From Trebouxia sp. TZW2008 (taxonomy: Eukaryota > Chlorophyta > Trebouxiophyceae > Trebouxiales > Trebouxiaceae): 64,000 nt of DNA. Below the pieces are notes generated by a model. That model worked only from the letters and a program-made list of their open reading frames with translations, made no database searches and was not told the DNA's origin. The translations under genes and the position numbers were made by a program. The stretch covers positions 31,092 to 95,091 of the forward strand of contig BDIU01000145.1 in NCBI GenBank assembly GCA_002118135.1. Direction: 5' to 3'. The stretch's first letter is position 1. Every line of letters begins with the position of its first letter. This document shows, one piece after another, positions 1 through 64,000 of this stretch.

Positions 1-3000
1 TAGCTGCCGCCGCACACAAGAAGTGGGCCTTGGGACGAAGTCATTTGGCTTAATGACGTTGGTAGTGACAAGGGCAATTGCTTTGATTGCGTCAGGAGTG
101 GCCGGGTCATGAGTATGCAGGGCACTTACCCAGGGGGCGTCAATGTGTGACTCCATGTGCAAGCACTTCCTGGCCAGGGCTGTCAGCAGCTCCACACAGT
201 TGATTGACACCACATTGGTCAGCACGTACTTATAGAATGTGAACCCAATCACATCCTCAGCACACCCTGGCACACAGTAGCCCTGCAGTGCCACAAGTTG
301 CATAATGCCAAAGTTCATAATAGCAACAATAAAAGCTGAACTTGTAGAATGTGAACCCAATCACATGCCGCACACCCTGGCACACAGTAGCCCTGCAGTG
401 CCCAGCTTGATATTGTGCTCATGCTAATGCTAGTGGTAGTGGTAGCAGGGCCTGAGGTTCTCAGCATACACTATGGCGCAGCTGTCAAGTCATATGATGC
501 CACTATTGCAGCCGGCTTGCAGCACATCTGTCAGGTTGACAGCATCTGACTACAACACATGCACCAAGCAAGTACAAGCACCTTGACGTGCAGCATGAAC
601 AAAGTTGGCTAGCATGTACAGTTCAACAGGCGCATGACTACCTTGGTTCCTTTCAAAGGTATCTAGCGGGGTCGTTTACCTCGAGGCCCAGAGTGTTGGT
701 GCTGTTTGAGCAAGTGGCATCGCAGCATTGCAATCCCCTGCTGCAGGATGCATCAGCGTACACCACGCCCAAGCTGGGATCACATGTCTGCAGCCAACGT
801 GATCCATGTCATTGATGCAACAGATGCCTGATTGGCAGCCACTTGAGAGACGCTGAGCAATAGCACCACACTCAAGATGTGCGTATATAGCAGCATGGAT
901 TGAATCAGCAGACAGCAAGACACTTTCAGCTGCACTTGAGTGGTCATATGGTACAAACTGTTGCTGACCATCAGCTATCAAGTCAAGTGCATCATCACGT
1001 GCAATCACTGATGCAGCTGCTGTGAGCAAAACAGTCAGGCCATGTGTCCACATGCAGCGGCTCATTGATGCACAGCAGAACACGTCAACACAGATGAATG
1101 GTTTGCGCCACTGTAACAAGATCCAAGGTAAAGTGTGCTCACTGTCAAGTAGTCTGCATAGTTGCTTGTGTGCAGGTACTTCTGAGCTGTGTTGGCATTG
1201 GTCTGAATCACAAACAACTGGTACACCAAGGTTGCCAGGTTGATTGTCTTCAGCACAAACAGCTTGACTGCTTCCACCTGCACAGCAACTTGACTAGAAT
1301 CATGCTTGCTATAACAACGCGTCTATTGCATCAAAAGCTGAGAAGGCAGACAGCTACGTGAGCACATGGAGTTGGAAGCTTAAACAGGAGATATGCAGCA
1401 TGTGACTAGATAGCAGCACATGATCTGCAATTTGCAAGCAAGGTCAATGATACCATGAGCTGCCTTGACAAAGCACAGTTAGCAGCAAGGGTGCTGGTCA
1501 ATGCTTGTGTCATCTGGTGCGGGCACTGACATCGTTGCTCCCTAAGGTTGGCTATTGGTTGGAGCTGTCGTCCATGCATTTCATGAGGTTGCGCGTATTG
1601 GTTCATTCATTGCAACGCAAAGCGCCAAGGCTAGATGCAGCCAGCAATAGCTTGAGTTATGCTGATGCAGCATTTTGCTGGCTACTCACATTGGTGCGGA
1701 CATTGGGATGCCACTCCTCAAGGTCAGTGCTGAAGGAGACAGCTTGACTGCTGACAATGTTGATGAAGGACAGGCAGATGGTGGACCCAAAACCAGTGTT
1801 CAGCTCCTGAATGATCTGCTGCTGGTATTTGATCACAAAGAAGGTGCCGGCAGCAGTCCAGCCCACAATGCCTGGCCACACAATGACCAGCAGCAATGCC
1901 TGCAACATGCCAGGCACAAGTCATTAGTCAAGCTGAGTGTAGACTGCGGAGTTGAACTAGTTTCTAGCATAGCCAGCTTGAATCTGCAGCAAGCAATGCC
2001 ATCAGCAGATGGAAAGTCAAAGCAGCCTTCTTGCTTACTGTCGCTGCCCTGGATTATAGCCAACAACGTTGCGTGGCTCACATATAGAAGCGTCTGCAAC
2101 ACATCAGACCAAAGACGCAAAGTCACGACAGCTTAGAGTGTTGACAAATGTCTTTCTTAGTCCGCCATGTGGCAGGCCAAAACAGCAGACATGGCACAGC
2201 AAGAAGCTGTAGGTGTGGCAGGTGAGCACGGAAGGTCTTAAGCCATCAAGCTCAAAGCACACCTTGCGGATGTAAGCCTTGATCTTGGTCCTGGTGTCCT
2301 CAATCTTGTCTTCCAGCAAGGCGTCATTCACCATCTCCTTCAGCTGGTTGCGGATAGAATGCCGCAGGTTGCGGGCCGCTCCAGCATCAGTCAGGTGGTA
2401 GTCCCAGCTGGCAAACACCACAGTGGAAAAGGGGAACAGCTTGTTGCTGCCCACAAAGCCCGAGTCTCCCTCGCCCTGCATGGGTGTGGATTCTTCAATT
2501 GCATGCATGTGGCTTCACCGGCGAGACACTTGCATGCGAATGGCTTGACCAGTGAGAAAGCCACATTAAGCTGAACAACTCTGGCAGGGCAGCCAGTCTT
2601 GCTAGCAGTTGACAGTATGTGCCCTTGCATTACATGCAAGGATGCTGATCGCAACGCAGCGTAACACTGCTGGCTAGAAACAGTGGCGCAAGACATCTCC
2701 ATGCTTCATTAGACAGTTTCATACAGTTTACACAGGTTCTAACTACATGCAGGGCTTCTGCGCTGAGTGTGTGATTGGTGCAAGTGTACGCAAGCATGCT
2801 GACGACAGCTGCATGAGTATGCTGGGTCAGATCTTGTGAGAGAGATTTGGTGACGTTGGTCGAGGTGTTTGTTGGTGCTCATGATGCAGACAGACCTCAG
2901 ACAAGAAGGCAAGTCAAATGATGTCAATGAAAGCCAATAGCGTTCATGCCTCAACATGCTCAACTCATGAATGCATATCACATGCAGAGTGTCTGCATCC

Positions 3001-6000
3001 AGCTAGACTTCTTGCAATACTGTGATCCTCACTGTGATGTCAAGATCTTGCTACGCTATCTACATATTCGTCCCGAGCATTTGCTGAAGACCTGTCGTGC
3101 ATCCTAGCATAAACTGTGTCCATAAGAAAGAAGGCAGCCACTGCGGGCAGCAACTGCAATCAGCACGTTACCTGGAGACGCTGCTGAATGACATATAGCA
3201 AGATCAAGAGGCTGAAAAGGTACATGCCTCCCATGGCAATAGGCCACAGCAAATCAGGCCGGAAGAAGCCATGCTTTGTGCCCACTGTGTAGTTGTACCC
3301 ACCTGTATACATCAAAGCCAACTCGCTGCTTGCTATCATAAGTTGAAGCAGTGGTAGTAACAGTAAGCTGTCTTGACGCGTGGTACAAGTTGTGACTGAA
3401 AGTCACTTTGTGAGCAATCTCAGCAGACTCTTGAAGTGGCAGCATGTAGCGAGAGCATGTCAACAGCATGCAGTGCAAAAGCTGTCCAATGGCAGAAAAC
3501 CTGGTTGTAAGCGAGTGTCAGACACAGCAATTCCTGGGCAGCATCAATGTTGGTCAGACATACAGCCATGTCTGCATAGCACTTGACTTTGCCAGTCAAC
3601 GGCTGCGCAAAAGCCAAAAGACTGGGCCCTGAAATGCTTGCTCACCATATACCAGGAAGGTGTCATCTAGGCCGTAGCCCTGTATCATCAGGCTTGGGCT
3701 GGTCTTCTTGAACAGCTCCCAGGAGAAGGACGTAGGTGGGCTGTTGAAGAAGGGGAACACTGCCAGAACCACCCAGATGGCCAGAGCTAGAACATTGAGC
3801 CACAAAGCAAAGCGCAGGAAGTACAGGGTCAGTGACACATTGGATCCTGCATGCAATGCATCAGAAGGTGTCAATTATGTTGCTGCAAGAGGTGAGCCCC
3901 AGCAGCAAGTGCAAGGTGAGAAGAGTATTCCCAACTGCTGCGGAATGAGTGCCAAGTCAGAGGCAGCCGTTGCAACACCAGTGAGCGTGTGGAAAGACTA
4001 CTGCAGAATAAAGTCTCAAGTCAGAGGCAGCTACTGCAACAGTGCTTAGAGTGCAGACATGAGACATGTGAGAAAAGGCCCTAAGGGGTGTCATGATGCT
4101 GCCTGAAGCAGCATGCTTTCAAGCAACCTGCAACTGCTGGGTGTAAGTATGAGCGGTTTGACATGCTTGACCTCAATATAGCAAACTTGTAAACTACTGT
4201 TATTGTGCTGCATGCAAGTGCTTCAGTCAGATGTCAGTATGACAGACATACCATGCTTGCCCTCCACCCTCTGGATGCTGGTCTTCCACAAGGTGAAGAA
4301 GCTGACAACACGACCGTAGTACTCCATGAAGGATGCAAAAGTCTCTGACCACTGGGACTTGCGCTTGAACAGCTCGCCCTCAGTCTCCTGGAAAACATGC
4401 ATTGCAGCTACAGAATGCAGAGCCACCATAAAAGCCTCTTGAGTACAGCAGAAGCCAAAATTGAAGGACATCACACGTATAGATCATATTGCTACATGTC
4501 ATGGCAAGGCTGGGAAAATGGCTTTTGCCGGGTCTGTCTTGAGACAATATCAGCAGGCGTCAATGCAATGCAGCATCGACATTCTCTAGATGCCAGCATA
4601 AGCAGCAACTCGACGCCAGTCACACATAGCCCTCATAGGCAAGCACTGCAACACAAACAAACAGCACAAAGCATCAAGGCAGCAGGACCAATGGATCTAA
4701 GCAGCCACAGTGCAAGTGGCTTAATGTGCATAGGCAAGTACAAGGCCGGACATAGGTATCTGCCAGGGCCGGCTTCTTGTTCCTGTTGCCCCAATAGTCT
4801 ATATACATATCACAAGACAGCTGGACCAGAGAAGCAATGATGGGACGCACCTCAAGGGTGCGCAGGCGAGCACAAGCCCTAGCGTAGGTGTCTGCCAAGG
4901 CCTGCTCCTTGTTTCTGTTGCCTCCAGTGCTGCTCATGAAGCTGGCCTCAGAGCGCGCCACCGATGCAAAGGAGCCTGCAGAGGACTCTGGCGCCAGGCG
5001 GGACTTGCTGGGCGCTGACATCTGCACATGCTTGCCTGCAGCCGCGTATTCAGTGTCAAAGCGTGTTGTTGTTGTCAGACTGTGCTATCTGTATGTTTGC
5101 CTACAGCAATGAAGACACTCTACAAAGTTGCTGCCATCTGTATGCATGCCTGCCAGCATGCAGACACTTTGACAATGTGCTGCTGTTCACACTATTGCCT
5201 GCCAGCATGCAGACACACAGTTGCTGCCAATAGCAACACATGATAGCATGCTGGCCTGTAGGCACCAAGCCAATCCAGCATTTCACTGTCGCCACAACAT
5301 ATATATCAAAGCTGCAGCCTGAAACGCTAGCACCCTGATGGTTGCTACGGTCTTTTGGCAGGTCATTGTCTTGCTGACACCTGATTACAGTTGAGAGTAT
5401 ATGGTGCATGTGGATATTGTGCAGGGTCCAGGAGTGCTTGCCTGACACGCTCTGGCCAGCCAGCCGGGAGTATATTGGGGGCTGAGTCATGGAGTCCTGG
5501 GAGCGTGCAAAGGAGGCTTCCCGGTAGCCCACATCATCAGAGGGGCTGAAGGTGGATCGCAGCAGCGGTTTGATGCCATTTGGATCAGAGTCAACACTCT
5601 GCAGCACCATTTAAAACCTTTAGCATAGGTACAGGAACTTATGTTTGTAAGGCCACTCAGGGTAAGAGCAATCTCGATGTAAGGACAATGTAATTGGGAA
5701 CTGATCACTGCATTCTCACTGCAGTGGTCCCTCTGAGTATGGACAACTCAATCAGCCAAGACTGTGGTATTTGTTAGGCATGCAGTACCAGGCGCATGCA
5801 ATGATTTGCAGCTTCAGAAGCATGTGTCACAGCGTGTAGTCTGTTATCAGTCAACAGTGCTTGTAAGGCATTGAGACAGCATATTGGACACAGTGGAAGA
5901 GGTAGCTGTGATGTGCGTAATGATCAGGCCACATTACCAGCATTACATGAGACATGCCGGAATGCTGCAAGAATGCTGTGACCATGCTGTTTACATGCTG

Positions 6001-7168
6001 CTGATAGTGGGTATGCTTATTAGAATGGGCATGCTAATGTCAGTGGGCATGCTGATTGCAGGGGGCATGCTTATTACAGTGGGCAAAATGTGGACCAGCT
6101 GCAGGCAGGCAGGACTGACCCGTGTCTCAAAATCCTGAGACTGGAGGGGGTGCTGATGTGCTGGCAGTGGCATGAAGCCTATCACACTGCCCTTAGGACT
6201 TACATGGACTGAGCCAGGTATGGCAGCCAGGGCAGATGAGGAGGGCCCTGCCAGCAGGGGCCGTGCTGACGAAGGGCTGTTGTCTGCATTGTCCTGAGAC
6301 AAATCGGAGTCAGTCCTCATCCTGCTTGCTGCCTTCACAGCAACAGTCAGACCCATAGCGTCTGCTGCCTTGCCAGAGGGCTTGGCACTGCCAGCAGCCA
6401 TAGGCGCTGCTTCACTATCGCTGGCAACAGACTCTGAGTCGCTGTATGACGCAGTGGGAGCGTCTTGAGACTTGGCAAAGCGCGAAGGCTGCTTGGTAGC
6501 ATAGGCAGACTTTGGCAGGGGCTCAGCAACACTGTCTCCAGTACCTCTGCGGCTCTCTGCTGGCTGCACGGCCAAGCTAGCTGGGGAACCTTGCTGACTG
6601 ACACCCTGCATCGCTGTCTCTGCGTCCAGCGCCCTCAGAGCGGCAGATGACAGCCTTGAAGGCTCTGTGCTTGATGCAGGCCCCTCAGGCTGCAGCTGTC
6701 CTGCTGCCGGAGGAGTGCTACGTATTGATGCTGTAGCAGCAGCGTTTATGGCTGCGGCTGAGGTCACCTCAGGTATTTCGACCCCAGCCAAGTCCTTTTC
6801 AACCTGAAGTGCTGCCTTTTTAAGAGCTCCATCGTCAGCACTTACTGCTCTTGGCAACACACGTGGCTCATCAGACCGCTGCGTCGAGCTCGATGACGAG
6901 CTTGCACCGTCGTCCATATCTGGTCTGTCTTTGCTGGTGCGGTTCATAGCTTCTCTGTCACCCTGATTAGACGACTGAGGCTGATTTGCCTGACTCTCAA
7001 ACTTTGCTACCAGTTCAATGACACGAGGCGAGGGCAGATCTGTGAAGCAAACAAATCTTGTTACTTTAGAGGTTGCACCGTCACATTGATAAGCGCCGGC
7101 GTCTCGCACTACGTCCGTGTACAACAGCAGTCATCAGTCACAGCTCCTGCCTCACCTGAGCCGATCAT
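1..7168 (-). CDS. TMC-like transmembrane channel protein (3' end outside window)
   Basis: Multi-exon gene for a relative of transmembrane channel-like (TMC) proteins, multi-pass membrane proteins that in animals form mechanosensitive channel pores. Exons that join in phase: 7168-7156, 7039-6120, 5598-5442, 5035-4851, 4387-4252, 3846-3646, 3302-3172, 2475-2263, 1899-1690, 1277-1143, 787-680, 282-130, then probably a further exon at the edge; about 854 codons so far. The first ~310 residues are Ser/Ala-rich and look disordered. The TMC signature follows: FFTLWKTSIQRVEGKHG, then a membrane segment (YFLRFALWLNVLALAIW), then VVFASWDYHLTD before an Arg/Lys-rich helix, then more membrane segments and LEEWHP. 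A Cys-rich loop (CSRGLQCCDATC) precedes the last visible helix. The intron after 5442 appears to use a GC donor. The 13-nt first exon is inferred from splice phase and is the weakest part. Exon 282-130 ends at a strong GTAAGT, but the frame also stays open to the edge. Confidence 0.72.
343..409 (-). repeat. Decayed partial copy of the adjacent TMC exon
   Basis: Near-copy of the acceptor and first ~55 bases of the TMC exon that starts at 282. Both contain the bases that encode GYCVPGC directly after CTGCAG. The copy has two bases fewer after that point, which shifts the frame, so it could not replace the exon. It lies in the intron just upstream of the intact exon. Confidence 0.75.
4722..4800 (-). 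repeat. Tandem copy of the end of a TMC exon
   Basis: The intact exon (5035-4851) encodes GNRNKEQALADTYARAC. About 120 bases downstream on the minus strand the diverged version GNRNKKPALADTYVRPC appears. The intact copy ends at a good donor (CTTGAG, then GTGCGT); the second copy has no such donor. The whole stretch stays open in one frame, so unspliced reading would carry both repeats. Confidence 0.7.
5999..6086. repeat. 21-base minisatellite in TMC intron
   Basis: About four degenerate copies of a ~21-base unit containing GGGCATGCT(A/G/T)AT, in the intron directly after the long N-terminal TMC exon. No coding role is visible. Confidence 0.65.
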
Positions 7169-7511
7169 CAATCAAACCTCCATTCGTAAACGTGCAAGGC
7201 ATCACCTGCACGCAATCGGCTGACAGCAGGCAAAGTGCGGCCATACTGTGCCGCTTCGGTGCAGTTCAATGCGGACTTGACTACAGAACGACTTCGACTG
7301 AAATCTGATGACACGAAGAAGAAGTCCCGTTAGTCATGGCAGCTTGTGCCTGTTCGGATTCAGTGGGGTCTTCGAGTCCGGCAATCGCGTGTGTCGCCAG
7401 CAGCGCAGCGCTCGGAACCTTCCCCGAAGCAGCGCTGCTTCATTTGCCATACTGAAATTCTTGCAAGTATGAGTGCAGTGCTCCAGTGAGCAGCAGCTGC
7501 GCAAAAACGAG
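7169..7511. promoter_or_regulatory. Shared divergent promoter region of TMC-like gene and anthranilate synthase
   Basis: 343 bases separate the proposed start codons of two genes transcribed outward. I see no TATA box or named operator, so the regulatory role is inferred from arrangement only. Both start codons are my own assignments, and untranslated leaders or extra first exons would shrink this interval. Confidence 0.4.
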
Positions 7512-10500
7512 ATGCGGTGCGGTCAAGCGAACTTGGTCACAACTCCACCCAGCGTCAGCTCGGCTTGCCTGGCTAGCAATGCTCCTGTACGTCCCCGTGT
7601 GCACATCCAAAGGTTTCGAAGCAAAGACAGACAGCTTCGTAAGCGGCGCTGCTCATGGTCACAACCGACTCCACTCACGCCTGCTGCCCTGAGCACGTCC
7701 GCAGCGGATCCAGAACTGGCGGCCGTTTCGGGTACGACACCGTACATGGCATGTCATGCGAGTTCTTGCTGTGGTGGTCAGCGAAACAATTGAATCTGCA
7801 TGCCTTGCAGAGGTACAACAACAACTGAATCTAGACCTGGAAGGAGACACTGGTTTCGAAGAGTTCAAAGCAGCTGCTCAGACAGGGAATGTGGTGCCAA
7901 TGCACGAGCGCATCTTCAGTGATCATCTGACACCAGTCCTAGCGTATAGATGCCTTGTACGCAAGGATGATCGCAGTGCTCCCAGCTTTCTGTTTGAGGC
8001 AGTCAACAATGGTACACAGCAGGTACTCATCCATGCTGTGCCAGCATGCCGTTGCAATGATCTTGACACAGCTGCAGTGAATCACCATCTTCTGGTTTTC
8101 AATAGTTGTTACTTCGAAATACTTGCGCAGGGTGTGTGACATATTAACATTTCGTATTTCAGGATTTGCACTGTATCTCAGTAGTTGATATTTCAAGTTC
8201 CACATACTGCGTGTCAATAATTGCTTATTGTGCACGACACATGGCATTGCATTGCACAAATGACACAGGCTTGACATTCTTCTTCAGGGGAGGTACAGTT
8301 ATGTTGGGGCACAACCCGCAATTGAAATCATAGCCAAAGGAACTGAAGTGAGGTTGGAAGATCGTGAGAGGGGCACAACATCGCATGAGACTTCAGAGGA
8401 CCCAATGTCCATTCCTGCAAACATGAGTGCTGGATGGCAGATTGCTGATGATGAGGCTCTGCCAAGAGTCTTCACAGGAGGTTGGGTGGGGTACAGTGGA
8501 TATGACACAGTACGCTATGTATATTCAGGTATGCAAGAACTCACACAACAGGTTATGAATGTATGGGCGGGATCATCACAACATCCTAGCAAGTAGATGT
8601 GCATCACCTTCACATTCTCAATACAACGTAGCCTGCCTTCTAGCTGATTGAGCTGGTCATTTGAATCGATCGTGCTTGTGATATCTTGGAAAGCTGGATA
8701 CATTGCACAATTTTGTACTCCAGATCAGCACAAACACCACAGTTGCAAAGCATAACAAACGCCAGCCCAGTGGGATCAGCATGGCTTGCTAACACAACAG
8801 GTTGCCTGCAGGCAAATTGCCTTTTGACCATGCACCCACAGATGACAGAGAACTGCCAGACATGCATATGGCCTTGTACAACACAGTCATAGTCTTTGAC
8901 CAAGCCACCAAGCTGGCATACGTCATCACCTGGGTACATTTGGACAGACACGCCTCCCTTGAAGAGGCTTACCAACATGGCCAGCAACAGCTGCGAGTCA
9001 CCAGCCGCAAGATTGAGAATGAACACTCACCAAACTTGACAAATGGCAAGGTGACCTTTTGTCTGTATGGCATCCCAAAGTGCACACCATGCCTTGGTGA
9101 TTTGCATGGAAGCCATTGACACAACACTGCCTGCATGAGGCACAGAGGCCGCGTCAGCAACAGCCAATGTTTGCCTGTGTTTGCAAAGGCAGCAGCAGCT
9201 TCCGACAGCTGATGCTGTCTTCAGAGCCCTTACAGAAAGTGTTCCGATATAACGGCTTCTTCAATCATCAACATGTCCTTGCATTGCATGTCCTTACTCA
9301 GAGGTACCGCTGCAGTCACAATGCAGTGATCGCTTCCCAACTGCATTGTCCATACATTCAGAGTGTCCTCATATCAAGCGTGCTTATAAGGAGAGAGTAC
9401 TATATGTGCTGACCTTTAGATGTGTTTTGCCTTGTTATGGCAGGTCACTCTGTCTCTGAGCAAGCGACCTCACCCGCCAGCAAACTCAAACATGACCAAG
9501 CAGCAGTACTTGGCCGCAGTTGATGAAACCAAGGAACACATACAGGCTGGAGACGTTTTTCAGCTAGTACTGAGCCAGCGCTTTTCTAGAGAAACCCAAG
9601 CAGACCCATTTGAGATCTATAGGTGGGTGAGACATCATTGCAATACGCCCCACAAATGGTGTGCGCTTTCGCAGGACCTCATCTTCAGACTTCTTGCTGA
9701 GGAGACTTGATCGCATTTGAACATGTCCAGCTGCAGTCTGAGACCTAGCTGCATCTCCCAACATGCCTGAAAGTGTGCCCTGATGGCTTTCATGCCTGTG
9801 GGGAATGGAGGCTCTGTCTTTGACAGGAAGATGTTCAAACAAGCTGATATCGGTCTGCAGGTATCAGACGTTTCTTGCAGGCATGGAAAGCTGACGTGTC
9901 GCTGAGCCATAGTGCGATCACTCACTACAGCCGTTTCGGTCTTGCACCACACTTGCACATCATACTTGCAAATGCGCTGTGTATAGCACACATACCTTGT
10001 TTGCTCAGTGTGTAAACATTTCATGTGTATTGCTGCGCACCCGACAGCATGTCTGATGTAGGCTTTGTGTGTTCACATGTTGTGCTGGATATGCCCTCCA
10101 CCAGTGCAATTGGAAGGTGTAATTTCATGGGTGGATACATTGTGCCGTGCATGCAGGGCGCTGCGAGTGGTGAATCCTTCACCCTACATGGTGTATCTGC
10201 AAGCTGAAGGGTCCATCCTTGTTGCCTCCAGCCCTGAGATCCTGTGCAGACTAGATCATGACCGGATAGTCACCAACAGGTACACAGCCACAAAGCGTTC
10301 CAGCACTTGAGCAATACCTGGTGCTGAAGCCTGTTCTTGATGCTGATAACTTCTGTGATGCTGATTGGCCAAGCTGGCAGTGCATCTGACAAGTCTTGTT
10401 CCGATACACCAAGCAGTGTAAGACTAAACTTCCTGCATGTGACTGTCAGCACCAGCAAGTCGTCTTGATTTCCAAAGCTGTGATAATGCTGGCCTTTATG

Positions 10501-12359
10501 TGCTGTAGTCTTTTTCTACAGCCAGATGCAAGATCTGTACCTGCTGTTGCTTTCAGACCATTGTCTGCTGTACTCAAGGCTGCAGGGCAGCATGAAACAG
10601 CTTGTTCAGCCTGCCACCTCAACACAAAGAAGTCTGTCTTTGCTGGTACAGCCCCCTTGCAGACACAGGGCATCAATGCAAAGCTTCCCTGAATCCTGGC
10701 ATCTTGTCGCTAAAAAGTTGACTCCTGCTGCTGTTACAGGCTCCTCGCAGGCACCAGGTGGCCTGGCAAATCCCTCTGCATCCTGCTATCTTTTTGCAAA
10801 CAACTCTGTTCCTGCTGTCACAGGCCGCTTGCGGGCACAAGGCGGCGAGGCAAAACCCCACAGGAAGACCAAGCTCTAGAGAAGGAGCTACTGGCAGATG
10901 AGAAGGAATGTTCAGAGCATGTCATGCTGGTGGACCTTGGCCGAAACGATGTCGGCAAAGTGGCCCAGATGGGCTCAGTCAATGTTGAAACCTTCATGGA
11001 GGTGGAGCGGTACAGCCATGTGATGCACATCTCCTCCACTGTAAAGGGCAAGCTACTACCGGAGCTGAATGCATGGGATGTGATGAGGGCTGCTTTGCCT
11101 GCTGGCACTGTCAGTGGAGCACCCAAGGTTTGCTGCAATGCCCTCAGCACCTGTTTCCTTTTTGTTTTGCTTGATGATTGCATGAGACAGGTAATGCACA
11201 TTTCCTCCACTGTGAAGGGCAAGCTGCTACTGAATTTGAACGCCTGGGATGTGATCAGGGCTGCTTTGCCTGCTGTCGCTGTCAGCAAAGCACCTAAGGT
11301 TTGCCATCATGCCAACCCTGAGCGCTTTCAGTCTCTGCTTCACAGCTGCATGCGATGCACCGTCCTCCACCGTAAAGGGCAAGCTGCTGCCGTAGCTGAA
11401 TGCATGGGTTGTGATGAGGGCTGCTTCGCCTGCTGGCACTGTCAGTGGAGCACACAAGGTGTGCTGCAAAGCCCTTACTGCCTCATTGAGCCGTATCGCA
11501 GATTTGCACGATGTAGCTGCTACAGTCAATGCCCATACTTTAGCCTTGTGTGTTGACAGCATGGTCTTGGACTGTCAAGTGCACTGCCAAATGTCCCTCA
11601 ATCAGACTGTTGCTGCTTGCTGCAGCATTGATGCGGCTTTACTTAATGGCCAAAACTGTCAAGCTTGCAGTCATATACCAGCAGTTTGATGCATGTTTTC
11701 AAGACAAGTATTCTCTAACTGCAGGTCAGGGCAATGCAGATTATAGATGAGCTAGAAGTCAACAAGCGCGGACCCTATGGCGGCGGCATGGGCTATGTCG
11801 CCTATAACGGCAACATGGATATTGCGCTGGCATTGCGTACCATGGTCATTCCAAACCCACCTGCACCCCCAGCTCCTAAGTCTGCCACCACTAATGGAGA
11901 CAGCAAAGCCAGAAAGACATGGACAGTGCATCTACAGGTAAGATTTTGCTCCCAAACTTGAAGCTTACATGTCATCATGCTGCGTCCGCTGTATGGGTTG
12001 AAGTGAACCTGCGGTTGAAAGGTGTTGTTTGTCCAGTGATGTATGGATGACTGTGAAACAGGTGCTTGTCAGGGCTTTGAGCAGGTTGCATGCAAGTGCA
12101 GAACATTGATGCATATGCATGGCAGCACGCTTCGCCACAGCCAGCTGGGACTTTTCAGAAGCTTCAAGCCTGATCATGATGTACTGCATTGTTGTTGGTG
12201 TCCTAGGTCTTGAGTTCGATACATCTTTGCCTATTGCAGGCTGGAGCTGGGCTTGTGGCTGATTCTGTTCCTGAGGCTGAGTATGAGGAGACTGTCTCCA
12301 AGGCTGCAGCTTTGGGCCGAGCAATCGATTTGGCAGAGCAAGCATTTGTTGGTCTGTGA
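7512..12359 (+). CDS. ASA1: Anthranilate synthase alpha subunit, plastid-type
   Basis: Converts chorismate to anthranilate, the first committed step of tryptophan synthesis, using ammonia from a separate glutamine amidotransferase subunit. Nine exons join in phase: 7512-7731, 7811-8022, 8288-8528, 8812-9050, 9444-9622, 10157-10279, 10824-11127, 11725-11937, 12240-12359, giving 616 residues. The first ~70 residues are rich in Arg, Ser and Ala with few acids, as in a chloroplast transit peptide. Family motifs follow in order: [24 protein letters not shown] then [83 protein letters not shown] (chorismate site) and [15 protein letters not shown]. The tryptophan-sensing LLES motif reads LFEA here. 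Introns around exon 7 hold decayed copies of that exon. The start was chosen as the first in-frame ATG; an earlier GTG was rejected. Confidence 0.93.
10636..10865 (+). repeat. Three copies of the ASA exon 7 acceptor region, two decayed
   Basis: The functional acceptor and exon start near 10822 (CACAGGCCGCTTGCGGGCAC) are preceded by two diverged look-alikes: ACAGGCTCCTCGCAGGCACC near 10736 and ACAGCCCCCTTGCAGACACA near 10647. Each is followed by a similar GGC-rich stretch and AAAxCCC. The spacing of roughly 85-90 bases fits tandem duplication. Confidence 0.6.
11018..11475 (+). repeat. Triplicated 3' half of ASA exon 7 with donor site
   Basis: Three tandem units with a period of about 160-170 bases each begin near the codons for [12 protein letters not shown] and end at a splice-donor-like GT after APK or AHK. 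Unit 1 (to 11127) is the real exon end, [11 protein letters not shown]. Unit 2 (~11191-11296) is open but reads [11 protein letters not shown], losing catalytic-loop glycines. Unit 3 (~11358-11457) has an in-frame stop after KGKLLP and ends SGAHK. The units are decoy exons inside intron 7. Confidence 0.85.
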
Positions 12360-12730
12360 TGTCCAATCTTTAGTTGTCACTGCTGAGTGTGACGTGCTCA
12401 GCTGACTGTCCTTCAGCAGCAGCAACAGCATGGGTTGAAGTCAGTGCAAAGATTCGACTTCCCTCATAAGCTGATCAGTTCAGTGCAATCGTCAAACACT
12501 GACAAGAATCTGGCACAACTGCTGACAAGACCTGTAAGATGCACGGCCAAGATGGGCAGCTTGAAGTGTGGTGTTTTGTGCTGACAGCTAGGAAAGTTTC
12601 TGACACTGCATGATGAGCAGCTGTGCTATTACGTGTTCATCTTCTTCAGTCATTGGGGGCATGTTGAGAGGAAGCAAGCTTCAACGCAGAAATGCGCCGT
12701 TGCCTCAACACGAAAACATTACCGCAATGA
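12360..12730. other. Intergenic, ASA to SEN54
   Basis: Short gap between two genes on the same strand. It should hold the ASA 3' end and the SEN54 promoter. I see no gene or distinct motif in it. Confidence 0.5.
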
Positions 12731-15700
12731 ATGTTTATCTGCATGTCCAGCTCCATCTTCAGAAGGGGCGGACAGAAAGCAGAGGCGCATGGCGCACCAA
12801 GCGAGCAGCAGATCAGCAGCGAGGAGCTGGATGCGAAGCTTGCTGCGTTGCAGAAGGGCTGGTCGGCACCGCTCACATCGTACTTCATCAAGCGCCAGCA
12901 AATACTACATCAGACCTTCGGACCGAACGATCTAATCTTGTGCTGCATGCAGCTCGACCCAATCTTGGGCTATGTGGCAGGCCGACGACGCCTCAGTGGA
13001 GGTCAAGCTTGAGAGGGGCAGCAAGCTGCAGCGCATGGGTATGAGCTGCTTCTCAGTCTTGCCGCTGCGGAATTTCAGCACCAAATGACGTCCCTTTCAA
13101 AAGGGCATGGTGTTGCAAACACGGTATGCATGCAACCAGGCACTGAAGCCTTGCACACTTACTTTACAGGATACAGGCGATGCAAAAAGCTTTGGCTGCA
13201 TATAGAGGAAGCTGTGTAAGACGCACTCTGGCTGTCTCTGCTGAGAGGACTGCTTGCATAGCACTCTTGTGTGTAATAGGCGGTGTCTGCAGGTATTTGA
13301 TTAGCAGAGGCAACCTTGTGCTGTCAGCACTTGGTGCAGCAGGCCAGCACCAATTGCTGTCCTTACATGAGGCAACAGCAATCATGGTGTGCCTCCTAGT
13401 CCTGTACAGTACATTGCTGCGCTGCAGTCAATAATGTTATGCGTTTGTGCACAGGTCTTCCCCATGATGGCTGTCTGCAGGTGTCTGCTGGAGTCAGTGT
13501 TGCACAGTATCAGGTGTATTGCCATCTGATGCAGGCAGGCTACATTGTCACAAGGTGCAAAAGCCATCTCTTTGCATGATGTATTGGCAAAGACATGTAC
13601 TCTGTGGCTTGCTGTACGATAATTCAGCAAGGACACGTGCTTTGTCACTGGCTGCATCATCATCATATACTTGCTTGGCAAAGTCATGTGCTGTTCCGCT
13701 TGCTGCGTTATCACAGTGTACCGACTCGGCCAAGACATGTGCATTGTCATTTGCTGCGGCACTACTGTTTGATAGTTCGGCAAAGATGTGTGCTTGATCA
13801 CTTGCTGCATCATTACAACAGCTTGCCAAAGACAAGCGCTTTTTCATTTGTTGCAGCACTCTGGTTTGAAAGTTTAGCAAAGACATGTGCCCTGTCACTT
13901 GCTGTGGCGTTGTTGTGTGATGACTCAGCAAAGACATATTCTTCACTTGCTGCATCTTGGAACCATCAAATCAAAGCCCTTGTGCTGCCCAGACATCCAG
14001 CTGTATGGGTACTTGATGATGCACAAGACCCCCAGCAGGTGTGGGCTAGAGCTAGCACCAGCAGCAGCATTAGTTGGCAGCAACAGGCTCCAGAGCAACC
14101 TCAGCACCTTGTTATGGTGCCCACTGATGCTGTTGAAGCGCAGCCTCAGGTAGCTAGCAGAAGTTGCACCACATTTGTGCATGCATTGCTGGCCCCCAGT
14201 GACAAAACAAAACGAGCATGTTGCATGCACACTGGCCGGTGTTCAGGCCCCTGTATGCAGGGTAGCTTATGCCGTCTTGTTGGTCTGTATGTTGTTAATG
14301 CTCGGTCCCCTTGAGTGAAGCAAATAGCATCTTGTTACGGATTACTGTTATCTTGTCACTGCTCGACTGTCTCACGTCACAGACGCTGCAGGGTCATTGC
14401 CAGAACATAGCTGAGGAAAGCATCCCTGAGCCCCCAGTCAAGAGGTTGAAGCTGTCAACAGCTACCACACAGATGACAGAGGCTGTTACTGAGGCGAGAG
14501 AGGCAGCAGCTATGGCGACAGTCAAAGCTGCTGATGTTACAAAGTCCCATAATGCTGTTACAGAGGCAGCAGCTATGGCAATGGTCACAGCTGCTGATGT
14601 TACAGAGTCTATTAATGATGATACAGAGGCAGCTGCTAAAGTGTTAGAGGCACCTGATCAATGGACAAAGGCCCTCACGAAAGTGACAGAGACAGCTAGT
14701 AAGGTGACAGTGGCAGCTGTTGTGGAGACAGAAGGCGCTGGTGAAGTGACAGATGTCAGAACAAGCAGAGCTTGGTGGCCATCGGCTTGGGAAATCAGCA
14801 TTTTGAACGATGCACTGTTAACGGACACACCAAGCAGTCTGCCAAGGTGATATTGAGTCTTCTGCCACGAGCACAAATGTTTGTGCACTTCTGTACATCT
14901 GTAGCATGCTGTAGAGCAGCACATGTACGACTGCCAAGCTGCTCACTGTTGCCTGCAAAACAAGGTTCAGGCAGTATTTCCTATGCTGAAAGTTTGCTGT
15001 GCTTGGGAACTCCTTACTCAAGAGTCACACTTCGTGATCAATCCCTGTCTTTGTCATTCCCGAATAGATTGACATTTGCTGGCCTGCTGCGCACGAAAGC
15101 TGCTTTTGTGATGTTCGATGCTTGAATAGTCGCTGAATGTCGGTGCCTTGACAGATTTGAGATCCACAATCCCAAAGAGGCAAGAGAACAGGGCACATAC
15201 TCAGCGTTGCAGCCCTTTCCTACCATACTACAGACTGCTAGTCAGACTCCAATCCCAGACACCTTGCAGCTGGTAAGGAGCGACAACAAGCTGCCGGCCT
15301 GTATGTCACATCAGTGCGTCAGCTCCTGGTTACTAAATTCAATGCCTGGCACACCTGACCAACGTCCTCTGTTGCTGACACATCTTCAAGGGCACATTTG
15401 GTTTTGTTGTTCAACAGCAGGACTTGGCACTCGCCTGCAGTGCATTACACCACATGCCCAGCATGGACCGCATACAATTTTGCTGAAGAAAGTGTTTAGC
15501 ATGCTGTGTTGTTCTCTGCAAGTATGCTATGTTTGAGGTTACTGCTGCATGGCTGCAGGTCTATGACGTCTTGAAGCCCAACAAGAATTTCAGCAAAGCC
15601 AAAGCTGACGCTCCTAGGATCACAGTCTGCCTGGCATCTGGTAGCATGTTGCCATATTGCAGCCAAATACAGCAGCTGCAACAGATCGCAGCTCCTTTGT

Positions 15701-15765
15701 CATTGTATTTTGCGAGAGTGTCTGGCGGAGAAGTGTCCTTTCACAGCCTATCAGTGCAGGCGTAA
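12731..15765 (+). CDS. SEN54: tRNA-splicing endonuclease subunit SEN54
   Basis: Structural partner of the catalytic SEN2 subunit in the heterotetramer that cuts introns from pre-tRNA. Exons joined in phase: 12731-12879, 12953-13038, 13170-13215, 13293-13386, 13481-13554, 13993-14149, 14392-14846, 15155-15272, 15559-15765; about 461 residues. Recognition rests on the conserved N-terminal block: LERGSKLQRMG, then KKLWLHIEEAVYLISRGNL, then SVAQYQVYCHLMQAGYIVTR. The C-terminal block is VYDVLKPNKNFSKAKADAP followed by SGGEVSFHSLSVQA, the end of the protein. The middle exon is low complexity: a basic, nuclear-signal-like PVKRLKL, then two ~24-residue repeats of the TEAAAMA..AADVT type. The exon 1 / exon 2 junction is the least certain. 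The intron before 13993 holds a 51-base minisatellite. It converges with the gene ending at 16315. Confidence 0.82.
13587..13975. repeat. 51-base minisatellite in SEN54 intron
   Basis: Eight degenerate copies of a unit containing GCAAAGACATGTGC...TCACTTGCTGC. Unit starts fall near 13587, 13627, 13678, 13729, 13780, 13825, 13877 and 13927, so the period is 51 bases apart from small indels. The array lies wholly between exons ending at 13554 and starting at 13993. Because 51 is a multiple of three, long spurious ORFs appear on both strands; I do not treat these as genes. Confidence 0.85.
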
Positions 15766-16314
15766 AGGCATCATTGTTTTGCTGTGACATGCCCTCAAGC
15801 TGTGTCATCCAATCAGTTGTTGCTGTAACACAATGGTGCTGCTCACGGTACATTGCCATAGCAATTATCTTGTGACAATGAGCATCAAGAAAGGACGATG
15901 TGATTTCTGGAATTGCATCTGATATTGACTACAAAGCTAATGCTGCTCAGGATGCATTGAGATTTTTGGCGCCACGAGGTGCTATGTAATTATAACAACA
16001 TTCACAGCACATCTGCTCCCGCATTCTTAGGCAAGTCGGATTGATGGTCTCATTTGCACAGCTCACTACACAATTAGCTGATGCTGGCTCGATCCAAAGA
16101 CATGTCCTTACACAAGAGAAGCAACGGTTACCAACAGCAAGCACAAATGCTTAATACAGCATTGCATCCTCAAGAACATGTTTCTATCGAGAAGTATCAC
16201 AAGCCAGACTTCAGACATCCCGCCAAGCTCTAGTACATATAGGCAGAGTGTAAAGTTTTCTCCAGTGTTTTTGTTCATCATCACACAGGACAACTCTGGG
16301 CACTATCAGGACAG
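15766..16314. other. Convergent 3' intergenic region
   Basis: Lies between the stop codons of SEN54 (+) and the gene ending at 16315 (-). I see no gene. Both 3' untranslated regions should lie here. Confidence 0.5.
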
Positions 16315-18725
16315 TCACAAACGGCTAGGAATCGGCTCCTGATACCCTGTGAGCTTGCGTATCCACCCACCAGGCCACCTTGCATTCCTTGGCTCAGGCT
16401 TGGGAAAGCGGCTGAAAGCCTCGGGATCAGTGTCCCAGTCAGGTTTGCAAACCTCAGACAAGCTGGTGCTGCCAGTCAGCAAAGCACCAAGAGTGTTTGG
16501 TTTGACAGCTGTGGAGAAACCAGCGTCACATGGCTGCATGAGGGCTGTGAACTGATTGTTCAGGGGCTTGGGGTGGCAAGGAGAGCCACTGCTGACATAC
16601 TGCAAGAGTGAGCACAGCATGTTCGTTTTCACCACTGTGGTCAGGCCATTCTCACCCAGCTGCACTACAGCTGGTGTCTGCTCATATGGCTGCATGGGTA
16701 CCACCAAATCTGTGGTGGCCATCTGCAGCAGGCTCAGTGACTGCTGAATTGCTGCACTGGCAATGGGGGTGTGCAGCGTCTCAGAGGCTGGCTGCAAGGG
16801 CAATGAGGTGGCGTGAGTGAGGTTTGAGCTGGAAACGGCATGCTGCACTGGTGATATGGTCTCCCCTGCGAGTACAGGCTGGATAGCACTCTTGATCAGC
16901 TGCCCCAGAGGAGCTGCATTGCTGTCAGAGCTGTGGAACAGCAATCCTGTTGCAACAGCTGCCTTTGATGCCTGTCCCGCAAACACCTTTTTCTGCAGCA
17001 AGTCAAGACTGCCATCAGTGCAGTGCATGCCCTGCAGATGCAATGGAGTACGCACTCATTGCATTTCACCACAGCAGTCTGCCAAAAGGGTTGCAAGCAT
17101 CAGATATACAAAGCTGTTGGGCCAACACAGCTGGCGGCAAGTGGTCTTGCATGAGGCACATGCATACCTTGCAGAACACATGTAATTAGCTTGTGAATGT
17201 GCATGACAGCGACACACATATGCAAAGACAGCATGTTGTTGAAGGACTATCAGGTCACAAGCATATACCTGCAACAGCCTGTATAGCAGCAACAAACGGC
17301 CCATCTTGATGAGTTTGCGCTGTGCACCAGCCTGCAAAGTAAATCAATGATGGTCATATCAGGACAGATTGTGGTCCATACACTAGCACTTCGGCACTCA
17401 CCAGCGCAGCACTGGCTGTGTTGAGTTTGACTCGCGTGGAAGTCAGAAAGCCGTTGACTTCTGCATAGGCAGTGTGCAGCACCTCCTGCACGGACACATC
17501 AACACACATGTCAAACTGAAGCTGCCACAAGGTGTGTACCTTAGAAGCCCCGGTTGCAAGCATCACAACATTGTGTGCTACATGGTAGGCAACCTACCAA
17601 GCGATCTGCTGTCTCCTGTAGCTGCAGATCCTTGGCAGCAAGCTGCGATTGCAGCTGAGACAAGCCATTGCGTGGGTCAATACCATCTGCAATGGGCAAG
17701 TGACCCTGCAAGTGTCAACAGACAGAAGCAATATTAGTACCTTTGCACAGACAGTGTACAGAGAAATATGCTTCTGAAGCTTGGGTCCAAATAAAACTTA
17801 CCACAGGTGTCCCATTCTGTACTGCAGCGTACATTGCTGCAACAAGGCCCTCGAGCTCCACAATGCGTGCCTGCTCCAGCAGACCAGATCTGATGCTCAT
17901 TCAATTAGATAGCAGTGAACCTTTAAGCACAGCAAACACGCAGGCTTTGCTGTACAGCGCAGATGCAGCTCAGTCTACAGTATAAAACAGATGCAGCAGC
18001 ACCAGCAGCAGCAACTGTAACTTCTGTACTCTGTTGTGCAGCATATGCATCAGCTCAGGTGTGAGTGGTGTCACAGATACTCTCAAGCCCAAGTGACCTT
18101 TGAGTCTCAAACACGCAGGTTTTGCTTATGGTGCAAGGCAACAAGGGATGTGTACCCTGGAGGATTTGCGTCTAGGATTGCTTACCGTCTGGTGTGCGGT
18201 TTGGCAATGCAATACCCTTGCAGTTGCTCTGCTGGCTTGCAGCTGCGCAGCCTGCCTTTGTTGGAGGTGTTGTTCAGGCGTGGTCTGCAGCATCAATAGC
18301 AACACTTCTCTCAGACGAGGAAGGAGTAAACAGCCTTATGCAACGTTGGCCGGCGGTGCCGGTATGCAAGGCGGTTCTAGGTTCATATTTGGCAACATCA
18401 CAAGCCTTTGCTAGCAAGAGTGCCAAAAGTCTCATCAACCGGAGCCTGTTGTCGGTTGTGTATGACAGCCAAGGATTCATCCTACACACAGTGAACTTGC
18501 GACACTGACCTGCATGCATTGCAGGAATCTGAGGTCCTTAATCAGCTGCACTAATGAGGTTGTCTGGCCCACCAGCGCCCATCGACAGCAGTCTCCCAGA
18601 TGTTGAGTGCTATTCGTGGGGAAAATGGAGCTCGCCGAAATCTGAAGCACAAGCAAGCTAGCAAACGCTGTGCCAGTGTTGGCAAAGACCCGACGCTCGA
18701 CAACCGAGCCAACCGCGCTGGGCAT
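16315..18725 (-). CDS. Unidentified protein with coiled-coil-like segments
   Basis: I do not recognise the family. Exons supported by splice sites and phase: 18725-18510 (72 codons from ATG to a GTCAGT donor), a likely exon from 18481 (reads DESLAVIHNRQQAPVDETFG), then about 17900-17802, 17705-17598 (36 codons), 17485-17402 (28), 17331-17269 (21) and the last exon 17031-16315. The join between ~18400 and ~17900 is unresolved. Middle exons are helical and Gln/Leu-rich (LSQLQSQLAAKDLQLQETAD; KLIKMGRLLLLYRLLQ), as in coiled coils. The last exon is Ser/Ala/Gln-rich and ends with a Trp-containing tail (NARWPGGWIRKLTGYQEPIP) that could be a conserved motif. It is divergent from the first LRR receptor gene. 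Confidence 0.5.
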
Positions 18726-19068
18726 CTGAACAGCAATTGTCGATTGTAGTCTCTAAATATACATTAAAAATTTTTAGTTATGTATACATTGTACCACTCT
18801 TCTTCCGCTTCATTGGAGCTTCTCGCGGAAGCTCATCAACCCTTTTTGCAGGTGCATCATCAACTACCCGTCTGTAAATTTTCGCTGGGCACTGTCGTCG
18901 CAAAGCGGGCCAATGCTGAGGCAGCTTGCACGCATTCAGCTGCGCCAGTGACGTGACAGCGTGATTGACCTGCTCGCTTTGGGAAGTGCGCTGCCGTTGA
19001 TCAGCACATTCGTCTGGGGGGTTTGAGTACCGTTGCAGGCAGTTGCAATCATATGCAGGCGATACGCG
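18726..19068. promoter_or_regulatory. Shared divergent promoter region
   Basis: 343 bases between start codons of the coiled-coil-like gene (-) and LRR receptor kinase 1 (+). An A/T-rich stretch near 18753-18790 (ATATACATTAAAAATTTTTA) is the only clear compositional landmark and could serve as a TATA-like core for one or both genes. The role is inferred from arrangement. Confidence 0.4.
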
Positions 19069-23096
<4,028 letters not shown>

Positions 23097-24479
23097 GTCA
23101 GAGCCCAGTGACATCGTAATGCAGGCTGCCCTCACAGAGCCAGTGGTCCAGCTACATGAGGAGACCTGATCATGGTAAGATCATGATCGCAACTGTCACA
23201 AGTATTGGCTCTGGGGTTCACAGGAAGAAATACAAAGACTTTGCACTGGCTGTATGAACACAAAGTAAGAATGCTTAGCAAAGGTGCCTGTGACGCAAAA
23301 TTATGTCATCCATTGGCAACCTTTTGACCTTGATATGCTCAGCTTCAAGAAGTCAATATGCATTCAGACAGTGACTTTCATCACAGCAGCACATCCAATG
23401 AAACACTGACAGCAGCATGTCCAATGAAACACTGTCAAGCAATCATTCCCGCAATGCGCTTCAGGGCTGGGGAAGGTGAACAAGCTGTAAGAGCGACATG
23501 TGAGGATTTGCTGGCCCCTCCAGTTGCAAGACAATGTGCACACATCTTGTGTGTGGAGTACGGCCTGACATGCGCGAAAGGCTGCTCACGGTTGCTTGCC
23601 AAACCATAAGCTAGAGAATAAGGGAATGCAGAACTGGAAGTCTTAGTGGAGTCATACTATCAGTCCTGTGACAGCACTGCTAGTACTGTCCGAGAGCAGC
23701 TGCTGCTTGGTCTAAATGGTGACCATGTAGTGCAAATGTTTCAGGAGGCTCAGAACCTGTTGTGATCTGTTCTGTTCTGAAGGAGCTTGTCCATTCTGGC
23801 CTGTGCATCTGAGTGATATTGCGAAGTCAACATGGCTTCATGCATACAATTGGCCATGTTGTGGCAAAGTATTGCCATCCCTGAAACGTTGCTGATAGGT
23901 GTAGCTTTGAGATCGAAGTATTGCTCACATCCTAGTACGCTTGGGAATTCATTTCAGCAAAGGAGCAGTGGCAATTTGTCTTGGTTTGGACAATGCATAC
24001 AATGCTTGTTACAGTACATTTGATTTGCACAGCCTTCAGCTTGATTGGGACACTGACTCAGCAGGAAGCTCAGACGTGCGTATACAGTACTGTACTGCCG
24101 ATCTTGCGCTGTGCCTCACGCTGATGTTTGCATCAAAATGTGCCTGCAAGGACCGTATTGCCGCCAGATCTGGTGCAACGACCTTGCAGTGACGGTTCGT
24201 AATATAATCGTCATGCCGTAAAGCGCGAAGAGATATATACGAGAACCGCGAGCAAAAAGCTTTGCTCGTATGTGTCTGCCTGTCGCCAATCGGCCGCCAG
24301 GGCGCCGCATCTCTGGCATCAAGCTGCTGCTTCGCATGACTGCGGGAGAGATCGCCAGAAAGTGGCGTTAAATCTGGCCTGTAGACGGGATCTGGTCGAG
24401 CTGTTCAAAAATAGCGCCCCGTGCAATAAGCCGGGGCCGCATACCTTGTACAAGTGGCTCAAACCAAAAGCCATTGGCC
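23097..24479. other. Intergenic, LRR kinase 1 to LRR receptor 2
   Basis: 1.4 kb without a supported gene. Around 23386-23440 a ~32-base unit containing CCAATGAAACACTG occurs twice in tandem. Short ORFs look like chance. The last few hundred bases should hold the promoter of the next gene. Confidence 0.5.
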
Positions 24480-26423
24480 ATGTTGCGTCAGCTCTACGTG
24501 TTACCCGCCGCTTTGCTGCTATTTTGCAGCTTCTCGTCAGCATACACGCCCAACGAGCAGGCTCTGCTGCAGTTCGCAGCAACACTGACCAATTTCGACG
24601 TAAGTTCATGCAATGTCTGCCTGCCAGAATTGACGCTAAACGCCTCTTGTATCATTTGCGTCCTACAGTTTGTATCTTCCATGTAAAACCGTGCACAAGT
24701 TTCAGGTGGGCTGACTTGTAGTTCTTGCCTTACAGGATGTGTATCTGCGCAACAACTGGACAGGCTGGGGCAAAGACAACAGCACACTGTGTCCCTCAGT
24801 CCAGACAGATGTTGTTGATTCCTTGCTGTGCCAACCTGACTACCCTGGCAGCATAAATGCCAGTAGTCAGTCATGGACGGGCGTTGTCTGTACACCAAAT
24901 GACACTGTGCTTTGCCTCAATTTACCTTCTTGGAACCTGGCTGGCAGCACTTCTGCGTTGGAGGCTTTGGTCCCTTTGCAGGACTTGCAAGTCTTGAACC
25001 TAGCAAACAACAGCCTGCAAGGTACAGTAGACATCTCTGATGCCAGTCATGTCTTTGACCAGGCATCAGGTGTAAACAGTCTTGGTGCTGCAGGTTCTTT
25101 GCCAGCATCCTTACCATCTCAACTCCTAGACGCATCAGCTACAGGAGCGGTATCTCTGGGCTTTTTGTACTTGTCCAACAACAGCATCAGCGGTACCATA
25201 CCTGCATTGTGGGGCGACAGCGATCAAGGCTGGCAGCAGGCACTGCAAGGTCTCTATCTTGATCAGAATGAGCTGACAGGGCAGCTGCCAACAAGCTGGT
25301 CAGACACCAACAATTCCTTTCCAAATCTAGGCCGCGTCGACTTCTTCCTGAATCAGCTTAGCGGCCCTCTGACCTGGAATGCTGCAAACATGCCGGGCTT
25401 GGGAAATCTTGTCTTGTTGCCAGGCAAGTTGCTCATGCTCCGGTCGAACATTCTATTTGCATAGCACTGCTACTGCTAGTCTCATTTCATCTTGCTGCGC
25501 ATCCCTGTCTTGCCGTTAAGTCATGCAGGCTGTGCACATGTTTGAGCATGTGCAGGCAAGAAATGGCAAACAATGCAAGACTGTTATGGTGCAGGCAATG
25601 AAATGTGCGGCTCAGTTCCTCAAGGGTTTGAAGGGATTGTGCGCAGCTACAGCACCATGATAGATGGCACTCAAATTCTGCCAAATGTGACACAGCTTGG
25701 CAGAGCATGCCCCAACAAGCGGTCCCTGTCGCACGGTGCAATAGCAGGTATGTAGTTTCCTCTTGATGTCAGCCCTTTCACTCTGTTGCATGAGTTGCAA
25801 AATGTTAGGGCAATGCCACTCCTACAGCATTGTTTGAGTGCAGCTTTGGCATCTTGGCAATGCCATACCATGGGCATGGGCTGTGGCTTCTACCTTCACT
25901 ATGCATTCCCGCTACTAAGAGCAAGTTGCATTGTCACATATGATCACTTTGCAACATGCTGGTGTAACAAATTCTCAACAACAGATCATTGCACACACTT
26001 GCAATACAGCTTCAGCATACTGCAAAGACATGACAGTGCACACCATTGATACGAGTATGCATGGCATAGCCATTCTTCAATGGCAGGTGCACCATCTATA
26101 CCTTACGCCATGCAGGCGGAGTAATAGCAGCTGTGGCAGCTGCTGTCATGGCTGCTTTCTTATGCTACCTCTGTTTCCGTCAAGTTGTGTTTGGGTCCAG
26201 CAACAGCAAGCCTGCTGCAGCAAAGCCAGGGTGGCTGTGGTCTTTGAGGGCAAAGCGTCAGCAGCATTTGCATGAGGTCCAGCAGCCTGCTTTCACAGCG
26301 AGCAAGTTGGAGTCTCTTCCCAGCTCTTCCAGCGATATCAACTTACTGAGCAACCAGGCTCGTAGTCATGTGCAAGGTGCAGCGGACTTGACAGCAGGGC
26401 AGCTGACCACCAGCGCTGTATAA
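24480..26423 (+). CDS. LRR receptor-like protein without kinase
   Basis: Paralogue of the flanking LRR receptor kinases that keeps the outer region and membrane segment but ends in a short tail. Exons: 24480-24599, 24736-25021, 25094-25423, 25595-25747, 26116-26423; 398 residues. Signal peptide MLRQLYVLPAALLLFCSFSSA, cap SWTGVVCTPNDT, LRRs such as LANNSLQG, LSNNSISGTIPALWG and DQNELTGQLP, then membrane segment GGVIAAVAAAVMAAFLCYL and a ~75-residue Ser/Ala/Gln-rich tail with a clean stop. The 72-base intron at 25022-25093 is a multiple of three with no stop, so retaining it would insert 24 residues. The intron after 25423 starts with GC (AG|GCAAGT). The start is the ATG at 24480; an upstream TTG was rejected. 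It could act as a receptor-like protein partnering with the kinase-bearing paralogues; that is inference. Confidence 0.87.
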
Positions 26424-27699
26424 GGCTGCAGGCTTCTGTCATACAGAGGTTTTGTGCTCAGCTGGCACCAAGCCCCTGCATGGCAGCCACTGCAATGGTT
26501 CTCTGGACACATGTGCACCTGCGAAAAGGTCGGCAGAGAATATGATATTGCTCGTTCTCAATCTTGTATTGGCCCATCACTAGATGCAGGTCTTTGCACT
26601 TTAGCGTAGCGCAATTGAAAATGCACATGAGGCTTCCAACTGTCGGCTGCATGCCTGGACTGCGTCTAGTGTCAAGCCTCCCCTTACGACGCTACCTAGA
26701 CGTTTTTTTCTTTCTCTTTTCTTTCTCTCCCCCTTTCTTTTCTCCACATCGTGCTGCTGCTATGCGTATTTGCTGGATGTTTGTCATCAAAGGCTTGGAT
26801 GGGTTGCCGTTAGGAGGTGTTCCATGTGTCTGCACACCTGTGCCTAGAATCATTCATATTGCAAGCAATTTTGCTTGGGTTTGATGTCACCAAGCAATAA
26901 TGCAGGCAGAATGATATGTGCTTCAGCTGTACATGTGTACCCAGTGTTGAGACGCATCAAAATCAGTGCACACTTGCCCATCAGACATTGTCTTGGAACT
27001 TACTTAGCACCTTTTAAAGCCATCTTTGCAGTTGGGCGTAGGACAGGTTGTTCTGCAAATCTTTGAGAAGGGTGCTTGTGCACTCAACTGTGCAAACTGC
27101 TTGAGCAGAGTTCATTGCCTGTCGCTTTCATCCAGTGTTACTTGTGGCTCGTGACAATTTTCAGTTGTTGCAAACATAATGTTCTCTTGTAATTCTCTCT
27201 TGTGTCATTGATGTTGACTCGCCAGTCTACTTGACAATCTCGATACATTAAAAAGCATTCTCACCAAGACATTGTGTGTCTTTGCATCGTCAAATTCCAA
27301 GTTTGGCAAGACCAAAACGGCTATGACCCTTGTGACTGGCATTCTAACAGCGTCTACGTGCAAGGGGCTCTTGATTATATTCTTATGTCGTTGGCATCTA
27401 AACGTACAATCAGTCAGCGGTCCGTTGACTCATACCTACAACTCGTGCCGAGCGTCAAGGTCGCGAGCGCTCGAGCGCATGCGTTGAAGATTGGTGCACA
27501 ATCGCAGCTTGTTCAGGTCCCCACGACCTGCAGTCGGTACAGTCGTGCCCTCGCCTGCTGACGCCGCTTTGGGTCACAGCGGGAGGATTAACAGTTGGGT
27601 TGTACGGCACGGGGTCACAGTGGACACAGTTGAAACGTTTCCGCGCACCATTGGAACCAATGATGCGTCAACGTCTGCACACCGGCAGGTGACGGCTAT
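26424..27699. other. Intergenic, LRR receptor 2 to LRR kinase 3
   Basis: 1.3 kb with no supported gene. Around 26700-26748 there is a nearly pure pyrimidine tract on the plus strand (T-rich, then CTTT/CCCC runs). I looked for leftover kinase exons of the kinase-less receptor and found no VAIK, HLD or WMAPE-like reading. Confidence 0.55.
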
Positions 27700-32205
<4,506 letters not shown>

Positions 32206-32940
32206 TTTTGGGTCATACACTGAGGACAGAGCAGGCACAAACTTTGCAATATACAGCCTGCAACACTGTAAATTGCAGCTTGGCATGCTGTGCAATTCAT
32301 CCCCCCTGTGTTTTACTTGTGTTCGACCGCAGCAGTTCCAAGGAAGCATCATGAGTGAGCACGATGAGGTACATGCACAGCACTGAATTAGTTGAACTTA
32401 GTGAGGTTTGCCCGGCAGTATTGAAGCTCAAGTTTTGCGGACGTGTACGATAACCACCTACCAGTTGTAACGTTGACGCCCTAAGAGGAACGGGTGGTGT
32501 CTTGACAAAATTGTCTTAGCCTTCAGAAGTGTGCTTGAATGACTGCGCAGCTGCAGTACTGTGAGGATTCCCGCAGTCTGATAACTTATGGGTTGACCTG
32601 ACGTCCTCAAGCACGCCTGATTCGTGAGATGTAATCACTGTGAAACAATTGCATTCGATTGCACATGTGCTGCAATTGCCAGCGAGCTAGTGCCGCAAAC
32701 CCTGGCTCATCCTCGCGTGCCTGCCTCCCAAAACACCAAGACCTCCGCCAATGTGCTGCAACAATGCAATGCAGTGAATTGTATTATACTGCTTATAAAA
32801 TGCTCTCAGACAGCAGCAGGCTTCATTTTTTCTAGGCTGTCACATGTTGCTGCCTGCACTGAAAGACCACTGACGCACAGCTTTTATCACTGTTTGTGAT
32901 CTTAATGAGGTCTGTGCGCCTGCAAGTCAGCTGAAGAGGC
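32206..32940. other. Intergenic after the LRR cluster
   Basis: No gene could be supported. It should contain the LRR kinase 2 3' end and the upstream region of whatever lies at 32.9-35.6 kb. Confidence 0.45.
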
Positions 32941-32943
32941 GCG

Positions 32944-35560
32944 ATACTCAGAGGCTGCTGATGCTCACGCAACACCAGATGAACTACTGTCTCTTCTGTC
33001 TGTGTAAGTTAAAGCGCCAAGTTGTTTCGTGTTGCACTGCGGCAGCTGCTTTTGTCACATGCAGTGTCAAATGCAGACCTCATATAAGGCAAGGGTGATG
33101 CAAGGAATACTTCTGTAGATTGTATTGACCAATTCAAAGCAAGCTTGCCAGCCAGGCTTACTTACTATGCCATCCTTTGTCACTGGCATCAGCAGAGGGC
33201 AGTCACCCTTTTCAGGGTTGTGCTTGTGACTGTCAGGCTGCACATCTGCATTGAATGCCAGTACAGTCTCTCATATGATCTGCGTACAAGAGTATGAAAA
33301 CCCCACGCCTGAGCAGTGTAACACAGTGTGCAGCAAATAGAACCATGCAATGTACAGGATATGTTCAACTGCTTTGCATGCCAGGCTGCCTGAACTTCAG
33401 GTGCTGTCAGACATTATTGCAAATGCATTTGGCAAACTTCAGGAAAGCAGGACTAATTTACAGAACCTGAAGTACATCAGTTGTTGCTGCCTCCAGGGGC
33501 AAACACAGCGCAAGGCAACATATCAATCTTCCTTGCCGGAGCTGCTGTTGATTGACGGCAGACAGGCTGTTTGCTGGGGCATCAATTCTGTGTGCATGCA
33601 GCCACTTGCATGCAGAAGCCAATCCGATTGCAGACTTTGATACAGAGAGTATGCCATAGGCATTGAATGCACATCAGGCTGTAGCTGATGCACTTCAAGC
33701 TGAACGTACAACATTGTCGGTAAACTCAGCCTTGTACTTGCCAAAGCCACACATCGCTACGATGAGCTTCCTGGACAAGCAAGCAAGACTTGCACGCAAG
33801 GCAAAGTCTGCAGTGCCCTGCAAGCAAAATGACTACTGCAAACTGGTTGACAGCAGGCTCCTGCTGCCCAGGACAGCAGGCTTGGTTCAGCCTGTGCCTT
33901 CCTTGAAGACTATACAAACACATGCGCTGGAAGCACGTGCTGTGCAACAGCAACAGACACACACATCAAGCATGCAGCATGCATTGACGTTAGTTGCCAG
34001 TGGTCCACCAGCGCTCAACTTATCATACATGTTTGGATGACGCAAAGGCAGCTGACACTGCAGTTCCGCTCTGGCTATTGTGTGTCACACAGGTTCATTG
34101 CTCCTGGCTGCATTTAGAATTGCATCCTCATTGCAGTGATCAATTGTGTAGCCGCTGCTTCCAGAAGTCCTGATTCACCTGGTGAATACAGTGTTATCTC
34201 AATCAATGCTGCTATGGCGAAAATGTTTACACATTGCATGTAGCATTGCAACTGCTCAACTGAGCCACAACGCAGTTGGCATGTCAACAACATTCTGACA
34301 TGAGGGCAGTGCCACCGCAACAGCTTATTCTGCCAAGTCAGTTGTCCAAGCACCATGCAACTCTAGCCGTGACTGACAGAGAGTGTGTTCATACGCAGCC
34401 GCTGCCGCAGCCATCCTTATGTTCTGATGAATGGGCTGCTGCTGAGCTTTTTGACAGGTGAATGATGCACTTGATGTGTGCTTCATTTCTGGCTCAGAAA
34501 CTGGCTGCAATCCGCTGTTCTCAGCTGAAGCGTAGCAGGCAGCAGATTGGAGGACTGCCATGGACGCAGAAAGTGATCTGTGTTTGAAAATGCAACATGG
34601 AATCTGGAGCTGCAGGCTGACGGGGTCAGCCCTCTCCCCTATCTTGCCCTGCCAGGTGCGTTCCCAAACCTGCACAAGAGACAATTGACAATGGTGAGGT
34701 ATACATGACTAGACTGACAGCCAAGGGTGCAGTGCAGCAGCAAATAACGGATTGCACTGTGGTCTTCAGGCCAGTCAGTAAGCAGGCCACACTCAGAACC
34801 CTTGCAGCACAATATCTGTAGCTGCACCATCTGGACACTGAGAGTGTGTGAAAGAGACACTGTGAGTGCAGACCAACGACCACATACATGCAGCATGCAG
34901 AAGGCCATGCCAAAGGCAGCTTCAACAAGCTGTAGACTCGAAGCATAATGAAGCTGACAGCATTCTGCTGTAACATGCTGAGATGCTTGCACAGTAAGCT
35001 TGAGTGCTACTCCGAGAAGGCCTGTGTAGACACACCAGATGTGTTGGATGTTGTTTGACGAACTGATCAGGCGCCATGCACAACCTCACTTGAGCATGTG
35101 ACTTGAGCTGAAATGCACGCTCACTAGGACAGAGCCTAGTCTGTGACATCTGCAATGGTGGGGCGCAAAGCATACAAGAACATCAGCTGTTGCTAAAGAT
35201 GCATGGAGTGGCAACTCAGAGCTCACCCTGTAATTCTCAGCTGAAGCTGACTCAATTGCACAATCTCCAAGATCATTGGTACGGCTACCAGTACTCAGCA
35301 TGCTGGATTTCTTACCCAGTCTCTTGCACCAACCCAGGCAGTGGCTGTGACACCTCAGAGGGCACAGCAGAGCTTGAAGTACACACTCAAGGCATGTGAT
35401 ATCAAGCTGAAACAGCAGCTGCAGAGCCTGGGGCTTCACAGAATCAGCAGCAACCCGGGACTGTGTCTTGCAGCTCTCACATTAAGCATAGTCTTTTGCT
35501 GGTCTGTATGCTGTTTTGCTTTTGACCCAGACATTGCATGAGCCAAGGAATGACTGTCGC
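32944..35560 (+). CDS. Unidentified exon-like stretch, possible coiled-coil protein
   Basis: Several protein-like segments sit between plausible splice sites on the plus strand, but I could not join them in phase and do not recognise a family. Pieces: ~32944-33003 (EEARYSEAADAHATPDELLS, then GTAAGT); ~33384-33470 after CCAG (LPELQVLSDIIANAFGKLQE); ~33663-34040 (HQAVADALQAERTTLSVNSA...), ending in a stop; ~34400-34456 (LCSDEWAAAELFDR, then GTGAAT); and ~35320-35450 (QQSLKYTLKACDIKLKQQLQ). The Gln/Leu/Lys-rich helical character suggests a coiled coil. It may be one gene, two genes or decayed sequence. Confidence 0.25.
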
Positions 35561-37337
35561 ATAGCACAGCCCAGCACAGCTCAGTGGACGGTACAGTACC
35601 GGAAAGGAGTCTGCAATGTTGGGCAGGCTCACTTCAGCGTGGCATGCTGCACAGCGAGCAATGTGCTGCAGCAATGGGCCAAAGTATGCCTTGCAAGCAT
35701 TGCAGCCACATGGAGCGCTGACTGACTCGTTGCTCAGCTGTAATCTGTCCGCTCACCAACACTGACCATGATCAATTAAGACAACTGAAGCAGATATGAC
35801 AAGCGCCGGCAGTAAGCAGTAATCCCCCCTGCAGACATAAATGGAGATCAATGAAAGAGTAAAGCAAGCTGATGCTCATGCTCATGCTGACTGCTGAGCT
35901 GGACAAGCTGAAGCTGTAAATGAGCTGGCACTGTGCAATCTGGATTGCTGCTGAAGGTGGAGGTGAGAGACAGTCCGTCCACTAGTGTCTAGTGCAGTGC
36001 ACTATGAAGTCAAGTGCTGGGTTTTTGCTCTTGATGAGCAATGGAGCGATCAGCAGGAGGACTGAAAGTGCAACCACATTTGGTTTTAAAAGTCAAAGGC
36101 GCGAATGATGCAGAGGCTGAGTACACAACATTGGCCACAGCAATCAGGGTTTCAGCATAGCTCATGACACCACTTCAGGATTCTGGCATCACAGCATGAG
36201 CTTGAGAGATATCTTGTGAAGGTCAAGGCGCCAATCAACTGCTGAAGCACACAACTGCTACTGGCAACAGCAGTCAGCAGCAAGCATGTTGACATCATTC
36301 AGCACATCATGAAAGATGGGAAATGCATTTTGCATGTTGCAGCATTGCAGCCATATGGCTGCAATCATTTGACCTCCCCACCGCTTTCCCAACTGTCCAA
36401 TATTTGCTTCACTGCCATGGCTGCTTACAAGAACATTCCAGTATGCCTCTAAAGAGAAAGGCTCCTGTCATGACACCGGAATGACGTAGACCTGTCTTTT
36501 CTACTTTTCTGAGCATGCTGCACAGTGTCAAACAAGGCTGTGTACAAAGACAGCATCAAAGCACATTTGAACGCTTGTCATCAAGAGTTTGCACATAAAT
36601 AGTTCGCTTGCAGAGCCAACTGCAGTTTATTCTGCAGTTCTTGGATAATTTGCCGATGTTGAATGTTGCATTATGCTATCTTGCCAAGCTGGGCACTATC
36701 TTGACAGCAATGTACATGCAACAGCAGCATAGGCACATGCCTAACATGCAGTGCTCCAAGGACAACTCTGCAGTGCTTTTCAAGCAGCATGCTGGAGCTG
36801 CGCATGTCTGGCTGGCAAGATCATGATCAAGGTCTGTTGTATGCTTGCTGCAGCTGCCAACTTGCAAGTGCCACAGGAGCAGCAGCTGATCATGATGGCA
36901 ACAATGGCTGCCACTGTATGCATGCATCAGCCGCAAGGCGCACTGAGAGTCAAGTGAAACAGCGGAGGTGATTACACGCCTTGATCACGCTGAAATAAAA
37001 GTTGCTGCTGGCCTTGCAGTTAGTAGCAGAAACCTACATATAGTGACATGCGACTGACGGCAAACTAACTGTGACTGCACAACCTAAACTAAAAAAATCA
37101 CCACAGGACATGTTAATACAGGCTGGGGGACACTGTCAGAAGTTATCGCAAGTGTAGCATTGTGCAGACAGCAATCTATGCTCTAGTCACTTGCACAAAA
37201 TCCTGAGATCATAAAACATCAGTAGGGAATGACTGTATAGTATAAGGCGCCTTGGTACATTGCATATCTGCCATCTTGTCCGACGTTTGGTCAGCAAAGA
37301 AGGGTGCAGCGATGGAAGTGCATCCAGTTGGTTGTGC
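35561..37337. other. No supported gene
   Basis: 1.8 kb in which I see only short open frames on both strands and no motif or splice-consistent exon chain. It ends at the stop codon of the minus-strand peptide gene. Confidence 0.45.
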
Positions 37338-38466
37338 TCAGCTGCAGACGCAGTATAGGTAGCACTGGCCAGGGGGGCAGTGAGCGTTGGGTGCAAGTAG
37401 ACCCTGCAAAGGTCAACAGATCTTATGTACATGGTCATGCCATACATACATACATGCAATGCAGTAAGGCGTGAGACCACTGCAGTACCAGTATTGCACA
37501 GACTGCTGCATCAAATAGCCATACACCCATAGATTGACACAGCACAGCACTCAGGTTGCAGAATATAGTAAACCTTCTGCTATGTATTGCCTGAGGCAAT
37601 AGTGACAGCAACAACCAGCAGTTACTGTCTGCAACGAGAAAGGTGCCGGCAAGACAGTCATACAGGCACAACCGTCAAGACAGCGAGTTTCAAAGCCTTA
37701 CCCGAGCCCTGATCAAGCCTTGTCTCAACCAGGGTAGGTCTTCCAGAACTTCGTTGCGGGCCTGCAGGGACGAGGAATGACTCAGAAACGTGAGCAGCGC
37801 ATGGTGAAGGATCTTGTGAGGACGTGAATGTTCACTCCAACGACACCTAACGACGAAACAACAGCTCACGAAGAAAAGTGACAGACGAAAATGCAGTGAC
37901 AATCGTTGACTTGAAATATATACAAAACCGTCCAGATGCAGCTGTCAGCGACGCACTGTGTTGTCAGAGAACAAATGCTATATGCTGCAGCGTGACGCAA
38001 ACACATCGCATTGATGCAGTGCAGATGTCGTGCTTCGACACACGGTGGTGCAAGCGGTCGTCAGCGAAGCCGAAGTGGTGTACAGATGCCACGGGCGAGG
38101 GACTCACGGTGTAGGTCTCGACTGAAACGGTGCCGTAGTCTGCAGCAACGCGGATAGCCATTTAGCTACAACATCAGCAGCAACAGCAAATAGTAGGTAC
38201 TACGCTCAAGCATAGCAGCAATGTGTAGGCGCATGGTCGTTGCAATAGAGATCAATCGCAGGTGCCGACTGCCTGCTCGGCCGTCAAGCAAGGCAATGCA
38301 TGCACAAATGAATGCAGAACGCTCGAAGTCAAGCATGCGAGCATATGCGTGGTGGAAAACAGCTTCATGTGCACGGCATACCTGAGGAGGCAGGTCGAGC
38401 TGCGACACATGCCACGAGCAGGAGAAGGACCAGCAGGAGCTGCACGGCGCGTGAAGACATCTTCAT
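37338..38466 (-). CDS. Predicted small secreted Cys-rich peptide
   Basis: I do not know a family for this. Four tiny exons join in exact phase: 38466-38382, 38139-38108, 37761-37702, 37403-37338, giving 80 residues. Exon 1 is a textbook signal peptide (MKMSSRAVQLLLVLLLLVAC, then VAARPASS). The following exons read YGTVSVETYT and ARNEVLEDLPWLRQGLIRAR, and the last is GLLAPNAHCPPGQCYLYCVC plus Ser, with four closely spaced cysteines before TGA. All borders are good GT-AG sites (GTATGC, GTGAGT, GTAAGG). Every exon is too short to show as an ORF by itself. The layout (signal, short acidic/basic spacer, Cys-rich end) resembles precursor peptides with secreted or antimicrobial roles, but function is not established. 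An alternative reading of the last exon in another frame stays open longer but breaks phase. Confidence 0.5.
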
Positions 38467-40047
38467 GACGGCTGGTGAAGGCTTTGAGGTTGTCTGAAGG
38501 TGTTGGGCTGTGCGAGCAATTTGGGCGCAGCGAGTGATCTGACTGTTGTGCGAGATGGAGCCGGCTTAAAAGCTCTGCAGACAGGATTCGAAATTTCTAT
38601 CGTTGTGTACGACAAGATGCGATGACACACATTCGCTCCATTTGACTAAACATTGTCGAAGATTTAACTCAAAGCAGACAGATGAGCAGAAAGATCATCT
38701 TATTCAAATGACGCACGGTGTCATTCTTGATCCCTGAGTCTCGTGCGCGCTTTTCGCAAGCGGTCACGACATTGAGACTTCTCTAACAAAATTTCTGCAC
38801 ACACTACAAATACTACCCCCCTGTTTCGCCGATACTTTGCCAATATTTCCCAGTGCAAATTCACTTTGCCGGACACTTTGCCGGGGCTTTTGCCACTGGA
38901 GAAACGCCGGCAAACGCGATCGCCGGTACACTTTGCCGGCGAACTCACTATGGGAGAACGGCAAACTTTGGCAAAAAATGCGAAGCAAAATTTTGCCGGC
39001 AAAGTGCTATCGCCGAGCGGCAAAGCTGCTGGCGACCATTTGCCGGCAAGCTACGGAGAATTGCTGCCCAATATTTAGCCAGTGATGGATAAAAGCTGGC
39101 GATAAAATCAGCTGCTGTGGGTGTTCATTTACCTGACAATTGTCTACAGTTCAGCTAGACAGATGCCAGAGTTCATGTATCAACACACGCATGTGTAAAA
39201 CTGGCAACAACATCATATCATGCTGTTTCAGCATGCAATCACTAGCTAGTACAGGCCACACGGCTGTACAACACAAGTATAGCTATAGCTAGCTAGCTAC
39301 ATATATAGGAGAAAGTTTCAACCTCACTGGTGATGGTGTCAATCATGAAGCTAGCTAGCGCTGCAGCTGCAGCCTATATAGCCGTGCCTCATAATGCATC
39401 AAATCTGCTGCCACAGCTGCCCAGAACAGCTCATTTCTGCTAGCTAGTTGCGAATCAGTTGTCACTATAGCTGCCATCAGTAGTGTCACTGCCACTGGAG
39501 GTGCTGCTGTCATTGTCCTGCCCAGCTGTGGTGTCTTTAGCAACTGACCTTGCGTTGTCAGGCTCTTGTGCTGCTCCACTGCCAGCGTCTGCTCCTGCAT
39601 TATGAGCATCTTGAGGCCCGGGCCCTGCAAACCAATATACTAGTGGCGTAGAATAGTAGTGAATGCAATTAATGCATGTAGGTTGAGTAGTTCAAGTGCA
39701 ACTTGCTGTTTGCTCATTTACAAGCTTGAAGCAATAGTCAAGCTGATAGCTCATGATCAAGTCAAGTCAAGTATAAATCATAGCAGCGCTTACCAAAATG
39801 TTTTTCCTGTACAGCCTGCAATGCTGTTTGGAAAATCTCCACACTCTACCTGACATGTGCATCTTGCTTGCGACCCTTCCACTCGAGCGCAGATTGACGA
39901 AGCTTTCCAAGGGCCGCTGTGGCTTGCAAAAAATGTTCGATGTCATGAACTGCATAAGCCTTCTGCAGACAGCTCCGAAACCACCCAAGCCTGCAGCGAA
40001 AGGCAAGCAAAGAACTGTATGGCATCAGTCCAAAAGCTCGACAACAC
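38467..40047. other. Intergenic with repeat-rich anomalies
   Basis: No supported gene. It holds the TTTGCCGGC cluster (38820-39075, listed separately) and A/T-rich, CTAGCTAG-type low-complexity DNA near 39280-39305. Open frames around 39355-39630 and 39798-40047 lack recognisable motifs. Confidence 0.45.
38820..39075. repeat. Cluster of TTTGCCGGC / GCCGGCAAA words
   Basis: About ten occurrences, in both orientations, of TTTGCC(GGC) within ~250 bases, including the palindromic core TTGCCGGCAA near 38993 and 39041 and the octamer GCGATCGC near 38916. The local word content differs sharply from flanking DNA. Short inverted words like these could form hairpins, as in a degenerate miniature transposon, but I cannot define terminal repeats or a target-site duplication. 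Confidence 0.5.
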
Positions 40048-41679
40048 ATGACCTGCGTTCGCCTCGACCCCAACACTCTACTGCACACATCCAGAGCCGG
40101 CTTGCCCTTGCACAGCCTAACATCAAATTCGCATGGCACGACCGGTCACAATCAAGGCCTACTGTCGCTAGCACCCAGACGGAAATCCGTGCAGCGTCAC
40201 CTGCCGCTTTCCCGGCATCCGAGACCCTTGTTACGTTGCTCGACTTCGCGCCTGGTACAGGCTATAGTACAGACCGATGAGCAACACCTTGCAATCCACA
40301 GCTACAAGCTGAAACTGCAAGAAGAGCTTAAGGGCACCAGGCGCGGAATCTTTGGCCTCAAGGCAGGATCAATGTGTGTTGTTTTTGGTCTGCCCTGTTG
40401 TTTCCAACCCCTGCAGGCTGTGACACTGCAGCTTGATGGTATGACGCTCAACAGCAGACCCATGCTCAACTTCAGCACTGTGCTGCTAGGCTTCCAAGTC
40501 TGAGGCAATTGACAAGCTTCTTAATGAGCTTGAGGTCACAGCAAAGGAGCAATGTCCCACACAAAACATGCATCAGCTGGGCGGCACATGGCACCTTGTG
40601 TACACATCTCTTGTGATCAAGGTGACCATCTTCAAAGCGCAAGCTGCAGCACTTTGTTTGCAAGCTTTACATTGTCAGTTCTGCGCTGCTGACTTGCACG
40701 TCCTTTGCAGGGTGCGCGCAAAACCAAGCTGGGTCTGAGAGAATTTGTTTCCTTGGGCGACTTTGAGCAGATCATAGATCCAGACAGTAAACTTGCTGTA
40801 GGTTGCTGCACAGTACAACTTTTGCTGAGCAGGTTCTGTGCCTGACACATGCTGATCTGGGCATGCTTGAGGCTTGCGCCCAGCATAAGTTGCTGCATTG
40901 TCTTGCTGTATTGCATATATCATTGTTCTTCCATTCATGCCCGGCATGACCATGTCATGCCAAGCTGCAATAGCTGATTTGCCTTGTGGCCCTTTTGCAG
41001 CACATGCAAAGCATATCAGCAAACCTAATGGTAAGGCCTGCATGCACTCTGCACAAGACTGTTCATGGCATGCCACATAAGTCAATTTGAGGGCATGTGC
41101 ATACCTGATGCATGTGTATGCTGCAGACAAACAAGGTCCACTTTGCAGTGACTGGACTGGGTAAACTATCAGGCTCCTTGACCATCATTGCAACCTTTGA
41201 GGCAGTCTCAGCAAAGCGCGTTCAAATCAAGTTTGAATCAGCAAAGCTGGTAAGTACTCAGCATCAATTCACGTTTAGTTGTGTGCTATACTCATACGCA
41301 ACTGAGAGCCTATCACCCGTGATAGCTCATTTCATGCAGGCTGAGAGCTGCTGCAATGCATACCTGCATCATCTAAGGAACAAGCGTCCCAGTGATGCAT
41401 AATATCTGTGGCCAATGTCTAAAGTTTGCCATCTGCTGTGCAAAGCAAATCCTTGAATTTCTTTGCATGGCATGTTTGTCAATGCATTGTCCAAAGTCTG
41501 ACAATTTTGCTGATGCCTGTAAGGTACCAACACCCCTGGAGCAGATCTTTGCTGGAAACTATGACTTACTGCTGTCAATTTTCAATCCTGAGGGGTGGCT
41601 GGACATCACGTACTTTGATGACACACACAGAATAGGCAGAGATGACAAGGGCAATGTCTTTTACCTACAGCGTGCATGA
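40048..41679 (+). CDS. Plastid lipid-associated protein (PAP/fibrillin family)
   Basis: Lipocalin-like plastid protein of plastoglobules and thylakoids that binds or stabilises lipids and isoprenoids. Exons: 40048-40362, 40505-40621, 40711-40797, 41127-41249, 41524-41679, all joining on codon boundaries; 265 residues. The leader to about residue 75 is rich in Ser, Arg and His with few acids, like a transit peptide. Family motifs: [73 protein letters not shown], and the diagnostic end [14 protein letters not shown]...[15 protein letters not shown]. The first intron would use a GC donor (AAG|GCAGGA), chosen because only it preserves phase; this is the weakest join. It converges with MMADHC. Confidence 0.88.
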
Positions 41680-43082
41680 GGTTGTGGCCTCTAACGGCTT
41701 TGCATGCACGCATCTATAGTACAGCATGCAGCTGCTGTGGACATTGCCTTACTAACCCAATACTTGCATGTGTTTAAGACTGGCAGCAAAGATGCAACAT
41801 CAAATGGCCCCATGATGCTTGACTGTTCTTATTGTGACCACGTCTTGGGGATGTTGTGTACAAGGCAGCATTCATGCAGGGCAGTGTTTCATCGGAAAAC
41901 AATGACAACGACAAATGACCTGTAGCAAGGCATAATTCACCCTGGTCACTTGAAACAGTGCAGGTGCTGCTTGAACTGAACTATCAAACAGAAGCAGAAT
42001 CACCTGGCTGCTAGAATATAGAAAGCTTCCGGAATGAATGCTGAAAGGCAGACGACTTGAAAGCGTTCAAAACGCACAAGCTGGCTTTGACCTTCCCAGC
42101 TTCATGCGCAGCTGCAATTGCGCTGTCGTTGTGCAGATTTTGCTATCCCAGCTCATTTAGGTCGTACAAGCTGAGCTAGCAGTAAGTCCCAAAAGCTCAG
42201 TGTACGAGCTTCCCTGTCGTACGAGACGCTGACGACGCTTTGCTGTCCTGCTCGTACGACAAGCTGACGACTTCTACAATTGCATAAACAACAGAATTGA
42301 CGAGATCGTCTGATCTGGACAGGCAAAAATCGTACTGCTTGCAGGAAGCCAAATTTGGACACCTCAACAGCCACATGCCTTCCCAAAAGTCAAAAAACAG
42401 GTGTAGATTGCATCCCCTGCTGCCCTGCAAGCACAACCTGAATTAGTTACAGACTCTGATGTCAGCGCTCTATGTTTTAACTGCGTAATGACAATTGAGC
42501 TTGACCTGCTGACCTACTGGACAGCAATCATCTTTGGCTAGAACACAAGATTTTATACGACATGCTGCTTATTACACATGCCTGGAGCCACAGTGACCAA
42601 ATTAGCAGCTAGCAAATTGATGATGTAAATACATAGGTCATTGGTTGCAAATCTGCTGAGTCTGACTCAATGATGCACACAAAGTAATACGCAGTTGCAA
42701 GCATGTGCCAGCGCACAAGTCAAACATCGCTGATGCTGTTAGCAAGCACACAACATTTTGTCACGCTCATATGGCTCAAGGACTCTAGCATGACTTTCCA
42801 TAATGAAAGCTCATAGCAGCATGCAAGCTGCAGCAATATACGCGTGTCACATTGCGCAGCAGAAGCTTCGTAACTCTGAATGCTTGTTCTGGAGATATGA
42901 CCCAGACAATGATGCTCTCAAATGCCGATGCAGTGCTGACATTTAGCCCGCAGCTGTCAAATGAAGGCAGCCCTAATCAATTTGCGCCAGTTCAATTTCC
43001 GTGTGACTTGACAGCACTGTCTATGTGAGCGAATGGGGTACCTGGATAATGGGTAGTGTGACAATGAGATCCACCTCAGGCC
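41680..43082. other. Convergent intergenic region with inverted repeats
   Basis: 1.4 kb between the stop codons of PAP (+) and MMADHC (-). Near 42160-42275 the words GTCGTAC, GTACGAG, AGCTTGTCGTACGAGC and AGCTGAGCT recur in both orientations around a short spacer, suggesting a hairpin-forming element. No gene is supported. Confidence 0.45.
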
Positions 43083-43808
43083 TCAAAGAGACATGAAGTT
43101 CTGGTAGTAGCCTGTGTCAGCCATTTCTGACTCAACCTCCTCAATCACCTTCTTTAGCACATTGATAGGCGCCTTTGTGAACAGTGTGGCTGGGTACACA
43201 GATGTACCCCAGCGTGGATGTATCAGTACCTGCATGCGTCGTGCAGACCTTGCTCATCAAAGCACACATTTATGACTTGCATGCGTGCTGTGTTGCAATG
43301 TGCATGGCATCTGATGTGACAGCAGATGACAAGCAGTGGCTGACCTTGCAGCCAGCTGCGTTTGCCGTTTGATAGCCAAGCAGCGCTGAAAACCCATCCA
43401 CTTCCCCATATGGAACAGTACAGTCTGTGTGCATCATCTGCAAGCAACCATTGCAGCCCGTTCGCAGCATTGCAGTGCACGTCACATCGTGCAACACCAA
43501 CTTGACTGCTGAAAGATGGTGTGAGTAGACCATAGCTTCCTACCGGGAGGCCAGAGCATGGGTCTATGTAGTCAGCCCAGTGCCCCCTATCAGTTGCTTT
43601 GTTGCAAACACCTTTGGCAAACTCCATGAACTGTACAAGGCAGCTAGTCAGCAAAGAGGTTGAGGTCAACATTCAATGCTGTACACAAGCAGAGCTAGTC
43701 TTGGCAAACATACCTTCTCGAGTAAGGCATCTTTCTCATCCTCTACAAGCTGGCCAGTCTGTACAAGATCCATTTTGGCGTGCTGGCAGGTGGGAAGGAT
43801 CAGCAGAC
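43083..43808 (-). CDS. MMADHC: MMADHC (CblD) cobalamin-trafficking protein, 5' part unresolved
   Basis: Member of the family that directs vitamin B12 derivatives to the methylmalonyl-CoA mutase and methionine synthase branches. Four consecutive exons join in phase: 43808-43714 (LLILPTCQHAKMDLVQTGQL), 43630-43544 (FMEFAKGVCNKATDRGHWAD, then YIDPCSGLP), 43437-43345 (MMHTDCTVPYGEVDGFSALL, then GYQTANAAGCK) and 43229-43083 (VLIHPRWGTSVYPATLFTKA ... NFMSL, stop). The WADYIDPCSGLP and HPRWGTSVYPAT blocks identify the family. The first visible exon starts with two bases of a split codon, so at least one upstream exon exists. A candidate region is 43850-44070, but no frame there joined cleanly. The N-terminal third, including any targeting signal, is therefore missing from this model. 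Confidence 0.85.
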
Positions 43809-44142
43809 CTGCAGTTTGCAAAACGTATATGCTAGTGCGTCAAATTGTCCACGAGACAGCTGCAACGATTATCGTGTCGAATAGCACCTTCTGCTGTCAG
43901 ACCAGGGAAGATCATAGACACTTCTCTCCAATGCCTTTGTGGGCATTCTGCGCCAAACAGCTGACGTTGCTGGCGGCGATTGCGGCAAAAGGCATGCTGA
44001 GATGATCTCACGATGTATGGAGTATTCTAAACCGCAAGAACTGAGGGTGACTGGCAAGATTGTTGCCATCCCTATTGCTGATCAAGGAGATCTGCCTTAG
44101 GTCACAGCACTTCTGGCAAAGCTGCGGCAGCACACAAGAAGG

Positions 44143-44649
44143 CTAAAGCTTTCTGCAAAGCATCGCAGTCCTTTGTCGCTGTACCAGCAGCAGAGCCGCA
44201 CATTCGTCCTTAGACTGCTTGACTGACTTTTCAGGTGTTCCCCTGCTTGCCTCGTCTCCCTCGTATCGTACACTAGCGCTTAGGTGCAGCTTACTAACTG
44301 CAGGGGTCAATGAGCGGACAATAACACTAATGACACGGTTTGACAGCCGAAATTGCGCTTTTACGATGGCTAAGAAGTCTTGAGTCTGGATGATCCCTCG
44401 TTCAACTTGCATTTCCCGGTTTCCTGCAGTCCCGACATGAAACCAGGCTTGATTAGACTTCATGAAATTTGGTTCAGCGCTGCATGAAATGCACGACATG
44501 AACCGCCACAATTTGTCAAAGCAAATGAAAGTGATTTTGATTGCCACCAGGGCCTTGCTTCGAGCAGGATTCGCAGAAGTGACGTAGCTCATTGTCGAAG
44601 ATGATAAGGTTCTTCGTGCTGATTCATCGGATGCAATGTTGGAGGGCAT
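44143..44649 (-). CDS. Unidentified ORF, 168 residues
   Basis: Single open frame from a genuine ATG at 44649 to a stop at 44143. It is Ser/Ala-rich at the start, then mixed hydrophobic and basic (SNRVISVIVRSLTPAVSKLH). I recognise no domain. It could be a small gene, an exon of a longer one, or a chance frame. It lies upstream of MMADHC on the same strand, but its frame does not obviously join that gene. Confidence 0.3.
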   Translation of the reverse strand: MPSNIASDESARRTLSSSTMSYVTSANPARSKALVAIKITFICFDKLWRFMSCISCSAEPNFMKSNQAWFHVGTAGNREMQVERGIIQTQDFLAIVKAQFRLSNRVISVIVRSLTPAVSKLHLSASVRYEGDEASRGTPEKSVKQSKDECAALLLVQRQRTAMLCRKL

Positions 44650-45055
44650 GATGGTAAAGTCAGATCGATCTGAAGGCTTGATGGTCTGCAGCTGTGATCA
44701 CCTTTCGTACATATCAGATTCTGGCTCCAGATACCTTGCAAGCGTCCTGAGCTATGCTTGCATGCATGCCAGCATGGTCATTGGCCTTTTTCATGCATTA
44801 CAATCAGATCATGCTGTAAGTGCTGGACACCAGCTTCAGCCATTTGCAATGCACCATGATTTGCCAATACAGGCTACAGTGGTTTGTTGTTGCCAGCCAG
44901 GTGCAAGCTCATCACTGTGACCCTTCAAGCAGCTTTGGTCACCGGCAAGTTGGTGAGGGTGGGCTAACATCTGCATGTTTGGCAAGTGCATGCAAGGCTG
45001 TTGTTGAACTGCATGCAAGCCGGAGACAACACATTTTGCAAGCTGTGCATTGCTG
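44650..45055. other. Intergenic, nothing recognised
   Basis: About 400 bases between two unidentified minus-strand genes. No motif or exon chain is supported. Confidence 0.4.
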
Positions 45056-45863
45056 TCAAGCTGTGTTGGAGCTGCTCAGCCCTATTTGGATTGCTTGGTG
45101 TATTTGCTGCAAATCTTGGTGTGAGTCGAAGGTGATTGATAGCAAATCATCTGGGCTTGTTGGGTTGTAGTGGGCAGTGAACATGTCCAGCACAGTCAGG
45201 ATCTTGAAAGACAGCGCAGATCTCTTGATCTTGACAGCACCAAAGTCTCTGAAGAACATGACCATGTGCACTTTGCCATGTGTTGGGTGCTGCAGAAACA
45301 GCACCTTCGCCTTGAGCTTTACTGTCAGACAGCTGCATGAGCTGTGAATTGCCCAGCAGCAGGCAGACGTCACAGAGCATGATGCTGACCTTGAAGAAGT
45401 ACTCCAATCTATCGAGGTATGCCTCCACTCTGCTTGGAGAGTCACTGCGCAACTTTCCTACGGTGAAGTGTCTGCAGCAGAATGAACATCAGCGCATGAG
45501 CCTGATCAACTTGCAGGCTGGCCCTCTTGACAGTACATCATGAGGAATTGTTTAGCTGCTTAAGGTCAAGTGCATAGAGGGTGTGCATGCTGTGACTGGC
45601 TTTGGCAGATAGGCGCACACATGTGTATACCTACACAGCACGCTGACTTGAGGAGCTGCAGCATTTTGTGCTGTGTCTGCATTTTCCTGTAGGTTTGATT
45701 CTTGTTTGCACTTCACGGACTGACTCAATCCCTGAGCTGGCTGTTGGAGGAGCTCTGCTGTGCAAGCGCTGTCTTTGAGCAGATCTGACTCTACCTTGCC
45801 TGCTTTGCTGTTCAGTCTGTACAAGCCAACAGGTGTGGGCTGCGCAGGCAAGGAAGACAGCAT
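45056..45863 (-). CDS. Unidentified 191-residue protein
   Basis: Three exons join in phase: 45863-45631 (from ATG), 45471-45390 and 45316-45056. The first encodes a Gln/Ala/Ser-rich region. The second reads HFTVGKLRSDSPSRVEAYLD, then RLEYFFK. The third reads LKAKVLFLQHPTHGKVHMVM, continues FFRDFGAVKIKRSALSFKIL and ends SSSNTA before a stop. The last exon looks like a folded domain but I cannot name it. The last acceptor (GTAAAG) is weak. It is divergent from COQ6. Confidence 0.45.
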
Positions 45864-46113
45864 AGAGCAGGAAAGAGTCCACCGGTCAACGCTGCTCTAT
45901 AGCGTCTCGCTGTGAAGCTCCTGTCGCTGTTGCTTTGGGTTGCCTGCGTTACTCGGTGGCGTTACTCGCAATGAGGGAAATGAGGGACCCTCATTGCGCA
46001 GAACGTGACGCGCTACACAATAACGTCCGCAAAGTATGATGGAAGGACTTTGGGGATAGAATCTTAACCCTTGCGATGGAAGCAATCGGACTCGACCGCT
46101 GAGGCTGCATGTG
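45864..46113. promoter_or_regulatory. Divergent intergenic region upstream of COQ6
   Basis: 250 bases between two head-to-head start codons. The direct repeat GAGGGA appears twice near 45973-45990, and GTTACTC occurs twice nearby. No known motif is recognised; the promoter role is inferred from arrangement. Confidence 0.35.
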
Positions 46114-49100
46114 ATGCGTTGCGGTGCACTGCGAGCGCTGACAGCGCAACGGCTTCTGGGACAGTGTCGCACCTTCGCAGCTGCCGCCGATGATCTGTAC
46201 GATGTTGCAATCGTTGGCGCAGGGCTCACCGGCGCAGCTCTTGCTGCAGGCCTTGGTACGTTCACCTGATTGGTCAAGCTGCTGACATGACCGCTTGATT
46301 GCCGATCTGGCAACCCATCCCTGCTGCAGGCGCAAATAGACTCACACGGAATCTGAGGATTGCTCTGCTGGATCGACAGGTAAACAAGCAGAGCATCTTA
46401 TCCGCTGATCACTGTCCTTGTTGCAGCAGCATGGCTCATCACTGCTGCATTTGCATCATGTTTGCCTAATGCAGGAGCCTCCAGCAATCGCACAGCCAAG
46501 TCTACAGGCTCCTGCAAACAGAGTCAGCACCCTCACACCTGCTAGCATACAGCTTCTCACAGACATAGGTGCATGGCCAGACATAGCGCCTCCAAGATCT
46601 GCTCCTTTCTCTCGGATGCAAGTGTGGGACAGCTTGGGCCGCAGCTTTGTGCAGTATGATGCAGCAAACCTTGCAGAGCCAAGCATGGGACATGTGGCAG
46701 AGAACGGCGTGATTCAGCATGCAATCATGCAGCGGTTGCAACCAAATGTGGAGAAGATGTGGCCAGTGAGTATGTGCTGCCTGTTCAGATTTGCTCTCTA
46801 GGCCTGCAATGACCTCTGCTGCTGCTGCTGCTGCCATGCATGATGCTTAGGTCAAGACCTGTGTCTTTTCTCAGCTTGCGTGTGTTGTCTATGCAGGCGT
46901 CCCTGCAAGGCTTGCAACTGCCCCCTTACTCACCAAGCCAACAGGAAGGTCAGCATGCTGCTTGCGCATTGTATGAAGGACACAGCCAGACATTGCGTCT
47001 GCACATTTATGGTGGCTAGTGTATGCTGTCATGTGCTGTCATGGCATGCCCCTCCAGCAGCCACTATTGATGCCCTTTCTCATATTGCATACCTCATCTA
47101 ATCACAATGTAAGCATGCTTTGCAGCAGCAGTTTGTACACACGTTGCATGCTATATTTACATCCATCTGCAGCTTCACTGCCGGGTATCTGTTTCCCTCT
47201 ATGCATTCAAAACCGATCCCTGTTTAGGTGAATCAAAGTCCAGCAGCACATATGCCAGCCTGCAAATCCAATACGCCTCCATCAGAGGCAAGCTGGTAGT
47301 TGGGTCAGATGGCAGCAACTCTCAAGTCCGCCAAACAGCACTGTGATTGTTTCCTTGGCTGTTGATATATCTCAGATTGTTGCTTGTTCAGCAGAATCAC
47401 AGTCCAACAGCACCTATGCCACACTGCAGCTTCAAGACATCTCCATCAAAGTTAAGCTAGTGGTTGAGTCACTAAAAGACAACTCTTAGACGCACTAAAG
47501 GGCACTGTGATGGTTCTTTTGCTATACATACATCCAATTTTTGTGCCTGTATAGGTGAATCACAGTCCAGCAATGCATATGCAAAGCTGCAGCTGCAAAA
47601 CACCTCTATCAAAGCCAAGCTAGTGATTGGGTCAGATGGAGGCAATTCAAAAGTGCGCCAGCTAGCTCAATTGAGGACTGTGTTTTGGAGCTACAAGCAA
47701 CGAGGACTGGTAGCAACTGTCGCAACAGATGAGCCCAATTATGCAGCGCTGCAAATGTTCCTGCCTAAGGGGCCCTTGGCGTTGTTGCCTGTCAGAGATG
47801 GCTTCAGTAACATTGTGTGGTCCACGACGCCTGTCCAAGCAGCTGAGTTGGAAGCTATGACTCCAGAACAATTTGTCAGTGCAGTCAATACGGTTAGTCA
47901 CTCACCCTCACGCGCAGTCACACTGACACTACAGTGTCAGCAGTCTGTAAGCGCAGTTAATACGGTTAGTCACTCAGTCTCGCATGCATGCAGTCATGGT
48001 GACAGAGTTATGCCAACAGTCTGTTGATGCTGTTGATACGGGCAGTCACTCAGTCACACACACACAATCACACTAACACAATTGTAACAGCAGTCTGTAA
48101 GCGCAGTCAATCTACATAGTCACTCAGTAATATATGCATGCACATTGACAGAGTCCAGACGGCACAACTTGTGTTGATGCGTCAGACTGCACGTATGAAT
48201 ATGCAACTAATTTTGATGACTGTGCTGACAAGCGGAGGGACACAGTTGTGGCAGCAGTTTGTCAGCGCGTTTAGCATGATTAGCTGCTCACCCGCACATG
48301 CAGTCAATGTGACACACAACACATTTGGTTGCTCAATCACACTTGCAGTTGTTCTGACTTGGACTCAACACAATTGTGTGTGACACAGGCTATATTGGCT
48401 TTGGACTTTGCAAGTGTGTAGTGGACAATGCTGCATGCAAGCTGCATCAGATCCTGGAATGCATGCATGTGTCATGTACAGCTGCTGTCTCAAGATCGCA
48501 AACAAATGTTGTTGTCAAGCCCATAAGCACAATTAGTAAATTCGCTGAAAGCAAATCATGTCTGTTGATGAGCGCATTGGCGTGTGGATGCGAAAGCTGC
48601 TAAGGCTTCTTGTTGCTTGTGGCCAAAATTACGTCACAAATCATGTGCAGGCGTTGTCAGGAGGGCCACGGCCAACATCAGTCATACAAGGGCTCCCAGG
48701 TGCTAGCGGAGGTTCTGCAAAGTTTGAGAACCCGCCATTTGTGACCAAAGTGGTTGGGCAGCCACCAAAGTCATTTCCTTTGGTCCTTTGTCATTCTGGC
48801 AGGTCAGACTTGGCTTGATATATTGACATTGCTGTGTGCAAAACAGTTTAACCATGATGCCAGTCAGACCTGTTCTTGTCATGCTGCATGAAGTTTGCCA
48901 ACACGCTTGCAGCGTACTGGGTTTAGAAGTGCACACCACCTGAGCTGCATCAGGCAGTACAGCTGATGACCAATCATGCCGATCATTGCCACGAATTCAC
49001 GATGCCAGGCAGATCTTTTTACCTCATACCTTGTAAGCTGTTCTGCATGCACGCATGCACAGGCTCACTATCTTTGCATATGCACTACGTTCAAGCTGCA

Positions 49101-50197
49101 ATCAGTAGTTGATGAGCAATTCAATGACAGCAATCATTGTCACACCTGCTGGCATGAGTGCTAGGTATGCGTGGCCCAATGGTACGTCAAGTTTTATGTC
49201 TACAGGTACGTGCGCCCTAGGCTGGCTTTGATCGGTGACACTGCACAAACCGTGCATCCATTGGCTGGTCAAGGGGTCAATCTAGGTATAGGGCATGTCA
49301 ATGCTTAGGTGGATGCAACTGTGTATGCAGAGCATACTAAGGCTTGCATGTGCATGCTGGGTGGGTGTAGTCCAGTGAACAAGCGTTGTGTCTGTAGGTA
49401 TGTGCGCCCAAGACTGGCTTTGATCGGTGATGCTGCACACACTGTGCATCCATTGGCCGGTCAAGGCGTCAATCTGGGCTTTGGGGACGTCAAGGCTCTG
49501 GTGGACGCCATTGTTTATGCCACAGAGGTTGGCATTGATATCGGCAGCATTTCTTACCTTGAGGTCAGTGCTGCTAACACCTCTCAGCTGTTGCCATGCT
49601 ACTCCTTGCGTTATTTGGGGTTGACTGTGTTGTCTGCTGCATGTGCTTTTCAATGCTTAGTCAATTTGCAGTTCATGTCAGGCCCGACATTGATTTATTG
49701 ATCTTGAGCCTATTGTGGATATTGGGAGCATTGCATATCTTGAGGTCATTAGGTCTGCTGACACCTGCTCAGGTGCTCAATCATGTGCAAGCGGTTTTTA
49801 TGCCAATTGGATGTGCCGTCCAATTGCAAAATGGACCAACACTCCACATGCACATATGCTCATGCAGCAATGCAACTTGCTTGCACAATGCACCCTGGTT
49901 GATGCTCACTTGCGGAGCATATGATTCTCACGTATGCTCCACAAACCTGGTCTGACGCTGAGGTGCGCAGCTCACAGACCATGCATACAAGAGTTATGAA
50001 TTCTTGTAAAGCAGGAGCAGTATGAAAGGTCGCGTCAGCGGGCCAATCTCAGTATGACAGCAGCCTTGGACGGGCTTAAGAGAGTGTTCGAGCCTCAGAC
50101 AGGCCTCTCAGCTAGAGTGCGCAGCCTTGGCTTGGGTATGCTCAATGAACTTCCATTCGCGAAGGACAAAATCATGCAGTATGCCATGGGCAGATGA
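46114..50197 (+). CDS. COQ6: COQ6 ubiquinone biosynthesis flavin monooxygenase
   Basis: FAD-dependent hydroxylase of the mitochondrial coenzyme Q pathway. Eight exons join in phase: 46114-46255, 46330-46379, 46475-46765, 46897-46948, 47555-47892, 48651-48802, 49398-49563, 50012-50197; 458 residues, normal for the family. The start ([20 protein letters not shown], then [10 protein letters not shown]) looks like a mitochondrial presequence. Motifs: FAD Rossmann [39 protein letters not shown] motif [18 protein letters not shown] motif [20 protein letters not shown], then [20 protein letters not shown] and an end in [20 protein letters not shown]. Three introns contain decayed copies of adjoining exon sequence. 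The last acceptor (TTGTAAAG) is unusual. It converges with LSM8. Confidence 0.92.
47222..47660 (+). repeat. Three tandem copies of the start of COQ6 exon 5
   Basis: Units near 47227, 47394 and 47555 each start like (GTG)AATCACAGTCCAGCA and read ES-SS-YA-LQ. Copy 1 keeps [13 protein letters not shown] but meets a stop soon after. Copy 2 has lost the DG motif (VVESLKDNS, then stop). Copy 3 is the working exon with [13 protein letters not shown]. Each is preceded by a CAG/TAG-type acceptor or remnant. The period is about 165 bases. Confidence 0.85.
47866..48300 (+). repeat. Five degenerate copies of the COQ6 exon 5 donor region
   Basis: The real exon end (CAATTTGTCAGTGCAGTCAA, then TACG|GTTAGTCACTCA) is followed by look-alikes near 47938, 48018, 48091 and 48255, each with CAGTCTGTAAGCGCAGT-like sequence and a TAGTCACTCA-like tail. 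Spacing is 70-160 bases. The copies sit in the following intron. Confidence 0.75.
49203..49345 (+). repeat. Pseudo-exon copy of COQ6 GD-motif exon
   Basis: Copy of exon 7 located ~190 bases upstream of it, including a TACAG acceptor. It reads [20 protein letters not shown], then [13 protein letters not shown], then stops. Ala to Thr and His to Gln changes fall inside the FAD-binding GD motif. A further fragment near 49713-49750 ([11 protein letters not shown]) repeats the end of the same exon downstream. Confidence 0.88.
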
Positions 50198-50302
50198 GAT
50201 GCCAATGTGAATAGAATAGCATTCTGATGCAGCATTCTTATCAGCTGGCGATTGTTTGAAAGGCTCCAAAATCTCTGTATATATGTAGAAGCAAATGAAG
50301 TG

Positions 50303-50307
<5 letters not shown>

Positions 50308-50352
<45 letters not shown>
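50308..50352 (+). repeat. (CTG)15 microsatellite
   Basis: Fifteen uninterrupted CTG triplets on the plus strand, about 110 bases past the COQ6 stop and 250 bases past the LSM8 stop on the other strand. It is probably in one or both 3' untranslated regions. Confidence 0.95.
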
Positions 50353-50355
<3 letters not shown>

Positions 50356-50602
50356 GTAAAACACAACGTTGTCTCCTTTTGTGTGCCACAGCATATGACA
50401 GGCAGTGGCAATGTAGGTCTTGCAGCACATATACCATAGGTAGGTAGCGTTGCAAGCCAGCGCTGGCACAGACCTTGCCACTTCTCCCAGCAAGCTATAC
50501 AGCTGAAAGGCGTCCAGCAGCTAAATAGTCATAACGCTGGACTCAAAGCTCAACAAGGCAGTTGACAAATCAGGTTACAGCAGGTTTCCAGCTGACGCAT
50601 CC

Positions 50603-51549
50603 TCAATGGCTGATGACACCAAGCGGCTGTGATCTCACATGTGCAAAATCTATTGACGAGTCCATTTCATCATCGACCTCACCCACCACAGCACTGCATA
50701 GCATGCAAGGAAAGGATTCTGAGTGACCTCATACGCATTCGTGATTGGCAACTATGAGTGCTGAGCATCAGTCCTTAGCATGATGTCAACTTGCAGTGAA
50801 GCAGCAAGTCACCGTCTGCAGTATTTGTGATGCAACACATCATACCCTTTGTACAAATGCATTGAGACTATGGAGGGCTCAAGTGCAGCGCTTATTCCAG
50901 AATGCACAATGCAAGCCACCAGACGGTATGTGCATGCAATTGACAGTATAGCTGACTGAAAACAACAATAAGCCCATTTGTTGCAATGGTGGGTCAATGA
51001 CTTCGTCACTGTGACAAATAGCAGACTCACATATTGTCTCCCCTGATGACATACAAACCTAAAGCCAGCTTCTCAACCCCTGCCTGCAGTCATCATTTTC
51101 ATGTGACCAGGGTGAAGCATCATGTTCACAACAGACCAACCCATGTGCGCACTTGCAGAGAACATCCAAATAGCAACCCTGCCTACCTTTGTTGAGTACA
51201 CTCGTTCATGACACTCATCCAGAATCAGATTTGTTGCTTGGTCATATCCCTTAAGTACTCCCTGCGCCATTTGCTTGACATTATTTGTAGTCAAAGCTGC
51301 ATTTGGCAGCCTGAAGAGCAAGAAGTGCAGGATCACACTAGCTGAGCTGGTCAGAGTTATATAGCAATTACTGGCAAATAGCTTACCACAATCTGCCGGC
51401 CATCGCTAGTGATCACAGAAATTGTGGCTGCAAGACGCAAATGCATAGCAAGTCAGCAACACCCCTCCAGCAAACTTGCCATGTAAAAAGCGTTGTGCCG
51501 GGTGCTCACTGTTGACCATGTCGGCGAGGCCGGTTTCGTGACCAGACAT
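50603..51549 (-). CDS. LSM8: U6 snRNA-associated Sm-like protein LSm8
   Basis: Subunit of the nuclear LSm2-8 ring that binds the U-rich 3' end of U6 snRNA. Five exons join in phase: 51549-51510, 51427-51387, 51261-51187, 51083-51031, 50693-50603; 99 residues, the family length. It reads MSGHETGLADMVNTTISVIT, SDGRQIV, GVLKGYDQATNLILDECHER, VYSTK, AGVEKLALGLYVIRGDNI and AVVGEVDDEMDSSID, ending in SQPLGVISH. The Sm1 motif (VLKGYDQATNLILD) and Sm2 motif (YVIRGDNI) are intact. All introns are GT-AG. Confidence 0.95.
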
Positions 51550-52839
51550 GATGCGCAGCTCAGCTTGAGTGAGGCAGCACTGCTTTAATAGCCGAGCAGG
51601 CCACGCAGACTTAGTCCATCGTCATGCACGCCGCGTGCCACAAGCAGAGTTGATCTGTACTGCGTGTATGGGGCAGGACCGGTGCGGTTGACGCAGGCAA
51701 CGGAGGTCGTCCGCCAGTGCTGATTTGAGAGCAGCGTCGCGAGGTCACAAGCGTCAGTCTCGAGGTTTGTACAGTCGAGCACCTAGCTTAGGCGCTTTCC
51801 TCTGCCCTATTCAGGCGAATACGAAACGGCAGAACAGGTCAAGGGTTTCATTTGCAGAGCATTGCAGGCTGATTGCTTCTTCAGGCGGCAGAGAGGCAGT
51901 GACGCTGTGTCGATAGCAAAGCTTACGTACGGTGAGCGCGTTCTCTACATCGCTTTCCGCGTGTGTGTCATGTCATGTAGCTTCATGTCAATCCTAGGAT
52001 GCTTTTTCAAAATCTTTGAGACCGGATCTTCCGATATGTCGACATCAGCGAGACTGAGGGTTGTCATGATGCCTTTGTGTATACGTGCTAGCCTCAGTAC
52101 ATCCTCCGTGCGGAATGTCTATCTTAGCTGGCTTGTCCGCCCCTTACCATTGTAAACCTGAGGAGATTGAAAGCAGGAACCTGTCTGCCTGTCTTGTGCA
52201 CGTAGGTGTGCAGAAGCTCTCGGATGTGCAACATCTCGACTTGTATTCGGTCGGCATAAGATTCCGCCCTCTCGATCTTGAGACCTGCGTTTGACTGCAG
52301 GCAGGCATCCCGCTTCGGCGGCGCTGTGCGGTCAGAGGCTGAAGGCACACCAGGTACGCCCCTTGCCGCTCCTACATATGCTATGACATCAGCGGGGATG
52401 ACGATCAAACGATTTTCCAACACTTGACCTGACAAATGATGCTGACAAACATCACTGCGTTCTTCCTGACCCGCTATGCTCTTCAGCCTGTCAACATTCA
52501 GCTGTCGAATGATGAGCTTTCGAAATCAATCTTAGGACACCTTCAGAAGCAGTCGCCCTAATCAAGTGGCTGCTTGTGAGAGCAAATGTTTCCCTGACGA
52601 TAGCTATTGTTGATTGCGCAAGATCCTGTTCTGATGATGCTAAAACAAATACTTTCGTTCTACCAAGCAGCTGCAATATGCTGTGTGGAAACAAATTTGG
52701 AGACCTGAACTGAAGAACAGTCTTGCTGCATTCTGCACGTACTTGTTGCTGTGCACTCAGCGCTGCGCATCATGTCTGCAAAGTGTGTAATGTTTCTGTG
52801 TGTGCTGCAGGTTTGCTGGTTGTGTTTAGCATCAACAGT
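51550..52839. other. Unresolved region between LSM8 and enoyl-CoA isomerase
   Basis: 1.3 kb. On the minus strand a stretch at about 52330-52150 after a CTGCAG acceptor reads IERAESYADRIQVEMLHIRE, then LLHTYVHKTGR, and reaches a GTAAGG donor-like site. It looks exon-like, but I could not build a gene around it. Otherwise this should hold the LSM8 and isomerase upstream regions. Confidence 0.35.
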
Positions 52840-53637
52840 ATGTCCAACTCCTGGGTGCAGGTCAACAAGCGGCCCGGGGGTTATGCCATTGTTTCATTGT
52901 GCAAGGAGCCTGCCAACACCTTGGACTTCAAGCTGTGGCAACAGCTTGCAGATGCAGTCAGCCAGCTAGAACAAGACTCCTCTGTCAGAGGCATCATCAT
53001 TGCTTCTGGCCTCAGAAGGGACATCTTCTCTGCTGGCAATGACATCGTGGGTCTGTATGCTCCAAAGACCACCAAAGAGGCATACGGGAAGTTCTGGATC
53101 ACACAGAATCAGTTTCTGGCTCGATTGTATCGGTCACCTTTGGTAACGATTGCAGCCATTCGTGGAGCATGCCCAGCAGGGGGTTGTGCCATAGCCATGT
53201 GTTGTGATGCTCGCTTCATGACAGAGCAGGGTCACATAGGCTTGAATGAAGTTGCGCTTGGCATACCTGTGCCCGCCATGTGGGCTCATCTGATGGTGAA
53301 TACCATTGGTCAAGGCAAATCTGAGCAGCTGCTGCAGTTTGCCAGGCTCTTGTCTCCTCAAGAAGCTCTGCAAATGGGTCTTCTCGACCAAGTAGTCTCA
53401 AAAGACCAGCTCATTACTACAGCAGAAGCTGCCATGCAGAGGATGCTGAAAGCTGGACCAGATTCTGGCCGGCAAGCAACTAAGAATCATCTAAGGAAGC
53501 AGTTTTCTCAGGAATGGGAATCGTTCTGTGTTCCTGAGGTAGAGGGTGCTTGGGAACAGCTTTGTCAGGAAAAGACTGTAGCTGCTATTGGTGGTGTCTT
53601 GGAGAATCTGGCCAGGAAAAAGAAGTCTAAGCTGTAG
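52840..53637 (+). CDS. Enoyl-CoA delta-isomerase-like crotonase, peroxisomal
   Basis: Crotonase-fold enzyme that shifts cis/trans-3-enoyl-CoA to trans-2-enoyl-CoA so that unsaturated fatty acids can enter beta-oxidation. One uninterrupted frame, 265 residues from ATG 52840 (MSNSWVQVNKRPGGYAIVSL). Motifs: FSAGNDIVGLY (oxyanion loop), IRGACPAGGCAIAMCCDARF, and GLNEVALGIPVPAMW with the expected catalytic Glu in LNE. The protein ends KKKSKL; the final SKL is the canonical PTS1 peroxisome signal, so a mitochondrial isoform is unlikely. The open frame extends upstream of the ATG to a TTG, and an upstream spliced leader cannot be excluded (CTGCAG precedes 52811). It is the only clearly intronless conserved gene in the window. 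Confidence 0.9.
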   Translation: MSNSWVQVNKRPGGYAIVSLCKEPANTLDFKLWQQLADAVSQLEQDSSVRGIIIASGLRRDIFSAGNDIVGLYAPKTTKEAYGKFWITQNQFLARLYRSPLVTIAAIRGACPAGGCAIAMCCDARFMTEQGHIGLNEVALGIPVPAMWAHLMVNTIGQGKSEQLLQFARLLSPQEALQMGLLDQVVSKDQLITTAEAAMQRMLKAGPDSGRQATKNHLRKQFSQEWESFCVPEVEGAWEQLCQEKTVAAIGGVLENLARKKKSKL

Positions 53638-54336
53638 AATACTTCGGCACCTTCATGCCAGTGTGCTGTAGTTTGTACAACAGTGTAGACATGGTACTGT
53701 ATTGATACTGTGCTGAGACTGCCCTCACGGCTGCGTCAACGCAGCCTTTGTATGCTTATAACAGACCGAGCCCTATGAAGCAAGTATGAGTGAACAAATG
53801 TGCTGTAGTGTTCTGTGAAACTCATGGCTGTTCAGACTGCGCCAAGCCAACACAAAGTCCAGCACCAATCAAAGCTCAAGGATCAGACGTGGGTTTGCGC
53901 TCAGTACAGCACAGGATCGTTTTCCGAAAACTGCCTGTTCAAGTATGATGGCATGCATCCAAGCAGCAGCATGTTGGTTGCTCAGCAACCGTTGCTGTCA
54001 GTGCATGCGCACATGAGCCAGCGGCCGTGGATCTTTTGTCACAGATCTTCTTGCGTGAAGGTATAGCATTTGATGTAATTTGTCACAAGCTCTGCCCAGT
54101 GCCACAGCAGAATTATGTCGTGAGTAAAGTGACCATGCTTTGCGGGTAATTGGGGCTCAGAGGCAAAGCTTTCTTTTGAGACAGAGGCTTAAACCCTTTG
54201 GCCAGGACATGGTTGCCTGTTGTCACGTATTAACGTCATGATCTGACGAACACTTTGTGTAGCGTTGTACAAGTGAAGCCAAATGACAAAACAAGATACC
54301 AAACAATCATGATCACAACCTAATGCAGTACGGGAA
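53638..54336. other. Convergent intergenic region
   Basis: 700 bases between the isomerase stop (+) and the CPP1-like stop (-). Only short open frames occur; no gene is supported. Confidence 0.5.
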
Positions 54337-57300
54337 CTACTTGGCAAAAATCACCGCACTTCCAAGGCATACCATTATGATTGATATCCCAGCAGCGATA
54401 GCCTGCAATCCGTAGTCCAGTGGCAGAACTTGGGTAGTCGCCCAAGCGAACTGCAGGAAGCACAAACTTGTAGACTCACGTAAAAGACTTACCGAGCTAA
54501 GCATTGAATCATCAAATGCAGAACTCGGCAACGCGTTGAAGACTCAGGCAATGGACTTACCATCACAGCGTGCATGCACATGCCAGGAACGGCTGAGCAA
54601 GACTGTGCAAGGCTTGTTGTGCCTCATGGAACCGACAGGTAAGCAAGACTGTGAAATACTTGCGACTCACCCACACAGTAGCCAAGCAAAACTGTGCAAG
54701 ACTTGTTGTGACTTAATCAAACAACAGTCGGGCAAGGGTACAACTGTGCCAGTCTTGTGAAGACTCAACCAACAGGAGTGCAGACAGCATTCAGCTAACA
54801 GAGGAGTTGCTGCCAGCATCATTGCCTCAGAGCACGAGCAGAATTCACTTACCGGGAGAGAAATAGCTATCGAAATGATTGCACTGATGATTGCGCCAAA
54901 TACCGCATTTTTGAGAAAGAAAGGCCCTTCTGGGTTGCGTTTTTGTCTCTTGTCGTTGATGCGATATACGGCATAGCAAAAGGCAAAACCAAACGGCAGG
55001 ATGGGGTCAGCATTTGTTGTTATGGACTGTCCAATAGCCCTGCATCACAGGTAGCACTGAGTATTGAAACCGTTGCCTAACCAGAAATACATTCATTCAT
55101 TCATCAGGAACGTGGGCCAGGCACGCTCAGCAGGCTCAACCAGGTACGTACAGAAGCAGAAAGCTATGTGATGACTATATTCTGAGCAAAAAAGCGAAGC
55201 TTTGGCATCAGCTTAGGCGTAACTTTTGTCACAGATGCTGTCTTGCTCAAGTGACCATTTGAGTCGCTAAGCCATGAGCTGCTATCCCCTGTGGGTGCCG
55301 TCAAGGGTCTGCCCTTTTTCACAAGCACCTGTTACTCCTAACAGCATGGACTTGTGTTCCATACACCTCTTACCAAAGCTGTGAGTTGACATTAATCCAA
55401 GCTACAGCGCTTATGCGAAGCTGTGCTAGTCTATGCAGGAGCAAGAGTGATATCTGCTTAACTGGGTGCATGTGAAACGCGAACCTGCAATTGCTGCTTA
55501 GTAGTCATGAGTAGCCTGATGCCAAATTGATGCTGTGCAATGACCTTGCAGGTGCTGACTTGCCTGAAAGCACAGCACAGCACAGCACAGCACAGCAAAG
55601 CAGCAAACAACCAAGCAAAGCGAGGACAAGACAAGCTGTCAAAGGAGCAGCCCGTCAAAATGCATGACAAAACAGCCCAAAGCTGCCGAATCACTTAGAG
55701 CATTTGCTGAGGCATACATTTGGTTGCGAGTCACGTCACAGGACAGTAATGCACAAGTCAAAAATGAGCTGCACAAAGTAGTCCAGATTTGCAGGTGGAC
55801 TGAAGATCTGACAGCAGGCAAGTCATGAACTGGCATGGAAACCCGACAGCAGGCCAGCCATGAAATGCATACAGTTGTGAATCAGCTTTCAAAAGGTGGA
55901 CAAAAGACGTAAATGGACTCACCAGAGGTCAAATATCAAAAAGACAACACCCTCATTGATTAGCGTTTGTCTTGAGACGTGGGGCTCCCAGAGAGCAAGG
56001 AACTTCTCCCACAAACTCTTTTTCTGCACCACAGGTCACATCAAATTAATCTGCTGCAGCATGACGCCAATTTCCAAATCTTTCTCTTTCTAGGGGGACT
56101 TGTTTGGGAATCGAACGCTGCATCCTGAGTGCAGCAATGCCTCTGGGTAAGCACAAATCAATACAAGAACAGCTTTCTTGGAAACCAAAAGCAAGCCTTA
56201 CAAACAGGAACCACAGTACTGGCAGTCGCACAGTCACCATACGCCATCAAGCCCGCCCACTCAAGCCATGGCATATGCAGAGATAGAATGAGGCCATGCT
56301 GCGGCAGCCTATGCATTGTGTGCCGCTCATTGCTGCATTTTGTGAGTACATCTGCATGTGTCACAGTTCAAGCGTGATCACAGCTTGTACGCAGATCACA
56401 TGAAAGACTGATGAGAGCATGCTCATCCTGTGAAGATGCAGACTGAGCTGCTGGCTGTGGCTGTGCAGGCTAGTTTTGCTTGTCAGATGGTTGAACTCAG
56501 CATCAATGTGTACACAGAATGTCCTCCTGCTGATGGGCATGTACAAATGTCAAGTTCACTCCAGCAAGCTTTTTTGCACATACCAGCGTCAAGTATGCTT
56601 CAGGACATATAGATGCTGCATGCACAAGTGTCACCTGCAGTCAATGGCATGGGATGACCCAATGTCACATGCAATGCAACACGCCTAGCATCTCTGCAAG
56701 AGAGTGTGGTCTATCATTATTGCGCAGATGTTGTGAATGCTCCCTACAGGCTTGCTGCACGTCTGAGCTGTTGCAAGACCTTGTTCTGTGCATGCGCAAG
56801 CATCAGATGGATTCAGTGGCATGGCATAACCCAAAGTCAAGTGCAAAGCGACACACCTAGCATCTGTACTGGGATGTGTGACTCATAATGTGGCATATAA
56901 AGATGCGAGTGCTCACCACAGGGTGACCCTGCATGTCTCAAACATCTGCCAGACCTCATTTGTTTGCATGCACAAGCATCAAATGGAATTGATGGGATGT
57001 CATGTCTCATTACATGCTTTGCGACGTACCAAGCACCTGTGCTGGGATATGTGATGCACAGTGATCATTCAAAGATATTAGTGCTCACCGCAGGGTCACC
57101 CTGGACACTAAATATGTCTGTCAGACCTTGATTTTTGCATGCACAAGCATCAGATCCATGCAATGGCATAGCATGGGATGTGTGACGTGGTATGGACTCA
57201 TAGAAAGATGTGATTGCTCACCACAGGGTCACCCTGGGCATCTGTGCGTCTGCCAGACTTGGGAGGCTGAAACCCATATCTATGCCGGGATTTCATTTTC

Positions 57301-58219
57301 TGCTTGAGAACCTCATCAAATGCCATTTCTATGGCTTCTCTGCTGCGCCCATGGTCTCTGAACTCCTGAATATGCAATGTCAGTACTGTATAAGTTGACC
57401 TTTGTGTGTCCAGGTATGATCTTTGTGGCGAACTACAGCTGCAAGCATGCTGTGGCTTGGTCAACAGACGTGAACAGATTGCTCTGTATGCTGCAGACGG
57501 CATTGCTATCAGGAACGGTGCCCAAATTGTTCGTGTTAAGATGATGATAGGAATGCACTATGCATTCTAGCACAGGTGTTGGGGGTGTGTGCCCCGAATC
57601 TTGTACAGCCGGAACGTATCCAGTGGCCATGGCATTTGTAGCTGTCAGCATCAATGTTCTGAAGAATGTGTATTGCTTGCCTACCTCATACAAGTAGTTT
57701 CTGGCGTCCTGGACTTCCTCAAACGTTGCTTCCTGATCCACACCCAGCAGCCTGTTCACAAAAGCACAGAAGCTCTTGCTCTGCTCTGCACAAGGCTCAA
57801 TGACAGTGACGCACAGCAGCCACGACATCAGTATGTGCACCTGTAAGGGTCTTTCTCTCGTATGCGTGAGAAGACTTGTACGCTGTATTTGGGCTCTTCT
57901 GGCTCTGGGGGCAGGTCAGCTGCTCCTAGTGTACCCGTGTCTGCGGCAAGCACTCGCCTCCTCCTTTTGCTGTGCTGAACAGCGTGAAAGGGGCAAGATT
58001 TGCGAGTTTCTGGCTGCTGCCTGCACCATACACAGTGGCTGAAACCTTCCTGTCGACAAGCTAGCTGGTTTTGCAGCTTACAGGTGACTCCACATCATGT
58101 GCATCCTGTTACCTCGCGTCGCGGAACTTGCCGAACGCAGCGTCAGGCCTGACGCTTCTTCTGTGCAAAGCAGGGGTGCCAGGCAGATGCGCGCAGGGGG
58201 CGTGGGAACAGGGACCCAT
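54337..58219 (-). CDS. CPP1-like (DUF3353) chloroplast J-like membrane protein
   Basis: Member of the family including CPP1, a chaperone-like protein that protects protochlorophyllide oxidoreductase in plastid membranes. Seven exons join in phase: 58219-58113, 58020-57841, 57751-57685, 57365-57222, 56023-55923, 55039-54853, 54450-54337; 299 residues. The leader is rich in Arg, Ala, Pro and His, transit-like. The J-like helical domain reads DPYRLLGVDQEATFEEVQDA, RNYLYEEFRDHGRSREAIEM, AFDEVLKQKMKSR, as in the family but lacking the HPD motif of true DnaJ proteins. Then follow KKSLWEKFLALWEPHV and about four membrane segments (GVVFLIFDLWAIG; FGFAFCYAVYRI; NAVFGAIISAIISIAISLP; AIAAGISIIMVCLGSAVIFA). 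Intron 4 contains repeated copies of the exon 4 donor region. Confidence 0.87.
54560..54770. repeat. Degenerate tandem repeat in CPP1-like intron 6
   Basis: Three related units of roughly 60-70 bases containing AGCAAGACTGTGCAAGGCTT / AGCAAAACTGTGCAAGACTT and GTTGTG. Wholly intronic. Confidence 0.55.
55569..55605. repeat. AGCAC pentamer repeat
   Basis: Six consecutive (C)AGCAC/AGCAA pentamers on the plus strand in a CPP1-like intron. Confidence 0.8.
56625..57245 (-). repeat. ~150-base tandem repeats carrying copies of the CPP1-like exon 4 donor
   Basis: At least four units. Each contains GCATGCACAAGCATCA(A/G)AT, GATGG(C/G)AT and ends near TGCTCACC(A/G)CAGGGT(C/G)ACCCTG (plus-strand text). 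The true exon 4 donor at 57222 is the last unit; donor look-alikes with the same flanks lie near 56915 and 57087. The array occupies intron 4 directly next to the exon it copies. Confidence 0.75.
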
Positions 58220-58840
58220 GTTCCCACCGAGAGCCCGCAATTTGAATGAGATCAATCACGGCCGGCAAACATAAGCACACGCACTGGTTGTCTGAGGTAT
58301 ATGACTGTGTCGACAGCGCTGGCGAATGAAAGTCTGGTACTTGACAGTGACTGCTGCAATGCCTACAGCTAGATGACGATTTAGTATATGCAGAGATTTA
58401 CTAATTGCCGTCCTAACTGGGATGGTCCACATAAATGCTGCTGAGACATTTTGCCGCAGTGACCACGCTGCTCACATGCATTCCTTACGCACATGCACAT
58501 AATGTTGGCGTGCTGCTGCAAGATCAACTTAGACCAGCCATCGCACCTCATGGGCATGACTGCCTAGTCCAAGCGCATGAATGCCCAACATAAAACTGCA
58601 GACAGTGGAATTAGCCACAATCGCCATAGCAACAGCACATCCATGCTGAAGGAGTTGATCGTGGCTTGTAGCATTTTGACAGGGCATTTCAGGATTATGT
58701 CAGCTGGGTGCTGAGGTTCAGCCTGCCAGGAGATATGCAGCTGTTTGTGTGTGTATGCATTTGCTCCAAAAAGCTGCTGTACACAGACTGTGTCATTGCT
58801 ACATCAGCAGCAGGTCTGTGCACAAGACTCTTGTCATGCC
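58220..58840. other. Intergenic upstream of CPP1-like gene
   Basis: Holds the CPP1-like promoter. A ~60-base unit (TTGACAGGGCATTTCAGGAT ... GAGGTTCAGCCTG) near 58677 recurs diverged at ~58850, inside the next feature, about 173 bases on. No gene is supported in this interval. Confidence 0.45.
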
Positions 58841-58901
58841 TTGCAGCATCTTGACAGGGCATCCCAAAACAGTGTCAGTTGGGAGCAGAGGCTCAGCCTG
58901 T

Positions 58902-59456
58902 CATGAGACCTATATGTACAGCACAGAGGAGTGGGCCACATTGTGGCGCTTGGTGAAAGACCCTGCAGTGCATGAGTTGTTCTGGCAGTGAATCAGGGGG
59001 CGTGATGTCAGCAACGTTCAACCTGGCAAAGCCCGCAACAACCACACCAAGGCTGCAGCTATTGCTGATCAGGCACCAGACGCTATCCAGTACGCAAAGC
59101 AACTTTGCCTTGTTGCACCCAACGACATGCAGCCAAAGGACAGAGTGCCTTTGCTTGGCAGCAACAGCGCTCAGCTTCCCATGGCTGTGCAGCAGCATCC
59201 AGAGTGGTTCACAATCGTTAACATTGCACAGAGTGCACGGTCCTGGTGTGGGCGCAAATGTCTGGCCTGGAGCCATTTCATCATGATCATGCAGCTTGAG
59301 CCATCCCTGCAGCGCTCTACCTATAACAATACTGTACTGAGATCGCTCATTACTTTGTGTAACATCACTGCGGTGCTTTTGTCCATTGTTCCTCATTTGA
59401 TAGCCATCAGCTATGAAGCTTTTGCAATCAGCTTGCATCAGCTGCTGAAGGCATAG
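58902..59456 (+). CDS. Unidentified exon-like stretch
   Basis: Two protein-like pieces on the plus strand. About 58902-58990 reads TYMYSTEEWATLWRLVKDPA, then VHELFW, before a GTGAAT donor-like site. About 59011-59456 stays open through NVQPGKARNNHTKAAAIADQ, continues AAxAPDAIQYAKQLCLVAPN-like sequence and MQPKDRVPLLGSNSAQLPMA, then a hydrophobic end and stop. No family is recognised. It may be two exons of a small gene with unseen 5' exons, or a decayed element. Confidence 0.3.
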
Positions 59457-59784
59457 TGAGTTTCATGCCGGTATACCTCATCTGGTCTGAGCACAACAGT
59501 TGGAAAAGCTGGCTGATTGATTGCATTTGGAAATCCCTGCAGACAGAAACAGCATTCTCTTATGCAAGCAGCATCAGCCAACAGGTATCTTGCAAATCAA
59601 TTGATGGATACACAAGATTGAAGGCTGACACATCGCTCAGGCATAATCTGCCTAGTCACCACCAACAACTATTATGAAAACAAGCAAACAAAGCTGAATA
59701 TGACAAGCACACCCAATATGCAACAATCTCTCTGCAAGATCTGCAAGAAAAGAAACAGTAGAAAAGGTTACAAAAAGGAGTGGT
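59457..59784. other. 3' flank of aldose epimerase
   Basis: I searched the minus strand here for the missing C-terminal exon of the epimerase (a PDA...FP...PGE-like reading) and did not find it. The region is A-rich with no other feature. Confidence 0.45.
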
Positions 59785-60108
59785 TTATAAAACACTGACT
59801 AGTAACCAAACTACAGCATGCAGGCTCGAGGCTTTGAGGCTTGGGCATGCATCACCCACCTGAGTCTCCAAACACAAGCCAGCATGCTTCTGGTATGCAA
59901 AGCCGCCTTTGCCTGTCTGGTTGCCATCCAGGAAGTTGCCAGAGTAGAACTGCACACCAGGGGTTGTGGTTGAGATGGTCATGGTGCGACCAGAGGAAGG
60001 GTCCCGCACCTTGATTGCCTCCCTTGGTCTGCATCAAACAATCAATCAATCAATCAATCAACCAATCAATCAATCACCTTGTTTGCCTCCCTTGGTCTGC
60101 ATCCATCC

Positions 60109-60160
<52 letters not shown>

Positions 60161-60181
60161 ACCAAATCAATCAATCAATGT

Positions 60182-60217
<36 letters not shown>

Positions 60218-62887
60218 CCTTGATTGCCTCCATTGGTCTGCATCAATCCATCAATCAATCAATCAATAGAATTTACAGTCCAAGGTAGGGAGCCAGATGT
60301 GACTTATTGGACTTCCTGGCTTGAAAGCACAGGTGAATGTGTCTGGCAACCAAAGGCAGCTGATCAGTGTTTGCCTCAAGAAGCAACATCGAGACTCCAT
60401 CACAGATCGTGAACAATAAGCAAATTGTCGTGTGCTTCAGCACAATGCAGCTTTGATATCAGCTCATACTTTGCCTTCATGCCGGCAAGTGAGACGCCGC
60501 ATCCTATGAGCGACCATAGGTAGGGTTTTGGCGGAGCAAGCACCCTACCAAAGATGCAAGAGAGTCTTGCAATGAATGTTGTGTTGTGCAGGCTTTTGAT
60601 AACAGACATCCTGATGTCACTGCTAATGTCCTGATGCACTGTTTGAGAGAGAAAGACCTGCATGAGGCCAAATGGTTTGTACCGCTGGATGTTGTTTGGC
60701 CTAACTTACACTTCTGAGGCTACACTGCCAGCCTTGGTGGAGAATTTGGCCTGCCTGCCCAAGCCATGCAGCACCCAGTTGTGATCATAGCCGGCAGGAG
60801 TGTCATCAATGTCCTGCCCAATGCGCTTGAGTTCTGTGAAGTCAAAGGCTGTGCCCTTGACGGGTGTGATCTGCCCTGTTGGAATGCCATCCTCTGATGT
60901 AGGAATGTAGTGATCCCTGCAAAATTTCATACAGCTCGAGCTGATGTCTTTTCCAGCAAGATTCCATCACTACAACGTTGAACATGATATGCCCTTATTG
61001 TTATACCTTGAACAAGCCGTCTTGGCAAGACATTGCTTGTGCCAGACACACATAGCCTATGTGATGGGAAGTGTAGAGCTCATTGCTGTCAATACGCGTA
61101 GAGCAGCTTGATGCGACACTGCCAGCTAATCGAGAATACTTGCATGCGAGCTGTGACCTGATGGGCACACTTGCTGCAACAGGCTTATTGAAAAACAGAT
61201 GCAGTTGTTACAGCATTTAATCATTGCAGCAGCTGCCAACAGCTATTTGTTCATGCTGGCTGCTTAGAACTGTGTCATTAGGCAAACTCTTGCAGAGTTC
61301 TGCTTACCCTCTGAGATGAAGCTCATGATCTAGAACATCTCCACTGTCATGGCCTGCCAGGTTGAAGTATGTGTGCTGAGCAAGATTCACAAGCGTGACT
61401 TTGTCTGTTGTGGCCTCAATCAGCATCTTGAAAACCCCTTGCCGGGTCATGATGTATGTCACTGACACCTTCAGCTTTCCAGGGTAGCCCTGTATGGACG
61501 ACATCAGTCATTTTGTGGTGTATCAATTTCATTGCATTGCACCGGCACCTCCAACTTTTGGTGGTAGCTGTAATGAAAGCATTGAATGTTTATTGTATGT
61601 CACTGACACCTTCAGCTTTCCAGGGTAGCCCTGTATTGACAGCATTGATTTTCTTATTGTGTTTCACTCCCACCTTGAGCTTCTCAGAGGACAACTGCAT
61701 GTTGAAAGCAGGAACTTGGTGTTACATTCCACTGACATCTTCATCCTTTAGAGGGTGCTTTTGTAGCGACAATATGGACCTGTGTGTTGCATACTAAAAG
61801 GAGAGCTATATGATATGCTGAACTGCATCCCAAGCACTAAATGCTGCCTGTTGCTTGTGTCTGTGTATGTGGATGAGTTTGAGAGTGCAAGCTGCAAGCT
61901 GTCTTGCTGTGCCGGTGCATTATCATTGACTTGGTGAGCTGGATGCTGCAGGTGCATGGCAAGCACCCAGCAAGGTTGTACAGCCGGCACGGCATGCTAG
62001 GGGTGATCGCTCCCTGATGCATCTAGCTACTGCAGTGTCATTGGCAACTTTGCTTATTGTGTCTCACAAGTAGCACGGAAACAGATGACACAGAATCAGT
62101 TGAGCTGACAGATGCAGCCAAGGAAGTCAAGTGGGCATGTGAAACACACACCTCTTCACCGTCTGGACTGGTTCTTGTCAAGCGCACTGCATCGCCATCT
62201 GGGTGCTCAATGCTCTCAGCAGACCAGATCTGCTTGTCAAAGCCCTTGGTGCCACCATGCAAGGCATTTGGGCCATTGTTGGCAGTCAACTTGTAGATCT
62301 CGCCGTCCAGAGTGAAGCTTGCACCCTCAATCCTGTTAGCACAGCGCCCCACCACAACACCAAAATAAGGGCTGGAGCTTGCCTGCGCCCAGCATTTGAC
62401 AACGTCGAGGCCAACACTCAAGTAGCGGACACTCATCAGCTGTGGGCTGCAAATGTCAAGACGAAAAAGCAGGATCTCTACAGCATGCAGCGTCACAGAT
62501 CTCTTGCCGTGTATGACTTCATGTCGTCGAAACCCAACACCACGTCTGCGACTGTGCCGTCCGCATCTGGTACAAGTAGTCCTGCAATGACAGGCAGCAG
62601 TGTTCAGAATACATTCTCGCTGTGTGCGGCTTATACGACCAAGATTGCAGAGGCGTACTTTGAATACAGCAGCCCAGTGGCCGAACGTGAGCTTCGGTGC
62701 CATTGTCCGACCTCAACACAATCGTTTCGATCTCTTGCAACTGACGCGACTTTAGGAATTTGCCAAGCGCAAAGGCAGCGGCCGCAGCAACGATCAAACC
62801 CCCTGTCACAACCAGCTTGTTGCTTTTGCCGTTCGAGTCGTCTGTAGTGTGCTTTGCATGAGCATGGTTGCGCTTTAAGCTACCCAT
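59785..62887 (-). CDS. GALM: Aldose 1-epimerase (mutarotase) with N-terminal membrane anchor
   Basis: Interconverts alpha and beta anomers of hexoses such as galactose and glucose. Exons joined in phase: 62887-62659, 62581-62508, 62382-62152, 61489-61308, 60916-60712, 60009-59860 or on to a stop at 59785. A basic N-terminus is followed by a membrane segment ([20 protein letters not shown]), unlike the soluble bacterial form. Motifs: [55 protein letters not shown] (catalytic His), [20 protein letters not shown] (second His), [10 protein letters not shown], and [16 protein letters not shown] (catalytic Glu). The usual ~30 residues after LETQ are absent: either an unseen last exon exists or the frame runs on to the stop at 59785 with an unrelated tail. 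Intron 2 appears to use a GC donor (ACG|GCAAGA). Confidence 0.9.
60009..60285. repeat. (AATC)n arrays with three copies of an exon-junction sequence
   Basis: Three copies of ACCTTGATTGCCTCCCTTGG, then TCTGCATC (plus-strand text; near 60008, 60075, 60214), each followed by a run of CAATCAATCAAT. The first copy contains the splice acceptor of the last epimerase exon, so the junction was copied along with the microsatellite. Confidence 0.88.
61455..61770 (-). repeat. Four copies of the start of the epimerase [12 protein letters not shown] exon
   Basis: The real exon start (acceptor at 61490) is matched almost perfectly by a copy near 61596-61642, including TCACTGACACCTTCAGCTTT and CCAGGGTAGCCCTGTAT, and by two more diverged copies near 61665-61700 and 61728-61765. 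Copies are 70-145 bases apart in the upstream intron. Confidence 0.82.
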
Positions 62888-63050
62888 GCTGACGGTGTGC
62901 CGGGGTATCAGGTGCTATCGGCGCAGCTCGAGCTTGCAGCACAATCATAATCTGCACAAAAGCCTTAGTAATGCCGCTTGTTACTAAGATCCTGTCAAAA
63001 GCATTACTAAATTACTACGTAAAATACCCAGCTTCAGCAGCAACGCAAAA
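62888..63050. other. Short gap between epimerase and LINE remnant
   Basis: Should contain the epimerase promoter. The words ATTACTAA / TTACTAAG / TTACTACG recur near 62970-63020. No other feature is seen. Confidence 0.4.
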
Positions 63051-64000
63051 ATGCAGCATGGCCTGCATTCAAGGAGGCTAAAGGGTCTCAGGACTCAGTG
63101 GCGAGCAGAGAAGCTGTTTGTCAAGGAGGGAGAGCGCTTTATTGAGCACAAAGTGTTCAACCTCTAGAAAGAGGGGGTCCTCTCTTATGTTTTGTTGAAC
63201 ATAAAGGGAGGTGTCCATGCTAAGGCTGATGTCTTGGCACCGTTATTTTGTCGTGATTTTGTCTGTTTGACTGAGACATGGCTGACTGAGCATGATGCTC
63301 AGCTGCCTGTTGCAGGCTGCATGTGTTATGCTGTTCATAGACCTATATGTGACAGACCAGGGCGCCCCTCAGGAGTAATATCTGTGTATGTGTCAGACCG
63401 CTTGCACAGACATGTTGAGTTTGTCAAGAGTGCTGAGGATGGAAGCTATCTATGGCTGAAACTCAAGTCTGTGCAGGGATGTCCTGAGATGTTCTTCTGT
63501 GTGTGTTACATGCCAAGCAAGAAGCTGTATCGAAACTCTGAAGATCAAAACCCATATGCATGCTTACAGGACGATATTCTGCAGTTCCAGGGCAGCGGCG
63601 CGGAGGTGTTGCTATGTGGAGACATGAATGCCAGGACTGCAGAAAGAGATGATTTTGTGAAGCTATCGGACCTCCCACAGTGCCTCAATATGCCAGATGA
63701 AGCAGAAGATGTGCCCACATACATCCCACCAAGGCGCAATCGTGACAAAGGCTGGGTTCCCAGTGAAAACTGGGGACCAGAACTCCTGGATCTCTGCAAA
63801 GAGACTAGTTTGCTCATTCTGAATGGGCGGACTCCAGGAGATGAGGCTGGGAAGTGAACTTTTGGCATTGCATCATCAGCAGGGTCAAGTACTTTGTTGC
63901 AGCTGCCTAGTGCATGTCAGCTGCAGTGTCTTTGGAGTGACGATGCAGAGGTGTATTGCACAGATCATCACTCAGTGGTACTGCACATGCTATGTGAAGC
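63051..64000 (+). mobile_element. Decayed non-LTR retrotransposon (LINE), endonuclease part, runs off right edge
   Basis: One reading frame shows an endonuclease/exonuclease/phosphatase domain typical of LINE ORF2: LLNIKGGVHAKADVLAPLFC, FVCLTETWLTEHD, LCGDMNARTAERDDF, WGPELLDLCKETSLLILNGR, and, after an interruption, TFGIASSAGSST and VYCTDHHSVVLHM (the Asp-His active-site end). The frame is broken by TAG at ~63166 and TGA at 63855, and is open in the same frame on both sides of each stop, so this is an inactive copy with recent point mutations. Reverse transcriptase would lie beyond the window. The 5' boundary is approximate; an in-frame ATG lies at 63051. Confidence 0.85.

Follow-up and report, generated by a model that had tools for sequence, protein, structure and literature searches.

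The 64-kb stretch of DNA analysed here, which we refer to as the window and which comes from the lichen-type green alga Trebouxia sp. TZW2008, carries several genes whose introns contain additional copies of a neighbouring exon end. A first-pass annotation had reported such exon-edge copies in the introns of TMC, ASA, COQ6, CPP1-like and aldose epimerase genes, and in each of the five we find an intact end accompanied by adjacent intronic copies. The identities of ASA and COQ6 were confirmed exon by exon against Trebouxia-type proteins: the ASA protein is 80-81% identical to its best three matches, Trebouxia sp. C0009 (80%) among them, and COQ6 is 65% identical to the protein of Trebouxia C0010 and 68% to that of C0006, matches that mark the alga as Trebouxia-like. 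The CPP1-like and aldose epimerase genes are recognised by Pfam matches (PF11833 and PF01263, respectively) and the TMC gene by matches to solved chains of TMC2 (E 2.8e-7) and TMC1 (1.4e-6) that are weak though significant; single-frame Pfam scans returned no match for the TMC stretch (0/3) or the CPP1 stretch (0/3). Elsewhere in the window, positions 19187-32386 hold a group of two or three LRR receptor-kinase-like genes, neighbours at intervals of about 9 kb, which share stretches 67-81% identical and represent an ordinary tandem gene family (far pairs in the self-comparison; LRR and kinase Pfam matches). An apparently single-exon enoyl-CoA hydratase gene (PF00378) lies at 52811-53637 and was fused to COQ6 by our gene finder, and the window ends in an open frame with an endonuclease/exonuclease/phosphatase domain (PF03372; 63168-63857), perhaps belonging to a LINE-type element. 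Microsatellites of the (TGC)n / (ATCA)n kind are located at 50306-50354, 60033-60076 and 60101-60217.

On the minus strand, the TMC-like gene contains a direct pair at 228-292 and 340-402 (92% identity, spacing 112 bp) that includes a predicted acceptor edge at 283; this edge is less certain, because it belongs to a short exon at the window end that is predicted by the gene finder only. A second pair there joins 4858-4922, within the exon at 4851-5007, to an intronic copy at 4726-4790 (78%, spacing 132 bp), and since it begins 7 nt inside the exon it does not span the predicted edge itself. In ASA, on the plus strand, a pair at 10641-10774 and 10729-10858 (69%, spacing 88 bp) crosses the acceptor in front of an exon that begins at 10824, and the functional exon end at 11012-11144, with its donor near 11127, is followed in the intron by two copies, at about 11185-11304 and 11342-11475 (75-89%, identified by self-comparison and homology), the third copy of this series containing a stop. 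COQ6, also on the plus strand, is affected at three edges. Its functional acceptor-edge copy at 47546-47660 (exon start at about 47554 by homology) is preceded by intronic copies at 47219-47333 and about 47385-47471 (72-78%), a donor-edge array with a predicted donor at 47893 occupies 47867-48154 (70-74%, spacings 72 and 148 bp), and the functional start of the exon at 49396-49563 is matched by an intronic copy with a stop at 49188-49328 (81%, spacing 192 bp; the pair spans 49188-49520). The CPP1-like gene, on the minus strand, carries an array of about four copies at its donor edge 57222 (56617-57240; 70-84%, spacings 133-347 bp). In aldose epimerase, likewise on the minus strand, a 94% pair at acceptor edge 60029 (60007-60267) contains an (ATCA)n microsatellite, which inflates the pair 60007/60216, whereas the exon edge at 61453-61499 (acceptor 61489/61490) has an intronic copy at 61594-61640 that is 98% identical over 47 bp and 100% across 37 coding bases, with older copies around it (61453-61682). 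The remaining features comprise an old plus-strand array at a predicted acceptor (13857) of a gene without identification (13612-13956; 67-68%, spacings 102 and 153 bp), an in-frame 63-bp repeat within a predicted exon, which is not an edge copy (14499-14638, plus strand), and pairs within predicted introns at 21864-22066 (plus; 76%, spacing 129 bp), 30109-30324 (plus; 77%, spacing 88 bp) and 58659-58908 (minus; 77%, spacing 175 bp).

Taken together, self-comparison of the window (self-blastn, E<=1e-3) yields 24 direct pairs whose members lie within 2 kb of each other, 10 pairs at greater distance, and not one near pair in inverted orientation. Chance as their source is ruled out, for 20 dinucleotide shuffles of the window gave no near pair at all. 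The pairs form 15 clusters, and in 10 of these a predicted exon edge lies inside a copy, as against 4.8 expected by shifting the annotation (at least 10 in 2/300 shifts). The arrangement proposed by the first-pass annotation, tandem copies with periods of about 70-175 bases, applies in part: measured spacings in the window range from 61 to 347 bp, and in the wider sample described below most young pairs have a spacer. Copies per edge, the functional one included, number three in ASA, two to three at each of the three COQ6 edges, about four per edge in the CPP1-like gene (by reading of the self-comparison) and, in aldose epimerase, two clear copies plus about three old ones (by eye).

For a wider view of the genome, whose assembly comprises 68.5 Mb in 527 contigs, we sampled a further 264.2 kb: 17 ten-kb stretches from different contigs, a 50-kb run (C80), a 20-kb run (C100) and 11 short DEAD-box loci, bringing the total including the window to 328.2 kb. 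Gene models were obtained with a self-trained hidden Markov gene finder, trained on the sample itself, which arrived at a donor consensus like CAG|GTRAGC, an acceptor consensus TGCAG|G, and median exon and intron lengths of 152 and 422. Of 22 Pfam DEAD matches, 20 (in 10/11 loci) fall on predicted exons, these loci being part of the training sequence, and the predicted spliced proteins resemble, by eye, ABC transporters, coiled-coil proteins and others; single-frame Pfam scans of two loci (L022/L023) matched 1/9 translations. At the exceptional DEAD-box locus (L034, G000:C352:37101-39300) there are DEAD-box matches and no predicted gene, which may reflect different codon usage or foreign or degraded sequence. 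The models are imperfect in other respects as well: a COQ6 edge was placed at 47642 instead of about 47554, part of an ASA exon was missed, neighbouring genes are fused, and some copies are labelled as exons, which lowers the edge count. Because pairs are not independent, we rely on counts per edge and per cluster; a low-complexity filter dropped 16/238 pairs in one count.

Near pairs occur in all 17 ten-kb loci, where copies cover 3.9-37.4% of bases, and this supports the genome-wide local duplication process that the first-pass annotation had suggested. The window, with 6.2% of its bases in copies, lies at the low end of the sampled loci. Overall there are 149 clusters in 328 kb, or 4.5 per 10 kb, although 8/11 of the short DEAD-box loci (2.0-2.4 kb) show no near pair. 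The only outside DNA compared was prokaryotic, a 50-kb piece of E. coli in which 2 near direct pairs occur. The pairs are overwhelmingly direct and local. Across all loci we count 312 near direct and 3 near inverted pairs, 8 direct pairs separated by 1-3 kb, and 10 with larger separations, long distances being under-sampled since most loci are 10 kb or shorter; a stricter filter, which took the 312 to 308, left 308 direct versus 2 inverted pairs within 1 kb, the same-orientation, close second copy that characterises small local direct duplications. Nor is the process confined to introns, because coverage is alike in coding (13.1%), intronic (15.8%, introns up to 2.5 kb) and intergenic (12.0%) DNA. 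Median length is greater for introns that hold a duplicate (600 versus 352; 117/350 introns up to 2.5 kb), a difference that longer introns would also produce by chance.

The geometry of the pairs agrees with plain tandem duplication in part. Of the 62 young pairs (at least 85% identity), just 13 are head-to-tail; in the other 49 more than 5 bp separate the copies, and plain tandem duplication leaves these uncovered. Older pairs at 60-75% mostly span the full period. The shared ends of 16 two-copy tandem-like pairs reveal no clear pattern. The smallest spacing per cluster has a median of 141.5 bp (148 clusters). It peaks at 120-160 bp (61/148 clusters), close to nucleosome size. An assembly artefact, which the first-pass annotation had named as a possible undoing of its own proposal, is rejected, as divergence is graded from about 2 to 35%, mismatches follow codon structure, and the orthologous proteins compared are without the copies.

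Are exon edges themselves preferentially represented? A non-coding copy is found for 80 of 708 predicted edges, compared with 45.7 ± 5.7 under circular shifts of the annotation (80 or more in 0/500), and edges are contained in 85 of 148 clusters as against 61.9 ± 5.1 after shifting, a count reached in 0/1000 shifts, while purely non-coding clusters number 34 where shifting gives 64.0. The excess of exon-edge copies is thus borne out, and its absence, named by the first-pass annotation as an outcome that would refute the proposal, is not what the sample shows. Part of it is ascertainment, because a pair of an exon and its intronic copy diverges at about half the rate of a pair with both members in introns: exon and copy differ at frequencies of 0.141, 0.123 and 0.246 for codon positions 1, 2 and 3, intron parts at 0.199 (148 pairs), roughly the decay of one neutral lineage in the former case and of two in the latter (ratio near 1:2). 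When random duplication followed by decay is simulated, however, the share of edge pairs goes from 0.30 to 0.30-0.38, for which the odds ratio does not exceed about 1.4, whereas the observed edge share of clusters is 0.71 against 0.49 after shifting (odds ratio about 2.5). This comparison, with a simple simulation and imperfect gene models, supports a modest edge excess beyond ascertainment.

A new feature, which simple duplication and decay does not reproduce, is a sharp stop of the copies just inside the intron. Exon-containing copies end 3-10 nt into the intron even at 88-98% identity, with 22 ends at +3..+5 (3.6 expected) and 27 at +6..+10 (7.1 expected); for pairs at least 88% identical the corresponding figures are 5 versus 0.4 and 5 versus 0.8. 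Copies on the intron side show a deficit and no peak at +3..+10. Expressed per edge, an intron-side stop within 10 nt is seen at 28/80 (4.8 of 45.7 expected), comprising 12 donors and 16 acceptors, and an exon-side stop within 10 nt at 4/80 (5.3 of 45.7 expected). Outside the window and the C80 run the proportion of sharp stops is 15/47, and in the window alone only 2/9. The sequences past the sharp ends are mostly unrelated: homology exceeds the random 95th percentile in 5/15 cases (at least 85% identity) and 0/7 (at least 90%) on the intron side, and in 3/14 and 2/7, respectively, on the exon side. In aldose epimerase, the 47-bp copy described above sits, by eye, among old copies that are about 60-65% similar. 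A fresh tandem duplication would carry its neighbours along, and we therefore infer that such copies were overwritten from the exon or pasted in. Overwriting would amount to conversion or template switching between repeats. Of the whole pattern, the sharp stop is what is least explained, and this boundary of young copies at the splice site merits following up. If junctions were to set the ends of the copied DNA, boundary-coupled duplication or conversion might re-seed introns, such that a sizeable part of intron growth would be exon-derived and decoy splice sites would be continuously replenished, an idea that we put forward tentatively and regard as doubtful.

It is conceivable that random micro-duplication and ascertainment explain everything, with conserved exons and splice consensus set against faster intron decay and with neither re-copying nor a preference for edges. 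The stops at +3..+10 fall approximately where the selected splice consensus ends, the decay ratio is near 1:2, simulated decay raises the edge share as given above, and a simulation with very high indel and rearrangement rates produces 26-36% sharp ends, albeit at identities of 81-84%. At a median identity of 88-95%, simulated neutral decay leaves 0-10% sharp ends, as against 9/17 observed at 88% or more. Differential decay alone thus falls short at high identity and comes nearer only at lower identity under extreme turnover, and in view of the larger observed odds ratio we hold this reading to be unlikely. Alternatively, exon-intron junctions may set the ends directly, if duplication or conversion were tied to the boundaries of transcription or splicing. 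The peaks at +3..+5 and +6..+10, to which donors and acceptors contribute alike, the missing peak of intron-side copies and the general lack of homology beyond the ends would all be consistent with such coupling. Selection ends at the same position, however, so that decay and re-copying would give a similar peak; the like involvement of donors and acceptors matches no specific splicing intermediate, and spliced RNA is not the template because the copies keep 3-10 intron bases. Junction-set ends of this kind therefore appear quite improbable.

What are the intronic copies? Donor copies lie downstream of their edge in 56 cases versus 3, and acceptor copies upstream in 71 versus 3, so the copy in use is the one that adjoins the rest of the exon. 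GT or AG is kept in 83/100 copies, at a median site score 1-3 bits below that of the functional site, which makes the copies potential decoy splice sites. Yet they are half-exons: only 5/101 have, at their other end, a splice site that scores above the random 90th percentile, where about 10 are expected; a few pairs that the gene finder annotated as two complete exons are not part of the 101. Copies gather stops and indels, with 53/62 indels in exon parts not being multiples of 3, and decay roughly like neutral DNA. The inserted copy at the ASA junction is absent from 4/4 fetched orthologous ASA proteins. The image of an exon-birth laboratory evoked by the first-pass annotation finds no support in these figures, and complete new exons are rejected for want of the second splice site. 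Where an edge has two to four copies (29 edges), the nearest is the most similar in 16/29; an ordering of age by distance was rejected, as similarity shows no trend with distance. Splice-site choice could be tested well in an ABC transporter gene (L023:9110-9990, G000:C80), where the start of one exon is present five to six times and every copy is preceded by a TGCAG-like acceptor.

Many copies might instead be present or recent functional alternative exon ends under selection. Seven sharp copies with an exon identity of at least 0.90 have 18/26 mismatches at codon position 3, more than neutrality predicts, and contain no stop, and the copy in COQ6 at 47227-47328 has an open frame, with two Trebouxia-state residues that the functional copy has lost (manual reading). 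At the COQ6 copy at 49204, by contrast, the functional copy has the Trebouxia state at 8/10 amino-acid differences (manual count). The retained GT or AG would also suit such a function, but the rarity of opposite sites, the stops and frameshifting indels of the other copies and the four ASA orthologues without a trace make it very unlikely that many copies are of this kind. An origin of the introns in the tandem duplication of an exon segment with AGGT, of which the copies would be the remains, is scarcely credible. CAG|G is indeed common to donor CAG|GT and acceptor TGCAG|G, and the duplication of a single site could thus yield both, but where an edge maps onto an edge of the partner copy, the two are of the same type, both donors or both acceptors; the few rows that join a donor to an acceptor are artefacts, a 1-nt predicted exon and a 6-nt offset.

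We favour, with a probability of about 0.6, frequent local direct duplication combined with re-copying among the repeats, selection keeping only the exon-contiguous copy intact. We envision a general mutational process that copies short stretches in direct orientation, usually 60-350 bp away, and that would affect exons, introns and intergenic DNA. When an exon edge is copied, splicing would stay with the exon-contiguous copy, upstream at a donor and downstream at an acceptor. The other copy would become an intronic half-exon with one splice site, whereby the intron gains sequence and the protein remains the same. This half-exon would then decay approximately neutrally, and the functional edge would be held by selection, so that edge copies stay recognisable longer than intron-intron copies. 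Nearby repeats may further be re-copied from one another, which might refresh some half-exons over the length of the stretch under selection, namely the exon and the splice consensus. Staggered breaks or replication slippage could have given rise to the duplications, and a few cases suggest that one repeat was re-copied from another. On this view the intronic copies look like leftovers of DNA replication and repair, not like exons at work.

The origin of intron sequence, and the way in which introns lengthen without damage to the protein, can seldom be traced, since decay soon removes the source. In this alga the source is visible at the 80 of 708 predicted edges with a recognisable intronic copy, and in graded ages, which provide a clock for intron turnover. 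The half-exons with their fair splice sites are a stock for testing how the spliceosome chooses the right edge, and the alga allows local micro-duplication to be studied directly. A literature search over titles and the beginnings of abstracts returned no description of the pattern in algae, and a term search of genome papers on Trebouxia and Asterochloris did not return the word 'tandem'.

How does this pattern relate to known systems? In exon duplication and in mutually exclusive exons, exon sequence is repeated beside its source, and the copies described here likewise adjoin their source exon; they differ in being partial, with one splice site and roughly neutral decay. Work on rice and Arabidopsis reportedly describes small tandem duplications that arise by fill-in of staggered breaks. 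Such duplications are established elsewhere (Schimmel-type; PMC8355091) and resemble ours in being direct, local and tens to about a hundred bases long, whereas most young pairs here are spaced, with a spacing peak at 120-160 bp. In the potato RdRp gene, a tandem duplication over an intron-exon boundary made a new intron (Ma et al. 2016; PMC4974935). There, as here, the duplicated stretch spans an exon edge and the splice site is copied with it; in contrast to potato, where a new intron resulted, the extra copy in this alga comes to lie within an existing intron.
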